64,000 nucleotides of DNA, from NCBI GenBank assembly GCA_001899635.1, contig MKVQ01000048.1, forward strand, positions 620,001 through 684,000, read 5' to 3'. Shown here one piece after another: positions 1-64,000 of the stretch. The notes beneath the pieces were generated by a model. The model saw nothing but the letters and a program-made list of their open reading frames with translations, made no database searches and was not told the origin of the DNA. Source of the stretch: Myxococcales bacterium 68-20. Lineage in GTDB: Bacteria; Myxococcota_A; Polyangia; Polyangiales; Polyangiaceae. Position numbers and translations under genes: made by a program. The stretch's first letter is position 1. Each line of letters opens with the position of its first letter.

Positions 1-2
1 CG

Positions 3-410
3 CGCGCGGCCCTCCTCACGGAGCTTCTGCGCGCGCGCGCCCGTCGCGCCGACGCGCCGTCTCGCCCGACGCTCGAAGCGGTGCGCCGAATCGCGGCGTC
101 CGGCGGTCGAATCCGGGTGCGGGAGCTCGCCAACGACCTCGGCCTCGGCGAGCGACGTTTGCAGCAGCTGTTCCACCAGCACGTGGGCTTGTCACCGCGG
201 GCGATATGTCGACTGGCTCGCTTTCGCGACGTGCTCGGTCGATGCAGCCGGCGGAAGCAAGCCTGGGCGGAGCTCGCGCTCGACGGCGGCTTCTACGGTC
301 AGGCTCACTTCTCGAACGAGATCCGGGCGTTCACCGGCCTCACCCCCGGCGACCTCGCGCGCTCCGGAGATTTCGGGTTCCTCCAAGAAGACTGCCTCGC
401 GCGCAGCTAG
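3..410 (+). CDS. AraC-family transcriptional regulator, C-terminal part (5' end outside window)
   Basis: The reading frame is open from the first bases of the window, so the true start and the N-terminal sensor domain lie upstream. What remains is the C-terminal DNA-binding domain of AraC/XylS regulators. The first helix-turn-helix is around RELANDLGLGERRLQQLF. The second falls in the segment with the family pattern A-x-x-x-GFYGQAHFSNEIRAFTG, followed by the usual L-T-P-G-x-L tail. The SDR gene starts 10 bases after the stop on the same strand, so the two may be co-transcribed and the regulator may control the oxidoreductase. That link is inferred from position only. Confidence 0.85.
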   Translation, partial: RAALLTELLRARARRADAPSRPTLEAVRRIAASGGRIRVRELANDLGLGERRLQQLFHQHVGLSPRAICRLARFRDVLGRCSRRKQAWAELALDGGFYGQAHFSNEIRAFTGLTPGDLARSGDFGFLQEDCLARS

Positions 411-420
411 GGTCTGTCGC

Positions 421-1302
421 ATGCAAACCCTCCGAGATCGAATCGCCATCGTCACGGGTGCGAGCCGCGGCGCTGGCCGCGGGATCGCCGTCGAGCTCGG
501 CGCTGCCGGCGCCACCGTTTACGTCACCGGACGGAGCACCCACAGCGCTCCCGCCTCCGGCTATGGGAGCTTTCTCGAGAGCACCGGGATGAGCGTGATG
601 CCCGGCTCGATCGACGACGCGGCCGATGAGGTGACCGCCGCCGGCGGCCGCGGCATCCCCGTCCGCTGCGACCACACCGATTCAACTCAGGTCCAAGCGC
701 TCTTCGAACGGGTGGAGCGCGAGCAAGGCAAGCTCGACATCCTCGTCAACAACGCGTGGGGCGGGCACGAGACGTTTTCACTCGCAGCTTTGAACGCTCC
801 CTTCTGGGAGCAACCGCTCGCGCACTGGCAATCGATGTTCGAGCACGGCGTGCGCAACCATGTTCTCGCATGCCAACTCGCCGCTCCGACCTTCCTCCGC
901 CAGAAACGTGGACTGATCGTCACGACGACGTTCTGGGATCGCGATCGCTACCTAAAGGGCAACCTCTTCTACGACCTCGCCAAGGCGGCGATGAATCGCC
1001 TCGCCTTCGCCGTTGCCGAGGAAATGCGCCCGCATGGCGTCACCTCGCTCGCGGTCTCTCCGGGCTGGATGCGGACCGAGCTCGTGCTCGCCGGCCACGA
1101 GGCCGACGAGAGCAGCTGGCACACGCGCGCTGCTCTCGCCCGAACCGAGTCGCCGCGCTATCTCGGCCGCGCGGTCGCTGCCCTCGCCGCCGACCCCGAC
1201 GTCCGGAAGAAGAGCGGCACCGTCCAGCTCGTCGGCGAGCTCGCACGCGAGTACGGCTTCACCGACGTCGACGGCCGCGTGATCCCGCCGTTCGAGATCT
1301 GA
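421..1302 (+). CDS. SDR-family NAD(P)-dependent oxidoreductase (DHRS1-like)
   Basis: This 293-residue cytoplasmic enzyme is a short-chain dehydrogenase/reductase. The N-terminal Rossmann glycine motif TGASRGAGRGIA is near residues 13-24, the structural NNAW motif is near 109-112, and the catalytic Y-x-x-x-K is in YDLAKAAMNR near 184-193. A substrate loop follows, with the VSPGWMRTEL segment typical of the family. Length is slightly above the usual 250 because of an insertion after the cofactor motif, as in DHRS1-type members. The substrate cannot be told from sequence. The gene follows an AraC regulator fragment at 10 bases, a common arrangement for small inducible oxidoreductases. Confidence 0.88.
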   Translation: MQTLRDRIAIVTGASRGAGRGIAVELGAAGATVYVTGRSTHSAPASGYGSFLESTGMSVMPGSIDDAADEVTAAGGRGIPVRCDHTDSTQVQALFERVEREQGKLDILVNNAWGGHETFSLAALNAPFWEQPLAHWQSMFEHGVRNHVLACQLAAPTFLRQKRGLIVTTTFWDRDRYLKGNLFYDLAKAAMNRLAFAVAEEMRPHGVTSLAVSPGWMRTELVLAGHEADESSWHTRAALARTESPRYLGRAVAALAADPDVRKKSGTVQLVGELAREYGFTDVDGRVIPPFEI

Positions 1303-1337
1303 CGTGCGTGTACGCAAGGAAGGCACGTCCGCTTCCC

Positions 1338-1354
1338 CGCGGGTGACACCCGCG
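1338..1354 (+). terminator. GC-rich inverted repeat downstream of the SDR gene
   Basis: CGCGGGT and ACCCGCG are perfectly complementary around a 3-base loop, 35 bases after the SDR stop. There is no T-tract, so this is a possible terminator or attenuator in the 207-base gap before the DUF1554 lipoprotein. Confidence 0.3.
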
Positions 1355-1509
1355 CGCGAGAACACGTAGCTCAGCAGATCGACTCGGAGCCCCTTAAGAA
1401 GGTGGCCACCTCGCCGTTGGGGAGCGAACCGGATCCCTGTCCGCCGGTACGCGCGTGCCCGAAGAACCGGCGACGTGCGACCGGCTCCCTTCCTCGAATA
1501 CGAGAGTCG

Positions 1510-4500
1510 ATGAAAAAGCCGTCTTCACGCCGCCGTGTTGCAGCGCTGGGCCTCCTCGTTCCGTGTCTCGCCGCCCTCGTGGCGTGCTCGTCGGACGTCG
1601 GCGACACGCCCCGGTCGGAGCCCACTCCTCCCGACAACACGACGCCGGACCCGACGCCCCCTCCGCCGACGACGCCCGACGGCCAGGAAGATCTCGCGAG
1701 CCTCGTGTGGAAGCCCCAGTTCGCGCCCGACTACAACAACCTCACCGCTCACCCGTGGGTGGAGCCCGTCAGCAAGGCCCAGCAGGACACGGTGGTCGTT
1801 CGCGCGGACGAGCTCGAGTTCCTCGCGGCCGAGAGCCCCGAGGTCCGTGATTGGGCCGTCGGACGCGTCATCGTCTCCGCTCCCGGTGAAGGCGCGGGCA
1901 AAAACCCGCTCGGCTTTGCGCGGCGGGTCGTTTCGATCCGAGACGAGGGCGAGAAGATCATCGTCACGACCGAGAGCGTCGGTCTCGAGGACATCGTCAC
2001 CGGCGACTTCCAATCGACCTACGATCCCGCGAAGGCAACCGAGGTCGATCTGTCCAAGCTCGATCTCGAGTGGGCGGCCGCGAACCTCTACACGAGCTCG
2101 CCCTACGTCTACATGCCGGGCGAGCCGCTCCTCGACGACTACGCCCTCGACGAGCTCGACTACATGCCGGGCGATCCGTTCTTCGGCAAGATCGTGAAGG
2201 CCGTCGGCGGCGCCGCCAAGGCGGTCGTGAAGGTCGCGCAGAACGCCTACAGCGCGATCACGCCGTCGAGCTTCAACGGCTCGATCTCGATGTCGCCGTC
2301 GATCAGCGGAGGCGGCTCCTTCGATCTGTTCCGCAACATGCAGTACAAGAAGCAGCTCAACGGCGGACGCTACCCCGTCGAGCTGTACATCAAGGGCAGC
2401 GCGGACGTCACCGCATCGGCCCTGGTCAATCCGGGCTTCCAGGTCGGAGCGACGATCCCGAACGTCCTCCACAACAAGGCCGATCGCTTCGCAAGCTGGA
2501 TCAACGTCGACGCGCGCGCGGAGGCGAAGGTCGGCCTCAACTTCGACCTCGAAGCCGGGATCTCGTCCGCCGGAGGCAAGGCAGGGAGCGCGCTCGAGGC
2601 GTCGCTCGAAAAGGACGCCGCCCTCGCACAGGACGTCCTCACGCGCGCGCGGACGTCGATGTTCGGCGATCCGGACATGAAGCCCGCCGGTGGCTGGCGG
2701 CGGCCGATCTGGATCTCGAAACCGTCCACCCAGGTGCTCATGGCGGGCCCCGTCCCCGTGGTCCTCGTCTCCACCGTGCAGGTCGACGTCGAGTGTGGCT
2801 TCGAAGCGAAGGCCTCGATCACGGGCAAGGTCGCGTTCGAGCAGGCGTACACCTTCAAGTTCAACGCGCGCTACGAGTCCGGTTCCAACCCGAAGCTGAC
2901 CGGCCCGACGTTCGACAAGCGCTCGCGTCGCGACGTCCAGGTGCTCGGCAGCGGAAGCCTCGCGGTCACCTGCGGGCTCATCCCGCGCATCAACACGATG
3001 CTCTACGACACCGCCGGCATCAACGTCGGCATGCGCGCGTCGCTGGTCGCTCAGGCGAGCTACCAGTCCAAGTGCGCCGAGACGACGACCACGCCGAAAG
3101 GCGAGGTCGGCGTGGGTCTCTACGGCAACCTCGGCCTCCAGCTCGGGGCGCGCGTCCAGGCGCCCGGCTCGAGCTACGCGGGCAAGGCAGGCCAGAGCGC
3201 CGGCTTCGACATCGGCCCGATCGAGCCGTGGAACACGCAGTTCAGCATCTACGAGCACACCTGGCAGCTCGCTCGCGGTCCGGGCTACTGCACGCCGCTC
3301 TGCATGAACGGGACGCGTGACGCGGCCGAGACCGACGTCGACTGCGGCGGCGGCGCCTGCCAGACCTGCGCACCGGAGAAGAAGTGCAAGGTCAACTCCG
3401 ACTGCAAGAGCGGCACGAGCTGCAGCGGCGGCAAGTGCAAGGCGACACCGTGCTCCGACGGCGTCGTCTCCGGCTCCGAGACCGACATCGACTGCGGAGG
3501 CACCTGCGCCACGAAGTGCAGCGTGGGCAAGGGATGCCAGTCGGCCGCCGACTGCGCCTCCGGCTACTGCAAGCGGAGCGCGAGCGCCGGTCTCGGCGTC
3601 TGCGTGGCCGATCACTGCGCGGACGGTGTGCGCAACGGCGACGAGTCCGGCGTCGACTGCGGCGGCGCCACGTGCGGGAAGTGCAAGACCGGCGCGCTGA
3701 GCGCGGTCGACAACGATTGCGAGAGCGGCTTCTCCGACGGCACCTACTGCGTGGCCTCGAGCTGCCAGGATCGCAAGGTCTCCGCCGGCGAGTCCGACAT
3801 CGACTGCGGTGGCAATAGTGCGTGCAACCGATGCGGCGTCGGCCAGTCGTGCACCGCCCACGCCGATTGCAGCCGCGGTCCTCACGCCCTCCTTTGCGTT
3901 GCGGGCAAGTGCTCGCGCCCGCTCGCCGTCGGTTGCGACGACGGCGCGTGGACGGGCAACGAGACCGATGTCGACTGCGGCGGCAGCTGCGGCGCGACCT
4001 GTCAGAACGGCAACGCGTGCAAGCTCGACGCTGACTGCATCTCGGGCAACTGCCTCGCCGGAGCGTGCGTGGAGTGCGTGAGCGGAGCTCAGTGCGCGAG
4101 CAACGTCTGCAGCGCGAGCCACACGTGCTCGGCTCCGAGCTGCAACGACCAGACGAAGAACGGTAACGAGACCGACGTCGACTGCGGCGGGTCGTGCTCG
4201 ACCAAGTGCGCCGTCGGCAAGGCGTGCTCGGTGGGAGCCGACTGCGCGAGCGGCGACTGCCAGGCGAGCGTCTGCAAGGCTCCCCCGGCCAGGGACGTCC
4301 TCGTCTTCGTGAGCAGCGCGGCGTATGACGGCAACCTCGGCGGCCTTGCCGGCGCGGATGCGAAGTGCCAGGCGCTCGCCGGCGTGGCCCGTCTGCCGGG
4401 CACGTACAAGGCGTTCCTCTCCGACAGCACGACCTCCGCGTCGGCGCGGCTCAGCCGACCGGGAGGCGCCTACAAGCTGGTCGACGGCACCGTCGTGGCA

Positions 4501-4755
4501 GCAGACTCGGCCGCGTTCTTCTCGAGCACCCATGCCTCCCCCTTCCTCCTCGACGAGAAGGGCATTGCGACCGGGGGCGAGGTGTGGACCGGCTCGAATT
4601 TCAGCGGAACGGGCTCGGGCGGCTGCGGCGACTGGACGTCGACCTCGGGCACCGCTCAGGTCGGCGCCGCATGGCAAGCGACCTCGCAGTGGGCGAGCCT
4701 CTACATGCAGCACTGCAACCGGACCAACGTGCACCTCTACTGCATCCAGCAGTAG
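1510..4755 (+). CDS. large Cys-rich lipoprotein with six Cys modules and C-terminal DUF1554 domain
   Basis: A predicted surface or outer-membrane lipoprotein of 1081 residues. I chose the ATG at 1510 because a basic n-region, hydrophobic stretch and lipobox (LVAC, Cys near residue 26) follow directly; the open frame extends further upstream without a signal peptide. A Thr/Pro-rich linker is followed by a ~540-residue region I do not recognise. Six tandem modules (about 3298-4210) follow, with the pattern C-x-D-G...G-x-E-x-D-x-DCGG-x-x-C-x-x-C and interspersed C-x-x-x-x-DC spacers. The last ~150 residues match DUF1554, a C-type-lectin/endostatin-like fold known from Leptospira and myxobacteria. 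It stands alone, with a hairpin on each side. Its Cys modules differ from those of the sigma cassettes. Confidence 0.85.
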   Translation: MKKPSSRRRVAALGLLVPCLAALVACSSDVGDTPRSEPTPPDNTTPDPTPPPPTTPDGQEDLASLVWKPQFAPDYNNLTAHPWVEPVSKAQQDTVVVRADELEFLAAESPEVRDWAVGRVIVSAPGEGAGKNPLGFARRVVSIRDEGEKIIVTTESVGLEDIVTGDFQSTYDPAKATEVDLSKLDLEWAAANLYTSSPYVYMPGEPLLDDYALDELDYMPGDPFFGKIVKAVGGAAKAVVKVAQNAYSAITPSSFNGSISMSPSISGGGSFDLFRNMQYKKQLNGGRYPVELYIKGSADVTASALVNPGFQVGATIPNVLHNKADRFASWINVDARAEAKVGLNFDLEAGISSAGGKAGSALEASLEKDAALAQDVLTRARTSMFGDPDMKPAGGWRRPIWISKPSTQVLMAGPVPVVLVSTVQVDVECGFEAKASITGKVAFEQAYTFKFNARYESGSNPKLTGPTFDKRSRRDVQVLGSGSLAVTCGLIPRINTMLYDTAGINVGMRASLVAQASYQSKCAETTTTPKGEVGVGLYGNLGLQLGARVQAPGSSYAGKAGQSAGFDIGPIEPWNTQFSIYEHTWQLARGPGYCTPLCMNGTRDAAETDVDCGGGACQTCAPEKKCKVNSDCKSGTSCSGGKCKATPCSDGVVSGSETDIDCGGTCATKCSVGKGCQSAADCASGYCKRSASAGLGVCVADHCADGVRNGDESGVDCGGATCGKCKTGALSAVDNDCESGFSDGTYCVASSCQDRKVSAGESDIDCGGNSACNRCGVGQSCTAHADCSRGPHALLCVAGKCSRPLAVGCDDGAWTGNETDVDCGGSCGATCQNGNACKLDADCISGNCLAGACVECVSGAQCASNVCSASHTCSAPSCNDQTKNGNETDVDCGGSCSTKCAVGKACSVGADCASGDCQASVCKAPPARDVLVFVSSAAYDGNLGGLAGADAKCQALAGVARLPGTYKAFLSDSTTSASARLSRPGGAYKLVDGTVVAADSAAFFSSTHASPFLLDEKGIATGGEVWTGSNFSGTGSGGCGDWTSTSGTAQVGAAWQATSQWASLYMQHCNRTNVHLYCIQQ

Positions 4756-4784
4756 CCCACGCACGACGCCAGCGCCGGTGAGTG

Positions 4785-4817
4785 AAGCGGAGGATCGCCA
4801 CGCGCGGTCCTCCGCTT
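4785..4817 (+). terminator. intrinsic terminator after the DUF1554 lipoprotein gene
   Basis: A perfect 10-bp stem (AAGCGGAGGA at 4785-4794 with TCCTCCGCTT at 4808-4817) encloses a 13-base loop and is followed by a T-rich TCGTTCTCG. It lies between convergent genes and could serve both, but the T-rich side favours the plus strand. Confidence 0.65.
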
Positions 4818-4830
4818 TCGTTCTCGTGAA

Positions 4831-7017
4831 TCAGGCGAGCCGCCAGCGACGATGCACGAACATGACCGCAACGACGAGAAGCGCGACGAACGAGACTGCC
4901 CCGCGCCCCCGCGACGTCGTACAACCGGCCCCGCGGGCGCCGATGCTCACCGACTCGCCCGAGGACGACGCATCGGGAGCTGCCCCTGCATCGACATCGC
5001 GAGGCTCGGCAGCGCCGAAGGAGACGGTGAGACCGTCGTAGGCGCCATCCCCTTCCCCTTCGTTGGCGATCTGGAGATAAGCGACGCGAGCTCCCGCAGG
5101 CACGTCGAGCTCCGCGAAGAGTGACGCTCCGCCCTCGGGAACGACGCGCGCCGACGCGTCGGACGACACCTCGTTCGCGCCGTCGCGGCTCCACCGGATG
5201 GGACGATCCCACGACGCGAGGACCACCGGTCGAAACGGCGTCCCCTCGCGACCGAACAGCGGCGGAGACATGCGCCGCGCCGCGAAGGCGAGCGTGACCT
5301 TGCCGGCGCCGGGAGGGATCTCGGTCCGGAGCTGCATCATACCGGGCGCGATCACCTCGGCCGTCGCGTCCGTCCCCGGCGCCGCGAACCAACCTACTGG
5401 AGCGCGCAGCGGCGCGTCGGGCGCGAGCGTCACGATCGAAGAGCAGCGCGGGAGGATCCCGCCCCGAGCGAGCTCTTGTTCGAGGAGCGGCTCGGCAGAA
5501 GGGAGCTCCGCTCGTAGCGCCACACGGAGGAACGCGGCTAGCTCCTCGAAGCCGAGATCGCGCCGGCCGGGAGACAATCCGAGCGCGCGGTAGACGGCAG
5601 CATCGAATGCGCCGCGGCTCGATTCGTCGAGCGCTCGTCGCGTTCGCCAGAGCGCGCCGGATAGGACGCGCGAGTCGTTGTGAGCCTCACCCACAATCGA
5701 TCGCGGACAGGCCTCGTCGCCGTCGATCGATCGCAAAGCCGCAGTCGCCGCCGCCGATTCACTCGCCGCGTATTCGCCGACGACGGGATCGTTCGTCAGG
5801 GCCGCCGCGAAGTAGTCCGCGATCGCCTCGCCGATCGCCTCCGGCTCCGCGGTGATCCCCTCCTCGGTGAGCCGCCACCCGCTCACGCGAAGCGTTGCAT
5901 CGACGAGCGCATGGGTCACCTCGTGCGCAACGACGTCACCGTCGTAGGCGAAGTCGACCTTCGTCCCCTGACCGAACCAGACTGCGCCGCGTGTCACGCC
6001 GTAGAGCGCGCGAAACGTCTCGCCTTCCGAAGCCCCTGCTCCCGGAAGGAAGAACGCTCCTGCATACGAGACGAGCTCTGCGTCCAGCGCCCCCGCGGCG
6101 TCGAGATCACCTTCGAGCAGCCCGGGCGCGATCCGGAGCGAGGTCACGAGCTCGAGCGGGCGCTCCGCCAATGCCGGCACCTCGGTGCCGCCATCGAGAA
6201 CGCGAAAGAGCTCGAGCACGCGGGCGGCATGGAAGAAGGCCGAGGCCTCCGCGAACGCGTCGGCCTGCTCGCGCCCGAGCCGAGGCTCCGGCCGCGGCGG
6301 CTCGACGAAGTCGCCGGCCCCCGACGCGAGCGCGACCTGTTCGAGCCCACACACGCGGATCGCGCGCGTCGCTCCCGCGAACGCGATCGTCCGCGTCCCG
6401 CCGCGATCGACGCAGCTCCGCCCCATGAGATCGGCGCTCGTCAGCCGATCGCCGCTCGTCGCGAACGGCAGCGGCAGGAGCGCCGGGCTCGGCGTCCGCG
6501 TCGGATTCTCGGGATACGTGAGCACGCTGGCGTGCTTGATCTGGTCGCGGGCTTCGAGCACTCGACCGGTCACCGCATCGACGACGATCCGCGGCGCCGT
6601 CGGAAGCCCGTGCGCGCGACGCGGCGCGATGACGTAGGCGAGCGTCCCTCCACGAGGGCCCGCGTGCACGACGAGCCGCGCGTCGTCCTCGTCGATCGGC
6701 GCCCGCGAGAACGGTCGCGCCCGCATCGCGGCATCGGCGCGCGAGAGCACTGGACGCACGTTGTGGGGCAACGCGCGCTCGACGTCATGCACCTCGAGCG
6801 CGCCCCACGTCACCACTCCGCGACCGAGGACGGGCAGGCCGTGGAACACCTGCTCGCGTCGAACCACGTCACGATGGCGCGCCGTTGGCGTCGCGAGCGC
6901 CACGGACTCGACCGCGAGGGCGGGCGCTCTACCGAGCTGCGGCCGCGCCTCGGCGCTCGCCGAGCACGTCGTCATCAGCGAGGCCACGAAGCAGAACGAA
7001 TGCGCAAGTCGTCGCAC
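4831..7017 (-). CDS. secreted thermolysin-like (gluzincin) metalloprotease with FTP-type propeptide and MYXO-CTERM-like tail
   Basis: A predicted exported zinc endopeptidase of 728 residues with a GTG start. A signal peptide covers residues 1-22. An FTP-like propeptide segment (VFHGLPVLGRGVV, residues 57-69) is followed by a PepSY-like part. The zinc site HEVTH is at 365-369, with the third ligand probably E397 in AIGEAIADYF, the arrangement of M4/M36 gluzincins. A C-terminal domain of unknown type follows. The last 33 residues carry G-C-T-T, a hydrophobic helix and an RRWR basic end, resembling the MYXO-CTERM sorting signal that anchors proteins to the outer surface. It is divergent from the membrane-protein gene at 7266. 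The exact peptidase family is uncertain. Confidence 0.8.
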   Translation of the reverse strand: MRRLAHSFCFVASLMTTCSASAEARPQLGRAPALAVESVALATPTARHRDVVRREQVFHGLPVLGRGVVTWGALEVHDVERALPHNVRPVLSRADAAMRARPFSRAPIDEDDARLVVHAGPRGGTLAYVIAPRRAHGLPTAPRIVVDAVTGRVLEARDQIKHASVLTYPENPTRTPSPALLPLPFATSGDRLTSADLMGRSCVDRGGTRTIAFAGATRAIRVCGLEQVALASGAGDFVEPPRPEPRLGREQADAFAEASAFFHAARVLELFRVLDGGTEVPALAERPLELVTSLRIAPGLLEGDLDAAGALDAELVSYAGAFFLPGAGASEGETFRALYGVTRGAVWFGQGTKVDFAYDGDVVAHEVTHALVDATLRVSGWRLTEEGITAEPEAIGEAIADYFAAALTNDPVVGEYAASESAAATAALRSIDGDEACPRSIVGEAHNDSRVLSGALWRTRRALDESSRGAFDAAVYRALGLSPGRRDLGFEELAAFLRVALRAELPSAEPLLEQELARGGILPRCSSIVTLAPDAPLRAPVGWFAAPGTDATAEVIAPGMMQLRTEIPPGAGKVTLAFAARRMSPPLFGREGTPFRPVVLASWDRPIRWSRDGANEVSSDASARVVPEGGASLFAELDVPAGARVAYLQIANEGEGDGAYDGLTVSFGAAEPRDVDAGAAPDASSSGESVSIGARGAGCTTSRGRGAVSFVALLVVAVMFVHRRWRLA

Positions 7018-7265
7018 GCGTCGCTACTTCAGCCAGTTTCTCGCTCCAGTTCAAGGACGCCGAGAGCAGCCTCCACCTCCCCCTCTCACCTCGCCGAAGC
7101 TCGACGGTGCGAACGGTCGATGAAGGCGCCCCGCTCGCGACGTTCGTGGATATCGATTAAGCGACATTGAAGGTCTGGGCGCACACCGATCGACCGCGAC
7201 CGACAGCATTTGCCGATCTGCTCGTCTCGTTCTGTGAGCTCCTCACCTGAGGTCGAGCGGATGAG

Positions 7266-8381
7266 ATGAGCGAGGGTATCGTCGTTCGAGTGGTCGATGT
7301 CACTGAGCGCCGCGCGCTCGGATGGCTCGTCGCGGTCTCGGCCGGGCTCGGAACGGCGGCGATCATGCTCCACATGTGGAGTCCTCACGCTGCGCTCGGC
7401 ATCGCGAGGGTCTGGTCGTTCGGGATCGCGGCTGCCGTGTGGGCAGGAGGAACGCTTCTGCAATGGCGGCCTCGTCCGTGGGTGACGACGGCGATCATCC
7501 ACGACAACACCTTGCACCTCGGACGACGGACGGTTCCGCTCGCGCAGATGACCGGGGTCAAGGTCGCGCGCGGCCGGCGTGGATTCAGCGTTGCGATCGG
7601 CGAGCGCCAGCGCGGCGGACAGTTCCTCGAGATCGAGCGCGAGCCGGAAGCACATCGACTCGTCGAGCAGCTCGGCCTGACATGGCCGGGAACGAGAGCA
7701 TGCCGGTTCACGATGCGGGGAGACCTCCTGCGCACCACGCAGCAGCTCGTGAGCGCGATCGGAATCGTAAGCGCGCTCTCCTATGCGATCGCGATCGGCG
7801 CGCTCGATGGCCTCGACCTGAAGGTGCTCTTCGGCTTCCCTCCGCTCCTCGCGGGGATCCTCGCGAGCGTCCTCTTCGTCGCGCAGCCGCTCATGAGAAG
7901 CGTCGTTCGGATCGGCCAAGAGCGCCCGCCCGCTGGCCCCGGCGCACACAGCGCGGTCGACGATCACCTGAGGCTCCATCAAGCCGCCGCGGTGAGCGCG
8001 GACTCGGCGGAGGCATCCGAAGCCCCTACCGCCTTGCACGCCCGCATCCTCGACCAGGGCCAAGAGACGACACGCTCGTGGCTCGAGCGTCTCGACACCG
8101 TCGGTGAAGGTGAATCCAGAGTCGCCTACCGGAGCGATGCTCCCACCGCCGAAGAGCTTCGCCAGATCGCCGAGAACGAAGCCGCGCCGGCAAAAGCTCG
8201 ACTCGGAGCGCTTCGTCTTCTCGCGCGTCGTCACGGTGGGGTCCCGGAAGACCTCCGCGCTCGCGTGACGAACGATCTCGGTCGACGTGTTCGCATCGTG
8301 GTCGAGCCGAATGCGAACTTCGAGGCTGCCGCCGACGAGCTCGAAGCCCTCGGCCCCGCGTTCCGCGCCCGCCTCGACTAG
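7266..8381 (+). CDS. hypothetical membrane protein with PH-like segment
   Basis: I do not recognise this 371-residue protein as a named family. Two hydrophobic helices lie near residues 18-38 and 48-66. A short soluble part follows whose pattern (W-V-T-T-A-I-I-x-D-x-x-L-x-L-G-x-R-x-V-P-L) resembles bacterial PH-like membrane proteins. Two further helices lie near 158-178 and 187-212, and the tail is long, charged and helical. The last ~70 residues look like a helical bundle (E-E-L-R-Q-I-A-E-N-E, K-A-R-L-G-A-L-R-L-L). The ATG at 7266 follows a 248-base divergent region shared with the metalloprotease. It converges on cassette A, with a hairpin between them. Confidence 0.6.
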   Translation: MSEGIVVRVVDVTERRALGWLVAVSAGLGTAAIMLHMWSPHAALGIARVWSFGIAAAVWAGGTLLQWRPRPWVTTAIIHDNTLHLGRRTVPLAQMTGVKVARGRRGFSVAIGERQRGGQFLEIEREPEAHRLVEQLGLTWPGTRACRFTMRGDLLRTTQQLVSAIGIVSALSYAIAIGALDGLDLKVLFGFPPLLAGILASVLFVAQPLMRSVVRIGQERPPAGPGAHSAVDDHLRLHQAAAVSADSAEASEAPTALHARILDQGQETTRSWLERLDTVGEGESRVAYRSDAPTAEELRQIAENEAAPAKARLGALRLLARRHGGVPEDLRARVTNDLGRRVRIVVEPNANFEAAADELEALGPAFRARLD

Positions 8382-8431
8382 GGCTGGGTGCGCGTGTCGC
8401 CGAAGCTACGAGAGGCTTGCCATGGATCATG

Positions 8432-8463
8432 CGGCCCTGCATCTCTGCGGAGATGCGAGGCCG
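8432..8463. terminator. bidirectional hairpin between convergent genes
   Basis: GCATCTC (8439-8445) pairs with GAGATGC (8450-8456) around a TGCG loop. After one wobble and one mismatch the stem continues with CGGCC (8432-8436) against GGCCG (8459-8463). It sits in the 108-base gap between the end of the membrane-protein gene and the end of cassette A. No strong T-tract is present. Confidence 0.5.
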
Positions 8464-8489
8464 TATTCGACTTCGCGATGAGTAGGGGC

Positions 8490-10265
8490 CTACTTCGTCA
8501 CGAGCGGCGCCGTGACGAGCTTTCGTGTGGCCATTCCGCTCGGATACGCGTAGCTGGCGAAGGCATCCATCCCCCACAACGTCGCGGTGAACGCGCCCTC
8601 GCTCCGCAGGTGATGGGCTCCGTAGTAACAGAGCTTGCCGTCGCTCTTCAGGCCTGGCCTGCGGCGGTCCGAGAGAGTGACACGCGTAAACTCGTATTCG
8701 CCGCGCGTGCCGACCGGACGAAATCCCGAGACGGGACCACCAAGGCACTCGAGGATGACGTCTTTGAACTCGCCGCCCGTCTTCGCCCGCACGATCACGA
8801 GTGACGTCTCCGCGTACGTCGGATCGGCGAAGAAGCTTGCCGAGCTGAGATACTGGCCCGCGGCTACCACGTTGACGAACTCCGGGTCGCCCAGGCCGTT
8901 GTAGTCTCGGGCGTTGCCCAAGTAGTCGAAGCCGGCGCTGGTCATGTGGGCGGACAGGTAGATCGGATGCTCAGCGTCTTGCGTGCGAACCACGAACGCG
9001 TCCCCGACACCGGCGGCGAACGGGACCATCTCGCCGGCGTTCAGCTCGAGCGGCGCTCCGACCGGGACCTCCGGATCGTAGTCGAGACGCGTCCCGTCCC
9101 GCGCGGCCATGATGCGGTATGGCATGACCTCGTGCTCGTTACCGACGCGCGGGCGATAGCCGACGCCGACGTATTCGGACCCCCACTGTTCGTAGGCGGG
9201 GATCTGCTGGTTCGCGATATCGCACGGCCCGCGATAGGCCGGGACGTTCATGCAGGAGTGCACGCCGAAGGTGCTCGTCGGCTTCGTCGACGTGACGAAG
9301 CTGCCCGTGAGCTCCTCGTTCTGGGCGAACTGCAGAAACTGCCCCTTCTTGAGGCGATACGTGGCCGGCGTCCCGGCGCGCGCGCCCATGACTCCAACTC
9401 CGTCTTGGATGTCGCGCTTTGGAACGATCGTCACGTCGGTGTCGTCCTCCGAAGCCACGATCTGCACACCAGCCGGAGCGAGCACGGCCGAGCTCCAAGC
9501 ATTAATCAGGAGATTCTCCTTCGCCCACGTTGCGACCGGCAGGAGGAGAGTTGCCGTGGGCATCTCGGTGCTCCCCCCGCCGAACGGGAAGATCGTCGCC
9601 GCGCTGACCGGGGCGCTCGTCTTCAGGTGGAAGGACGACCCGAACAGGGTCGTTTTCGGATTGAAGTCGTAGTACAGCGCGGCCTCGACTCCCGGCGGAC
9701 ATGGATAGTGACCAAACGATCCGGGCGAGGTCTTCGAGGCGGGGTCGTCCGAGACGAAGAGGACCACGCCCTCCCCCGGCGAAACGGGCCCACTGTGCCG
9801 GGTCAACGTCGCGGCGCCTGACTCCGTACGATAAACCGACTTCGAAATATCGAGCATCTGCCCTTCGTACTCGAGCTCGACATCCACGGGCACCGTAGAG
9901 GTATTGACGATGTAGGCCGCATAGCAGCTCTGCGCCTTGTTGAGCGCGGAGAGGAGCGGCGACTGAAGATAGAACTCGCAACCGTTCGAGCTCCCTTCGG
10001 CGGCTGCGGCGGCGCACTGCGGCTGGCATCGTCCACCGCCACACGCGAGGTCGGTCGGACACGTCTCGACGAGCTCGTCCCGACAATTGACGACGGAGCG
10101 GCCATCGAGCGAGCATCGGTCGTCACACCTGCCCGCGTCTGCGGACGGACCGAAGTCACGCGGGGGCGGAGTGACTACGACTCGATTTTCTCCGCACGCG
10201 AGCGCGACGGAGAAGATGAGCCCGAGGACCGCGGCGGGCGCGACGCGCCGAGCACGCACGATCAT
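8490..10265 (-). CDS. cassette A: IgGFc-binding-type lipoprotein
   Basis: Last gene of cassette A: a 591-residue predicted surface lipoprotein with lipobox VALAC near residue 24. An N-terminal Cys-rich segment (CSLDGRS, then CGGGRC) leads to the GCEFY motif near residues 97-101, which begins the domain annotated as IgGFc-binding in bacteria and in FCGBP. The conserved segment ADPTYAETSLVIVR is near the end, and the tail carries a WGMD motif and a GMATRKLV end shared with cassettes B, C and D. Family membership suggests protein- or mucin-type binding at the cell surface, but no ligand can be named. It overlaps the RCC1 gene stop by 4 bases (ATGA). Confidence 0.82.
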   Translation of the reverse strand: MIVRARRVAPAAVLGLIFSVALACGENRVVVTPPPRDFGPSADAGRCDDRCSLDGRSVVNCRDELVETCPTDLACGGGRCQPQCAAAAAEGSSNGCEFYLQSPLLSALNKAQSCYAAYIVNTSTVPVDVELEYEGQMLDISKSVYRTESGAATLTRHSGPVSPGEGVVLFVSDDPASKTSPGSFGHYPCPPGVEAALYYDFNPKTTLFGSSFHLKTSAPVSAATIFPFGGGSTEMPTATLLLPVATWAKENLLINAWSSAVLAPAGVQIVASEDDTDVTIVPKRDIQDGVGVMGARAGTPATYRLKKGQFLQFAQNEELTGSFVTSTKPTSTFGVHSCMNVPAYRGPCDIANQQIPAYEQWGSEYVGVGYRPRVGNEHEVMPYRIMAARDGTRLDYDPEVPVGAPLELNAGEMVPFAAGVGDAFVVRTQDAEHPIYLSAHMTSAGFDYLGNARDYNGLGDPEFVNVVAAGQYLSSASFFADPTYAETSLVIVRAKTGGEFKDVILECLGGPVSGFRPVGTRGEYEFTRVTLSDRRRPGLKSDGKLCYYGAHHLRSEGAFTATLWGMDAFASYAYPSGMATRKLVTAPLVTK

Positions 10266-11554
10266 GGCAACCTCACTTCCACCGGCTCGAGGCTCGACCT
10301 TCTCATGATTCCGTTACCCAACTGTCCGTAGTAGTTGCTGCCGACACAGTAGATTTTGCCATTCGTCAAGAGGGCGCATGTCGCGTCGTAGGTCGTCTTC
10401 ACCCGGGCGGCGGGGACCGGAAGACCGGCAACCCTCGCCGGCCTCGCTGCGTGCTCCTTGGTGCCGTCGCCAGCCTGTCCGGAGGTGTTGTTCCCGAAGC
10501 AATACACGGAGCCCGACGCCGAGACGGCACACCATCGTGCGGGGTTGACGACCTTGCTGGGATACACGGAGCGGATGCTCTTCGTCGTGGCGACCTGCAC
10601 GACGGGCTCGGGCGTCACCACCCGCCGCGGGATCGCTCCAACGTCATCGCCCCAGCAATAGGCGTCACCACCCGCTGCGACACATGCGCGGGTCTCCGCG
10701 ACGTCTACGGCCGTGAGCCGCTCGAACATCGTGGCCCGAGGATTCGGATCGGGGGACAGCGACGACTCGCGCGCGAGGAGGAGGTTGGCTCCCCAGCTCT
10801 CGGATGCGCCGTCCTCGCGGACGATGAACGTGGCCTCGTTCACAGTGAGGTCTCGGATCGGAGCCCCGGGCCCGAGGGCGATCGCCGTCGGCGGATACAT
10901 CGCATCGGAAGGCTCGTCGCTCGTCACTTGACCGGACGCGTTCGAGCCCCAGCAAAGGACGCCACTGTCGACGAGCGCGCATGCGGTTCGATCGGACGCG
11001 CTCACTTTCTTCGCGGCCGGGATCTCGAGCCTCACGGGCTCGAGCTCCGTCGTGACGCCCGCGTCGGCGGCCCGGTACGGCCCCTTCCCCCAGCAGAAGG
11101 CGGCGCCGGCCTTGTCGACCGCGCAGGTGCGGTCGAGCGCGACGATGTCGGTGAGCCCGGGGACGCGAGTCGGCGTGGCGCTGCCGGGCGATGCCTCGCC
11201 GCGACCGAGCTGGCCTACCTGGTTGTCGCCCCAGCACGCCACCGTCCCGTCATGGAGCAGTGCGCAGAAGCTCTCGTCCTGCCCCGCCACGAGCGCCGTG
11301 GCACAGGGCGGAGACGCGCATTCGATGGGGAGGAGGCCTCCGTCGAACGGCGCGGCATCCGGGATGGAGGCCGCGTCAGCGTCTTCGTCTTCGTTCGGAC
11401 GAGAGGCGTCGAATGAGGCGTCCGGCTCGGAGGCGCCAGGGTCCGCGTCGCGTTCGCTCGAGCAGCTCGCAGATGCGATCGCTCCCGTCGCGCAGAGAAA
11501 GACCACGAGCGCTGCCGGAGGGCACCGGTCAAGGAGTCGTCTTGTGGAGTGCAT
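10262..11554 (-). CDS. cassette A: RCC1-repeat propeller lipoprotein
   Basis: A 430-residue lipoprotein (lipobox ASASC near residue 30, then an Asp/Ser-rich linker). Seven blades are marked by W-G or equivalent motifs (CWGDN, CWGKG, CWGSN, SWGAN, CWGDD, CFGNN, CVGSN), most preceded by a CAL or CA-V strand, as in the seven-bladed RCC1 fold. Such propellers mediate protein-protein contacts. The location outside the cytoplasm is predicted from the signal peptide and paired Cys. The start overlaps the preceding propeller gene by 26 bases, exactly as in cassette D, and the stop overlaps the IgGFc-type gene by ATGA. Confidence 0.85.
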   Translation of the reverse strand: MHSTRRLLDRCPPAALVVFLCATGAIASASCSSERDADPGASEPDASFDASRPNEDEDADAASIPDAAPFDGGLLPIECASPPCATALVAGQDESFCALLHDGTVACWGDNQVGQLGRGEASPGSATPTRVPGLTDIVALDRTCAVDKAGAAFCWGKGPYRAADAGVTTELEPVRLEIPAAKKVSASDRTACALVDSGVLCWGSNASGQVTSDEPSDAMYPPTAIALGPGAPIRDLTVNEATFIVREDGASESWGANLLLARESSLSPDPNPRATMFERLTAVDVAETRACVAAGGDAYCWGDDVGAIPRRVVTPEPVVQVATTKSIRSVYPSKVVNPARWCAVSASGSVYCFGNNTSGQAGDGTKEHAARPARVAGLPVPAARVKTTYDATCALLTNGKIYCVGSNYYGQLGNGIMRRSSLEPVEVRLP

Positions 11555-12812
11555 AGCCTTCTCCTACCGCCCAGAGGTTCGTGGGGGACGTACCTCGGAT
11601 TTGGGTGGGCAATTTGGTCAGCGGAGCGCCGTTCAGCACGGTCGACGAATATTGATAACTGCCGCCATCCCCGATTTCGGAACCTCGCATGACGACGCCC
11701 CACCTGGCATTTTGACCGCCTCCGGCCAACCAGAGGCGATCTGCGGACTCACTCCACGTTGCGGTCCACCGCGGCGCGCGAACAACGGCTGAGGGTACCG
11801 AGCCGACGGTCACGGAGAGGCTTTCCCCTTCCATCGTGAGCTGCGAGTACTGGTTCGGTGGCTGGAGAAGAAAGAACCTACGGCCGTCGGAGGTGTGGAA
11901 TTGCGACGAGAGTGCGTTGCTGGCCCCGCTGGGACTGGGCAGCGGCGGAGGGCCTCCATCTCGCGGCGTACACTGCCTGAATGTGGCGACGCCGTCGGCG
12001 ATCCGGTGGTACCCCTCGGGCGTCCTTCGTATCAGGATCTCACAATTGATAAAATTACCGCCAAACCGGTATCCACGGAACCACACCTCGTCCGGGCGCG
12101 TCCCGGCAGCGCCCGTGATGTAGAACACCTCGACGGGGTTGTCGGCGTCATCGACCGTGTGCTCCGGGACCCAGCCGAGCGCGCCGCCATCTTCGCTCGC
12201 TCGGCGGAAGATGGTATTCGAACGCCAAGCATAGATATCACTACCGACTCCCCATACGCCTAGAATGAGATCCTTCGCATCTTCAGTGCGATCAGGGACG
12301 TTCTCGGGGAGCCGCTCACGGCTCCAAGACCACGCCGTTGCCGGCGGGGCGGGGCGCGTTCCGTGATAGATGGTGCCGGGGGCGGCGGCGTAATAGACCT
12401 CGTCGGCATTGGGCGACCATATCCTCGTTGCATGATCGGCGAGAGCTTCGTTCTGGCTGTTGTCGTCGATGTAGCGCCACGTGGAGTCAGCTTCGTTCCA
12501 TTCGAGTGCTCGGATGCCGAAGCTGCGGCTCTCGGCGAGCGCGAAGGCCCGACCCGGCAGCGGCCAGATGTCCTTGATCGTGAGGCCGACGTCGGGCAAC
12601 GTCGTCTCGCACCACCCGTCCGAGCTACATACGGCCCCGCGTGCTTCGACCGGCGCATCGCTCGCGACGGCCACGTCACGACCTGCACCCGCATCCGCAA
12701 GCGCCTCGTCCGGCTCTGCGTGCGGCGCTTCTGTTTCGTCGTCGGATGCTGCGCACGCGGCGATGGCCAAGAGCGCGCTCGACACACTGCCAAGAACGAG
12801 AAGGCGCCTCAT
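11529..12812 (-). CDS. cassette A: beta-propeller lipoprotein P2
   Basis: A 427-residue lipoprotein. I set the start at the ATG at 12812, which overlaps the upstream stop as ATGA and is followed directly by a signal peptide with lipobox AIAAC; the longer open frame adds an Arg-rich, unlikely N-terminus. After an acidic linker comes the P2 signature C-S-S-D-G-W-C-x-T-x-L-P. Blade-like repeats with D-I-W, D-V-W and N-L-W-A-V-G motifs follow, and the end is GYALHKTTP. It resembles BNR/two-component-type propellers without catalytic motifs. Closest relative in the window is the P2 of cassette D, by its shared start, signature and C-terminal end. Confidence 0.75.
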   Translation of the reverse strand: MRRLLVLGSVSSALLAIAACAASDDETEAPHAEPDEALADAGAGRDVAVASDAPVEARGAVCSSDGWCETTLPDVGLTIKDIWPLPGRAFALAESRSFGIRALEWNEADSTWRYIDDNSQNEALADHATRIWSPNADEVYYAAAPGTIYHGTRPAPPATAWSWSRERLPENVPDRTEDAKDLILGVWGVGSDIYAWRSNTIFRRASEDGGALGWVPEHTVDDADNPVEVFYITGAAGTRPDEVWFRGYRFGGNFINCEILIRRTPEGYHRIADGVATFRQCTPRDGGPPPLPSPSGASNALSSQFHTSDGRRFFLLQPPNQYSQLTMEGESLSVTVGSVPSAVVRAPRWTATWSESADRLWLAGGGQNARWGVVMRGSEIGDGGSYQYSSTVLNGAPLTKLPTQIRGTSPTNLWAVGEGYALHKTTP

Positions 12813-14122
12813 GGCTTTCCTCCGAGAGATAGAAGCACTCCGTCTCCGCCGACCCAGACGTGCCCCGGTCCGGCGGTCCATACCGTCGTGAGATCGGGGC
12901 GACGCGAGCCGAGCCCACCGATCTTCATCCGCGACCAGCGAGTCCCGTCGTAGTGGAGGACGATGGCGTCATTGCCGACGGCCCAGACGTCGGAAGAAGA
13001 CGAGCCCCAAACGGCATTGAGCTGCGCTGTCGTAGGGATGTCGGCAACGGGCTCCCAGACGGCGGGATCGCCGACGTAGTGCCGTATGGTCCCAGCGAAT
13101 CCGACCGCCCAGGCATCGGACTCGGAAGCGGCCCACACCCCGTAAAGCGCGTTCCGTGTTTGACTGTCGTACAGCTTGAAGCTCGGCGAATCGCCATCCG
13201 CGTTGGTCACGCGCATGGCGACGCCGTTCATTCCCACCGCCCACACCTCCTCCGCCGAGGCGCCGTGCATGCCGGCGAACGTGACCGAGTGCGTTTTTGC
13301 GACGTTGCCTTCGAACGTCTTCGAGGGGGTTACTCGCAGGCGGGCGAGGCCTCCCATGTTCGAGCCTGCACTTGTCCGCATCGTCGCCAACCAGAGCCAC
13401 TCGGCCCCAGGGGCCCCCCAGCCGAACATCAACCGCTGCTGGCGGATGTTGTAGCCCGGGGCTGAGGCCATGGTGGGCGCGCCGTGATCCGTCCAGCCGT
13501 CGACGGAAGCGCCTGCGTCGACGCCCGGGTCGACGTAGTTTCGTGCGAACACGCGGTCGAGCCCCCCGACCCCGACTTCGTATCCGTCGCGAAGCCAGAG
13601 CGCCGCTATCGTGGGCAAGCGTCCGAGTGGCGATTCGACAGCGACGGGAAGTTGCGAAGGGCGCCACGACGTGCCGTCGAAGTGAGCGAGCGTTCCGAGC
13701 GAGCCGAGCGCCCACACGTCGCTTGGCGAGCGGCCACGCACGAGATGGATGCGCGTCCGCGGATCCAGCTGCCCCGGCTCCGCTACGGGCTTCGTCGAAT
13801 CGACGAGCCCGTTCGGACAGAGAACATCCTCGGAGCAGGTCTCCAGGTAGTACTCGCAATCGACCGTGCAGGGCGGGGCAGCGTCGAGCGGCGCGCCGGA
13901 ATCGCTCTCAGGCACCGGTGCGGGCGGCGGCTCGGATGGGCCGGCAGGCGCGACCTCGTAGGTGGCGCATGCGCCCAGCCACGCCGGCGAGCCCGTCGCG
14001 AGGACCGCTGCCGTCGCAACAGCGAACCGGAGTGGACGAAGTCCAGCTTCGCTGGACGGAGGCCGCGAAGGAACAGGCGGATTCGGCGAAGGCCGAGCCG
14101 GATCGAGCTTGCATGCCCTCAT
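12809..14122 (-). CDS. cassette A: beta-propeller lipoprotein P1 with extended N-terminus
   Basis: This 437-residue protein has the P1 signature C-x-x-D-CEY-x-x-ETC-x-x-DVLCPNG, followed by R-T-R-I-x-x-x-R-G-R-S and a series of S-D-V-W-A-x-G blades (at least six), ending with HVWVGGDGVLLSLGGK. The hydrophobic segment and lipobox (WLGAC) come about 35 residues later than in the C and D homologues. The Pro/Ser/Arg-rich extension contains a 17-base perfect hairpin. No ATG or GTG was found just upstream of the hydrophobic segment, so the coupled ATG at 14122 (ATGA overlap) is kept. The role is a predicted surface interaction module. Confidence 0.75.
   Translation of the reverse strand: MRACKLDPARPSPNPPVPSRPPSSEAGLRPLRFAVATAAVLATGSPAWLGACATYEVAPAGPSEPPPAPVPESDSGAPLDAAPPCTVDCEYYLETCSEDVLCPNGLVDSTKPVAEPGQLDPRTRIHLVRGRSPSDVWALGSLGTLAHFDGTSWRPSQLPVAVESPLGRLPTIAALWLRDGYEVGVGGLDRVFARNYVDPGVDAGASVDGWTDHGAPTMASAPGYNIRQQRLMFGWGAPGAEWLWLATMRTSAGSNMGGLARLRVTPSKTFEGNVAKTHSVTFAGMHGASAEEVWAVGMNGVAMRVTNADGDSPSFKLYDSQTRNALYGVWAASESDAWAVGFAGTIRHYVGDPAVWEPVADIPTTAQLNAVWGSSSSDVWAVGNDAIVLHYDGTRWSRMKIGGLGSRRPDLTTVWTAGPGHVWVGGDGVLLSLGGKP
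14041..14057. repeat. 7-bp perfect hairpin inside the P1 N-terminal extension
   Basis: GTCCAGC and GCTGGAC flank TTC. The element falls exactly in the N-terminal extension that separates this P1 gene from its C and D homologues, so it may mark a small insertion. Confidence 0.3.
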
Positions 14123-15321
14123 CGCGCTTCCTCCCCGTCATCGCACGGTTCGACGACGCAGCGGCCGCCGGCGCACGCCTGCCCGGCCGCAACATCGCAG
14201 GTGATCCCGCAGCCTCCGCAGTTCTGCGGGTCGCTGAAGGTGTCCACCTCGCAGTTGTCGTCCAGGTTGCCGTTGCAGTCGGCCCATCGTCCGAAACAAT
14301 CGAGTTTGCACGTACCGGACGAGCAGACCGGAAGGCTACGTTCCGACGATCCGGGGCAGACTCGCCCGCAGCCACCGCAGTTCTGCAGATCGGAAGCGAA
14401 ATCGACGCAATTGCCGATGAAGGGCTCGGTAGTCGTGACTCCGCAGAAGCTGAGGCCGGGCGCGCAGCCGCACACTATACTCGGCGGAAAGAGATTCTGT
14501 ATGCAGTTCATGCCGTTCGCACGACAGTCGTCGCCACAAAGGCTGCAGTTGGCGTGCGTTCCGAGCTTCGTCTCGCATCCGTCGGAGCCCGGCATCCCGA
14601 GGTCCGCATTGCAGTCGGCAAAGTTATCGCGGCACTTGAGGTTCCCGCATCGCGAGCCGACGCATCCGTATTTTGCATTCGGCGGAAGGGGAGGAGCCCC
14701 CACGGGTCCGTTGGGGTCGCATTCGTTTCCGCATGCTCCGCAGTGCTTGTCGGAGACGTCGACGTTGGCGCAGGTGAACTGATCAAGCGTCTCGCCCGGG
14801 CAATACGTGTACCCGTCTTGACAGCCGCACCTGGGCAGAGGCTCATTTGGATACTTGATACACGGAAACCCATCGTCGCACCTATCTCCGCACGCGCGAC
14901 AGTTGTCGCTCGAGCCGAGACGCACCTCGCAACCGTTGTCGACGAGTCCGTCGCAATCCTCATAACCGCGTAGGCACCTCAGCACGCAGCGACCTTCGAT
15001 ACAGTCGAAGGCCTCGGATTCGGTCTTGGCAGGGCACGCCGCGCCGCACGCGCCGCAGTTCAACGGATCCGATCTGAAGTCCACGTCGCAGACAAACTGC
15101 GATGTCGAGCACGTCGTATATCCCGTCGGACACTTGTCCGAGGGGCAATAGTCCGTGAGCGTTCTCTCGACTGTCCCTGCCTCCGGCGTCGCGAAGGGAG
15201 CCGGAGGATCCGTGCAGAAGCCGGCATCGCAGTCGGAGCCGATGACCATGTCGGACGTCGCACACGCGGTGACGACGACGATCATGGCGAAAGACACGGT
15301 GATCGAAGCGGCAGCCTTCAT
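14119..15321 (-). CDS. cassette A: Cys-rich lipoprotein (six CxxC-xxx-C modules)
   Basis: A 400-residue lipoprotein (lipobox VTAC). After a short linker it opens with YCPSDKCP, then six modules of the form [NH]C-x-x-C-G-x-x-C (NCGACGAAC, NCRACGDRC, HCGACGNEC, NCSLCGDDC, NCGGCGRVC, NCGGCGITC). These are interleaved with three GCE-type motifs near D-C-x-x-x-x-x-D. The end is GQACAGGRCVVEPC. Regular Cys spacing suggests an extended disulfide-bonded rod outside the cytoplasm. Proteins of this composition are sometimes misnamed tryptophan synthase alpha chain; no TIM-barrel or catalytic features are visible. Both ends overlap the neighbours by ATGA. Confidence 0.82.
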   Translation of the reverse strand: MKAAASITVSFAMIVVVTACATSDMVIGSDCDAGFCTDPPAPFATPEAGTVERTLTDYCPSDKCPTGYTTCSTSQFVCDVDFRSDPLNCGACGAACPAKTESEAFDCIEGRCVLRCLRGYEDCDGLVDNGCEVRLGSSDNCRACGDRCDDGFPCIKYPNEPLPRCGCQDGYTYCPGETLDQFTCANVDVSDKHCGACGNECDPNGPVGAPPLPPNAKYGCVGSRCGNLKCRDNFADCNADLGMPGSDGCETKLGTHANCSLCGDDCRANGMNCIQNLFPPSIVCGCAPGLSFCGVTTTEPFIGNCVDFASDLQNCGGCGRVCPGSSERSLPVCSSGTCKLDCFGRWADCNGNLDDNCEVDTFSDPQNCGGCGITCDVAAGQACAGGRCVVEPCDDGEEAR

Positions 15322-16043
15322 GGCGTCTCCGTGGTGGTCGTCGGCGCCCCGGCACAGCTCATCACGACGCGGCGCGCGAGCGGGTCCGAGCCGCGGTTCT
15401 GGAGGAATGCCCGTCCCTCACGCACCGCTTGGTCGACGCGCCCTGCATGGCAGAGGACCACGATGCGTTCGGCGATCCGCTCGTCCTTGAGCACCCCGTC
15501 AGGGAACTCCCTCGAGTGCTCGTCGAGGAACGAGAGCGCGCGTGCGTCTTCGCCTCGCCGGAAAGCGCTCTCCGCCTCCGCGAGGAGGCGCGCTTCGCGG
15601 GCGAGCGTGTCGTCGCTAAGTGAAGGCTTGGAAGGCCCAGCCGCCCTGATCCTCCCGGCGGGCCCGGCGGGTGGATTCGCTCGCGGCGTCGCCTGCGGCA
15701 GAGAATCGACCGAGACGACGGGGACGCCGATCGGATCTGCGCTCGCGATCTCGATCTTCTCATCGACCATCGCAGGCGGCGAAGCCGGTGAAGCCGTCAC
15801 ATCGGCCGCAGGGCTCTCCCTCGAATGGATCGCAACAACGCCGGCGGCGAGGAGCGCGACGCAGGAGAGGCCGCCCCACCACGCGATGCGCGGCGTCGCC
15901 GAAGGAGAGGCGGCGCTCGTCGAGCCGGCCGCGAGGGTCGCGTCGATCTTGGCCGACAGGCGCTCGAAGTCCGCCTGTGACGGCTTGTATCGCGTCGCGA
16001 TCGGCGCAAGAAGCGATTTGCCCTTGGGAGGTTCTTGGCTCAC
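15318..16043 (-). CDS. cassette A: one-pass membrane protein in anti-sigma position, TPR-like periplasmic end
   Basis: I chose the GTG at 16043 (241 residues) because it gives a 4-base GTGA overlap with the sigma stop, matching the other cassettes; an ATG 12 bases upstream is the alternative. The cytoplasmic N-terminus is ~53 residues, a TM helix spans 54-73, and a Pro-rich linker carries V-S-V-D-S-L-P at 110-116. The C-terminal ~90 residues are helical and TPR-like (AESAFRRGEDARALSFLDEH, then FPDG). No HxxxCxxC zinc anti-sigma motif is present. Position and topology suggest it binds and holds the sigma factor at the membrane, which is inference. Confidence 0.72.
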   Translation of the reverse strand: MSQEPPKGKSLLAPIATRYKPSQADFERLSAKIDATLAAGSTSAASPSATPRIAWWGGLSCVALLAAGVVAIHSRESPAADVTASPASPPAMVDEKIEIASADPIGVPVVSVDSLPQATPRANPPAGPAGRIRAAGPSKPSLSDDTLAREARLLAEAESAFRRGEDARALSFLDEHSREFPDGVLKDERIAERIVVLCHAGRVDQAVREGRAFLQNRGSDPLARRVVMSCAGAPTTTTETP

Positions 16044-16633
16044 TTGAGTCTCCAACGGTCACGTGCTGTTTGCCGCTCCAGGCTCGTCGCGACGTGCTCA
16101 CGCGCGAGCCGCAGCCGGCTCCTCGCGGTGTAGATGTTGATGCCGAGGATCTCTGCGACCTCGGTCACGGGTCTCTCTTCGATCTCCGTCAGGACGAGGA
16201 CGGCCCGTTGCTCAGGGTTCAGCTTGTCCAGGATCGCCTCGAGGCGCCGAGCGTCTTGCTCGGCCTCGGCAATGCGATCGGGGCCATGTGCGCTCGACTC
16301 GGGTACCGTCTCGAAGCTCGCCTCCGAGTCCCAGCCGCTCGTCCAGCGTCGAGAGGACCGCTTGTGCCGTTGCGTGACGCGGTAGAGGATGGAGAAGAGC
16401 CAGCCTCGTATCGAGCCTCGGTGCTCGTATTCGTTCATGAGCCGGTGGACGGTCAAGAACGTCTCCTGGACGACGTCGTCGACCTCCTCCGCGCGGACTC
16501 CGAGCCGGTGCGCGCTCTGCCAGACGTATTCGAACTGCGTACGGTAGAGCTCTACGAAGACCGCCGCGCGATCTTCGTGCGTGCGCTCGCCGGGACCGTC
16601 GTACTCGAGCGAAGCAGGCGAAAGCACGCGCAT
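16040..16633 (-). CDS. cassette A: ECF-family RNA polymerase sigma factor
   Basis: A 197-residue sigma-70 family factor with only regions 2 and 4. Region 2 has DDVVQETF near 52-59 and the W-L-F-S-I-L-Y-R core near 78-85. Region 4 has a helix-turn-helix at 156-179 with recognition-helix residues I-Y-T-A-R-S-R-L-R-L-A-R. The AAAGGGAGGG ribosome-binding sequence touches the ATG at 16633, but it is 6-7 bases from a GTG at 16627, which may be the true start. It lies 48 bases after the lead gene and overlaps the next gene by GTGA. It likely directs transcription of its own cassette. Confidence 0.92.
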   Translation of the reverse strand: MRVLSPASLEYDGPGERTHEDRAAVFVELYRTQFEYVWQSAHRLGVRAEEVDDVVQETFLTVHRLMNEYEHRGSIRGWLFSILYRVTQRHKRSSRRWTSGWDSEASFETVPESSAHGPDRIAEAEQDARRLEAILDKLNPEQRAVLVLTEIEERPVTEVAEILGINIYTARSRLRLAREHVATSLERQTARDRWRLK

Positions 16634-16681
16634 CCCTCCCTTTAACTTCAGGTGGCGCGTCGAACGGTCACTCGAAGTGGG

Positions 16682-17719
<1,038 letters not shown>

Positions 17720-17775
17720 CCCCGGAGTATCGCATCATGTCGCTTCGAATCTTGCGGTCTCTTTCCTCGTCGAGC

Positions 17776-17792
17776 GCGAGCGGAGCGCTCGC
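17776..17792. terminator. weak hairpin between cassettes A and B
   Basis: GCGAGCG and CGCTCGC pair around GAG in the 173-base region that holds both the end of cassette B and the presumed promoter of cassette A. No T-tract follows on either strand, so a terminator role is doubtful. Confidence 0.25.
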
Positions 17793-17892
17793 ACCGATGG
17801 CTGAGCTTGCCGCGTTTACCGGCTATCCTCCACCGCCGGCGACGGCACGTCGGAGCTCTCGCCGGAGCGACGGTCCACGACCGCGGCGTCCT

Positions 17893-19644
17893 TCATCGAA
17901 CGATGTCGGGACGCACCGTGTTGAGCGGACGGAGCCCCATTCCGCCGGGGTAGCCGTAGCTGTTGTAGAAGTCCATGCCCCAGACCGTGATGGCAAACGG
18001 TCCGCTGCCGGAGATCTCGTGCCGGCCCGCGCCGCAGCCAGGCTGCCCGCTTTTGGCGTCGAAGCGCACGACGGCCATCTCGTGCTCCTCATCGATCCGA
18101 CGGAAGCCGCCGACCGTACCGAGGCAGTCGAGCGAAACGTCGGGGAACACTCCGCCCTTCGCCGCGCGAACGACGACGAGCGAGCTCTCCGCATACGTCG
18201 GGTCTACGAGGAAGACGTAGCGGTCGAGATACTGATCGGTCGGGACGATCGGCACCAGCTCGGGGTCGCCGATCTCGCGCGGCGTCTGGTTGCCTCCGCT
18301 CATGTAGCCGTAGACCGCGATCGGGTGATCGACGTCCTGGCTCTCGACGACGAACGGCTCGCTGCTCGAGAACAGGGCGATTTGACCGCCATCGAGCCTC
18401 TCGGGCGCGTCCGCCGGACGACGGGGACGATAGCGGAGCGTCGTACCGTTTCGCGCCGCGGCGATGCGGAACGGCATGAGCTCGGCCGCGCCCGCGGATC
18501 GCGACGGCGGCGTCGGCGCAGCGTAGCGCGAGCCCCACGCCGTCGTCGGTGCGAGCTGGGTGCTCGACATGTCGCAGGCCGAACGGTTCGCCGGCACGAA
18601 CATGCACTCGTGCGTCGCCCAGTATCCGACCGGCTTGTCGGCCGAGATCAGCGTGCCATCGAGCTCCTCCTGCTGAGTGATCTGGAGGACCTCGCCAGCG
18701 GAGAGCGTGTAGCTCCCATTCGAGCCCGCCGCGATCCCAACCACGCCGCCTCGAGGAGCGATCTCGGCGCTCGCGTGCACCGTCACGGTGGTCGCGTCCT
18801 CTGCCGCCACGATCTGCAGACCCGGGCTCTTGCGCGCCCCGATCGCGACCAACCGCGGCGCCGGGCTGATCACGAGATGGTCGGTCCCCCACGTGCGCAC
18901 CGGCAGCAGCAGCGACGCGCTGGCGACCGCGGAGTGTCCCCCGCCGTAGGGGTAGATCGAATACGCGGTGACCGGTGCGGAGCTGCGTAGCCGGAACGAC
19001 TGGCGCCGGCCGGTTCCGCCGATGCCGAGCGGCGTCGTCACCGCTGGCGTGATGCCGTCCGGACAAGGCACGTAGAGGCCGGTGGGCTCGGAAGGCGTCG
19101 ACTCCGCGAGAAAGAGGATCGCCGTCTGCCCAGGCGCGAGGTCACCTTCGAGCGGCAAGTACGTGATCGGCTCTTTACCGCTCGCAGGCCCGACGAGCCG
19201 CGCGGCGCTGGCCACATCGAGTGGCTGCCCAGCGAGCTCGACGTCGAGGCGTGCCGGAGTGCTCCACGTGTTCGACACGAAGACGGCGAAGCAGGCGTCC
19301 GTCACCTCGCCCTCGGGCGGCACGGCGCGAAACTCGCAGCCGACCGAGTCGGCGCTGCCGGTAGCCTCGCACGCAGGTACGCACGCACCCTCGTTGCATC
19401 CCTGATCGGGCGCACACTCCTTGATGACCCGCTCCTCCGTGCTGCATGCGTCGAGCACCGCGCGTCGATCGCGCGAGCAGCGGGTCTCGCCCTCGCAGCC
19501 GGCGTCGCGCTCCGAGACGTCAGTCGGAAGCGCAGGCGGGCGATCGAACTCCGCGCGATCTCCGCCACTACAATGAAGCGTGGCGAGGGCCGCGAGCGCA
19601 GCACACGTGGCGACGGTGGCCCGAAGCTCGAAGAGGCCGCTCAC
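17893..19644 (-). CDS. cassette B: IgGFc-binding-type lipoprotein
   Basis: A 583-residue lipoprotein with a GTG start (GTGA overlap with the RCC1 gene) and lipobox ATLHC. The N-terminal Cys-rich segment is diverged (C-S-R-D-R-R instead of CSLDGRS). GCEF follows near residue 107, then the IgGFc-type domain, including YVFLVDPTYAESSLVVVR. The tail has WGMDF and GGMGLRPL. It is the most divergent of the four copies in this window, with the same domain order. Predicted to be exposed outside the cytoplasm; ligand unknown. The next 173 bases carry the presumed promoter of cassette A, so read-through from B into A is possible. Confidence 0.8.
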   Translation of the reverse strand: MSGLFELRATVATCAALAALATLHCSGGDRAEFDRPPALPTDVSERDAGCEGETRCSRDRRAVLDACSTEERVIKECAPDQGCNEGACVPACEATGSADSVGCEFRAVPPEGEVTDACFAVFVSNTWSTPARLDVELAGQPLDVASAARLVGPASGKEPITYLPLEGDLAPGQTAILFLAESTPSEPTGLYVPCPDGITPAVTTPLGIGGTGRRQSFRLRSSAPVTAYSIYPYGGGHSAVASASLLLPVRTWGTDHLVISPAPRLVAIGARKSPGLQIVAAEDATTVTVHASAEIAPRGGVVGIAAGSNGSYTLSAGEVLQITQQEELDGTLISADKPVGYWATHECMFVPANRSACDMSSTQLAPTTAWGSRYAAPTPPSRSAGAAELMPFRIAAARNGTTLRYRPRRPADAPERLDGGQIALFSSSEPFVVESQDVDHPIAVYGYMSGGNQTPREIGDPELVPIVPTDQYLDRYVFLVDPTYAESSLVVVRAAKGGVFPDVSLDCLGTVGGFRRIDEEHEMAVVRFDAKSGQPGCGAGRHEISGSGPFAITVWGMDFYNSYGYPGGMGLRPLNTVRPDIVR

Positions 19645-20912
19645 GGTTTGATCCTCTCGGGCCGAGGATGCAGCTCACCGTCGCGAACACGGCGGCCGAG
19701 CTGACCTTCGAGGTTGCGGCCCCAGCAGACGATGCTCCCGTCGACCAGCGAGGCGCAGAACGCCCCGCCCTTGGCGGACGCGACCGACCGAGCCTTCGCC
19801 GGCAGCGCGACGGTCACCGGCGCCTCGGCGCGGAGGAGCTCCTCCGGGAGGGAGCCGAGCTCGCCCCACGCGTTGCTGCCCCAGACGAACACGCGGCCAT
19901 CGGCATCGACGGCGATCCGCTCTCCGAGCTCGAGCAGGCGTGTCCCGTCGAGCTGAGGGATCACGTTCGCGACCCGGTCGCCTGTCGACGTGCTCCACGC
20001 ATACGCGCGATCGTCGGCGATGAAGCGGTAGGCGCCGACCCACCGGCCGTACGTGACGACGTCGATTGTCGCCGGCGAGAGATCGCGCCCCTCCGCGAGC
20101 GAGCTCGGGCGGCCTGGCGCGGTCCCCCACGAGACGATGCTCCGATCCTCCGTCAACAGGAGCAGCGCGTCGTGGGTGCCCGAGAATCTCCCCACGCCCA
20201 GGCCGATCTGACGGACCGGACGCGTCCCTTTCCACACGCGCGTGGCGCCGCCGTCGGAGCCTTCGGGGAGCAGCGATGACCAGGACGGCCCCCAGCACCA
20301 CGGGGAACGATCGTCACGCACGACCGCGCAGCCCATCCGTGAATCGGCGACGACATGAGCGGCCGGGGGAAGCCCCTCGACGCGGGAAGGAGCAGAGGAG
20401 AAGCCTTGCTCCGGCTGCGTTCCCCAGCACCAGACCGATCCGTCGTTCCGAAGCGCGCAGCTCGCGTCGCCATGACCGACGGTCAGCTCGACGACCGAGT
20501 CCAGGCCCGGCACGGGCATCGGCGTCGCCGCGAGGACCGGATCGGTCACCGGCACACCTCGCCCGAGCGCGCCTTGCGGTTTCGGGTTCCAGACGTCGAG
20601 CTCTCCGTCGCTGCCCCAGCACCAGACGGCGCCTTGGGTCGTGAGCGCGCAGATCGCGTTCGCGCCGTTGCCGGCGACGCGCTCGAAGCAAGGTTCGACC
20701 TCGCACGCGAGCGGCGGCGCCGTCGGCTCGCCGGCGTCGGGCGCGCGTGCGTCCAGGTCCGGCCGCGTCGTGTCGCTCGTGCCTGCATCGAGATCGTGAA
20801 CGTCGTTGCCACCGGCATCGCGTTCGAGGTCGACAGGCGCGAGCTCCTCGGAGCCCGCACACGCGGCCAGCGACACCAACGTAAGGACGACGATTCGAGC
20901 CGTGCGCGCCAT
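19641..20912 (-). CDS. cassette B: RCC1-repeat propeller lipoprotein
   Basis: A 423-residue lipoprotein with lipobox SLAAC. The start is ambiguous because of a GTGATG: GTG at 20915 gives a 4-base overlap with the upstream stop, while ATG at 20912 gives a 1-base overlap; I used the ATG. Seven blade motifs can be seen (CWGSD, CWGTQ, CWGPS, SWGTA, AWSTS, VWGSN, CWGRN), with the fifth degenerate. The linker is rich in Asp and Ala. It overlaps the IgGFc-type gene by GTGA. Function beyond a predicted protein-interaction propeller is unknown. Confidence 0.83.
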   Translation of the reverse strand: MARTARIVVLTLVSLAACAGSEELAPVDLERDAGGNDVHDLDAGTSDTTRPDLDARAPDAGEPTAPPLACEVEPCFERVAGNGANAICALTTQGAVWCWGSDGELDVWNPKPQGALGRGVPVTDPVLAATPMPVPGLDSVVELTVGHGDASCALRNDGSVWCWGTQPEQGFSSAPSRVEGLPPAAHVVADSRMGCAVVRDDRSPWCWGPSWSSLLPEGSDGGATRVWKGTRPVRQIGLGVGRFSGTHDALLLLTEDRSIVSWGTAPGRPSSLAEGRDLSPATIDVVTYGRWVGAYRFIADDRAYAWSTSTGDRVANVIPQLDGTRLLELGERIAVDADGRVFVWGSNAWGELGSLPEELLRAEAPVTVALPAKARSVASAKGGAFCASLVDGSIVCWGRNLEGQLGRRVRDGELHPRPERIKP

Positions 20913-22132
20913 CACGAGCCTCCCTTGTGACGGAGAGCGAATCCGCGCACGGGCCCGCCGATCGCGCGCGGCTTCTCCTCACCGACGATCCACGTATCGG
21001 TTCCGTTGGACCACAGCGCGTGGACCGTGAAGCGCGGGTAGCCGCCGACGGTGATTGGAATCATCTCGAAGGAGCTTCCGTCGTACCGACAGACCGTCGT
21101 GCCGTCCGAGACCCATGCCAGGTTGCTCCGCACGGCGGACGCGAGCATCGGTCGACATGCGGGGATATCGTCGCCGTTACGCTGCACCTCCGGGGCGAGC
21201 AGCGTGCCGTCGGCGGTCACGGCCCGCATGCGCGTCGTCCACCCGTCGTAGCTCCACAGGCGCGCGTCGCCGGGGCCGGTCCCATGGATATGCCAGGGGG
21301 TGTGGCCCACCGTCGAGGCGTCGACCGCGTTCACCCAGCCGCCGTCGAGCGTGCGCCGCAGCAGGACCGGCGTGTCCGTCGGATCGTAGCCCGACGCGAA
21401 CACTCGATCCGATCCGAAGCCCCAGACGCCATACGGAACTGCCAGAAGCGGTTGGCCCGAGCTGCCACGCTCGCGCTCGGCGACCACATGCCCGGCGTCG
21501 TCTTCTCCGCGAACATGCCAGAGGCCCTCGTACCCCCACGCAAGCCAGAGGTCGCTTGGCCCCGCGGCCCATGCCGTCCCGCTCGAGCCGGTCCGGATCT
21601 CGAGATCGCTAGTGACCGCGCGCCACGCAAGGACGGAGTCACGCCGCGCCAGGTGCGCGACGGCCGGGGCGGAGCTCGACCCTGGCCCCGGACCGTCGCC
21701 GAATGCCCAAACGTCCTCGGGGCCGGTGCCCACGATGATCTTCGCGCGGACGCCGGGCGCGCCGCCATCCGGCCACGTGAACGCCGTCTTCCAAGCCGTC
21801 CCGTCCCAGTGCAGGATCGAGCGGCTGCCGCCGGCCCACAGCGAGCCATCGCTTGCGCCCCACACCGCGTACAAGACCTCGCTGGTCGGCAGCTCCGTCA
21901 GACAGAACCCGCCGTCGCTGCACGTCGGAGCCGCCGGCTTCGCGTCCTCGTCCGACGCGTCACTCGAAGCATCACTCGCCGGAGGCAGCGATGCGTCGGC
22001 GTCCGGCGTCACGAGAGGACTGCCGGAGTCTTCCATCGTGCTGGAGAGAACGAGACCGTCGTTGTCCGCACACGCCCATGGGCACGCGACGACACCGAGC
22101 AGAACCACGAAGCGCAGTGCCGAGCTCTTCAT
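20912..22132 (-). CDS. cassette B: beta-propeller lipoprotein P2
   Basis: A 406-residue lipoprotein (lipobox PWAC, then an Asp/Ala/Ser linker). The P2 signature appears as C-S-D-G-G-F-C-L-T-E-L-P. Blades follow with W-G-A-S-D-G-S-L-W-A-G-G, E-D-V-W-A-F-G, S-D-L-W-L-A-W and similar motifs. The C-terminus is FALRHKG. It is diverged from the A and D P2 proteins and lacks their 26-base overlap with the RCC1 gene, joining it instead through a GTGATG. Overlap with the upstream gene is ATGA. Confidence 0.75.
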   Translation of the reverse strand: MKSSALRFVVLLGVVACPWACADNDGLVLSSTMEDSGSPLVTPDADASLPPASDASSDASDEDAKPAAPTCSDGGFCLTELPTSEVLYAVWGASDGSLWAGGSRSILHWDGTAWKTAFTWPDGGAPGVRAKIIVGTGPEDVWAFGDGPGPGSSSAPAVAHLARRDSVLAWRAVTSDLEIRTGSSGTAWAAGPSDLWLAWGYEGLWHVRGEDDAGHVVAERERGSSGQPLLAVPYGVWGFGSDRVFASGYDPTDTPVLLRRTLDGGWVNAVDASTVGHTPWHIHGTGPGDARLWSYDGWTTRMRAVTADGTLLAPEVQRNGDDIPACRPMLASAVRSNLAWVSDGTTVCRYDGSSFEMIPITVGGYPRFTVHALWSNGTDTWIVGEEKPRAIGGPVRGFALRHKGGS

Positions 22133-23376
22133 TTCTTCTCACCGCTCCGCTGTAGCCGCAGCGTCGTTCCCTCACCGACGAACCACACGTCGCTCGCGTC
22201 GGCCCCCCACACCGCGCGCAACGTCGGCCGCTTCGCGTCGCGATCGAATGGCGTGGGCACCCGCCACCAGGATGTCCCGTCGAAATGGAGAATCGTGGCG
22301 AGGTCACCGACGATCCAGACGTCGTTCGGCGAGAACACGTGAACGGCACGCAGGTCGACCGTGCTTCCGGTCTCGACCGTCAAGAACCGACGAAGACCGT
22401 CGGCGTCGACGCCGAGGCGGCGGACGAGCCCGCTATTTCCGATCAGCCAAACCTCGTCGCCTCGCGCGTACACGTCGGAGAGCGCGGTCGTGGAGTGGCT
22501 ATTCCACTCCTCGATTTGCCACTTCTGCCACGGTGGAAGGTTGCCACCGGCGTCGGGCATCACACGCAGAGCCCGAAACACCTTTCCACGGTCGCCGGCG
22601 GCCCAGACGGTGTTCGCGTCCGGCACGCTCACGGCGCGAAGGAACCCGTCGTCGTAGTTGAGTATCACCGTATCTACGCCGGTCGGGCCCTCCTCCGACC
22701 AAGGCGACCAATGCACGAGGACGTTGGCAAATCCGAGCTCGCCGCGCGCGACGTTCCATGCGGCGCCGTTCGCGGGTCCGCCGAGGTCGGTTGGGCGCGA
22801 GAGCAATCCTGGAATCTCCGATGCCTTCGAGAGCGCGTCCTCCTGGCGCTCGAACGTGGTGCCCGTCGGGCCGCGCCAGCCCGTCGAGTGCACGAGGTCG
22901 CTCCCGTCCATGAACCAGACGTCATCGCGGCGCGACAGCCAGATGCCGCCGAGCGTGTTCTGACCGGACGCCGCACCTTGCCAGGTCGCCGGCGACGACC
23001 ACGCCGTGCCGTCGAAATGGAGCACGGTGCTCGACGCGCCGACCGCCCACACGTCGTCGGGGCCGGAGCCGGCGATCGCGACGAGGTTGCGCGTGCGCGG
23101 GATCGGCGCCGGCACCTCGATCGGGCAAGGTGCTGTTGCGGTGCACTCCTGGACGGGAGGCAACGGTGCGAAGTCGGTGACGTCCGAGGCGTCGTCGGGA
23201 CCGGCGTCCGAGAGCGAAGCATCCGTACCTGCTTCCTCGACCGCGGGAGGGACGACGACTTCGTGGGCCTCCTCTTCGCGACCGGTCGCGTCGGACTTCG
23301 CGCACGACACGAGCAGCGCGACGGCGCCGGCGCTCGCCGCGGCGAGCCGATGAAAGCGTGCGTACGAAACGCTCAT
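22129..23376 (-). CDS. cassette B: beta-propeller lipoprotein P1
   Basis: The start is placed at the ATG at 23376 (415 residues), which overlaps the upstream stop as ATGA and begins the signal peptide; the longer frame adds an Arg-rich N-terminus. The lipobox is LLVSC. A linker rich in Glu, Val and Asp leads to C-x-x-x-x-PCPIEVP. Blades then repeat the pattern G-S-G-P-D-D-V-W-A-V-G / HFDGTAW, with at least five recognisable. The final blade ends GEGTTLRLQRSG. It belongs with the P1 of cassette E (W-G-S-G-P-N-D-V-W) rather than with the A, C and D type, which have a CEY-x-x-ETC signature. Confidence 0.76.
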   Translation of the reverse strand: MSVSYARFHRLAAASAGAVALLVSCAKSDATGREEEAHEVVVPPAVEEAGTDASLSDAGPDDASDVTDFAPLPPVQECTATAPCPIEVPAPIPRTRNLVAIAGSGPDDVWAVGASSTVLHFDGTAWSSPATWQGAASGQNTLGGIWLSRRDDVWFMDGSDLVHSTGWRGPTGTTFERQEDALSKASEIPGLLSRPTDLGGPANGAAWNVARGELGFANVLVHWSPWSEEGPTGVDTVILNYDDGFLRAVSVPDANTVWAAGDRGKVFRALRVMPDAGGNLPPWQKWQIEEWNSHSTTALSDVYARGDEVWLIGNSGLVRRLGVDADGLRRFLTVETGSTVDLRAVHVFSPNDVWIVGDLATILHFDGTSWWRVPTPFDRDAKRPTLRAVWGADASDVWFVGEGTTLRLQRSGEKK

Positions 23377-24578
23377 CGCGGCACCTCGGGGTTGCAAGCC
23401 GCCTTCACGCACTGACCTTCCACGCATGCTTGACCAGCGAGCGGGCAGCGTTGCCCGCAGCCACCGCAGTGGTCCGGATCGAGGCGGATGTTCGTCTCGC
23501 AGCCGTTGCCCCTGTCACCGTCACAATCGCGATAGCCGCCCTCACACTGGAAGCCGCAGACGCCGTCGGAGCACGTGGTGAGCGCGTGCGTTCCAGGCGG
23601 GCTGACCGGACAGGCGTTGCCACAGCCACCGCAGTGCTCCGGATCCGAGGTGAGGACGAAGCAACCGAGGACGCCGCTCGTCTCCGGATTGCACAGGACT
23701 TCGCCTGCCTTGCAGCCGACGCACTTGCTTTCGTGACAGCGCTCGCCGGCGCCACACGTGATGCCGCACCCACCGCAGTTGTTCGGATCGGCGATGAAGT
23801 CCCAGTCGGCCGACTCGCATCCGTCCCCGTCGTCGCTCTGCAGGTCGCCGTTGCAGTCGGCGAAGCCCGACCAGCACTTGCGTTGACCGCACGCTCCGCC
23901 GGAGCACCCGACGTACGCATTCCACTCGGGGTTCAGGTCCTCATAGGGGCACTGCACTCCGCACGCACCGCAGTGGCTGTCGTTCGCCAGGAAGTCGACT
24001 ACGCAATCGTTCCCGCAGGGCTTCGCGTTGGGGCCGAGGTAGGCGCAGTCGCACGTGCCGTACGCGCACCCGACGAGACACACGTTCCCGCAGGCGCCGC
24101 AGTTGTACCGATCATTCTGCAGCGCGGTCTCGCAACCGTCGTCGACGATGCCGTTGCAGTCACCGGCCAACCCGGTGCACTGCATCTTGCATTGCCCGTC
24201 GACGCAGGTCCATTTCGTGTTGTAGTCCGACGGGTCGTCAGCACCGGGACAAGCGTTTCCGCAGGCCCCGCAGTTGAAGTCGTCGTGCATCAGATCGGCG
24301 GTGCAAGGGAAGCGATCGCCAGGACACGTCGCGCGTCCCGCCGGGCACTCGGTGGTGTCGCACATCACCGTGCTGGGCACCGAGGCCTCGGTCGAGCCGG
24401 CGTCGTCCCCGCCGAGCGCCGGAGGATTCGAGCCCTTCTCGAATGCGCCGACGATGACCGCATCGTCGGGCGTTGCGCAGGAGGTCGACGCGAGGAGTGG
24501 GGCGAACAGCGCGAACACTCCGAGAACGACCGCGCCCCGCTTCGTCCAGGGTCGACGAGTAGACCACGAGCTCTTCAT
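23373..24578 (-). CDS. cassette B: Cys-rich lipoprotein (six CxxC-xxx-C modules)
   Basis: A 401-residue lipoprotein (lipobox STSC near residue 34 after a long basic n-region). It opens with MCDTTECPAG and has six modules: NCGACGNAC, NCGACGNVC, HCGACGVQC, NCGGCGITC, HCGGCGNAC and HCGGCGQRC. Three GCE motifs follow D-C-N/D-G segments. The end is GQACVEGQCVKAAC, as in the other cassettes. The start lies 3 bases after the membrane-protein stop, one of only two junctions after sigma without an overlap. Predicted extracytoplasmic and disulfide-bonded. Confidence 0.82.
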   Translation of the reverse strand: MKSSWSTRRPWTKRGAVVLGVFALFAPLLASTSCATPDDAVIVGAFEKGSNPPALGGDDAGSTEASVPSTVMCDTTECPAGRATCPGDRFPCTADLMHDDFNCGACGNACPGADDPSDYNTKWTCVDGQCKMQCTGLAGDCNGIVDDGCETALQNDRYNCGACGNVCLVGCAYGTCDCAYLGPNAKPCGNDCVVDFLANDSHCGACGVQCPYEDLNPEWNAYVGCSGGACGQRKCWSGFADCNGDLQSDDGDGCESADWDFIADPNNCGGCGITCGAGERCHESKCVGCKAGEVLCNPETSGVLGCFVLTSDPEHCGGCGNACPVSPPGTHALTTCSDGVCGFQCEGGYRDCDGDRGNGCETNIRLDPDHCGGCGQRCPLAGQACVEGQCVKAACNPEVPR

Positions 24579-24581
24579 CGC

Positions 24582-25313
24582 TCACTCCACTGTTTGATCG
24601 AGGACGCGACGAACGCGTTCGACGTAGGGCGTCTCACCGTGCAGCGCCAGGAACCGTTCACCACGCGCACGCGCCTGCGCTCGGTCACCGGACATCGCCA
24701 GCGCCTCGATGCGCATCACGTCGACCTCCTCTGCGAGCAGTCCGCCTTTCGCGAAACGCTTCTCGTATGCCCTCACCGCTTCCAGGCACTCCCCTCCACG
24801 GCCGTTCGCCAGTGCTGCACGCGCCCGCTCCACGATGGCGAGCTCCTCGAGGAAGGGGTCCGCGGCGGGCGTCTTCGAGGGCGCAGCCGTCGTCGGTACC
24901 GCGCGCGGGAGATCTTCGACGCGAACGGTTTGCGGCTGCTCGCCCGGCAACGTGTTCGCTGCGTTCGGCGCAGAGCGCGGCTCCTCGGGCGCGAGCGCGA
25001 TCACCGCTGGTGACGACGCGAGCGAGCCCCCGCCGGAGAACGGCGTCGCCGCCTGCTCGTTCCGGGGCGTTTGCGCGACGGTCGCGATGCCTGTCGCGAC
25101 GACTCCCAGGACGCCGAGCCCGACGACGAGCCACAGCTTGAACGACGAGCTCCCGCCGGCCCCCGCCGGCGCGTTGGCAGACGCGCTTTCTGCCGCCAAG
25201 ATCCGCGCCGCCGCCCGTTCGAGCGCGCCGGCGGGAGGGCCGTCGCGATCGATCATCGATCGGATGCGCGCGAGATCGGGGTCCGACTCGAAGAGGCGCT
25301 CCGGCTCTCTCAT
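24582..25313 (-). CDS. cassette B: one-pass membrane protein in anti-sigma position, TPR-like end
   Basis: A 243-residue protein whose ATG at 25313 shares one base with the sigma stop (TGATG); the upstream extension of the open frame runs antisense-like and Arg-rich, so it was rejected. The cytoplasmic N-terminus is ~58 residues with an S-D-P-D-L motif. A TM helix spans 59-79, and V-R-V-E-D-L-P lies at 130-136 in a Pro/Ala linker. A TPR-like C-terminus includes ALANGRGGECLEAVRAYEKRF and a second helical pair. It has no zinc-binding anti-sigma motif. Proposed to regulate the neighbouring sigma factor. Confidence 0.74.
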   Translation of the reverse strand: MREPERLFESDPDLARIRSMIDRDGPPAGALERAAARILAAESASANAPAGAGGSSSFKLWLVVGLGVLGVVATGIATVAQTPRNEQAATPFSGGGSLASSPAVIALAPEEPRSAPNAANTLPGEQPQTVRVEDLPRAVPTTAAPSKTPAADPFLEELAIVERARAALANGRGGECLEAVRAYEKRFAKGGLLAEEVDVMRIEALAMSGDRAQARARGERFLALHGETPYVERVRRVLDQTVE

Positions 25314-25933
25314 CACAAGCCTCCCACGCGCTTGCGGTGCCGGTCGAAACGAGCTTTGAAGTCCTCGCGCGCTCGCCGAAGGCGTGAGCCCACGGTGCCG
25401 ATCGGCAAGCACAACAGTTTCGAAATCTCGATCATCGTCATCCCATTCAGCTCGTACATGACGAATACGGGGCGTACGTCCTCGTCGAGCTCGGAGAGGA
25501 TCCGGTAGACGAGCTCGCACGATCGCTTCGCATCGAGCTGCTCTTCCGGATTCGGTGCAGCCCCGAGCTCCGTGTCGACGTCTTCGTGCAGCGCCTCGCG
25601 GTGCGCTCTGCGCTGCAGATCCCTGTTCACGCGGTACGCCGTTCCCAGGAGGAACGATCGCTCGGAAGCTTGCCCGCCCTTGATGTCGTCGACTCGACGG
25701 GCCGCGACGAGGAAGACCTCCTGCGACGCGTCTTCCGCGAGGTGGGCCGGGACTCCAAGCCCGCGTAGAAACTTCCAGACCGACGCGAAGTGGTCGTCGA
25801 TCAGCTGACGGAGGCGTGCGCGTCGACCTTCTTCGAGAACGCTCGCGCTCTCCAAGCCTTCAGACGCCATCGGGGGCACCGGGCACGCCGCAGCCATCGC
25901 TGGTAAATGTGACGGGCACCTGTGTTTGCTCAC
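25313..25933 (-). CDS. cassette B: ECF-family RNA polymerase sigma factor
   Basis: Up to 206 residues. The start is uncertain: GTG at 25933 opens the frame, and ATGs at 25897 and 25870 are alternatives with no clear ribosome-binding site for any. Region 2 contains EDASQEVFLVAARR (67-80) and a R-S-F-L-L-G-T-A-Y-R core. Region 4 has a helix-turn-helix at 166-190 with the recognition helix I-G-T-V-G-S-R-L-R-R-A-R. It lies 29 bases after the lead gene and shares a base with the next gene. The region-4 residues differ from those of A, C, D and E. Confidence 0.92.
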   Translation of the reverse strand: MSKHRCPSHLPAMAAACPVPPMASEGLESASVLEEGRRARLRQLIDDHFASVWKFLRGLGVPAHLAEDASQEVFLVAARRVDDIKGGQASERSFLLGTAYRVNRDLQRRAHREALHEDVDTELGAAPNPEEQLDAKRSCELVYRILSELDEDVRPVFVMYELNGMTMIEISKLLCLPIGTVGSRLRRAREDFKARFDRHRKRVGGL

Positions 25934-25962
25934 GAAAAATGACGAAAGGGTCCGGTGGGTGC

Positions 25963-27132
25963 TCAGAGCCTCAAACCAAGGCCCAACCCCACGGCCAGAC
26001 CGAGGGCCGGCGCCTGCGACACGAGCTCGGTCCGTGGAGCCGAGCTCCGGATCGAATCAAGCTCGACCACTTCGAAGCGGGGGCGCGAGAGCGGCGCGAC
26101 GAGACTGGCGTGCACCGTCATGAACCACGGCGCAGCGAACCGCCACACGCCGAGGAGCGTCGCGCCGGCGTCGAACCAGCGCTTGCTCGTCCGTTGCGCC
26201 AGCGGAATACCCTGACTCGTGGCCCGCTGCACGCCGATGCTGCCCTCGACACACGGCGCGAGCTCCAGGCGCTCATGTGCGAGGCGGAGTCGAAGCGGGC
26301 ACAGGCGAGGGCTCACAGTCGACCAGAGGAAGTCCGTACTGCCTCCTGGCACCCCGATCGACGTCGGTAGGCTCTGACGCAGCCCGAGCCCGAAGGAGGG
26401 GCGAACGACGATCGAGGGACTCGTTCGCTCCTCGACGTTCACGAGCGACGGAAGCTCGTAGTCCACGAACGCCCCGAGCACGAGCAGAGGTCGGGAGACG
26501 ACCGCAGTGGTCACCTCTTGGCGTAACGCGAGCGACAGCGAAGAGCGCGATGTGGGCCTCGGGTCGGCATCTTTTCGGGGCGCGAGCGCAGCGGGGGAGC
26601 GAGGCCCGGCCCGAAGCGTCGGGCGCTTCGGCGGAACGTCGGGGCCCTGGACGTCCTGATCAGGAAGCGGCGGCGCGGGGGCCGGCTCCGGCGGCAAAGG
26701 AGAAGTGTCACTCTTGTTCCTCTCCGAGGTCGAGGCAGCAGGGTCGATGACGAGGGCGACCATCACGGCGAGCGCGCGCACGACGGTGGCGCAGCTCGGG
26801 CCCGATACGACCCGGCGAGTCTTGCGCGATCCCACGGCAATCTCGAGGGTGCCCGCCCACGCGGCATCCGGACGTTCGAGCGCGACGAGGAGCTCGTGAG
26901 AGGCACCCCCGTCATCGACGAGGCTCCACTTCGCGGTGTACCGGCGGACGCCGTCGAGAAACTCCCCGCGCGAAGGGCAGGCGGCTGGTGCGCGGTAGTC
27001 GACCCGAATCGAGACGTCCGAGGCCGGCGCTGCGTCCGCGCGCGCTTGCGGGATCGCGACACCGCCCACCAGGACCGCGCCCGCAGCGACCTGGCGACAT
27101 CGGCGGCGCAGGAGGACCACGATGGCGGACAT
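25963..27132 (-). CDS. cassette B: exported lead protein with two conserved Cys and probable C-terminal barrel
   Basis: A 389-residue exported protein with a signal peptide ending near residue 33. The conserved motif Y-R-A-P-A-A-CPS-x-x-x-F holds C52; C114 follows 62 residues later with L-A-V-M-V-A-L-V-I-D. A Pro/Asp/Lys linker leads to a C-terminal part of alternating residues ending in LAVGLGLGLRL, which resembles a final barrel strand with a C-terminal hydrophobic residue. Paralogous to the lead proteins of A, C and D. Its ATG is 254 bases from the divergent start of cassette C. Confidence 0.7.
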   Translation of the reverse strand: MSAIVVLLRRRCRQVAAGAVLVGGVAIPQARADAAPASDVSIRVDYRAPAACPSRGEFLDGVRRYTAKWSLVDDGGASHELLVALERPDAAWAGTLEIAVGSRKTRRVVSGPSCATVVRALAVMVALVIDPAASTSERNKSDTSPLPPEPAPAPPLPDQDVQGPDVPPKRPTLRAGPRSPAALAPRKDADPRPTSRSSLSLALRQEVTTAVVSRPLLVLGAFVDYELPSLVNVEERTSPSIVVRPSFGLGLRQSLPTSIGVPGGSTDFLWSTVSPRLCPLRLRLAHERLELAPCVEGSIGVQRATSQGIPLAQRTSKRWFDAGATLLGVWRFAAPWFMTVHASLVAPLSRPRFEVVELDSIRSSAPRTELVSQAPALGLAVGLGLGLRL

Positions 27133-27251
27133 GACGAGCTCGTGAGGCGCTTTCTGGAACGCAGCCTAGCAGTCGCGTCGCCGCCATGTCCTCGCCGCGA
27201 CCACTGGCAGAGCTCGATCCACTCTCGCTAGCCGGAACGAGCTCCGCCACT

Positions 27252-27267
27252 GCACGCACGTGCGTGC
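27252..27267. promoter_or_regulatory. perfect 16-bp palindrome at the midpoint of the B/C divergent region
   Basis: GCACGCACGTGCGTGC equals its own reverse complement. Its centre (27259.5) is exactly midway between the divergent start codons of the lead genes at 27132 and 27387. This is a candidate shared operator. No -35/-10 pair could be assigned with confidence. Confidence 0.45.
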
Positions 27268-27386
27268 GATTCGGCTGTGGCGTTGAACTAGCGAGAATTT
27301 CCGCTTGAGCGCGAGCGGAACTCCGTGCTCGCATCCGGTGGATGCGGAAGGCTATCGTCCGATAAGTCGCTCGCTGGCGGATCCGT

Positions 27387-28445
27387 ATGGGACGATGGGC
27401 TGGACCTCTGCGCGTGGCGTGTACCGCCGCCGCGCTGTTGACTATCGCGCCTCCGTCCGCCGCGGCTGAAACTGGCGACGAGCCCATCCACGTCGACTAC
27501 GCCGCCGCGCCCGGGTGCCCATCGGCAGGGCACTTTCTCGACCAGCTCCGTTCCTTCACGACCCGGTGGGTGCTCGCGCCTCCGGACGCGGAGGCACGAC
27601 GCTTCGTCCTTCGAATCACGAGCGCAGGCGATCGTTACGTCGGCAGCTTCGACCTGCAGTCGGCGCCGGGCTCCAATGTCCGACGCGACGTTCGTGGTGA
27701 GACCTGCGAGGACGTCGCATCGGGCCTGGCGGTCGCGGTCGCGCTCGCGATCGATGCGCGGGCATCGGCCGAGCCGCCTGGCCCCGAACCGCACCCCGTC
27801 GAATCCAATCGCATCCCACTCCCCGAGCCCTCGCCACCGCTCACGACGGACGATCGCCCCCCGTCCCCTCCAAAGCATCCCGCTCCCCCATCGTCCGAGG
27901 AGTCCGAGCTCCGCACGCTCGTCTCGGCCGGAGCGCGCCTGGACGCCAACGGCGCGGTGTCCGTGGTCCTCCCGACGATCGTGGCATTCGTCGACATTGC
28001 CTGGCGCGTCCCGGTCCGCCGCGCGCCACTCTTCGCCGTCCGGCCCGTCCTGCGTGGAGGAGTCCGTCAAAGCTTCACGCGGACGGCCTCCGCTGGTGAG
28101 GGCGGCGCGGACATCCAATGGAGGACCGGATTCGTCGAGCTCTGCCCTACGCACCTCGCGCTGCCAGCGCGCATCTCGCTCGAGGGATGCCTCGCGTTCA
28201 ACGCCGGGCAGCTCTTGGCGGAGGCCCGCGGTCTCCCGGAGGCGCACGCGACGCGCCTGTGGCTCGACTCCGGCGTCGAGCTCGGCGCCCGCTGGCAGGT
28301 GCATCGCCACGTGTTCGTCGCGCTCTCCGCGGGACTCTGGTACCCGATCATCCGCGACCGCATCCGTGTGGAGCCCGACAGGATCGTGTCCGAGGCCCCG
28401 CCGCTAGGGCCGTCAGTCGGCGTGGGCGCTGGCTATCTGTTCTGA
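27387..28445 (+). CDS. cassette C: exported lead protein with two conserved Cys and probable C-terminal barrel
   Basis: A 352-residue exported protein with a signal peptide ending near residue 27 (SAAAE). Y-A-A-A-P-G-CPS-x-x-x-F holds C44; C107 follows 63 residues later with L-A-V-A-V-A-L-A-I-D. A Pro/Ser linker is followed by a C-terminal domain with alternating strands and the ending GPSVGVGAGYLF, whose final Phe is typical of outer-membrane barrel proteins. This makes it the clearest barrel candidate among the four lead proteins. It is the first gene of cassette C and is divergent from cassette B. Confidence 0.72.
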   Translation: MGRWAGPLRVACTAAALLTIAPPSAAAETGDEPIHVDYAAAPGCPSAGHFLDQLRSFTTRWVLAPPDAEARRFVLRITSAGDRYVGSFDLQSAPGSNVRRDVRGETCEDVASGLAVAVALAIDARASAEPPGPEPHPVESNRIPLPEPSPPLTTDDRPPSPPKHPAPPSSEESELRTLVSAGARLDANGAVSVVLPTIVAFVDIAWRVPVRRAPLFAVRPVLRGGVRQSFTRTASAGEGGADIQWRTGFVELCPTHLALPARISLEGCLAFNAGQLLAEARGLPEAHATRLWLDSGVELGARWQVHRHVFVALSAGLWYPIIRDRIRVEPDRIVSEAPPLGPSVGVGAGYLF

Positions 28446-28472
28446 AAATAGTGGGACAAAAACCTGGTCGAG

Positions 28473-28486
28473 GTGGATTCATCCAC
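28473..28486. promoter_or_regulatory. inverted repeat abutting the sigma C start codon
   Basis: GTGGAT and ATCCAC flank TC, and the repeat ends at the base before the ATG. It overlaps the likely AGGTGG ribosome-binding sequence, so an RNA hairpin here could limit translation of the sigma gene. No matching element was seen before the other sigma genes. Confidence 0.35.
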
Positions 28487-29083
28487 ATGACGGCCGCGCC
28501 CCTCACCGCCTTGAGGCTCCAGGAGCTCGAGGACGCCGCCGTGGCCATGCCCCAGAGTCGACTCGACAAGGAGCGGCTTCGCCGGACGGCGGTCGACCAC
28601 TTCGACGACGTGTGGCGTTTCCTTCGAAGCCTGGGCGTCCCGCCCGACTTGGTCGATGACGCGGCACAGGAGGTCTTTCTCGTCGCTGCGCGCAAGTTCT
28701 CGACCGTGACCCCGGGAGCGGAGAAGGGCTACCTGTTCGCGGCATCCGTCTACGTCGCCCGGAGGGTGCGGCGGAAATTTGCTCGGGAGGAGCTCGCCCC
28801 GGATCCGGACGACGGCTCGCTCGAGCTGGCTTCGTTCGAGACGCCCGAAGACTCCCTTGGTCAGAAGGAGCAGCGACATCTGCTCATCCGTCTGCTCGAC
28901 GGCCTGCCGGAGGAGATGCGCACCGTGTTCGTGCTCTACGAGATCGAGGGGCAATCCCTCTCCGAGATCGCCACGCTTCTTGGAGTTCCGATGAACACCG
29001 TGGCCTCCCGATTGAGGCGTGCCCGCGCTCGATTCGACGTTCGATTGCAAAGAGTGCAGGCCAGATTGCGAGGCGAACCGTGA
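28487..29083 (+). CDS. cassette C: ECF-family RNA polymerase sigma factor
   Basis: A 198-residue ECF sigma factor. The ATG at 28487 was chosen because AGGTGG lies upstream and the homologous part starts soon after; the open frame continues far upstream over the lead gene. Region 2 has DDAAQEVFLVAARKF at 57-71. Region 4 has a helix-turn-helix at 157-181 with recognition helix M-N-T-V-A-S-R-L-R-R-A-R. It lies 41 bases after the lead gene and overlaps the next gene as GTGA. Confidence 0.92.
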   Translation: MTAAPLTALRLQELEDAAVAMPQSRLDKERLRRTAVDHFDDVWRFLRSLGVPPDLVDDAAQEVFLVAARKFSTVTPGAEKGYLFAASVYVARRVRRKFAREELAPDPDDGSLELASFETPEDSLGQKEQRHLLIRLLDGLPEEMRTVFVLYEIEGQSLSEIATLLGVPMNTVASRLRRARARFDVRLQRVQARLRGEP

Positions 29084-29787
29084 AAGTTCCCCGACGACTG
29101 AATGAAGAGAGCGAGCTCTTCGCAAAGCTCGTGGCGGACATGAAACGCGATCGCCCCTCTCCCGAGCCCCTCGAGAGACTGCTGGGGGCGATCAACGCCA
29201 TGCCGGACATCGAGCCGGAGCCCGCGAAGCTCGGCGGCAAGAAGCTGTTCCTCCTCGCGAGCGCCGCTCTGCTGGCCGTCGGCGCCGCTACCCTCATGGC
29301 GCAGTCGCTGCCGGCGGGGGCGCCCTCCGCGCCGGGTGTGATGGCCGACACGCCGGCCCCCGAGGTCGTCGTCGTGGTTCCCGCACCGGCGCACGAGGTT
29401 CCCTCCACCAGCGTCGCGGATCTCCCGGATGTTCCGCCTCCGGCAGGTTCGTTCGGGTCGCGTGCCGCCGCGGCGCGCGCCGTTCCGACCGCTGCGGCGG
29501 CGTCTCCGCCGTCAACGGGACAGGAGTTCGAGATCATCGTCGCGGCGCGGCGGGCGTTGACGGGAGGGGACCACGATCGATGCCTGTCGCTCGTCGCGCT
29601 GTACGAAAGAGAGTTTCCGACGGGGCAGTTCGCGTTGGAGGCCAAGGTCATGCGCGTCGAGGCGACCGCCGCCGGCGGCGAGCGCTCACGCGCGGCGGCG
29701 CTGGCGCGTGAGCTCCTCGCGCGCGAACCCAAGAATCCCTATGAGGCGCGCCTGCGCTCTCTACTGACGACCATCGAGGCCCAGTGA
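29080..29787 (+). CDS. cassette C: one-pass membrane protein in anti-sigma position, TPR-like end
   Basis: A 235-residue protein with a GTG start overlapping the sigma stop (GTGA). The cytoplasmic N-terminus is ~54 residues, a TM helix spans 55-74, and S-V-A-D-L-P lies at 111-116. A TPR-like C-terminus runs through ARRALTGGDHDRCLSLVALY, EFPTG and a second helical pair, ending LRSLLTTIEAQ. There is no HxxxCxxC motif. The arrangement matches the A, B, D and E copies and points to sigma-factor control across the inner membrane, as inference. Confidence 0.74.
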   Translation: MKVPRRLNEESELFAKLVADMKRDRPSPEPLERLLGAINAMPDIEPEPAKLGGKKLFLLASAALLAVGAATLMAQSLPAGAPSAPGVMADTPAPEVVVVVPAPAHEVPSTSVADLPDVPPPAGSFGSRAAAARAVPTAAAASPPSTGQEFEIIVAARRALTGGDHDRCLSLVALYEREFPTGQFALEAKVMRVEATAAGGERSRAAALARELLAREPKNPYEARLRSLLTTIEAQ

Positions 29788-31025
29788 TGAACCGCAACGT
29801 TGCCTGCGCTGCCATTTTGACCGCCACGGTTGGCGCGCTCGTGTTCGCATGCGCGTCACCCATCGGGGATGACGTCCTCCTCGTCGCCAACGACGCCGAC
29901 GCCGGCGGTGCCATCAGCCCCCCTATCTTCGTAGCCCCGGATGCCTCGGACGCGCAGGCGGACGTCGACCAGAACGTCAACCTCACGCCGTATTGTCCCT
30001 CCAACGAGTGTCCTGAGGGGAGAGCGACCTGCCCGAGCTCGCGCTTCCGGTGTGAAGTGAACCTGCGGACCGATAGAGCGAACTGCGGCGCGTGCGGTGC
30101 CGCTTGTCCCAACGACACCTTCACCGAAATCTATGAATGCGTCGAAGGGAAGTGCGAATTCGAGTGCAAGAAGCCGTATGGCGACTGCGACGGCGTCGCC
30201 GACAACGGTTGCGAGACCAGGCTGGACTCCAACGATAACTGCAACGGATGCGGAGTAAAGTGCGAGGACCCAACCAAGCCCTGTGTTCAACACAGGGTCG
30301 GATACGGGTGCGGCTGCGAGGACGGCAAGGTGTACTGTCCCGCCACCAACAACTGCGTCGATCCGAAGAATGACGACGACAATTGCGGCGCCTGTGGCAA
30401 CCGTTGCGATCCGACCGGCGGCGGAAAACCCGCATACACCAACATGTACTACGGGTGCGTCGACAGCAAATGTGACGAACTGAAGTGCAAAAAGGACTGG
30501 GGCAACTGCGACGGCCTTCTGTCGAATGGGTGCGAGACGTATCTGGTCACGTCGGCCAATTGTGGCGCCTGCGGCGCCGCGTGTGGGGCCGAGGAGAAAT
30601 GCAGGATCGATCCGCAAGGAGAAGGATTCCCTTTTTACTTTTCTAAACCGCAATGCATGTGCCCGCAGGGCATGACGTTCTGCGGCTCGTGCCAAGAAGA
30701 TGGTTGCAGGGGGCAGTGCTTCGACCTCTCCTCGAGCTGGGAAAACTGCGGCGCTTGCGGCCTTCGATGCCCGGCACCGCCCTTCTTCGGTGCTACGGGC
30801 GGAAGCACCTGCAACTACGGGATGTGCGAGCTCCAGTGCTTCGAGGGGCGGGCCGACTGCAATGGAGACGCAAAGGACTACTGCGAGACGAACATCGACA
30901 GTGACCCGATGAACTGCGGGGCCTGCGGAAGGGTCTGCGACGCGATCGCCGGACAAGCATGCGTCGGCGGTGAGTGCGTGGTCGAGCCGTGCAAAGAAGA
31001 AGACGCCGGAGTATTCACGCAATGA
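29787..31025 (+). CDS. cassette C: Cys-rich lipoprotein (six CxxC-xxx-C modules)
   Basis: A 412-residue lipoprotein (lipobox VFAC). A GTGATG at 29784-29789 allows GTG (4-base overlap) or ATG (1-base overlap); I used the ATG. It opens with YCPSNECPEG. The six modules are NCGACGAAC, NCNGCGVKC, NCGACGNRC, NCGACGAAC, NCGACGLRC and NCGACGRVC. Three CE motifs are present (NGCETR, NGCETY, DYCETN), and the end is GQACVGGECVVEPC. Codon usage is less GC-biased than in its neighbours, with more A and T at third positions. The stop overlaps the P1 gene as ATGA. Confidence 0.83.
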   Translation: MNRNVACAAILTATVGALVFACASPIGDDVLLVANDADAGGAISPPIFVAPDASDAQADVDQNVNLTPYCPSNECPEGRATCPSSRFRCEVNLRTDRANCGACGAACPNDTFTEIYECVEGKCEFECKKPYGDCDGVADNGCETRLDSNDNCNGCGVKCEDPTKPCVQHRVGYGCGCEDGKVYCPATNNCVDPKNDDDNCGACGNRCDPTGGGKPAYTNMYYGCVDSKCDELKCKKDWGNCDGLLSNGCETYLVTSANCGACGAACGAEEKCRIDPQGEGFPFYFSKPQCMCPQGMTFCGSCQEDGCRGQCFDLSSSWENCGACGLRCPAPPFFGATGGSTCNYGMCELQCFEGRADCNGDAKDYCETNIDSDPMNCGACGRVCDAIAGQACVGGECVVEPCKEEDAGVFTQ

Positions 31026-32224
31026 GAGTAGGTTGGTTGATTCTCGTCGCAGGTGTCGCGGCGTGCACCGCAGGGGGCATCGACACGACCGGGCTCGCCG
31101 ACGACGCCAGTGTGCCCGTGCCCGAGCCCGGGCCCCCGCCCGTAGCCGACGGCGGTCTCGATGCCGAATCGGGTAGCAACGACGCTGGGCCGTGCACCGA
31201 TTGCGAGTATTTCCCCGAGACGTGCACCTCGGATGTCCTCTGCCCGAACGGACCGTTCGCCCCCGAGCATCCCGGCGGCTTCGACAAGCGAACCCGGATC
31301 AACGTCATCCGTGGACGCTCGCAGAGCGACGTCTGGGTCGCCGGCGCGCTCGGTGCGCTCGCGCACTTCGACGGCGCGTCCTGGAGGCGCGAGGACCTCG
31401 GGACTCGTGAGTCGATGCGTGGCCTCTGGCTACGCGATTCGTCCGAGATTTCGCTCCCGTTTCTCCAGCGAGCCTACGGGCGTGGTGTCAGCCTGCCGGA
31501 TGGAGGCCCGCCACCGTCCGCCGACGGCTGGAGCGCACTTGCTCCTTCGTACGCCGCCGGGCAAGCTCCTCCGGGGGCAGGGTCGGCGCAGCTCGTCTCC
31601 GCGTGGGCCGCCCCGGGGGCCGAGTGGCTCTGGTGCCTCGCAAGAGGGATCTCGGCAGGCGGGATTTGGCGTCTTCGCCAGGGGTCGACGACGCTCGAGG
31701 GCTCGGCCGTCATTCCGGCGAGCACCTGCAACTCCTCCCCGTGGTGCAGGTTCATGTCCAGCGTTCACGGAGCCTCCGCCGACGAGCTCTGGGTCGTCGG
31801 GGAGTCTGGAGCGACGGTTCGTATCACGAATGCGACCGGCGCCACGCCGACCGCCAAGGAGTTCGACAGCCAGACGTGGACCGCGCTCAACGGCGTGTGG
31901 GCTGCGTCGGCATCCGAAGCCTGGGCCGTGGGCGTGATGGGCACTATCCGCCACTACAAAGGCGATCCTGCACAGTGGGATGTCGTCTCCGATGTTCCGA
32001 CCCACGTCGATCTCAACGCGGTGTGGGGCTCCTCGTCCACGGACGTCTGGGCCGTCGGCGATGAAGGAGTGGTGCTCCATTACGACGGAAAGAGCTGGTC
32101 GCGCGTGAAGGTCGCTGGGCTCGGCGCAGAGCGTCCGAACCTTACGGCCGTCTGGGTCGCCGCCGGGGGGCACGTCTGGGTTGGCGGTGAAGGCGTCGTG
32201 CTTTCGCTAAGAGGGAAACAATGA
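31022..32224 (+). CDS. cassette C: beta-propeller lipoprotein P1
   Basis: A 400-residue lipoprotein starting at the ATG at 31022 (ATGA overlap), with a short signal peptide and lipobox VAAC. The signature C-T-D-CEY-F-P-ETC-T-S-DVLCPNG is followed by R-T-R-I-N-V-I-R-G-R-S-x-S-D-V-W blades; the repeats continue to HVWVGGEGVVLSLRGK. It is homologous to the P1 of A and D. In this cassette it is followed directly by the RCC1 gene (ATGA), with no P2 gene between them. Confidence 0.77.
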   Translation: MRVGWLILVAGVAACTAGGIDTTGLADDASVPVPEPGPPPVADGGLDAESGSNDAGPCTDCEYFPETCTSDVLCPNGPFAPEHPGGFDKRTRINVIRGRSQSDVWVAGALGALAHFDGASWRREDLGTRESMRGLWLRDSSEISLPFLQRAYGRGVSLPDGGPPPSADGWSALAPSYAAGQAPPGAGSAQLVSAWAAPGAEWLWCLARGISAGGIWRLRQGSTTLEGSAVIPASTCNSSPWCRFMSSVHGASADELWVVGESGATVRITNATGATPTAKEFDSQTWTALNGVWAASASEAWAVGVMGTIRHYKGDPAQWDVVSDVPTHVDLNAVWGSSSTDVWAVGDEGVVLHYDGKSWSRVKVAGLGAERPNLTAVWVAAGGHVWVGGEGVVLSLRGKQ

Positions 32225-33579
32225 GGGCCTCATTCTTCGCAGCGTGCGGATCGGTCGCGCTCACCGCGCTCGGCGCCATCGCGAGCTGCTCGAGCGATCG
32301 CGGCATCCGTGAGACGAACCAGGACGACGCAGACGCGGAAGCAACCGGATCGGCGGACGACGCGCAAGCGTTCGACGCTGGCGTGCCCGACGAGCCGCGT
32401 ACCGACAGCGGAGCGCGCGACAGCGGAGCACGCGACAGCGGGTCGTTCGACGGCGGGCCGCTCCCGGTGGTCTGCGCCTCGGCTCCTTGCGCGACGTCGC
32501 TCGTGACGACTCGGGGGCGCAGCGACGACGACAACGCCGAGGGATTCTGTGCGCTGCTCGACGACGGCAAGGTGGCGTGCTGGGGGGCGAACGGAGCCGG
32601 CCAGCTCGGTCGCGGAGCCGGCGCCAACAGCGTTACCGCGGCGCACGTCGTCGGGCTCTCGGACATTGTCCAGCTCGACCACACCTGCGCGCTCGACAGC
32701 GACGGAGGCATCTGGTGCTGGGGCACGGGGCCCTTTCTCCGTAACGACGCGGGCGCCGTCACTACGGAGCGCACGCCGCTCAAGCTGGCCCTGCCGCCGG
32801 CGAAGAGCGTGGGGCTGGGGGTCGGCGTCGCATGTGCGTCCGTCGATGACGGCGTCACGTGCTGGGGAGAAAACTCCTCGAGGATCGTCTCGGCCGAGTC
32901 GGCCGCGGTGCTCGCTCCACAGGTGATCTCCGTTCCTCCCGGCGCGTCGATCCGCGACGTCGTCGTCGGCAACGCCGCTTTCGTTCTTCGCGAAGACCGT
33001 GAGACCGTGAGCTGGGGAGCGAAGACTCTCATCGCCCGCGTCTCGTCGCTCGCGGTCGACCCGTACCCTCGCCCCATCGCGCTCGCCGGTGTCTCCTCGA
33101 TCGACGTCACGAGTGACAGTGCGTGCGCGACGGCGGCGGGCATCGGCTACTGCTGGGGGCGCGCCATGCGCCCAGCGACCTTCACCGATCTGCCCTTCGA
33201 ACGCGGCCTTCCGGTGCCCGTCGTGACCCCGGAGCCCATCGTTCAGATTGCTACGACGCGCAGCATCGAGGCCTGGGTCTCCAACAAAACTATCATTCAA
33301 CCGCAGCGGTGGTGCGCTGTCGCCGCGTCGGGCAACGTCTACTGCTGGGGCTACAACGCGAGTGGTCAGGCCGGCGACGGGACGACGGACCACGCGCTTG
33401 AAGCCGTCCAGGTCGACCTCCCGGAGCGCGCCGTCGAGGTGAGGACCATGCCCGACGCGACATGTGCACTGTTGACGAGCGGAGAAGTCTATTGCTGGGG
33501 ATCCAACGATTACGGTCAGCTCGGAAGCGGAACGATAGGCGAGCCGAGCTCCATTCCACAGCGGGTGGTGTTGCCATGA
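32221..33579 (+). CDS. cassette C: RCC1-repeat propeller lipoprotein
   Basis: A 452-residue lipoprotein (lipobox IASC near residue 21). The linker has a short repeat of D-S-G-A-R units. The domain starts with C-A-S-A-P-C-A-T-S-L-V. Seven blades are marked by CWGAN, CWGTG, CWGEN, SWGAK, CWGRA, CWGYN and CWGSN, many preceded by C-A-L-L or C-A-V. The end is QLGSGTIGEPSSIPQRVVLP. The fold is expected to be a seven-bladed propeller with paired Cys. Overlaps on both sides are ATGA. Confidence 0.86.
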   Translation: MRASFFAACGSVALTALGAIASCSSDRGIRETNQDDADAEATGSADDAQAFDAGVPDEPRTDSGARDSGARDSGSFDGGPLPVVCASAPCATSLVTTRGRSDDDNAEGFCALLDDGKVACWGANGAGQLGRGAGANSVTAAHVVGLSDIVQLDHTCALDSDGGIWCWGTGPFLRNDAGAVTTERTPLKLALPPAKSVGLGVGVACASVDDGVTCWGENSSRIVSAESAAVLAPQVISVPPGASIRDVVVGNAAFVLREDRETVSWGAKTLIARVSSLAVDPYPRPIALAGVSSIDVTSDSACATAAGIGYCWGRAMRPATFTDLPFERGLPVPVVTPEPIVQIATTRSIEAWVSNKTIIQPQRWCAVAASGNVYCWGYNASGQAGDGTTDHALEAVQVDLPERAVEVRTMPDATCALLTSGEVYCWGSNDYGQLGSGTIGEPSSIPQRVVLP

Positions 33580-35396
33580 GCCGCGTACGAATCTCTCGCT
33601 GCGGGGTCGCCGTCGTCCTCGTCGTCGCGACCGGTGGCATGTACGCATGCGCGGAGAACCGGGCTAGGTTCGAGCAACGGAACGAGACGTTCGAGGTCGA
33701 CGCCGGCGCCGGCACCACGGACGACACGGACCCTCCGGACTGTCGCCACCAGTGCTCGCTCGACGGACGCTCGATCATCGACACGTGCACCGACACCATC
33801 GTCGAGACCTGTAAGCCCGATCACGTGTGCGGTGGCGCTGCGTGTCTCGCGCCGTGTGAGGCCGCCGCTGCCGATCGTCACTCGAACGGCTGCGAGTTCT
33901 ATGTTCAGGCGCCTCTCTTCCGCCAGAATAATTACAGCCCGCCGATACCTCCGTCCTGTTTCGCCACGTACGTCGTCAACACCTCGAACCAACCCGCCGA
34001 GATCTCCCTCGAGCTCGAAGGGAAGACCCTCGACGTCTCCAAGTCATTGTTTCGCACGACTCCGGGCAGCGCGGAGTTGATCCCGCACACCGGGCCAGTC
34101 GCGCCGGGTGAGAGCATGATTCTCTTCCTCTCCGACGCGACCCCTGAGCTTGCCTCTTCACTCAAATCGCACCTGTATTACGTTGCCTGTCCGAGCGGCG
34201 TGGTTCCTGCCGCGACGACCGATCGACTCGGCGGCGCCACCCAACGGGGCTCATCCTTCCGGCTCTCGACGACGATGCCGGTGTCGCTGACGTCCATCTA
34301 TCCGTACGGCGGCGCCAAGAGCACCATCCCCGCCGCGACGCTCCTGCTCCCCGTCGCGACGTGGGCGAAAGAGAACATCATCGTCAACGGCTGGGAAATG
34401 AACGTGTACGGCGGGCCCAGCGCCCAGATCGTCGCCGCCGAAGACGACACGGAGGTAACGATCATCCCGAGGCGCAACCTTCAGAACGGAGTGGGCATCA
34501 CGGGCGGTCGGGCGCACCAGCCGATCAGCTACCGACTCGACAGAGGGCAGCATCTGCAATTCGTCCAGGACGAAGAGCTCACCGGCAGCATCGTCACGTC
34601 GACCAAGCCGACGACGGTCTTCGGCGGACATGCGTGTGGGCGCGTTCCAGCGATGGCCCCCGCTTGCGATGTCCTGATGCAACAGATTCCAGCTTTCGAG
34701 CAGTGGGGATCCGAGCACGTCGGCGTCGGATACCGCCCGCGCGCGGGGAACGAGCACGAGATGGTGCCGTATCGCATCGTCGCGGCGAGCGACGGGACGC
34801 GGCTCGACTACGATCCTGCCGTCCCCCCCGGAGCGCCTACCACGATGAACGCAGGCGAGGTAGCGACGTTCAGCTCCGGGACGGGAGACGCGTTCGTCGT
34901 CCGTACGCAGGACGTCGACCATCCCATCTACGTCGCGGCGTACATGACCGGCGCGGACGGGGACGGCCGCGAAGCGAAGAACTACGGAGGTCGCGGCGAC
35001 GCGGAGTTCGTAAACGTGGTTCCGACGGGCCAATATCTGAACTCGTATAGCTTCTACGCGGACCCGACGTACGCGGAGACTTCGCTCGTCATCGTGCGCG
35101 CAAAGTCCCGTGGCGTGTTCCGAGACGTGTGGCTCGAGTGTGCTGGCAACCTGACCGGGTTCAAGCCTGTTGGAACGAGGGGTGAGTACGAATACGTCCG
35201 AGTCGACCTCTCACGTGAACGTGGCTCCGGCGACAAGTTCGACGCCGGCGTTTGTCAGTACGGCGTACAACGCATGCGCAGCGAGGGGCCCTTCACCGCG
35301 ACGATCTGGGGGTGGGATCAGTACGCCAGCTACGCCTACCCCGGAGGAATGGCCCAGCGAAAGCTCGTGAAGAAACCGCTCGTGCCCGTGCACTGA
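33576..35396 (+). CDS. cassette C: IgGFc-binding-type lipoprotein
   Basis: A 606-residue lipoprotein starting at the ATG at 33576 (ATGA overlap) with lipobox MYAC. The N-terminal Cys-rich part has CSLDGRS and CGGAAC, then GCEFY near residue 106. The IgGFc-type domain follows, with YSFYADPTYAETSLVIVR near the end. The tail is WGWDQYASYAYPGG followed by MAQRKL. Last gene of the cassette; a strong hairpin lies 80 bases downstream. Predicted exposed binding protein; ligand unknown. Confidence 0.83.
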   Translation: MSRVRISRCGVAVVLVVATGGMYACAENRARFEQRNETFEVDAGAGTTDDTDPPDCRHQCSLDGRSIIDTCTDTIVETCKPDHVCGGAACLAPCEAAAADRHSNGCEFYVQAPLFRQNNYSPPIPPSCFATYVVNTSNQPAEISLELEGKTLDVSKSLFRTTPGSAELIPHTGPVAPGESMILFLSDATPELASSLKSHLYYVACPSGVVPAATTDRLGGATQRGSSFRLSTTMPVSLTSIYPYGGAKSTIPAATLLLPVATWAKENIIVNGWEMNVYGGPSAQIVAAEDDTEVTIIPRRNLQNGVGITGGRAHQPISYRLDRGQHLQFVQDEELTGSIVTSTKPTTVFGGHACGRVPAMAPACDVLMQQIPAFEQWGSEHVGVGYRPRAGNEHEMVPYRIVAASDGTRLDYDPAVPPGAPTTMNAGEVATFSSGTGDAFVVRTQDVDHPIYVAAYMTGADGDGREAKNYGGRGDAEFVNVVPTGQYLNSYSFYADPTYAETSLVIVRAKSRGVFRDVWLECAGNLTGFKPVGTRGEYEYVRVDLSRERGSGDKFDAGVCQYGVQRMRSEGPFTATIWGWDQYASYAYPGGMAQRKLVKKPLVPVH

Positions 35397-35475
35397 TTCG
35401 GTAGCCCTCGTTCCGTCGCCGCGAGCGCTTCTAGCGCTCAGCTCGACTCGCTCACCTCGACCGTAGCGTGCTCTT

Positions 35476-35504
35476 CCGTGACGGGCCGCAGCTGCCCGTC
35501 ACGG
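35476..35504 (+). terminator. intrinsic terminator of cassette C
   Basis: A perfect 10-bp stem (CCGTGACGGG with CCCGTCACGG) has a 9-base loop and is followed by ATTCGTTTC. A smaller 6-bp hairpin lies upstream at 35423-35439. The main hairpin ends 16 bases before the next start. Confidence 0.7.
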
Positions 35505-35520
35505 ATTCGTTTCAAAGTCG

Positions 35521-36204
35521 ATGGTGACGCGTGACGTCGCCCCCGAATCATCCGCCGCGATGACTGCTTCCTTGCGACTCGAGCGCATCGACGTCTTCCT
35601 CAACGGCGCTGCGTTTGCCGTCGGCAGTGCCGTCACTCGAGGAGCCGGCATGATGCGAGGGCTCGTCCGCCGCGCGAGCGGGCTCGAGGCCCCTTCCTCC
35701 GCCGCCGTGGCTGCCGGGCTGGTCCGCGGCGTTGCGACCCTGGCACCTTCATCGCTCGGGACAATCGGCGGCACTGCCGTCGAGATCGCGGGCGAGCTCG
35801 CCGTGTTCGCCCTCGCGACGTGGACGGTTCGAGAGTCGTCGCGCGACGACGAGGTGCTCATCGGAGCGATCGCCTTCGTGGAACACCGCGGGCTCTGCAG
35901 CGCCCACGCTGCAGAGCTCTGGCGCGTGGCGGTCGGAGCTTCCCCCGCGCGACGCGAGCTCGTCGTGCGCGAGGTGCTCGCGCTGCTGAAGTCGGCGGCG
36001 CGAACGGCGGCCAGCCAGCCGCTCGTCTCGGTCACGAAAAACCTCCGCGTGATCGGCGTCGCTCTCACCTGCGCCGATGCCTGGGTCGGAATGGGCGAAG
36101 CGGCGCGTCTCGTCGAAACTACGAGAGGCTTCGCCATCGATCACGCGCGCGACCTCTCGCAGGAGCGTGCGCTGTCCCGCTTCGACTATCCCCTCGCCGC
36201 CTGA
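35521..36204 (+). CDS. hypothetical protein, Ala-rich and mainly helical
   Basis: I do not recognise this 227-residue protein. It is rich in Ala, Val and Leu, with amphipathic helices and one longer apolar stretch (T-V-E-I-A-G-E-L-A-V-F-A-L-A-T-W), but has no clear signal peptide or catalytic motif. The plus strand is preferred over the competing minus-strand frame because its hydrophobic pattern and charge distribution are protein-like, whereas the opposite frame is Ser/Arg-rich low complexity. An internal ATG at 35560 is an alternative start. It lies just after the cassette C terminator. Confidence 0.5.
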   Translation: MVTRDVAPESSAAMTASLRLERIDVFLNGAAFAVGSAVTRGAGMMRGLVRRASGLEAPSSAAVAAGLVRGVATLAPSSLGTIGGTAVEIAGELAVFALATWTVRESSRDDEVLIGAIAFVEHRGLCSAHAAELWRVAVGASPARRELVVREVLALLKSAARTAASQPLVSVTKNLRVIGVALTCADAWVGMGEAARLVETTRGFAIDHARDLSQERALSRFDYPLAA

Positions 36205-36322
36205 CCGCCAGGCGCGCCGCTGCGTCGCGCTCGCTTCGCGTAGGCGCCTCGTGACGTGTGGCGAACGCGATCGACCGGAAGAGCTGGCGCCGCCCGACCT
36301 TCGGTGTGACTCTATATCGAGC

Positions 36323-37375
36323 ATGCCGTCGAAAACGTGGTTCTTGCCTGGGCTCGTCGTGATGGGAGCCCTCCATGCGTGCACTGGGTCGGCGCTTCAA
36401 GGCGGCGGCGGACCGGATGGTGGCCCCGACTCGCGCTTCACGTTCTCTCCGCCCGACGCGGCGCGCGCGTGCGGCCACGACGACGACTGCGTGATTCTGC
36501 CTGCGCTCAGCAATTGCTCGAGCTGCTGCGGAGAAGGCGCGGTCGCGCGTGGCGAGGCGGAGCGCGCATACGCGGCCGTGGTCGAGGCTTGCCGCACGCC
36601 CGGAGCGCCGGACAGTTTTACGTGCGACATGGCGTGCGGCTCCCTCCGGCCAGCATGCTACGAGGGGACGTGCGTCACGTTCGCAGACGCCAACACGGGC
36701 GGCGATCCAGCCCCCGCATGCCGGAGGGGCAGCAGCACGACGGACGGTGGTGCGTCAGCGCCCGATCTCGGCACCGGACCTTCGTGCGGCGCGCGCGTGG
36801 TGAAGACCGGATTCGAAGAAGGACTCGATCCGTCGTGGCGTTCCACCGACTCAGCCTCGTTCCGAATCGATCGTGACGAACCACTCGCTGGCGAAGCCAG
36901 TTTGCGAGTCAGCTACAAGCAGAAGGACGCTTACCTCACGATCGAACAACCCGACGCATGCGCGACGCGAATCGCGTTCACGCTCCGCACGCGTCTCCTC
37001 GCGAGCGGCGTCACACTCGCGCGGATCGTCGCAGGCCAGGGGTCTTGGTTCCATGTTCGCCTCGACGAGTGCGCGCTCTCCGTTTCGGAGGAGACGCGCT
37101 CCGACACGGCGGCCGGGCTCGGTGCCGGCGGCAGGACCTGGCCCGTGCCGGAGGACTCTCCGGTGCGGGTCGTCCTCACGCTCGACCTCCGCACGAAGAC
37201 GCTGGCGACCGCGGTCGCGCCGCTAGGCGAGCCGCTCCCCGAGCCGCAAACCGTGGGCGTTCGCGGCGACCCGTCCGGCACGGGCGCCATCCGCGCGATC
37301 GAGCTCGGATCGGCTCCCGGCATCATGTCGCCCGGCGTAGGCGCGGTCTGGATCGACGACCTCGTCATCGACTGA
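36323..37375 (+). CDS. lipoprotein with Cys-rich N-terminal domain and LamG-like C-terminus
   Basis: A 350-residue lipoprotein; the ATG at 36323 begins a signal peptide with lipobox LHAC, while the frame upstream is not protein-like. After a Gly/Pro linker comes a Cys-rich segment (C-G-H-D-D-D-C-V, C-S-S-C-C, C-D-M-A-C-G, C-Y-E-G-T-C) of a type common in myxobacterial lipoproteins. The C-terminal ~180 residues begin F-E-E-G-L-D-P-S-W and end A-V-W-I-D-D-L-V-I-D, resembling a concanavalin/LamG-like carbohydrate-binding sandwich. No catalytic residues are apparent. It stands alone between cassettes C and D. Confidence 0.65.
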   Translation: MPSKTWFLPGLVVMGALHACTGSALQGGGGPDGGPDSRFTFSPPDAARACGHDDDCVILPALSNCSSCCGEGAVARGEAERAYAAVVEACRTPGAPDSFTCDMACGSLRPACYEGTCVTFADANTGGDPAPACRRGSSTTDGGASAPDLGTGPSCGARVVKTGFEEGLDPSWRSTDSASFRIDRDEPLAGEASLRVSYKQKDAYLTIEQPDACATRIAFTLRTRLLASGVTLARIVAGQGSWFHVRLDECALSVSEETRSDTAAGLGAGGRTWPVPEDSPVRVVLTLDLRTKTLATAVAPLGEPLPEPQTVGVRGDPSGTGAIRAIELGSAPGIMSPGVGAVWIDDLVID

Positions 37376-37449
37376 CGCGTCCGGGGGCAAGCTCCTAGCT
37401 TGCCGGAATCTCCAAGCCGTGGACGAGAGCAACGCGTAGGTTCCTCGTC

Positions 37450-37911
37450 GTGACGCGATGGCGCCACCGGAGCAATGATGCGCACGGCATCATTAACGGG
37501 TTCAAGATCGCCTACGAGATTGCCGGGCGGGGTCCCCCACTCGTTCTCCACCCTGGCATGTTCCAAGTGGGCTCGCACTGGACCAAAGCCGGCTACACCT
37601 CGACACTGACGACGAGCCACACGGTGATCGCGATCGATCCGCTGGGCCTCGGTTGCAGCGACGGCCCGGAGCACCCGACGGCTTACGCGCTATCCAGACG
37701 TGCCGAATACGTCACCGCCGTGCTCGATGACGTCGGCGTGAAGAAGGCCGCGTTCCGGGGTTACTCGTTGGGTGCGCTCACCGGCTACGCTGTGGCAGTA
37801 CATGCACCGAAGCGACTAACCCGACTGGTCGCCGGTGCCTTCGACCCCATCACCGGCGCTCGCCGGATCCCGCACCGAATGGCCTGGTCTCGGAGCCAGG
37901 CCGCTACTTGA
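37450..37911 (+). CDS. alpha/beta hydrolase, C-terminally truncated (likely remnant)
   Basis: Only 153 residues against a usual 260-300. The frame has the N-terminal half of an alpha/beta hydrolase: an HPG oxyanion-type segment (V-L-H-P-G-M), D-P-L-G-L-G-C-S-D, and the nucleophile elbow G-Y-S-L-G with Ser near residue 107. It stops before the catalytic Asp and His positions. Its 3' end overlaps the convergent VWA gene by 8 bases, so the missing half has been lost rather than moved to another frame here. The GTG start is uncertain. Probably inactive. Confidence 0.6.
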   Translation: MTRWRHRSNDAHGIINGFKIAYEIAGRGPPLVLHPGMFQVGSHWTKAGYTSTLTTSHTVIAIDPLGLGCSDGPEHPTAYALSRRAEYVTAVLDDVGVKKAAFRGYSLGALTGYAVAVHAPKRLTRLVAGAFDPITGARRIPHRMAWSRSQAAT

Positions 37912-39073
37912 CGGGATCGCCGACGGTCTGGCAGCCGAGGACGACGTCGATCTTGCCCTTCGCGTCGGCCTTCGCGGTCGCGCAGGCCCCATCGCAGAGC
38001 AAGATCTTCGTCGGCGCGCTCGCGCTGTCGTAGCGCCAGCCGCCGACGTTCGCGCAGTCGGCACTGTAAGGGAGAGTCTTGGGAGTGCCGCCGTCGGGGG
38101 TGAACTGGATATTGACCTTGTTGTAATCGAGGGTCTTGCCCTCGGGCGGAGCCGGGATCGAGTACTCACACGTCAACGAGGCGCCACGGATGGTCTCCAT
38201 CGCGGCGGCGAAGCTCTGACCGACGGCCCCCGCGTTCGCAGTCGAGATGATGAACGCCGCGTTCGTCCCGCCAGCGACAGCGAGCGCGTTGAGATCGGTG
38301 AGAGCGCCGCCGACGCCGATGACATAGGTCGGGATCGTCGCCGCCACGGCCTGGGCGACGCTCGACGTCGTCGCGATGGTGTTGTTCGAGCAGTACTCCG
38401 GAACGCCATCCGTCGCGAGGACGATCACCACCTTGCCCTTGCCCGCGAGCTGGGCCTCCACGGTCTGAGCGTAAGCAACGGCTCCTTCCATCGCATAACG
38501 AGTCGGCGTCCCTCCGGCGCCCGTGAGGGAGCTCATTCGGGCAGTCAGCTGATTCTGCGTGTCCGGGAGCAGGACGTTCGCCTCGGCCGGCGTCTGATAC
38601 GAGGCAGCCGTGCACGCGGCGCTGTTCGACGGGAGGCTCCCGTTGGCGGGGAATGGAATCAACGACGCGGTGATGCCCGCCGACCCTGCGTTGCCGAAGA
38701 ACGACGAGAGCGCGCCAGTCACCTGCTTCCAGCGCGAGTTGGCGTTGTTGCAGTCCCTCGAGTTGCTGTCGCCCAGGATGCACATGCTTCCCGACTTATC
38801 GAGGACGACGACCATGTGGAGCGGCAACCGCTCGGCCTCCGCCGTCGATGTCGCGCACGCCTTCCCGGTCCCGTCGTCGTCGTCATCGTCGTCTCCGGCG
38901 CCTGGACCGCCGAGTCCGTTGCCGTTGCCCTTGCCCTTGCCATCGCCGCCGAGCTGGCCGGTCCCGGGCCGCTCATCGAACTCCGTCGGCGATGCCTCGG
39001 ATCCACACGCCGCAACGGCGAGGAAGACGGCGGTGGTCGCGCAAACGACGGTGGTGGGGCGGCGGTTGACCAT
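37904..39073 (-). CDS. lipoprotein with von Willebrand factor A domain
   Basis: A 389-residue lipoprotein; ATG at 39073 was preferred to a TTG 18 bases upstream. The lipobox is VAAC. A Gly/Lys/Asn linker and a run of seven Asp precede the VWA domain. The metal-ion adhesion site DKSGSM is near residues 93-98, with the later threonine (G-G-T-P-T-R) and aspartate (V-L-A-T-D-G-V) positions also in place, so metal binding should be intact. Paired Cys occur in the domain. VWA proteins mediate adhesion or complex formation. The 318 bases upstream hold no other gene. Confidence 0.82.
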   Translation of the reverse strand: MVNRRPTTVVCATTAVFLAVAACGSEASPTEFDERPGTGQLGGDGKGKGNGNGLGGPGAGDDDDDDDGTGKACATSTAEAERLPLHMVVVLDKSGSMCILGDSNSRDCNNANSRWKQVTGALSSFFGNAGSAGITASLIPFPANGSLPSNSAACTAASYQTPAEANVLLPDTQNQLTARMSSLTGAGGTPTRYAMEGAVAYAQTVEAQLAGKGKVVIVLATDGVPEYCSNNTIATTSSVAQAVAATIPTYVIGVGGALTDLNALAVAGGTNAAFIISTANAGAVGQSFAAAMETIRGASLTCEYSIPAPPEGKTLDYNKVNIQFTPDGGTPKTLPYSADCANVGGWRYDSASAPTKILLCDGACATAKADAKGKIDVVLGCQTVGDPVK

Positions 39074-39391
39074 GATCCACGCCCGGAGCAAATTTTACGC
39101 CCCCGGTGGACGTGCCTGAGAGAGACGAGATTGTTCGTCAATTTCGCGTCGAAACCGCTGCATGCGCGTCCCGCATGGACCACGGAATACTCAGTTACTG
39201 CGCAAGGACGATCCGGTGTTGATGCCGTACATGCGCGAAGGTCGATGACCAGAGCTGCCATGTAGGCGAGGCTTCGCCGCGCGCCTCCACCACGAGGCGG
39301 CATGAATGTCATATGTGCTGGACCAGAACGCTCCCAGCGCGACGAGGTCGCCGCCGAAGGCGACCTGCTCGCGGAAGGCCCCCTCACCCAC
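39074..39391. other. intergenic region without a recognisable gene
   Basis: The 318 bases between the VWA gene start and the stop of the next minus-strand gene hold only short Arg- or Pro-rich frames. It should contain the VWA promoter, but no clear promoter, terminator or RNA element was seen. Confidence 0.6.
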
Positions 39392-40054
39392 TCAAGGCGG
39401 GCTGATGCACGAACCGGTGGACGTATCGCAGACGAGGAAGCCAGTGGCGCTGGAGGGTGCGCAGTCGGCGTTCGTGGTGCACGGCATGCAGCCGCTGTTC
39501 ACGGTGCACAGCCCCGGACAGGTCGTCGGGGCACTCTCGACGCACGTGCCCGCCTGGCATGCCTCGGCCGGCGTGTGGACGTTGCCGTTGCACGAGGCGG
39601 GAGCGCAATCGCTGTCGGTCATGCACGCGATGCAACCCTGGGCCGGGTCGCACATCCCTTTGGGTGCAGCGCAGGTCTCGGGCTCTCCGGCGACACACGT
39701 GTTCGAAACGCACGTGGACGCGGGCATGAAAGTATCGTTGTGACACGTTGGGGCTGCACAATCCGCATCCGACCAACACTCGACACATGCCCCCGCCTCG
39801 CAGCCGATGGAGTCGTCTTCGCCGGCATCCGACTCCGCACCGGCGGAGCCCGGGTCTGCCGAGCCCGAAGCGAGCGTTCCGACGGCGGACGAAGGGTTGC
39901 TCTTCGCGGGCACCGAATCCTGCGGGCCTGCATCGAGCTTGCCCGTGTCCGCCAGCATCGGGTCGAGGTCGTCGCTGCTTCTGCAGCTCTGCGTTCCGAC
40001 GAGCGCGAAGGTACAGAAGAGAAGAATCGGGACGTGGCTGGTCGAGCGGATCAT
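39392..40054 (-). CDS. small Cys-rich lipoprotein
   Basis: A 220-residue lipoprotein (lipobox TQSC near residue 24). An Asp/Ser/Ala linker precedes ~130 residues with repeated C-x-x-D-x-D-C-A-x-x-x-C and C-x-A-G-T/A-C-V units, three copies in tandem. These resemble the spacer units in the DUF1554 protein at 1510 rather than the [NH]CxxCxxxC modules of the sigma cassettes. No enzymatic motif. It is transcribed in the same direction as the VWA gene, 318 bases upstream of it, so co-transcription is possible but not shown. Confidence 0.72.
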   Translation of the reverse strand: MIRSTSHVPILLFCTFALVGTQSCRSSDDLDPMLADTGKLDAGPQDSVPAKSNPSSAVGTLASGSADPGSAGAESDAGEDDSIGCEAGACVECWSDADCAAPTCHNDTFMPASTCVSNTCVAGEPETCAAPKGMCDPAQGCIACMTDSDCAPASCNGNVHTPAEACQAGTCVESAPTTCPGLCTVNSGCMPCTTNADCAPSSATGFLVCDTSTGSCISPP

Positions 40055-40572
40055 CCTGGGCCTTTCGGTGGCGGTCGAGGCGAGCGTGAAAGCCGGACGG
40101 ACGCGTGATGAGTCCGCCGCCGAACGGCGCCGTCGCCCCGCGTGGACGTACGCGAGACGCTTCGCCGACGCTTCGACGACGCCCTCCGCCGCTCGGTCAA
40201 GGACGCCGACGCGTGCGCCGCATCGTCATCGTCCGTTTGCCCTCACGCGACCCGCGCTCGAGGCGCAGGGTCGAACGAGAGGCATGCGCGAGCAACGGCA
40301 TCCGTTCGGTGTCTGTCGCTCGTGCAAAGCACTCGACGTGCCACGACCGCGACGCCCCATTCTTCGCGAACGATGCGCAAGACGCTGTTCATCCGAACGC
40401 GTCATCGTCGACCGTCCGTCGCCGTGCGTCGACATGGTGACGCATGTCAACGCGCTGGCGCCGACGACTCCATCGGCAACGTCACGCCCAGTCCAGCGGA
40501 AGCCGCAACCCGAAGCCGCGACCGTTCAGCGCCTCCGCTTTCGCGCACGAGCGAAGCTGCCCCGCCCGCCGG
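40055..40572. other. intergenic region after cassette D without a recognisable gene
   Basis: Several short frames exist on both strands over these 518 bases, but all are Arg/Ser/Thr-rich and show no domain, signal peptide or coupling. I see nothing I can call here. It must contain the end of the cassette D transcript and the start region of the small Cys-rich lipoprotein gene. Confidence 0.55.
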
Positions 40573-42369
40573 TCAGCGGATCGGAAGGAGCGGCTCTTCG
40601 ACGAGCGTCCGCTGTGCCATGCCGCCGGTGAAGGCGTAGCTCACGGCTAGGTCCCAGCCCCAGAGCGTGGCAGTGAACGGGCCTTCGCTTCGCATCCGCT
40701 GGAGACCGGTCCGGCAGACGCTGTCGCCGAAGCGATCGCCTGGACCGCCTGCCTTCGAGAGATCCACCCGCGCAAACTCGTATTCGCCGCGATTGCCGAT
40801 GGGGCGAAAGCCAACGCCCTCGCCCGTCGCCGCGCCGATGGTGCCGGCACACTCGAGCCAGACATCCTCGAAGCGGCCGTTCTGCTTGGCGCGAACGATC
40901 ACGAGCGACGTGTCCTCGTATGTCGGATCGGCATAGAAGCTGTACGAGCTCATGTACTGTCCCGCGGGGACGACATTGACGAAGTCGGGATCGCCGCGCG
41001 ACGACAGCGATCGACGCGTGACGAAGTCGCCACCGCCTCCGCTCATGTAGGCCGCGAGGTAGATCGGGTGCTCGGGGTCTTGCGTGCGAACGACGAAGGG
41101 TTCGCCGGTCCCGGAGCTGAAGACGGCTTCTTCCCCTGCGGCGAGCTCGACGGGCGCTCCGCGCGGCACGACCGGATCGTAGTCGAGGAGCGTCCCGTCA
41201 CGAGCAGCGACGATCCGGTAGGCAACACTCTCGCGCTCGTTGCCGAGCCGCGGCCGGTAGCCGACGCCGACGTATTCGTGGCCCCATTGCTTGAACGGCG
41301 GGAGCTGCTGATGGAGCGTGTCGCAAGTGCCGACGTCCGTGGGGACGTTGGCGCACTCGTGCCCGGCGAAGATCGTCGTGGGCTTGTTCGAGCGGACGAG
41401 GCTGCCGGAGAGCGACTCCGTCTGATGGAACTGCAGGTGCTGCCCCTTGTCGAGCTTGTAGGTCACCGGACGTTTGGCCGCGGTACCGACGACGCCGACG
41501 CCATCCTGGATGTCGTGCGTCGGAACGACCGTCACCTCGGTGCCGTCCTCCGCGGCGACGATCTGGGTGGCCGGCTTCCAGGTGTTGGCCTGCTCCCACG
41601 CGGTGACGATCATGTGTTCGTTCGCCCACGAGGTGACCGGCAGGAGGAGCGTCGCCGACGTGACGTAGCTCAAGCCAGCACTACCGAATGGGAAGATCGC
41701 GACCGCGCTCACCGGCGCGCTCGCCTTCAGTTGAAACGAGTCGCCGATCCCGGTGAAGACCTGGTCGATGTCACGGGCGTACGCCGGCACGGCGCCCTCC
41801 GGACAGCCCACATAGAAGAATCGCTCGGCGACGCTGCGCTGCTTGTTCGGGTCGCGGTCGGCGACGAAGAGCACGACGGTCTCTCCCGGCGGGATCGGTC
41901 CCGTGTGATGGGTGAGGGTCGGGCCATCGGGATTGGTGCGGAAGACGGCCTTCGAGAGGTCGAGCGCCTGCCCTTTGTACTCGAGAGCGAGATCGACGGG
42001 CTGCGTCGACACGTTGACGAGGTACGCCGCGTAGCAGGACTGCGGGCGCTCCTTCAGCCTTTGCGGCATCTGAAGGAAGAACTCGCATCCGTTCGAGCTC
42101 TTGTCTGCCGCGGCCGCCGCGCACGGCTCCTGGCAGCGCGCGGCCCCGCAGGCTTGGTCGGGCGGGCAGGTCTCGACGACCTCGCCGGTGCACGTCTGCA
42201 GGATCGAGCGTCCGTCGAGCGAGCAGCGAAGGCCACACTGCGGAGCGTCCGCCGACGCGTCGACGACGAAGCTGTTCTCCTCCACGAACGACGGACGATC
42301 GTCGGCGCAGGCACCGGCGACGAAGAGCGCGAGGCCGGAGACACCAATGGCCGCGAGCGTACGCCTCAT
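40573..42369 (-). CDS. cassette D: IgGFc-binding-type lipoprotein
   Basis: A 598-residue lipoprotein (lipobox AGAC). CSLDGRS and CGAARC precede GCEFF near residue 95. The IgGFc-type domain includes a conserved VGVGYRPRLGNE segment shared with A and C, and ends with YSFYADPTYEDTSLVIVR. The tail is WGWDLAVSYAFTGG followed by MAQRTL. It overlaps the RCC1 gene as ATGA and is the last gene of cassette D. Closest in domain details to the A and C copies. Confidence 0.83.
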   Translation of the reverse strand: MRRTLAAIGVSGLALFVAGACADDRPSFVEENSFVVDASADAPQCGLRCSLDGRSILQTCTGEVVETCPPDQACGAARCQEPCAAAAADKSSNGCEFFLQMPQRLKERPQSCYAAYLVNVSTQPVDLALEYKGQALDLSKAVFRTNPDGPTLTHHTGPIPPGETVVLFVADRDPNKQRSVAERFFYVGCPEGAVPAYARDIDQVFTGIGDSFQLKASAPVSAVAIFPFGSAGLSYVTSATLLLPVTSWANEHMIVTAWEQANTWKPATQIVAAEDGTEVTVVPTHDIQDGVGVVGTAAKRPVTYKLDKGQHLQFHQTESLSGSLVRSNKPTTIFAGHECANVPTDVGTCDTLHQQLPPFKQWGHEYVGVGYRPRLGNERESVAYRIVAARDGTLLDYDPVVPRGAPVELAAGEEAVFSSGTGEPFVVRTQDPEHPIYLAAYMSGGGGDFVTRRSLSSRGDPDFVNVVPAGQYMSSYSFYADPTYEDTSLVIVRAKQNGRFEDVWLECAGTIGAATGEGVGFRPIGNRGEYEFARVDLSKAGGPGDRFGDSVCRTGLQRMRSEGPFTATLWGWDLAVSYAFTGGMAQRTLVEEPLLPIR

Positions 42370-43733
42370 GGCAGCACCACTTCCTGAGGCGTCGGATGGA
42401 CGCCTCGCACCTTCTTGTTACCGAGCTGTCCGTTCACGTTGGTACCCCAGCAATGGATCTTGCCGTTGGTCAGGAGCACGCAGGTCGAGCTCGGCATCGT
42501 CCTCACCTGCACGGCCGGCGCCGGGAGACCGGGTACCTTCACCGCGTCGAACGCGTAGTCCCTCGTTCCGTCGCCGACCTGGCCGCTCGCGTTGCTTCCC
42601 CAGCAGTAGACATCGCCGCTCGCGCCGACGGCGCACCAGCGCGGAGGTTCGAGGACCGAGGCACCGCCGTTCGTCACCGTGATCGGTGTCGTCGTCGCGA
42701 TCTGCACGATGGGCTCGGGCGCGACGACGCGCTCGGGATAGCCGCGATCGAAGACCGGGTGCTTCGGATCGAGCCTGGCTCCCCAGCAGTAGCCCGCTCC
42801 TCCGGCAACGGCACACGCATGCTCGGTGACGGAGTCGAGGAACGTGACGCCGGCGAGCTCGATCGTCGCCGGGTTGGGATCGGGGAAGAACGAGGACACC
42901 CGGGCGAGCGGAGGGTTCGCTCCCCAGCTCAGCACCGTGCCGTCGTCACGGAGCAGGAAGGTCGAGTCACCGAGGACGAGATCACGGATCGGAGCGCCCG
43001 GAGGCAGCTCGATCGCTCGGGCAGGCGCCATGCCGCTCGGAGGGACGAGGTTGAGCGGTCCGACCTGACCGTAGTAGTTCGCTCCCCAACACTGCACGCC
43101 GCCGTCGATGACGGCGCACCCGGCCGCCGTCGACACCGCGACGCGCTCCGCCGGCGGGAGCTCGAGCTTCACCGGAGTCCGCTCGAGGGTTCGAGCGGTC
43201 GGACTGCGAAGGAACGGGCCCAAGCCCCAGCACCAGATCTCCCCGCTCGCGTTCACTGCGCATGTGTGATCGAGCTGGCGAGCTTCCGAGATGCCGACGA
43301 CAAGCGCCGGCTCGGAGCTGTCGTAGGTGCCTCCGTCCTCGCCACGACCGAGCTGACCGTTGCGGTTCGTTCCCCAGCAAACGACGGTGCCGTCGTCGAG
43401 GAGCGCGCAGTAGCCTTCGTCGCGCTCGAGACCATTCGACGTCGACGTCGTCACGAGCGCCTTGGCGCAAGGCTGGCTCGTGCACACGACCGGGCGCGGA
43501 GCGGCGTCGAACGCGACACCGGCGTCCGATGGCGACGCATCGGCGTCACCGCCGTCGCTCGTCGGCTCGGGGCGCGCCTCGGGTGCTGCGTCGGCCGAGC
43601 CGTCGGCAGCTGCGCCGGCATCACCGTCGCCGTCGCTCGAGCAGGCCGCGATCGTCGCGACAGTGGCTACCGAAGCGAGGATGGCAAGCGGGATTGAAGG
43701 GCGGCGATCAGGGAGTCGTCTTGTGAAGGGCAT
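42366..43733 (-). CDS. cassette D: RCC1-repeat propeller lipoprotein
   Basis: A 455-residue lipoprotein. The ATG at 43733 was chosen over one 12 bases upstream because it gives the same 26-base overlap with the P2 gene as in cassette A and aligns M-P-F-T-R-R-L-P-D-R with M-H-S-T-R-R-L-L-D-R. The lipobox is IAAC. Seven blades are marked by CWGTN, CWGLG, CWGAN, SWGAN, CWGAR, CWGSN and CWGTN. The linker is rich in Asp, Ala and Gly. The stop overlaps the IgGFc-type gene as ATGA. Confidence 0.86.
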   Translation of the reverse strand: MPFTRRLPDRRPSIPLAILASVATVATIAACSSDGDGDAGAAADGSADAAPEARPEPTSDGGDADASPSDAGVAFDAAPRPVVCTSQPCAKALVTTSTSNGLERDEGYCALLDDGTVVCWGTNRNGQLGRGEDGGTYDSSEPALVVGISEARQLDHTCAVNASGEIWCWGLGPFLRSPTARTLERTPVKLELPPAERVAVSTAAGCAVIDGGVQCWGANYYGQVGPLNLVPPSGMAPARAIELPPGAPIRDLVLGDSTFLLRDDGTVLSWGANPPLARVSSFFPDPNPATIELAGVTFLDSVTEHACAVAGGAGYCWGARLDPKHPVFDRGYPERVVAPEPIVQIATTTPITVTNGGASVLEPPRWCAVGASGDVYCWGSNASGQVGDGTRDYAFDAVKVPGLPAPAVQVRTMPSSTCVLLTNGKIHCWGTNVNGQLGNKKVRGVHPTPQEVVLP

Positions 43734-45012
43734 AGCCCGCTCCAACGGCCCAGAGGTTGGTTTCGGAGGTACCGCGGACTCGGTAGAGCGGTACGTCGAG
43801 AGGGATGTTCGTCAGCGAGACGGTCGAGGTCGCAAGCCCGGTCGCGCCAGCGTCCACGTCGGTAGTGTCGCCGCGCACGAGCTGCGAGTAGCCGCTCAGC
43901 CAGACTTCGTTCGAGGTCCACCAGAACGAATAGAAGCCCTGCGGCTTGCCGCTCATCGCAACGGGGGTGACAGCGTTCGAGCGAACGACGTAGTCCGATC
44001 CCGACGTCGCGAGCGTGACCAGCTCACGCCCTTTGAGCGCGACGATCGCGTCGTCGCCGAGGGGGTGAAGATCCGTGATCCACCCGGGCGCTGTGCCGAG
44101 AAAGAGCGCGCCGTCTCGTGCCAGACACGGCGTCGCGGCGGAGTTGCGCGCCACACCGTCGACGATCCGCACGATCCCGTCGACCGTCTTTCGCGCCAGG
44201 ATCGGACAGCCGTCGATCCCTCGTGCTCGAGCGCCCGCGAACCAGACGGCCTCGCTCGTTCCGCCGACGGCAAGGATGAACAGATGTTCGTCGAAGGCTT
44301 CGGTGCCCTCCGCGACGTACTCGACACCCCAGGTCGGCGCGCCGCCGTCCTCAGACTTCAGATGAAACACCGCATTCGAATACCAGGCATAAACGTCATC
44401 TCTACCGACCCCCCAGACACCGAGCGCAGACAAATTGCCATTCATCAGACGAGACGACGGATAACCGTGATCGTGCGCTGCATGCGTCGGCCCAGCGGCA
44501 AAGTCGACCAGCCGATCGCGCGTCCATGACCACGCCGCGCCAGGCGAAGGCCGCGTCCCGCGGTAGACGAAGGCCGGCGCGATCGTGAAGTAGATTTCGT
44601 TCTCGCTCGGCGCCCACATTTTTCCGACGTACGGACCGAGACCGAACTCCCCCTGCGACCCATCGTCGATGTACTTCCACCCATCGGTCGCCATTTCCCA
44701 TTCGAGGACCTTCACGCCGAGCGTGGCGCTCTCCGCGACGGCAAATGCGCGCGTCGCGAACGGCACGATGTCCTTGAGGACGAGATCGGCGTCGGGAAGG
44801 TCCGTCTTGCACCACCCGGCAGCGCTGCAGCGCGGGAAGACGACGGCGCTGTCCTCCGGATCCGCAGGAACATCCGCCGTCGCCGCGTCCGAGATCGGAA
44901 TCGACGGAGGAGGACTCGGGTTCGAACGGAGCTCTTCGTCTTCCGACGAGGCACAGGCGCCCGCTAGCGCGAGCGCGAACAACGAGGATGCGAGGAAGAG
45001 CGTCCTTCTCAT
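43708..45012 (-). CDS. cassette D: beta-propeller lipoprotein P2
   Basis: A 434-residue lipoprotein beginning at the ATG at 45012 (ATGA overlap), with lipobox AGAC. The P2 signature is C-S-A-A-G-W-C-K-T-D-L-P, then I/V-L-K-D-I-V-P-F-A-T-R-A-F-A-V-A-E-S, closely matching cassette A. Blades with E-I-Y-F, D-D-V-Y-A-W, E-A-V-W-F and N-L-W-A-V-G follow, ending GYALHKTTP like the A copy. The longer open frame upstream runs through the P1 gene and was rejected. Predicted surface interaction protein. Confidence 0.76.
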   Translation of the reverse strand: MRRTLFLASSLFALALAGACASSEDEELRSNPSPPPSIPISDAATADVPADPEDSAVVFPRCSAAGWCKTDLPDADLVLKDIVPFATRAFAVAESATLGVKVLEWEMATDGWKYIDDGSQGEFGLGPYVGKMWAPSENEIYFTIAPAFVYRGTRPSPGAAWSWTRDRLVDFAAGPTHAAHDHGYPSSRLMNGNLSALGVWGVGRDDVYAWYSNAVFHLKSEDGGAPTWGVEYVAEGTEAFDEHLFILAVGGTSEAVWFAGARARGIDGCPILARKTVDGIVRIVDGVARNSAATPCLARDGALFLGTAPGWITDLHPLGDDAIVALKGRELVTLATSGSDYVVRSNAVTPVAMSGKPQGFYSFWWTSNEVWLSGYSQLVRGDTTDVDAGATGLATSTVSLTNIPLDVPLYRVRGTSETNLWAVGAGYALHKTTP

Positions 45013-46217
45013 GGCTTTCCTCCGAGGGAGAGAACGACGCCTTGACCGCCGATCCAGAGATGGCCCGGTCCGGGCGACCATACGACGTCGAGATCGGGGC
45101 GCCTCGCTTCGAGCCCGGCGACCTTCACGCGCGACCAGCTCTTGCCGTCGTAGTGGAGGACCGTGGCGCGCTCGCCGACGGCCCAGATGTCCGTCGCCGA
45201 GATCCCCCAGACGGCATTCAGCGTGGCGCTCGTGGGGACGTCCGCGACGACGTCCCAACCTCCCGGATCGCCGGTGTAGTGGCGAATCGTGCCCATCCCG
45301 CCGACAGCCCATACATCCGTCGGCGACGCGGCCCAGACGCCGCGGAGCGCGTTCGTCGTCCGACTATTGTGCGGCGTCGCGACCGGCGCGTCGCCCTGGG
45401 CGCCGGTGACGTGGACCGCCATTCCCGCGGGGCCGACGGCCCAGAGATCGTCTGCCGAGCTGCCGTGGATCTTCGTGAGCTTCCGGCAGCCGAAGTAGCC
45501 GCACGCTGACCAGGGGATCCCGTCGGCGATCTCGAAGATCCCCGAAGGCGCGCGCCGAAGCCTCCAGAGCCCACTGGTCGCGTCGTTCTCTCCGACGGAT
45601 TCGGTCGCCAGCCAGAGCCATTCCGCGCCCTCCGGCGCCCAGGCGGACTTGAGGTACTTCCCCGAGTTTCGATACGCCGCCACCATGGTGACCGGGGCCT
45701 GGACCGACCAGCCGCCATCGGACGTCCCCGCCGCGTCGGCGACCTCGATGCCACGTGTGTAGGGGACCTCGGGTCGACCGAACGCGACCTCGTCATTCGC
45801 CCGGATCCAGAGCGCGCGCATCGTCTCCCTGGTGCCGGACGCCGAGCGCGACCAAGACGTCCCGTCGAAGTGCGCCAGCATCCCGAGCGCGCCGGCCACC
45901 CATACGTCAGAGGCCGAACGTCCCGTGATCGCGTAGACACGAGCGCGCGCATCGAACGCTCCGCCCACGGTGGCCGGCTCGAACGGACCGTTGGGGCAGA
46001 GCGCGTCCTCGGAGCACACGTCGGGGAAGAGCTCGCAGTCGTCGCAGACGCCGGCTTCGGCATCCATGCCCGCGTCGGCCGAACCTTCGGACTCCGGCAC
46101 CACGCGCTCGGGCTCGGGCTCGGGCGTGCTCGAGACGCCCCCGTCTTCGGCACATGCGACGATGCTCGCCGCGATCCCGGTCACGATACCAGCCAGTAGA
46201 AAGAGGCGCATCTTCAT
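45009..46217 (-). CDS. cassette D: beta-propeller lipoprotein P1
   Basis: A 402-residue lipoprotein (lipobox IVAC). An acidic linker leads to C-D-D-CEL-F-P-DVC-S-E-DALCPNG, then R-A-R-V-Y-A-I-T-G-R-S-A-S-D-V-W-V-A-G. At least six blades follow, with HFDGTSW, W-A-A-S-P-T-D-V-W and W-G-I-S-A-T-D-I-W motifs, ending HLWIGGQGVVLSLGGK. Same type as the A and C P1 proteins, but without the N-terminal extension of A. ATGA overlaps on both sides. Confidence 0.78.
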   Translation of the reverse strand: MKMRLFLLAGIVTGIAASIVACAEDGGVSSTPEPEPERVVPESEGSADAGMDAEAGVCDDCELFPDVCSEDALCPNGPFEPATVGGAFDARARVYAITGRSASDVWVAGALGMLAHFDGTSWSRSASGTRETMRALWIRANDEVAFGRPEVPYTRGIEVADAAGTSDGGWSVQAPVTMVAAYRNSGKYLKSAWAPEGAEWLWLATESVGENDATSGLWRLRRAPSGIFEIADGIPWSACGYFGCRKLTKIHGSSADDLWAVGPAGMAVHVTGAQGDAPVATPHNSRTTNALRGVWAASPTDVWAVGGMGTIRHYTGDPGGWDVVADVPTSATLNAVWGISATDIWAVGERATVLHYDGKSWSRVKVAGLEARRPDLDVVWSPGPGHLWIGGQGVVLSLGGKP

Positions 46218-47440
46218 CGCGGGATCACTCCGGCGTCCGACTCGTCACACGGGGCCACGACACACCGGCCCCCGACACACGCCTGACCGGTAGCCTCGTC
46301 GCAGGAGATGCCGCAGCCACCGCAGTTACGCGGGTCGCGATCGGTCTCCGTCTCACAACCGTCGCCGGTGTTGCCATTGCAGTCGGCAAAACGTGAATTG
46401 CACACGAGCCCGCAGGAGCCGTAGGAGCAGATCGGCGTAGCGTTGGGAGGGGGGTTACCGCAGCTCAAGCCACAACCACCGCAGTGGTTCGGGTCCGACG
46501 AGAACTCGACGCAGCCCCCGAGGCAGGTCCCTCCGATGCAGGATCCGCAGAACGACTGCGTGCCCGGACAGGCGCAGAACGGTCGACGCGTGAGCGGATC
46601 GAGGGCGCAGAACGTCCCCGGGTCGCAGGCCTTCCCGCACGCGCCGCAGTTCTCGTCCGTGGTGAGGGGAGTCTCACAGCCGTTCTCGAGCTCGAGGTCG
46701 CAGTCGTCGCGACCGCTCTCGCATTTGAGGTTCCCGCACTCGCGGTCGAAACAGCCGTAGTACATGAACGGCTTCGGCGGCTCCGCGCCGGGCCCGCCGG
46801 TTCGATCGCAGACGTTGCCGCAGGCCCCGCAGTTGTCGTCGTCCGTCTCCGGGTCACGACAGGGCCACGTGCCGCAATAGATCCAGTCGTTCGAGCAGCC
46901 GCATTGGTACTTCAGGCCCTCGTCCTGCAGGCACGGACGCTCGGGGTCAGTGCACTTGATCCCGCACCCGCCGCAGTTGTCGTTACTCGGTCTGACCTCG
47001 CAACCGTTGTCCGGCAGCCCGTCACAGTCGTACGCCGGCATGTTTCCGGAGCTGCAGACCATCACGCACTCGCCTTCGACGCACGTCCAGCTCTCGCTTG
47101 TCCCCGTCGACCGTTGCGGGCAGACATGGCCGCACGCACCGCAGTTTTGCGAGTCTGACCGCAGATCGACCCCGCAGCGGAAGCGCGATCCCGGACACGT
47201 CGTCCAGCCGGCGGGGCACTCGCTCGAAGGGCAATAGAGCGTGAGCTCGTCGTTCGTGCCGGCCTCACCCGCGTCGGGATCTTCTCCGAAAACAGGAGCG
47301 CTCCCGCCGTCAGCGACGCCGTAGCCCAACGTCCGGTACTCCGACTCCGAGCACGCGAAGATGAAGATCCCCGCGCCGGCCAAGAGCACAGTCGCCGTGC
47401 GCACCGCGCGGCGTCGCTCCTTCGTAGGGAGCGCGGTCAC
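46214..47440 (-). CDS. cassette D: Cys-rich lipoprotein (six CxxC-xxx-C modules)
   Basis: A 408-residue lipoprotein with a GTG start (GTGA overlap) and lipobox FIFAC. It opens with YCPSSECPAG. The six modules are NCGACGHVC, NCGGCGIKC, NCGACGNVC, NCGACGKAC, HCGGCGLSC and NCGGCGISC, with three GCE motifs (NGCEV, NGCETP, DGCETE). The end is GQACVGGRCVVAPC. Domain order and module count match the other four copies. Expected to be extracytoplasmic, since so many Cys would need an oxidising compartment. Confidence 0.84.
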   Translation of the reverse strand: MTALPTKERRRAVRTATVLLAGAGIFIFACSESEYRTLGYGVADGGSAPVFGEDPDAGEAGTNDELTLYCPSSECPAGWTTCPGSRFRCGVDLRSDSQNCGACGHVCPQRSTGTSESWTCVEGECVMVCSSGNMPAYDCDGLPDNGCEVRPSNDNCGGCGIKCTDPERPCLQDEGLKYQCGCSNDWIYCGTWPCRDPETDDDNCGACGNVCDRTGGPGAEPPKPFMYYGCFDRECGNLKCESGRDDCDLELENGCETPLTTDENCGACGKACDPGTFCALDPLTRRPFCACPGTQSFCGSCIGGTCLGGCVEFSSDPNHCGGCGLSCGNPPPNATPICSYGSCGLVCNSRFADCNGNTGDGCETETDRDPRNCGGCGISCDEATGQACVGGRCVVAPCDESDAGVIPR

Positions 47441-48150
47441 GGCGTCACCTCGAGGCCGAGCGCCGACTTCACCCGCCGCTGGTAGGCCGAGCCGGGATGG
47501 GCCGCGAGGAAACGCTGCCCCTTCGCCGTGGCTTCCTCCTGCCGCCCGATCGCGGCGAGCGCCTGGATCTCGAGTGCGTCGGCCTCCTCGATGAACTGAC
47601 CGGCGCGGAAGCGGCGATGGTAAGCGTCGACCCGCGCGAGCGTCGTCTCCGGATGCTTCGCGGCGAGCGCCGCACGCGCGGCGTCGATGAGCGCGAGCTC
47701 GTCTTCGAGCTCCGCGACGGCGCCACCTCGCCGCGCCACGGACGGAGCCGCCTTCGGCGCGGCTTCTTCCACGGGCGCGCTCGGCAGATCATCGACACGC
47801 ATTCCTTCCGTCGAAAGCGATGGCGACGGCAGCGACGACGACGGCGCGCTCGGCAACGAAGGCGGCGCCGAGGTCTCGCCGCCCGGCGCGTCCGATCCGA
47901 ACGCGGAGAACAGCGCCGCGCCTGCGACGCACGCAGCGACGAGCGAGAGCATCGTCTTCGCGAACGGCATTCCCGAGCTCGCGCGGCCATTGCCCGCGTT
48001 CGACCGCGCGGCGTGGTGAGCGGCAACCGCCGCGAGTGTGCGCGCCTGCGCCGGCGTCTGGTCGCGCGGTCCGTCGGCCTTGGCCGACCGAAGTACGCTC
48101 GCCAGATCCTCCGGGAGGTCCGAGTCGAGCAGCGGCTCGAGCTTGCTCAT
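47437..48150 (-). CDS. cassette D: one-pass membrane protein in anti-sigma position, TPR-like end
   Basis: A 237-residue protein starting at the ATG at 48150, which overlaps the sigma stop as ATGA. The cytoplasmic N-terminus is ~65 residues (L-D-S-D-L-P-E-D-L), a TM helix spans 66-84, and M-R-V-D-D-L-P lies at 117-123. The TPR-like C-terminus has AARAALAAKHPETTLARVDA, then F-R-A-G-Q-F, and a second pair ending in VKSALGLEV. The TM and the V-x-x-L-P motif align with the other copies. No zinc anti-sigma motif. Proposed sigma regulator. Confidence 0.74.
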   Translation of the reverse strand: MSKLEPLLDSDLPEDLASVLRSAKADGPRDQTPAQARTLAAVAAHHAARSNAGNGRASSGMPFAKTMLSLVAACVAGAALFSAFGSDAPGGETSAPPSLPSAPSSSLPSPSLSTEGMRVDDLPSAPVEEAAPKAAPSVARRGGAVAELEDELALIDAARAALAAKHPETTLARVDAYHRRFRAGQFIEEADALEIQALAAIGRQEEATAKGQRFLAAHPGSAYQRRVKSALGLEVTP

Positions 48151-48770
48151 CGCGCACCTCGAACGATGCGCGGGCCGCGCGACATGAACATCTCGCGTGC
48201 GCGACGCAAACGCGACGACACTGTCCCCTGGGGAGCTCCGATCATTTCCGAGATCTCCGGCACTGTGAGTCGTTCGAGCTCGAAGAGAACGAACACGGCG
48301 CGGAGCTCGTCCGGCATCGTGTCGAGGATTGTCTGGAGCAGCGCGCGCCCCTGGGCGCCTTCGAGGTCTTGCTCGGGCGTCGGCCGCACGTCGACCTCCG
48401 CCTGGACGCGCTCGTCGTCGACGACTTCGTAGCGGCGCTCCACGCGCCGGCGCACGTGGCCGACGGCGTAGACGCACGTCTGGAACAAGAAGCCCCGCTC
48501 GTGGCGGATCGTCTCGAGCTTGTTCGAGGCGATGATGAAGACCTCCTGGACCACGTCCTCGATGTCCGCTGCCGGGACGCCGAGGCGCTGCGCGCTCCGC
48601 CACACGAAGGCGTGGTGGTCTCGAACGAGCTGTTCGATCACCGATGGGCGTGACGCCACCTCCGATTGCTCCTGGTCGCTCGACTTCGTCGCCACCGCTC
48701 GCGGAGCCGCCGTGTCGGTCAGAGCCAGGGGTCCCGGCGGGCCCCCGGCAAAGAGCTGCTCAATCGACAT
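48147..48770 (-). CDS. cassette D: ECF-family RNA polymerase sigma factor
   Basis: A 207-residue ECF sigma factor with a ~40-residue N-terminal extension. Region 2 has EDVVQEVFIIASNKL at 71-85. Region 4 has a helix-turn-helix at 168-192 with recognition helix Q-G-T-V-S-S-R-L-R-R-A-R. The ATG at 48770 lacks a clear ribosome-binding site. The lead gene ends 75 bases upstream, the longest lead-to-sigma gap in the window, so a separate sigma promoter is possible here. Confidence 0.92.
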   Translation of the reverse strand: MSIEQLFAGGPPGPLALTDTAAPRAVATKSSDQEQSEVASRPSVIEQLVRDHHAFVWRSAQRLGVPAADIEDVVQEVFIIASNKLETIRHERGFLFQTCVYAVGHVRRRVERRYEVVDDERVQAEVDVRPTPEQDLEGAQGRALLQTILDTMPDELRAVFVLFELERLTVPEISEMIGAPQGTVSSRLRRAREMFMSRGPRIVRGAR

Positions 48771-48845
48771 CCCATCGTCGTGAACCGCGATCTCTCCGCG
48801 CCGATCACGAAAACGTCATCGGCGATGAAGGTCGTCGAGCCCACG

Positions 48846-49889
48846 CTACCGAAAGCGGGCGACGGCGACGACCCCGGCGCTGCCCTCGAACAGCACCGCC
48901 GGCGCGGCGTAAGCGACCCGCGGCGGATCCCGCAGGTCGAAGCGTGGCCGCTCGAACGGGACGAGGAGGGTCGCGGCAAGCTCGACCGCAAGCCAGGGTG
49001 CCACGTTGACGCCCGTTCGGACTGCGCCGCTCCACGCCGCCCACGGGGCGCTCACCTTCGAGAAGCGGGGAAGGTCCGGCGCGTTCCCGGTGAGCGATCC
49101 CACGTCGACCCCCAGGAACGCACCGACGAAGGCAGGACCGAGTGGGGTGCGCGCCCCCGCCTCGATGCGCGCGCTCTTCAGGCGGAAGCGCACCTCGCCG
49201 GCTTGCTCCGGCGCGGTGATGAAGTCGGACCATCCCCACGAGAGCCGGATCGCCGGGGCGAAACGGTCGCGCTCACGCGCGCGGGCGAGCTCCGCGTGCA
49301 CGCGCGCTCCCCAGGCCGGCTCCGTCGCGCGGAGGTGCGCGAGGGCGACGCCCGCGCTCCACGTCCACGACACGATCGGCGGGGGAGGGTTCGGTGGAGA
49401 GCGTCGCTGCGTCCGGCGACGTGGCGGCGGCGGCGCGACGGGCGGTTCCGTCTCGGGCAGAGCCAGCGGCTGTGGCGCCGCCGTCTCGGCCGACGGAGCC
49501 TCGACGCTCGGCTCCGTCGCGTCCGACTCCGAGGCCGGGTCGAGCGCGATCGCAACGAAGACGACGAGGGCCGCGGTCACGGCCTTGCACGCCCCACTGC
49601 GGATCTCGCGAAGGTTCGGCTCCCGCCCGGGTTGCCGGATGACGAGATGCCCGACAAACGCTTTCGCCTCACGGACGACGCGCACGTCGAAGGAGCGCGT
49701 GTCCGAGCCGTCGACCCAGCTCTCCTGGATCCGCGGGGACAACGAGACGAGGAAATCGCGCCGCGAAGGACAGCCGGAGGGAGCCTCGTAGGTCAGATGA
49801 AGCCGCGAGGCCGAGTCCTCGGCGCGCGCTTCCGAGGCCCCGACCAGGGCGAGAGCCATGATGGCTCCCCTCAGCGACGAGCGCGTCAT
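48846..49889 (-). CDS. cassette D: exported lead protein with two conserved Cys and probable C-terminal barrel
   Basis: 347 residues from the ATG at 49889, chosen because it starts a compact signal peptide ending near residue 23 (SEARA); ATGs at 49907 and 49859 and a longer frame are alternatives. The conserved motif Y-E-A-P-S-G-CPS holds C40; C101 follows 61 residues later with L-V-V-F-V-A-I-A-L-D. A Pro/Arg linker is followed by alternating barrel-like strands. It is the first gene of cassette D and divergent from the methyltransferase gene at 50115. Confidence 0.7.
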   Translation of the reverse strand: MTRSSLRGAIMALALVGASEARAEDSASRLHLTYEAPSGCPSRRDFLVSLSPRIQESWVDGSDTRSFDVRVVREAKAFVGHLVIRQPGREPNLREIRSGACKAVTAALVVFVAIALDPASESDATEPSVEAPSAETAAPQPLALPETEPPVAPPPPRRRTQRRSPPNPPPPIVSWTWSAGVALAHLRATEPAWGARVHAELARARERDRFAPAIRLSWGWSDFITAPEQAGEVRFRLKSARIEAGARTPLGPAFVGAFLGVDVGSLTGNAPDLPRFSKVSAPWAAWSGAVRTGVNVAPWLAVELAATLLVPFERPRFDLRDPPRVAYAAPAVLFEGSAGVVAVARFR

Positions 49890-50114
49890 CCCGAGAGGAC
49901 GATACATCAGCAGACGCCGCGATGGCGCCGCGTCACATCCCCGCTCTGCGTTCGCGAGCGTGCGCCGCGTCGTCCCTCTGCGACGGTGCAATGAGCTCAG
50001 CCGGCGCGTTGAAAGCTCCCGCCCACCGTCCAGTCAGAGGAGCCGAACAAGAGCGAGCAGCGACGATCTCGCGCGCCTCGGAACCAAACGCGGCGCCGGT
50101 TGTCCCCGACTGTC

Positions 50115-51338
50115 ATGCCCTTCGACCCCATCGAGCTCGCGAACGAAGTCCCCGACGAAGCGACGTTCGACCGCGCCGTGCTCCATGCACTGAATCGTGA
50201 CATCGGATTCGACGCGGCGTTCCTCACCATCAGAGGCGAGCGGGCCACCGCGATCGACATCGACGCGAAGAAGCTGGACGCAGCGATCGCGCGCGACGAG
50301 TACGTCGACGACCTCGCTCCCATGAAAGCGGCGGCTCTCGCAAAGCGAGGCGTCGCGGTCGACACGCAGGTTCTCGGCGAACAGCGCGTTCGTACGCTTC
50401 GCTACCATCGTGAGCTGGCAGCGCCGATTGGCGGTCGTCATTCGCTCATCGCGGTCCTCGCGGTGCGCGGCATTCCGATCGGCGGTCTCATGCTCGGTCG
50501 TTGCGGCTCCGTGTTCTCAGACGAGCAGATTTCTCGCGTCGAGTCGCTTCTCCCACGCATCGCGATCGCGCGCGCGTCCTTTCGGCTGCCGTGGTGGGGC
50601 GGTCCACTACCGACACCACGCTCCACGGGCGCGAACCGACTCGCGGAATGGATCCGTGGAGAGCGCATTCACGAGCGCGTCACCGATCGCACACCCGAGA
50701 TCCTCGTGCGTGATCGCGCTGGATATCGCGAGATGGTCGCTGCCGACGAACGCGGCGAGCTCGTGTGGTCGCGCGCCGCGCTCGACGAGCCCGAGCGCTC
50801 GGGTTGGTTCTACATCGATCTCCTTCATCTCGCTGCGGTCCGCGCCTCGAGCCAACGTCGCGTTCTCTTCATCGGAAGCGGCGGCGGCGTGAGCATCCGC
50901 CAATTCGCGAGGGTCTATCCGGGAGCAACGCTCGACGTGGTGGAGTCCGACGAGCGAGTCATCGCGCTCGCACGTCGTTGGTTCGCGCTCGACGCGGTTC
51001 CGAATCTCGCGATCACGATCGACGACGGAGCATCGTTCCTCCGGCGTGCGCCGAGCGAGACGTGGGACGCGATCATCGTCGATGCCTACGACGGCTCGGT
51101 GCTCGCGTCGCCATTCGCGAGCCGCGCGTTCTTCGCAGACGTACGCCGCACGCTGCGTCCCGGCGGAGGGCTGGCGTTCAACATCATCGGCGTGCTGGGC
51201 GGTACCGGCGAGCTGCAGCAAATCGAACGAGCAGCGCGTGCAGAGCGACTGGACGTGCGCCTGGTGCCCGTGCTCGATCCCGGCGAGGCGTATTCGCCGA
51301 TGACGTTGCGTAACGTCGTCCTCGTCGCGCGCCGCTGA
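50115..51338 (+). CDS. GAF-like domain fused to a spermidine-synthase-type methyltransferase fold
   Basis: 407 residues from the ATG at 50115; a TTG 15 bases upstream is less likely. The N-terminal ~150 residues (I-G-F-D-A-A-F-L-T, then Y-H-R-E-L-A-A-P-I and I-A-V-L-A-V-R-G) resemble the GAF-like sensor part of some myxobacterial regulators. The C-terminal half has the SAM-binding motif FIGSGGG near residues 254-260, an acidic V-V-E-S-D after the next strand, and W-D-A-I-I-V-D-A-Y-D-G, as in spermidine-synthase-like proteins. The combination is unusual. Substrate unknown. It is divergent from cassette D. Confidence 0.68.
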   Translation: MPFDPIELANEVPDEATFDRAVLHALNRDIGFDAAFLTIRGERATAIDIDAKKLDAAIARDEYVDDLAPMKAAALAKRGVAVDTQVLGEQRVRTLRYHRELAAPIGGRHSLIAVLAVRGIPIGGLMLGRCGSVFSDEQISRVESLLPRIAIARASFRLPWWGGPLPTPRSTGANRLAEWIRGERIHERVTDRTPEILVRDRAGYREMVAADERGELVWSRAALDEPERSGWFYIDLLHLAAVRASSQRRVLFIGSGGGVSIRQFARVYPGATLDVVESDERVIALARRWFALDAVPNLAITIDDGASFLRRAPSETWDAIIVDAYDGSVLASPFASRAFFADVRRTLRPGGGLAFNIIGVLGGTGELQQIERAARAERLDVRLVPVLDPGEAYSPMTLRNVVLVARR

Positions 51339-51386
51339 GGTCACGTCAGATGGCGCGTGTGCGCCCGACCTTCCGGCCGCCGCCGT

Positions 51387-51755
51387 TCACGCTCCGACGT
51401 TCTTCAGCGCCTCGCCAGCGCTCGCCAGGTCCGGCGCCGGAATGGCCTGGGCGAGGTCGCCCGCGAGCCTCGCTGTCGCTCCCAGCGCGATCGTCCGAAT
51501 TCCTGCTCCGAGCGCGGACCGGATCCCCGGAAGGCTGTCTTCCACGACCACCGCTTCGTCCGGAAGCAGCTGCAGCGTCGACAAGACGGCACGGTAGAAA
51601 GCCGGATCGGGCTTAAAGTGTCCGATCTCGTACGCACTGAAGATGCTCGACGCCGAAAAGTGCCTGATGAGGCCGGTCACCGAGAGGCTGTGCTCGATCA
51701 CCTCGCTGTCCACGAGGGTTCCGTCACAGTCGAAGAGGATGGCCTTGATGGTCAT
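51387..51755 (-). CDS. HAD-superfamily hydrolase lacking the cap domain (internal deletion)
   Basis: 122 residues against ~220 for its relatives. Motif I (DCDGTLVDSE, residues 9-18), the G-H-F-K-P-D-P motif III segment and the motif IV E-D-S segment are intact and in order. The cap domain and motif II that should lie between residues ~25 and ~35 are missing in frame. This looks like an in-frame deletion of about 100 codons in a beta-phosphoglucomutase or phosphoglycolate-phosphatase-type gene. It may be inactive or a minimal phosphatase. Confidence 0.7.
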   Translation of the reverse strand: MTIKAILFDCDGTLVDSEVIEHSLSVTGLIRHFSASSIFSAYEIGHFKPDPAFYRAVLSTLQLLPDEAVVVEDSLPGIRSALGAGIRTIALGATARLAGDLAQAIPAPDLASAGEALKNVGA

Positions 51756-51906
51756 GAGTTGCGTTGGAGAACAGAGCTGACGATCTAGCTCGAGGTTCGT
51801 TCATGTAGCACCGTCGAGGTCCGTCGCGCGTCGCATGTCGACGCGCGACGGAAGACGAGTTGCACGAGCTTTCGCCCGGAGCCCGCCTCGCTAGATTTTG
51901 TCGACG

Positions 51907-55266
<3,360 letters not shown>

Positions 55267-55376
55267 CGAAGATAGAAGTGTCAGCAGCGCGTCCAGGCTT
55301 GCCTCGAGCCGCAATCCGAAGCTCGCGGAGGAAGCTGGACTTCGCAATCCGCCCGACGCGGGGAGATCGTGAAGCG

Positions 55377-57221
55377 CTACGCCTTCGCCTTCATCCCGCC
55401 GGAGATCGCGCTCCACAATTTCTTGCCGTCGAGGCTGTCGTCCTTGAATGCCGCTTCCGGAAAGCGCTTTCCGGCGACCTTGCGCGTGGTGTCCTTCAAC
55501 CGGTGCGCGACGTCCCGCCTGGCGACAATCACGGCGTGATCCTTTTCGATGAGCACGTTCGTCTTCAGCGTGCCCGCGACCACGAGGGTACCGGCTTCGT
55601 ATTCGGCCCAGACCACGCCGTCGATCGAGAGATCTCCACCCACCAGGAGCTCGCCCTCCGTCTCGACCATCGTGCCCGTCATCGTTCCGCCCACGGCGAT
55701 GCGGGCGGCTTCGTCGTGGGCAAAGCGGCCTTCCGCGTGGAGATCACCAGTGACGAGCCAATCGGTGCCGGCTCCGAGGAGCGCGTCGCCCTTGACGACG
55801 GCGTCGCCGAGGACGATGCGCGCCTTCTGGTGATCCTTCCTCGTGATCTCCGTGGGCTTCGTCTTCTTGGTGGCGGACGGGAGCAAATCCCCGAGGACGA
55901 GAGCGAGCGCGAGCATCTCGTTGGGATCGAGGGACTCGAGATGTTTGGCCGCCGCCTCCCAGCTGGCGATGCCGTCGGCGTCGATGAGGTCGAAGAACGG
56001 ATCGAGGTCTTCGTCGCCGTCGGCCCACTTGGCCTTGTGCAACTTCGCCTTGCGTGCCTTCCACGCTGCGCGAGCGGGCGCCGTGTCCAGGCCGCCGGCC
56101 TTCTTCTGCACAGGCGGAGCTGGCTTGCCGGCTCGTAGGAGCGCGAGCATCTCCTTCTTGTTGCCGACCTTACCGGCGCGTTGCAGTGCACTGTCCTTCT
56201 TGCCGTTGGGATATGTGACTTCGATGCTGGGATTGGCGCCAGCCTCGAGGAGCGTTCGAACCGCGTCGAGATTCCCCGTCATCACGGCGGCGATGAGGGG
56301 TACGTCCGTCCCGCGACCGTCGATCGGAGCGCCGAGCTCGACGAGGAATCGGACGAACGACGCATCCCCCGTCTGCGCGGCGTACGCGAGCGGATTGTTC
56401 GCACCGACGGTGGGACCGGCGGAGCCGCCTTCGAGTGTCGCGCCGAGCGCGAGCAGCGAAAGGACGCGACCGCGCCTTCCTGCTCCCGAGGTGGCGATGT
56501 TGCCGACGCCCATCCCTCGATGTTCGATGGCGTCCGCACCGGCCGCCGCGCAGAGCGATTGCAAGAACAGATCGGCGGGATGGGCCGACGACTTCGGCTT
56601 CTGGCGAAGCACCCATTCGATATACGAGGGGTCGTCGAAGAACGGCTCGAGTCCGGCGCAGGTCGTGACCACGGTAGGGTAGCGCGCTTCGTCGCCATCC
56701 AGCCATGAGCTGTGAAGCGGATGCGCCTTGATCCAGGCGAGCAGTTGCTCGAATCCTGCTTCGGGCTTCCCTCCGGCGCGGGCGCTTGCCCAGGCCGTTC
56801 CCATGCGCGCCGCCCGACGCGCCGCTTCGGACACCACGTTCGTGCGAAGTGCACACGCTTCATCGGCGAGGCGCGCGATTTCGGCCGCTTCCTTCACGGT
56901 CGCGCCCACGCACCGGAGCGGCAAAGGCCACGCGAGGGCGAACGCTCGGGCGCGTGCCTCGAGGCTCGGCTCGTCCGAATCGGCGGACGACGTGACGTCC
57001 CTGGTCTCGTCGACGATGCGCACGAGCAGTGCCTCAGCTTCGGAGGCCCCCGAAGCGGGATCCATCAGGAGCGCCCAGGCGAGGTAGTAGAGAGCATCGA
57101 CACGGTTCGGCGCTTGCGCGACTGCCGATCGGAGGACCGCGATCCCCTCCGTGCGCGTCTCCGCTTGGTCCACGAGGTCGTTGCCACATTCGAGGAGCGC
57201 CGCGATGTCGACTTTGGTCAT
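55377..57221 (-). CDS. ankyrin-repeat protein with beta-helix-like C-terminal segment
   Basis: A 614-residue protein, probably cytoplasmic (no signal peptide). The N-terminal ~100 residues resemble a short TPR. The middle, near residues 270-360, has ankyrin units with N-P-L-A-Y-A-A-Q-T-G-D, P-L-I-A-A-V-M-T-G-N-L-D-A and A-L-Q-R-A-G-K. A Lys/Ala-rich helical linker follows. Residues ~470-575 have evenly spaced short Gly-Asp strands (G-D-A-V-V-K-G-D-A, G-D-L-H-A-E-G, G-T-M-T-G-T-M) like a bactofilin-type beta-helix. A role in scaffolding is possible but inferred. It converges on the kinase gene. Confidence 0.65.
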   Translation of the reverse strand: MTKVDIAALLECGNDLVDQAETRTEGIAVLRSAVAQAPNRVDALYYLAWALLMDPASGASEAEALLVRIVDETRDVTSSADSDEPSLEARARAFALAWPLPLRCVGATVKEAAEIARLADEACALRTNVVSEAARRAARMGTAWASARAGGKPEAGFEQLLAWIKAHPLHSSWLDGDEARYPTVVTTCAGLEPFFDDPSYIEWVLRQKPKSSAHPADLFLQSLCAAAGADAIEHRGMGVGNIATSGAGRRGRVLSLLALGATLEGGSAGPTVGANNPLAYAAQTGDASFVRFLVELGAPIDGRGTDVPLIAAVMTGNLDAVRTLLEAGANPSIEVTYPNGKKDSALQRAGKVGNKKEMLALLRAGKPAPPVQKKAGGLDTAPARAAWKARKAKLHKAKWADGDEDLDPFFDLIDADGIASWEAAAKHLESLDPNEMLALALVLGDLLPSATKKTKPTEITRKDHQKARIVLGDAVVKGDALLGAGTDWLVTGDLHAEGRFAHDEAARIAVGGTMTGTMVETEGELLVGGDLSIDGVVWAEYEAGTLVVAGTLKTNVLIEKDHAVIVARRDVAHRLKDTTRKVAGKRFPEAAFKDDSLDGKKLWSAISGGMKAKA

Positions 57222-57341
57222 CGACCATTCGTATATCAGACAATGCGGGTCGGGCTTCTTCTCGGCCGCTTCGATACTTGGGTGCGCGTCGCGCGGATCG
57301 ATCCGTGTGCATCCTGGTGGAGAGGGTGAGAGCGCGCGGGC

Positions 57342-58145
57342 TCAGAGCTGCTGCAGCCGCCACCAGGCGTCGGAGCGGATGAGCGACGGGTCGCCGTCGC
57401 CCGTGTGCGTCTGCGGCCCGTACTCGTGGCCGCCCACGAACAGCGTCGTGGCGCCGGCGTTGGTGTGCACGCGGAGCGCGCGCAGCTCGGCGTGCCCGCT
57501 GGTGGGCGGGAGGAGCGAGTCGAAGCGCTCGACCACCCGGCGGCCCTGAATCGCAGGGTCGTCGCTCAGCCGGACGAGGAAGGGTTGGCCCTCACCCGAG
57601 ACGCTGCGCCCCGAGGGGTTCTGTACCCAGCCCTCGGTGCCGCCCACCCAGAGCTGGGACCCGACGTAGGCGCCGCTCTGCGCGAGCCCCGAGTCGAGCG
57701 CGTCGAAGCTGGTGGTCGCGAGCGGCGCGCCCGCAGCGCTCAGCTCGGCGACCATCACGTGAATCTCGGTGTTGTCGCGCCCGAGCTCGCGGCGGTGCCG
57801 ACCGAGCACCGCGACGCGCCCCTCGCCTACGGCGATCCCGAACACCTCGTCCTCGACGTCGGGCATGCCGACGACGGTCGCGAAGGCGACGCTCCCGTCG
57901 CGGTCGAACCCGCTCACGAGCACGTCCTGCGTCCGCTCGCGGGGATGGAGCTTGTCGCGCAACAGCTCGAGCGAGGTGCCCATCTTCGTGTTGTGCGACT
58001 GGATGCGGTTGCTGTCGGCAAACTGGGCGACGAATGCCCGACCGCTGCCGTCGACGCCGAGGTGAACGAGATAGGGCGCGGTGACCGCATCGAAGTCGTC
58101 GTAGCTCCCGCCGATGGGGAGGAACGCCGAGCGCGGCCCCCTCAT
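57342..58145 (-). CDS. hypothetical exported-type protein, apparently 5'-truncated or frameshifted
   Basis: From the ATG at 58145 the frame gives 267 residues of repeated V-A-V-L-G / L-W-V-G-G strands suggesting a beta-propeller, but no signal peptide. The open frame upstream is Arg-rich and unconvincing. In the next frame over, positions ~58206 to 58145 encode A-C-D-E-A-E-T-G-Q-A-A-D-R-S-G-D-G-G, which looks like a lipoprotein linker. A run of five C at 58137-58141 is a plausible frameshift site joining the two. I do not recognise the family. Confidence 0.5.
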   Translation of the reverse strand: MRGPRSAFLPIGGSYDDFDAVTAPYLVHLGVDGSGRAFVAQFADSNRIQSHNTKMGTSLELLRDKLHPRERTQDVLVSGFDRDGSVAFATVVGMPDVEDEVFGIAVGEGRVAVLGRHRRELGRDNTEIHVMVAELSAAGAPLATTSFDALDSGLAQSGAYVGSQLWVGGTEGWVQNPSGRSVSGEGQPFLVRLSDDPAIQGRRVVERFDSLLPPTSGHAELRALRVHTNAGATTLFVGGHEYGPQTHTGDGDPSLIRSDAWWRLQQL

Positions 58146-58295
58146 TGGCGCCGCCGTCGCCGCTTCGATCCGCGGCCTGGCCCGTCTCGGCCTCGTCACA
58201 TGCCACCGCCGCCGCCGCGGGCGAGAACGGATCGGCGAGGTGATGCGCCCCACAGGCTCACGCTTGCCCGAGATGAGATCTCGCTTCCGGCTAGC

Positions 58296-58778
58296 TTAGA
58301 GTCGGTAGATAGGCTTCCACCTCGCGTCGAGGAAGACGTCGCTTCGTCCCCTCTGCGGGTAGCGGACGATGGCATCTGTCGACTTCGCGATGAAGGCGGC
58401 GATCGTCGGGAGCGCCGCGCGGAGGTCCGCCGCCATGGCATCGTCGTCGAACGTGATCCGAAATAGTCGGACCGTGCGCGCGATGTGCTCACGAACACGG
58501 CCACGCGCCTTGGTTGCGCGCGACATGTCCAAAATGAACACGAGCTCCTCGACTGCCTTCCTCACAGCCTCGTCGTCGGTCACGTGCTCGAACACGATCG
58601 GCGATTTCCCTTCTTCGTCCTCGACGAGCAGTCGCGACCAGGCGGGCTCGAGACTCGCGCCGGCCGTCTTCGTTGGGACGAAGCGCAAACGGGTTGCGCA
58701 ACGACACGCTTCGATGAGCTCGACGATGGCCTTCCGCGTGAGCGGTTGCGTCGAACGCGCGTAGATCCAGGCTTCCAT
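58296..58778 (-). CDS. hypothetical protein
   Basis: 160 residues from the ATG at 58778; the open frame extends further upstream but that part is Arg-rich and unlikely. The product starts M-E-A-W-I-Y-A-R-S and is a mixed alpha/beta soluble protein without signal peptide, membrane helix or known catalytic motif. The central part has alternating helices (D-D-E-A-V-R-K-A-V-E-E-L-V-F-I-L-D). It is divergent from cassette E, with 404 bases between them. Function unknown. Confidence 0.55.
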   Translation of the reverse strand: MEAWIYARSTQPLTRKAIVELIEACRCATRLRFVPTKTAGASLEPAWSRLLVEDEEGKSPIVFEHVTDDEAVRKAVEELVFILDMSRATKARGRVREHIARTVRLFRITFDDDAMAADLRAALPTIAAFIAKSTDAIVRYPQRGRSDVFLDARWKPIYRL

Positions 58779-59182
58779 TTCACGAGCTTCCAACGTTCGG
58801 CCCCGAACGCTGACGATGCGAGCTTGCGCGCAGAGGCAGAGGAGGGGTTTGGTGAGAGGAGCGCACGCTCGAGCTTCGACAACGGAGGCCTGAACATGAC
58901 GATCGCCGAGACGGAGACGACGGCGCAACCCCGGCGGCGTGGTCGAGCTTTGTCGCGTCTGCCGTCGCAGACCGCCCGTCCAGCGCTCCTCGGCAGCGGC
59001 TCGACCACGTCGGCGTAGCGGCGGCGCCGCGGGATTCTCGCTAGGTCTCCGGGCGCTGGTTCTCCGGCCCCAAACTGACGGCAGCACCCCACAATGTGCG
59101 CCGCCGTCGCCAGCAATCTCAACCGTGCGTTTCGAGTGTCGATTTTGGTGACGACCGTCGATAGCTACGACCAAACACCTTC
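58779..59182. other. divergent intergenic region before cassette E
   Basis: 404 bases without a convincing gene; the short frames present are Arg/Pro-rich. In cassettes A to D the gene before sigma is the exported lead gene, which is absent here. The promoter of cassette E should lie in this stretch, but no motif could be assigned. Confidence 0.6.
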
Positions 59183-59752
59183 ATGGCCGAACGAACGGTG
59201 GCCCTGACGGCCACGGAAGTGGAGACCGAACGGCCATTGCGCGCGGAGTTCCGCGCGATCTTCCGCGCTCACTTTCGGTACGTCTGCGTCACTCTCCGGC
59301 GCCTCGGCGTCCGCGACGCCGACCTCGAGGACGTCGCGCAGGAGGTCTTCGTCCTCATCTATCGGAAGCTCCCCTCGTACGACCGCGCGCGGCCAGTCCA
59401 GCTCTGGATCGTAGGCATCTGCTTCCGGTCGGCATCTGCCTACCGGCGCCTCGCGCGCCATCGTCGCCTCGACTTCGACCGCGACGACGCCGACGTCGAG
59501 CACACCGACTTGCTGCCCGACGACCAGCTTGCCGTCGAGCAAAACCGCCGCCTCGCGCTCGCCGCGCTCGACCACCTCGACGCCGACCGCCGCGAGCTCC
59601 TCATCATGCACGACCTCAATGACATTCCGGCTTCGCAGATTGCCGAGATGCTCTCCATTCCCACCAATACCGTTTATTCGCGCCTTCGCCTCGCGCGAGA
59701 GGACTTCCGCAAAGTCGTGCAAAACCTCCGCGGGGCTCGAGGTCTACGATGA
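59183..59752 (+). CDS. cassette E: ECF-family RNA polymerase sigma factor
   Basis: A 189-residue ECF sigma factor. Region 2 has EDVAQEVFVLIYRKL at 49-63. Region 4 has a helix-turn-helix at 150-174 with recognition helix T-N-T-V-Y-S-R-L-R-L-A-R. It is the first gene of cassette E. Its stop overlaps the next gene as ATGA. It keeps the A-type L-R-L-A-R end of the recognition helix rather than L-R-R-A-R as in B, C and D. Confidence 0.92.
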   Translation: MAERTVALTATEVETERPLRAEFRAIFRAHFRYVCVTLRRLGVRDADLEDVAQEVFVLIYRKLPSYDRARPVQLWIVGICFRSASAYRRLARHRRLDFDRDDADVEHTDLLPDDQLAVEQNRRLALAALDHLDADRRELLIMHDLNDIPASQIAEMLSIPTNTVYSRLRLAREDFRKVVQNLRGARGLR

Positions 59753-60441
59753 GGGATCCCGACCAGCTCGACTCCGACCTCCGGGTCCTCTTCGATGCCG
59801 TGAAGACGCACGACGAGATCGATGCCGCGTTCGACGACGCCGCTCGCGAGCGGATGCTCTCCCGCGTCGAGCGCGTGGCGCACGGCCCCTCGAGCGCCGG
59901 GCGCGGATTCTTCGGACGCCGTGGAGTGATCATCGTCTCCGTCGGCCTACTCGCGATTCTCGCCGCCTCTCGCTTCCCGAGCGAACGCAGAACGGCCGCG
60001 CCGACGTCGCCAACGCCGAGCGCTACGCAGTTGCCGTCCGGCTCGGCTGCCGTCGTCCCGGTCCTCTCCGTCGATGATTTGCCTTCGTCTGCTCCGCCGC
60101 CTGCGACCAGCACGCCTGCAGTCGCCGTAAGCACGGCCTCGGCCCGTGCACCGGGCAGTGGGCTCGCTGAGGAATACCGTTTGGTCGAGGGCGCCCGCGC
60201 GAAGCTCGCCGCGAACGACTACGCCGGTGCGCTCCAATCGATCCGAGCGCACGAGGCGCGCTTTCCCCGCGGTCAGCTCAATCAGGAATGCGAGAGCCTG
60301 CATATCCAGCTGCTCGTCGAGACCGGCCGGATCGTGGAAGCGCGTGAGCGCGCAAACGGCTTTCGTGCACGGTTTCCCAATGGCCTGCTGCTGCCCTCCG
60401 TCGCGCACGCGATCGCTACCGATCCCGGCATGGCGCCCTGA
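59749..60441 (+). CDS. cassette E: one-pass membrane protein in anti-sigma position, TPR-like end
   Basis: A 230-residue protein (ATGA overlap with sigma). The cytoplasmic N-terminus is ~57 residues (L-D-S-D-L-R-V-L-F-D), a TM helix spans 58-75, and L-S-V-D-D-L-P lies at 106-112. The TPR-like C-terminus has ARAKLAANDYAGALQSIRAH, RFPRGQ and a second pair. Its last ~22 codons are part of a tandem duplication, so the end may not be ancestral. The next gene starts 96 bases later instead of overlapping. Confidence 0.73.
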   Translation: MRDPDQLDSDLRVLFDAVKTHDEIDAAFDDAARERMLSRVERVAHGPSSAGRGFFGRRGVIIVSVGLLAILAASRFPSERRTAAPTSPTPSATQLPSGSAAVVPVLSVDDLPSSAPPPATSTPAVAVSTASARAPGSGLAEEYRLVEGARAKLAANDYAGALQSIRAHEARFPRGQLNQECESLHIQLLVETGRIVEARERANGFRARFPNGLLLPSVAHAIATDPGMAP

Positions 60442-60519
60442 CCAGCGCCAGGGTCTCCCAAATGGACTACTGCTGCCCTCCGTCGAGCAGGCGATCGCTA
60501 CCGATCCCGGCACAGCTCC
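60373..60519 (+). repeat. tandem duplication (offset 82 bases) at the end of the membrane-protein gene of cassette E
   Basis: The segment ending at about 60437 recurs 82 bases downstream with few differences: CTGCCCTCCGTCG recurs at 60391 and 60473, and GATCGCTACCGATCCCGG at 60411 and 60493. The first copy holds the gene's last codons and stop. The second is in another frame and fills most of the unusual gap before the Cys-rich gene. Confidence 0.85.
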
Positions 60520-60537
60520 CGACCATCAGGTAATCTC

Positions 60538-61740
60538 ATGTCTCCGAACATCCATCGTTCGCTGTTTGTCACAGCTGTGTTCGCAGCAACCGTCGCGTGC
60601 GCCTCCGCGAGCGGATGTGCAAAGCCTGTTCTGCTCATAGGAACACCTATCGAAGACGCGTCGGCGTCGAGCCCGGGCTTCACACCTCCGGAGGAAGACG
60701 GAGGTTCGAGCGGCCAGCCCGTGCCAACCGTCCCGATGTGCGTGGCGACGGAGTGCCCGCATCCATATGCGACTTGCGCCAGGGCCGGTGGCTTCCCTCC
60801 CTACCAATGCGAAACAAACCTTCTTATCGACGACAGCAACTGCGGCGCATGCGAAAACGCCTGCCCAAGCGCGAGCAGCTTCCCCGAGCTCAACATGGAG
60901 ACGCACTGCATTGACGGCACGTGCCACCCCGCTTGCTCCCTCGAGCATATTGACTGCAACAAACTAGCCGATGACGGCTGCGAAATCGACGTACGAAATG
61001 ACCCAGAGAACTGCGGAGCGTGCGGCAACAAGTGCCCTGAAGTCACGCACGGAGTAAGGAGATGCGTTCAAAAACAATGCACCGGCGAGTGCTCGCCTCC
61101 GAACACGTGGTGCGCTCCGGACATATGCACCGACCTCATGAACGACAAATTCAACTGCGGAGCGTGCGGGAACATGTGTCCACCAACGCCGCCCGACGCA
61201 GGACCACCTCCGCCGCAGATGAAGTACGTCTGCGAACAAGGCGAGTGCGGACATCTCATCTGCGAAAATAACTGGGCGGACTGCAACAACAACATCGACT
61301 TGGACGGCTGCGAGGCCGACATTAGCTCCGACCCGAAGAACTGCGGCGCTTGCGGGAAGGCGTGTGCGCCGGGCCAGCCTTGCATCTTCCGCCCCGAGGC
61401 CTACGCGTACGAATGCGGCTGCCGATCAAACGAGACATCGTGCAACGGCGTCTGCATCGATCTGCTATCGGACATCTACAACTGTGGAGCATGCGGAAAT
61501 ATCTGCCCTACTCCCGCCAACGGCGTCGCCAGCTGCAATAAGGGCTTTTGCGAAGATTCGTGCCTACCCAGTTGGGGCGACTGCGACAACGACAGTCGCA
61601 ATGGGTGCGAAACGAACCTATTGGTCGATGCGCGACACTGCGGGGGATGCGGAACGCCATGTGACACGGCCGCTGGCCAGCCTTGCATCAATGGCAGGTG
61701 CCTCATGGTCGAGTGTGACGCTGGATTGGTAACAAAATGA
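60538..61740 (+). CDS. cassette E: Cys-rich lipoprotein (six CxxC-xxx-C modules)
   Basis: A 400-residue exported protein with a signal peptide; the processing Cys is near residue 27 (SASGC). It opens with MCVATECPHP. The six modules are NCGACENAC, NCGACGNKC, NCGACGNMC, NCGACGKAC, NCGACGNIC and HCGGCGTPC, with three GCE motifs. The end is GQPCINGRCLMVEC. Base composition is less GC-rich than in its neighbours, with more A and T at third positions, as in the cassette C copy. It follows the tandem duplication at 96 bases from the previous stop and overlaps P1 as ATGA. Confidence 0.82.
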   Translation: MSPNIHRSLFVTAVFAATVACASASGCAKPVLLIGTPIEDASASSPGFTPPEEDGGSSGQPVPTVPMCVATECPHPYATCARAGGFPPYQCETNLLIDDSNCGACENACPSASSFPELNMETHCIDGTCHPACSLEHIDCNKLADDGCEIDVRNDPENCGACGNKCPEVTHGVRRCVQKQCTGECSPPNTWCAPDICTDLMNDKFNCGACGNMCPPTPPDAGPPPPQMKYVCEQGECGHLICENNWADCNNNIDLDGCEADISSDPKNCGACGKACAPGQPCIFRPEAYAYECGCRSNETSCNGVCIDLLSDIYNCGACGNICPTPANGVASCNKGFCEDSCLPSWGDCDNDSRNGCETNLLVDARHCGGCGTPCDTAAGQPCINGRCLMVECDAGLVTK

Positions 61741-62966
61741 GACATCTCAGCCAGCCTCATAGCTCTTCTGCATCCTGGGCGGCGGCGCTGCTTGGGTTCC
61801 TGACACTCGAGATGGTCATCACGAGCTGCGCGGGCTCCGAGAACGACGTGGGTGCGCGAGAAAGCGACACGGATGGCGGGTCGGCAAGCGACGCCACCGC
61901 CGACGCGAACGACGGTGCGTGTGAAGGTGATTGCGATGCCTGCGGAAGCTCGGACGGCCTCCCGTGCAGCGACGTCGAGTGGACCGTCGTCAACACGAAT
62001 CACCCTGGAGGGGTCGGGCTCTCCAGCGTCTGGGGAAGTGGCCCCAACGACGTCTGGGCCGTGGGGGCGGCCGGCAGCGCGATCCATTGGGACGGCAAGG
62101 ATTGGACGCCCGTGCCAGTCGCGACCGGTTGGTCGCTCCAGGCGATCTGGGGCACCGGCCCGAACGATGTCTGGACCGTAAGCTCTCCGAACCTGATCTT
62201 CCACACCACCGGGTTCGCAAACGGCACCGCGCAATGGTCTCCTGTGACGCCCATCTGGGACAGCTCCAACTCGAGCGACCAGGGACGCCGCTTGTTGCGC
62301 ACGATATGGGGAACATCGCCAAACGACATATGGATCGGTGGAGATTCCTCGCTCGAGCGACCACCTTCATATGTCCGCGAGTCCGGATGGAGGAGCATCA
62401 TCACGGATGGCGGCACGGGCTGGGCGCCAATAAGCATCTTTGCCAACCATCAAATCAAGGCCATATGGGGAAGCGGACCCGGCGACATTTGGCTAGTGGG
62501 ATCGCAGGGGATCGGAATCTCGTTCGCCGCGCATACGAACGGCGTGGCAGCGGCAGATGGCGGCCTCCCTGTATGGACCGAGATCGATACGCAGTCGCTC
62601 CCGATCCTCCATGCGGTCTGGGGCAGTGGTCCCGGCGACGTGTGGACCGTCGGTGACTACGGGACGATTCGACACTTCGTTGCGGGCGCCGAAGTGTGGA
62701 GCGTCGTCGACTCTCCCACGACCGAGAGTCTTCGCGGTCTCTGGGGCGCGGGACCGGATGACATCTGGGCCGTCGGCGAAAACGGCACGATCTTGCACTA
62801 TGACGGGACAGCGTGGAGAACCTCGACGGGAGCGTTTCCGCCCGGAAAGAAGCCTCATCTCTTCAGCGTTTGGGGCAGCGGGCCATCCGACGTCTGGGCT
62901 GTCGGTAGCGGAGTCGTCCTGCACTTCTCCGGTTCCAAATCCGGCGCACGAGGAGCGAACCGATGA
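61737..62966 (+). CDS. cassette E: beta-propeller lipoprotein P1
   Basis: A 409-residue lipoprotein with lipobox ITSC after a long hydrophobic segment. A Ser/Ala/Asp linker leads to C-E-G-D-C-D-A-C and a propeller whose blades read W-G-S-G-P-N-D-V-W-A-V-G / HWDGKDW, W-G-T-G-P-N-D-V-W, W-G-T-S-P-N-D-I-W, W-G-S-G-P-G-D-I-W and similar, seven in all by my count. It is most like the P1 of cassette B, not the CEY-x-x-ETC type of A, C and D. ATGA overlaps both neighbours. Confidence 0.78.
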   Translation: MRHLSQPHSSSASWAAALLGFLTLEMVITSCAGSENDVGARESDTDGGSASDATADANDGACEGDCDACGSSDGLPCSDVEWTVVNTNHPGGVGLSSVWGSGPNDVWAVGAAGSAIHWDGKDWTPVPVATGWSLQAIWGTGPNDVWTVSSPNLIFHTTGFANGTAQWSPVTPIWDSSNSSDQGRRLLRTIWGTSPNDIWIGGDSSLERPPSYVRESGWRSIITDGGTGWAPISIFANHQIKAIWGSGPGDIWLVGSQGIGISFAAHTNGVAAADGGLPVWTEIDTQSLPILHAVWGSGPGDVWTVGDYGTIRHFVAGAEVWSVVDSPTTESLRGLWGAGPDDIWAVGENGTILHYDGTAWRTSTGAFPPGKKPHLFSVWGSGPSDVWAVGSGVVLHFSGSKSGARGANR

Positions 62967-64000
62967 ACGCTCGGAATGTGGGAGCCATCGCTGTTTCGGC
63001 ATCGCTCGTTCTCGTCGCCATGGCGTGCAGCAATGGGAGCGTGACGGAAGAAGGAGGCGCACCGGACGCCGGCTCTTCGACGCCGATCCCTGCGGAGGCT
63101 GGCGGCCCGTCCGCAGAGCCACCGGACGCGAGCGACGCGTCCAGAGATGCCGACGCTGCCGAGCGCGTGTGTACGGACGAAGGCTGGTGCCATACTGTGG
63201 TTCCGGACGCTCAAACGCTTCGTAGCGTATGGAGTGATGGTCAGGGGAGCGCTTGGGCCGTCACCGAGCAAGGCAACATTCTTCGATGGGACGGCACTGC
63301 GTGGGTGCAGAGCCACGCCGCCGGAGTACCCCTTTACGCCGTCTGGGGTAGCAGTCCCACGGATCTCTGGGCCGGCGGAGGAGCCCCGACGACAGGCGAC
63401 CAGGCCTCTCCAGGTACGCTCCTGCATGGGACTGGCCCGAGCCCGAGCACGATTGCCTGGGAAGCCGTGGCGGCTCCGGCGGCCGTTCGTTCGATTTGGG
63501 GAACGAGCGCGACGGACGTCTGGGCTATAGCGTCCGTCCCCGAGAGGTTCCGCACCGATGATCCGAGCTTCGTCCTTCACTACTCCGGTCCGGCAGGTGC
63601 GGGTGATGCGGGATCGGAGTGGAAGGTCGATCCCGTTTCGAACGAGTTCCCCTCCTACTTTCAGAAGGCCTGGGGAACGAGCAAGGACGATATTTGGGTC
63701 ACTGGCCGTGTTGCCGGCGATTTCGACTCCGTACAAGGGCGTCTCTATCACCGCCGTCCGGACGGCGAAGGCGGCTTCGTTTGGCGCATCGATCAGCCCA
63801 CGCCGTTGAACGATTGGACTCCGATCCCTGCCGTCCTGGACGGTATTTCCGTTTCACCGAGCATGGTGTTCCTCATCCAGCTCAGCAGCTACTCCGGTGA
63901 TCTGTTGTATCACAAGGGCATCAGCAACGACGACGGTGCCACATTCACCTGGACGGAGCGGCCCACGTCCGAGACGGGCTTCACCTACAACGCTGTCTCG
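62963..64000 (+). CDS. cassette E: beta-propeller lipoprotein P2 (3' end outside window)
   Basis: The frame runs from an ATGA overlap at 62963 off the end of the window, giving 346 residues so far. Lipobox AMAC, then a Pro/Asp/Ala/Ser linker. The P2 signature C-T-D-E-G-W-C-H-T-V-V-P is followed by blades L-R-S-V-W-S-D-G, HILRWDGTAW-type, W-G-S-S-P-T-D-L-W-A-G-G, W-G-T-S-A-T-D-V-W-A and W-G-T-S-K-D-D-I-W. By analogy the RCC1 and IgGFc-type genes should follow outside the window. Confidence 0.8.
   Translation, partial: MNARNVGAIAVSASLVLVAMACSNGSVTEEGGAPDAGSSTPIPAEAGGPSAEPPDASDASRDADAAERVCTDEGWCHTVVPDAQTLRSVWSDGQGSAWAVTEQGNILRWDGTAWVQSHAAGVPLYAVWGSSPTDLWAGGGAPTTGDQASPGTLLHGTGPSPSTIAWEAVAAPAAVRSIWGTSATDVWAIASVPERFRTDDPSFVLHYSGPAGAGDAGSEWKVDPVSNEFPSYFQKAWGTSKDDIWVTGRVAGDFDSVQGRLYHRRPDGEGGFVWRIDQPTPLNDWTPIPAVLDGISVSPSMVFLIQLSSYSGDLLYHKGISNDDGATFTWTERPTSETGFTYNAVS

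What the first reader, a model, noticed from the sequence alone, without database searches (positions are those of the whole stretch)
8490..64000. Five paralogous sigma / membrane-regulator / surface-lipoprotein operons in 55 kb
Cassettes A (8490-17719), B (17893-27132), C (27387-35396), D (40573-49889) and E (59183 onward) repeat one gene order: exported two-Cys lead protein, ECF sigma, one-pass TPR-like membrane protein, six-module Cys-rich lipoprotein, one or two propeller lipoproteins, RCC1 lipoprotein, IgGFc-type lipoprotein. The repetition and order are seen directly. ECF sigma factors are usually controlled by a co-encoded membrane anti-sigma protein. That each cassette is a self-contained signalling unit controlling its own surface coat is inference. 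I know no characterised system with this composition.
Basis: partly seen in the sequence, partly recalled or inferred. Interest (0 to 1): 0.88.

Follow-up and report, generated by a model that had tools for sequence, protein, structure and literature searches.

The report
Mix-and-match surface-protein operons with sigma switches
A bacterium related to Labilithrix carries well over a hundred diverged copies of one operon, in which a sensor-and-switch part and a set of surface proteins appear to have been re-paired repeatedly during evolution, which could change which signal calls up which surface.

Summary
The five cassettes are real but a small sample. In DNA fetched from the same 11.9 Mb genome I found 133 units; 125 have ECF sigma and one-pass TPR genes directly upstream (one search counted 123; one search added two that my script had split). 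They span 1.18 Mb, about 10% of the genome.

The main finding is modularity. Over 95 complete units, lead, sigma and TPR protein diverge together (distance-matrix r 0.72-0.75), and so do the five lipoproteins (0.87-0.95), but the two halves are almost unrelated (0.02-0.11). Bodies 80-85% identical sit behind heads 22-33% identical. The switch lies inside the Cys-rich gene, after the lipobox. A second genome shows the same split; 12 of 17 of its units still match one unit here with both halves, and one is a clear swap.

Heads occur across Myxococcota; at E 1e-30 the Cys-rich body gene was found only in this genus (8 of 58 genomes).

Predicted folds: lead = periplasmic domain plus 8-stranded outer-membrane barrel; TPR protein = short cytoplasmic helices, membrane helix, BamD-like domain. 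I read this as FecA/FecR/FecI-like signalling; that is inference.

The parts
16682..17719 (-). Cassette A head: LEAD (signal peptide, 2-Cys periplasmic domain, Pro linker, OM barrel)
   Evidence: fold by homology to cassette C LEAD
16040..16633 (-). Cassette A head: ECF sigma factor (SIG)
   Evidence: its cassette D homologue hits PF08281/PF04542, TIGR02937
15318..16055 (-). Cassette A head: one-pass membrane protein with C-terminal TPR (TM), putative anti-sigma
   Evidence: fold by homology to cassette C TM
14119..15321 (-). Cassette A: six-module Cys-rich lipoprotein (CYS); N-terminus belongs to head, rest to body
12809..14041 (-). Cassette A body: propeller lipoprotein 1 (start uncertain)
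11529..12812 (-). Cassette A body: propeller lipoprotein 2
10262..11554 (-). Cassette A body: RCC1-repeat lipoprotein
8490..10265 (-). Cassette A body: IgGFc_binding lipoprotein
25963..27132 (-). Cassette B head: LEAD
25313..25897 (-). Cassette B head: ECF sigma (start uncertain, up to 25933)
24582..25313 (-). Cassette B head: TM/TPR protein; start overlaps the sigma stop
23373..24578 (-). Cassette B: Cys-rich lipoprotein
22129..23376 (-). Cassette B body: propeller 1
20912..22132 (-). Cassette B body: propeller 2
19641..20915 (-). Cassette B body: RCC1
17893..19644 (-). Cassette B body: IgGFc_binding
27387..28445 (+). Cassette C head: LEAD (AlphaFold model: periplasmic domain 32-127, barrel 177-351)
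28487..29083 (+). Cassette C head: ECF sigma
29080..29787 (+). Cassette C head: TM/TPR protein (AlphaFold model)
29784..31025 (+). Cassette C: Cys-rich lipoprotein
31022..32224 (+). Cassette C body: the only propeller of this cassette
32221..33579 (+). Cassette C body: RCC1
33576..35396 (+). Cassette C body: IgGFc_binding
48846..49889 (-). Cassette D head: LEAD
48798..48813 (-). Promoter-like motif TTTTCGTGATCGGCGC between LEAD stop and sigma start (candidate, untested)
48147..48770 (-). Cassette D head: ECF sigma
47437..48150 (-). Cassette D head: TM/TPR protein
46214..47440 (-). Cassette D: Cys-rich lipoprotein (PF04885 24.9 bits; NF041328 below cut-off)
47273..47317 (-). Approximate head/body junction inside cassette D CYS (alignment columns 31-45, after the lipobox); placed by eye from the genome-wide windows
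45009..46217 (-). Cassette D body: propeller 1
43708..45012 (-). Cassette D body: propeller 2
42366..43733 (-). Cassette D body: RCC1 (PF13540 91 bits)
40573..42369 (-). Cassette D body: IgGFc_binding (PF17517 329 bits)
59183..59752 (+). Cassette E head: ECF sigma (no LEAD in front; LEAD is the last gene, L002:7854-8900)
59749..60441 (+). Cassette E head: TM/TPR protein
60538..61740 (+). Cassette E: Cys-rich lipoprotein
61737..62966 (+). Cassette E body: propeller 1
62963..64000 (+). Cassette E body: propeller 2 (runs past the window; RCC1, IgGFc and LEAD follow in L002)

Best explanation
Each cassette is two modules joined. The head (LEAD, ECF sigma, TM/TPR protein, plus the signal peptide and tether of the first lipoprotein) is an old Myxococcota cell-surface signalling device. 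LEAD is an outer-membrane barrel with a periplasmic domain; TM is an anti-sigma factor with short cytoplasmic helices, one membrane helix and a periplasmic TPR domain; a signal at the outer membrane passes from LEAD to TM and frees the sigma, which transcribes its own operon. The body is a five-lipoprotein surface complex (Cys-rich, two propellers, RCC1, IgGFc). In one Labilithrix-related lineage the body came to stand behind more than 120 heads, and bodies have been moved or overwritten between heads by recombination whose tracts start inside the Cys-rich gene, after the lipobox, and end at the IgGFc stop codon. Stimulus and coat are therefore re-paired over evolution. Shown: copy number, gene order, co-divergence within modules, near-independence between modules, junction position, exchange since the split from a second species. 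Predicted: folds. Inferred: anti-sigma role, LEAD-TM contact, sigma autoregulation, surface location, function of the coat.
For: Copy number and order. Modules: Mantel r 0.72-0.75 within head, 0.87-0.95 within body, 0.02-0.11 for the 15 head-body comparisons, of which one (CYS-SIG, 0.11 against a maximum of 0.09 in 999 permutations) exceeds its permutations; n=95. Nearest-neighbour agreement 43-50 of 95 within head, 41-57 within body, 2-6 across; 0 of 30 body pairs under 0.30 distance have heads under 0.60. DNA, 11 pairs chosen for close bodies: 9 show one main block of 6829-6979 columns, 78.5-87.9% identical; 2 are broken in two; all start 92-202 bases into the CYS domain, and 10 end within 15 bases of the IgGFc stop (u33/u127 runs 86 past it; u36/u133 has a further 1 kb match downstream). 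Junction: CYS columns 1-30 track head (0.27 vs 0.01), columns 46-75 body (0.77 vs 0.06); signal peptide r 0.181 and tether r 0.141 with head exceed all 999 permutations, the rest (0.013) does not. Rates: in five orthologous units of G003 (L216, L220, L224, L228, L229) bodies are 71-92% and heads 68-92% identical, so pairs with 80-85% bodies and 22-33% heads are not explained by fast heads. Replicate: G003 within head 0.68-0.78, within body 0.71-0.91, across 0.23, n=17; swap L217. Head as a device: LEAD-SIG-TM in 21 and SIG-TM in 6 of 30 loci from 6 other genera. Folds. Motif before sigma.
Against: No functional data. TM has no Pfam anti-sigma domain and its Foldseek matches are weak (best E 4.3e-3). 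The promoter-like core TTTCGTGA is in only 10 and GTGATC in 21 of 109 regions. In G003 the head-body correlation is low but above chance (14 of 999 permutations reach it); close heads share fairly close bodies more than chance (5 of 14 pairs vs 0.7 expected); 12 of 17 second-species units keep their pairing: pairings are partly inherited. In L158 and L181 lead and TPR protein (52-57%) lag behind the body (66-78%), so heads do evolve somewhat faster in places. Heads cluster by genus more than in any of 200 permutations (18 changes vs minimum 23), so the heads too have expanded within the genus. Five of 133 bodies have no head nearby and three have one on the other strand. My lipobox pattern was met in 110 of 133 CYS and only 68 IgGFc genes.
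Confidence: 0.6

Rival explanations
1. Fixed cassettes: each cassette is an old co-inherited unit and head-body disagreement comes only from heads evolving much faster than bodies.
For: 12 of 17 G003 cassettes match one G000 cassette with both halves; lead and TPR protein are somewhat faster than bodies in L158 and L181; tight gene spacing suggests single operons.
Against: In five orthologous cassettes heads and bodies diverge alike, yet bodies 80-85% identical here have heads 22-33% identical; close heads also occur with distant bodies; L217 keeps an orthologous head with a different body.
Confidence: 0.06
2. Concerted evolution: cassette positions are fixed, and bodies, being alike enough to recombine, are homogenised by gene conversion between copies, above all neighbours; heads are too diverged to recombine. 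No selection for re-pairing is needed.
For: Neighbouring cassettes (15 pairs under 15 kb) have alike bodies (mean distance 0.445 vs 0.614; 0 of 2000 permutations) but not clearly alike heads (0.697 vs 0.721; 6% of permutations); L214 keeps its head orthologue while its body is nearer to two other units.
Against: Alike bodies also lie on different contigs and match as whole blocks of about 6.9 kb in 9 of 11 pairs; every head clade with 3 or more members carries 2 or more body clades, though two clades (10 of 12, 14 of 17) mostly carry the commonest one.
Confidence: 0.3
3. The TM protein is not an anti-sigma factor but a BamD-like factor helping to assemble LEAD or the lipoproteins, and the sigma is controlled otherwise.
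For: BamD is the best Foldseek match and YbgF TPR is among the first eleven; the profile hits a BamD at E 3.9e-4 and PF13525 YfiO matches 5 of 20 members.
Against: It is a one-pass protein with a short helical N-terminus encoded directly after sigma, and co-diverges with sigma (r 0.72), as ECF/anti-sigma pairs do.
Confidence: 0.2
4. The body is a mobile element that inserts behind heads.
For: Sharp ends; heads without bodies and bodies without heads; body presence only weakly tied to the head tree (13 changes vs permuted mean 14.4, 55 of 500 permutations as low; 10 vs 11.7, 16 of 500, if heads beside a sigma-less body count as body-bearing).
Against: The 5' end is inside a gene and in frame; no convincing shared motif after the IgGFc stop was found. 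Mobility genes were not searched for.
Confidence: 0.05

Closest known systems
FecA/FecR/FecI-type cell-surface signalling (PMC9249621: abstract and sections 10 and 13 read)
   Same: OM barrel with extra N-terminal periplasmic domain; one-pass regulator with a short helical cytoplasmic part and a periplasmic C-terminus; ECF sigma; adjacent genes.
   Different: 8-stranded OmpA-like barrel instead of a TonB-dependent receptor; TPR domain instead of a FecR domain; no FecR, Plug, STN or TonB-receptor Pfam match in 18 LEAD and 20 TM proteins at E 0.1; output is a lipoprotein set, not iron transport.
Bacteroides ECF/anti-sigma polysaccharide-utilisation loci (PMC3878776: passages read; it reports 26 sigma/anti-sigma systems in B. 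thetaiotaomicron)
   Same: Many parallel ECF/anti-sigma loci each next to its own surface-protein set.
   Different: No SusC/SusD and no recognised enzyme in the cassette scanned; about five times as many copies; heads and bodies exchanged.
sigma-E/RseA envelope stress response (recalled)
   Same: Membrane anti-sigma with a periplasmic part that could watch the state of outer-membrane proteins; here a BamD-like domain.
   Different: More than 120 parallel copies with private output genes; no RseA/RseB match in the Pfam scans.
Antigenic-variation repertoires (recalled)
   Same: Large genome share given to paralogous surface sets that recombine as cassettes.
   Different: Nearly every set carries its own regulator; a silent archive plus single expression site was not shown.

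Membership tests
ECF sigma factors | Sigma70 regions 2 and 4 only | tested here: met
   PF04542 32 bits, PF08281 47 bits, TIGR02937 6.9e-22 for cassette D
FecA/FecR/FecI cell-surface signalling | OM barrel with N-terminal periplasmic domain beside sigma and one-pass regulator | tested here: met
   predicted fold; gene order
FecA/FecR/FecI cell-surface signalling | TonB-dependent receptor barrel and plug | tested here: not met
   8-stranded barrel predicted; no such Pfam match in 18 LEAD members
FecA/FecR/FecI cell-surface signalling | STN signalling domain | tested here: inconclusive
   no Pfam match; the N-terminal domain was not searched alone as a fold
FecA/FecR/FecI cell-surface signalling | FecR domain in the regulator | tested here: not met
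   TPR fold predicted; no FecR match in 20 members
FecA/FecR/FecI cell-surface signalling | Regulated proteolysis by Prc/RseP frees sigma | not testable with these tools
   needs experiment
Membrane anti-sigma factors | Cytoplasmic helical domain that binds sigma | tested here: inconclusive
   three short helices before the membrane helix; co-divergence with sigma; no domain match
Bacteroides SusCD loci | SusC/SusD pair | tested here: not met
   no such match for eight cassette D and two cassette C proteins
IgGFc_binding (PF17517) | curated score | tested here: met
   cassette D: 329 bits vs 25.6
RCC1 repeats | curated score | tested here: met
   cassette D: PF13540 91 bits vs 22
Stig1 (PF04885) | curated score | tested here: met
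   cassette D: 24.9 bits vs 24.1, marginal, one protein scanned
MXAN_6577-like cysteine-rich (NF041328) | curated score 100 | tested here: not met
   cassette D: 65.6 bits
Antigenic-variation cassette system | silent copies and an expression site | not tested
   no expression data; 125 of 133 bodies have their own head upstream
Known anti-phage defence systems | PADLOC model match | tested here: not met
   0 of 8 proteins of cassette D at E 0.01

The most novel reading that the evidence does not exclude
A combinatorial surface-identity system: more than 120 private sensor-sigma switches and as many five-part lipoprotein coats, re-paired by recombination at a fixed junction inside the first coat gene, so that evolution keeps rewiring which stimulus (prey, neighbour, phage or surface) calls up which coat. 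The head-specific tether at the start of the first lipoprotein could be the piece that couples any coat to its own barrel and anti-sigma, for instance by threading through or docking on LEAD.
Probability: 0.3. Interest if true: 0.93.

Novelty: new variant of a known kind. Interest (0 to 1): 0.86.

Why it matters
About a tenth of a large bacterial genome is one operon type, and its regulatory and surface halves have largely separate histories. That gives a natural experiment on how sigma/anti-sigma pairs stay insulated in more than a hundred parallel copies, on how promoters follow their sigmas, and on how bacteria generate surface diversity. It also offers a large set of co-diverged LEAD/sigma/TM triples for interface prediction, and a set of candidate orthogonal switches. 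It makes the vague observation that such bacteria have very many sigma genes directly testable.

Tried and rejected
Rejected: 'only five cassettes'. Rejected: duplicates from assembly (identities 22-47%). Rejected as sole cause: heads merely evolve faster. Rejected: defence system by known models. Led nowhere: a shared DNA motif after the IgGFc stop or upstream of LEAD; the motif search scored well there too, but on TCGA-rich patterns and against a mononucleotide shuffle only, so I do not use it; the same weak control applies to the motif before sigma, for which I rely on the counts instead. A wider motif run found mainly the coding end of LEAD. A strict tether motif C-x(2-8)-[VIL]x[VIL]G was met by 28 of 110 CYS lipoboxes against 5 of 182 propeller, 1 of 113 RCC1 and 0 of 68 IgGFc ones; suggestive only. 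No solved-structure relatives by sequence for IgGFc (0 at E 1) or convincingly for LEAD. The rows of the VIA table span the barrel (model residues 175-352); no statement on the LEAD N-terminal fold follows.

Annotation pitfalls: the first two unit callings lost many sigma genes because over-long TM reading frames overlapped them; one search corrects this but still cut two cassettes in two, found on checking. therefore used 17 body-less own heads of which two were mislabelled (15 changes vs permuted mean 16.3); one search repeats the test with corrected labels and the result is weaker than I first took it to be. Rows dropped: 98 of the 133 units are complete, and 3 of these with one propeller were left out of the 95-unit matrices; cassette C is evidently one of them. 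Five regions of 145 were not fetched (four long CYS hits on C49 and C51, one contig-end piece on C52). Profile searches score at most 150 candidates in one genome and far fewer per genome when many are searched (48, 32 and 13), so counts there are lower bounds and absences are not firm.

Literature: nine searches (two of them returned no paper). I saw titles and abstract starts of the listings, abstract and sections 10 and 13 of PMC9249621, and passages of PMC3878776 and PMC9239204. None of these described this cassette; the ECF re-classification paper was not held, so an ECF group number could not be assigned.
Full report
Observation. The window is contig C48:620001-684000 of an 11.9 Mb, 52-contig genome. 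Translation of the open frames confirms the five cassettes. Alignments of five copies each show true but distant paralogues. Outside the window, cassette E runs on to a second propeller, RCC1, IgGFc and, last, a lead-type gene, and another cassette lies upstream at C48:595873-604026, followed by a different barrel-type gene. Pfam and NCBIfam name the sigma (PF08281, PF04542, TIGR02937), RCC1 and IgGFc_binding (PF17517, 329 bits); the Cys-rich protein only just reaches PF04885 Stig1 and stays under the NF041328 cut-off; lead, TPR protein and propellers have no family above cut-off in the ten proteins scanned.

Scale. Profiles of the TPR protein and the Cys-rich protein gave 141 and 145 places in the whole genome; 124 of the 145 Cys-rich places follow a TPR-protein place within 1.5 kb on the same strand. 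I fetched 140 of 145 planned regions plus the contig end around the window, 2.07 Mb after merging, and annotated them with profiles built from the proteins of the window and the contig end. 133 units hold a Cys-rich gene, 123 have sigma and TPR gene in front, 116 have sigma, TPR, Cys-rich and IgGFc, 102 have the lead first and 4 last, and 83 have the exact full order. Their spans add up to 1.18 Mb, about 10% of the genome. On checking, two of the ten sigma-less units and two of the 17 sigma/TPR units without a body turned out to be two cassettes cut in half by my script, so 125 of 133 bodies have a head in front; two more bodies stand back to back with a head on the other strand, one tail to tail with a short sigma/TPR match, and five have no head nearby.

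Two modules. For 95 units with lead, sigma, TPR, Cys-rich, two propellers, RCC1 and IgGFc I compared protein distance matrices. Lead, sigma and TPR agree (r 0.72-0.75), the five lipoproteins agree (0.87-0.95), and the 15 head-body comparisons lie between 0.02 and 0.11, with permutation maxima of 0.07-0.14; one, CYS-SIG, exceeds its own maximum (0.11 against 0.09). The closest relative by head is the closest by body in 2 of 95. Of 30 body pairs closer than 0.30, none has heads closer than 0.60; of 14 head pairs closer than 0.40, 5 have bodies closer than 0.45 against 0.7 expected, so some cassettes were probably duplicated whole. At DNA level I inspected 12 pairs, 11 chosen for close bodies and one for close heads. 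Nine of the 11 show one main match of 6829-6979 columns at 78.5-87.9% identity; u49/u119 and u36/u133 are broken in two, and u36/u133 also matches over 1 kb downstream. The matches start 92-202 bases into the CYS domain; 10 of 11 end within 15 bases of the IgGFc stop and u33/u127 runs 86 bases past it. The close-head pair (u129/u137) matches at 78% through the head to about 430 bases into the Cys-rich gene and at 67-73% in parts of the body. In the window itself A, C and D share body DNA (64-81%) starting inside the Cys-rich gene and reaching into IgGFc and show no head match; B matches neither A nor D.

Junction. In sliding windows the signal peptide and lipobox of the Cys-rich protein follow the head (0.27 against 0.01), and columns 46-75 follow the body (0.77 against 0.06), as do most later windows, some weakly (down to 0.12). 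Signal peptide and tether correlate with the head above all 999 permutations (0.181, 0.141), the rest does not (0.013). The head thus appears to own the first 30-45 codons of the first lipoprotein. In other genera and in some body-less heads here, the gene after the head is an unrelated lipoprotein with a similar start; this is an impression from reading, not a count.

Second species. Five same-genus genomes other than G003 and G006 carry 1-4 of the Cys-rich genes at E 1e-30; G003 has 40 matches and G006 12. The closest named relatives found with the IgGFc profile are Labilithrix MAGs ACE_MYX5 and ACE_MYX7; contig lengths of G003 equal those of ACE_MYX5 in seven cases. In 17 non-redundant complete units of G003/ACE_MYX5 the within-head r is 0.68-0.78, within-body 0.71-0.91, head-body 0.23 (14 of 999 permutations reach it), and nearest relatives agree in 1 of 17. 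Yet 12 of 17 match one G000 unit with both halves. Of eight with an unambiguous head orthologue (second-best head under 0.7 of the best score), six have the same unit as best body; L214's body is nearer to two other units; L217 has an orthologous head (78/85/76%) and a body only 40-50% identical to that unit's body (rank 31) but 67-79% identical to that of another. Orthologues also calibrate rates: in five of them bodies are 71-92% and heads 68-92% identical, while in L158 and L181 lead and TPR protein fall behind (52-57% against 66-78%). Bodies 80-85% identical with heads 22-33% identical inside G000 are far outside that range, so they point to exchange. An earlier, smaller comparison gave a mixed picture in the same sense: 7 of 11 units kept one partner for most genes, L145, L147 and L162 did not, L150 was split between two related units for single genes; head-body correlations among those 11, which include orthologous pairs, were 0.67-0.85.

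Spread. The TPR profile hits 51 of 58 related genomes at E 1e-6 (own included) and 36 of 188 sampled across the phylum at E 1e-10, with 13 candidates scored per genome. In 30 short loci of six other genera the lead-sigma-TPR triad is found in 21 and sigma-TPR alone in 6 more. At E 1e-30 the Cys-rich profile hits 8 of 58, all of this genus, with 32 candidates scored per genome; one weaker Cys-rich match lies beside an IgGFc gene in a groundwater MAG (L155). Of 23 loci not named Labilithrix found with the IgGFc profile none has the cassette. On a sigma tree, genus and other-genus heads change places 18 times (permuted mean 27.9, minimum 23 of 200), so heads cluster by genus to a degree but are not one clade. 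Among own heads, body or no body changes 13 times (permuted mean 14.4; 55 of 500 as low), or 10 times (11.7; 16 of 500) if heads beside a sigma-less body count as body-bearing: weakly tied to head ancestry at most. Heads are old and shared; the body expansion looks recent and local.

Anatomy and mechanism. AlphaFold on 20 sequences gives the TPR protein three short N-terminal helices (block pLDDT 68-86), a membrane helix at 57-73, a loose linker that holds the conserved VxDLP, and a C-terminal helical domain (96-98); the best Foldseek match is BamD (E 4.3e-3), with YbgF TPR near it. On 18 sequences the lead has a signal peptide, a small alpha/beta domain (32-127) with the two invariant Cys, a Pro-rich linker and a barrel of eight strands by my reading of the strand list (177-351), like Ail, OmpA, OmpX and NspA (Foldseek best E 5.8e-6; VIA Z 17.6, rmsd 2.4 over 149 residues for NspA). 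This is the layout of FecA/FecR/FecI signalling (PMC9249621) from parts not shown to be related. In partial correlations the lead N-terminal domain goes with the TPR domain (0.32) and sigma (0.34), the barrel little with either (0.08, 0.19); compatible with, not proof of, a LEAD-TPR contact. A motif around ATTTCGTGATC stands between lead stop and sigma start: TTTCGTGA in 10 of 109 regions against 0.08 expected and 0 antisense, ACGATTT in 11 against 0.27 and 0 antisense; it occurs in some head clades (8 of 15, 7 of 20, 3 of 9) and hardly in others (1 of 12, 0 of 17), and lies at 48798-48813 in cassette D. I read it as a sigma-specific promoter; untested.

What it does. No enzyme was recognised in the cassette D proteins scanned; binding or display is the likely role of the coat, and the stimulus is unknown. 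The most economical account is a signalling head that switches on its own surface complex, with bodies exchanged or overwritten between heads by homologous recombination that begins in the Cys-rich gene. Whether exchange is merely concerted evolution or is favoured because it rewires stimulus to coat cannot be told from these data. On checking, confidence in the full statement was lowered slightly (0.62 to 0.60) because the body/no-body test proved weaker than first reported.

Noticed in passing
L148 and L230 (same contig region of ACE_MYX5/G003); own units u15/u149 (C23) and u154/u75 (C44): Head and body (CYS to IgGFc) stand next to each other but on opposite strands, back to back, in two species.
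   Followed up: partly
contig C48:604131-605285 (L001:4131-5285): Last gene of the upstream cassette is exported and looks barrel-like but its N-terminal domain looks unlike LEAD; perhaps an alternative sensor (by eye).
   Followed up: no
contig C17, units u124-u127: Tandem array of cassettes; u125-u127 have alike bodies (distance 0.20-0.22) and unlike heads.
   Followed up: partly
own genome, sigma/TPR units without CYS, e.g. u22, u87, u168, u160, u142: Body-less heads are followed by other lipoproteins or by proteins with a 'DNSxSM' stretch like von Willebrand A domains; the heads may be general switches for surface proteins (by eye).
   Followed up: partly
own genome: 150 Sigma70 region 2 matches, the cap of the search, out of 250 candidates, so the total number of sigma factors may be larger.
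   Followed up: no
window 51898-55266: Very long sensory protein with what look like two histidine-kinase cores, a receiver and a GAF-like part, between cassettes D and E (domains named by eye).
   Followed up: no
window 1402-4755: Large exported protein with several Cys-rich repeats around 'DxDCGG', unlike the CYS family (by eye).
   Followed up: no
L155:16972-18441: A CYS-profile match downstream of an IgGFc gene in a groundwater deltaproteobacterial MAG, possibly a relict or precursor of the body outside the genus.
   Followed up: no
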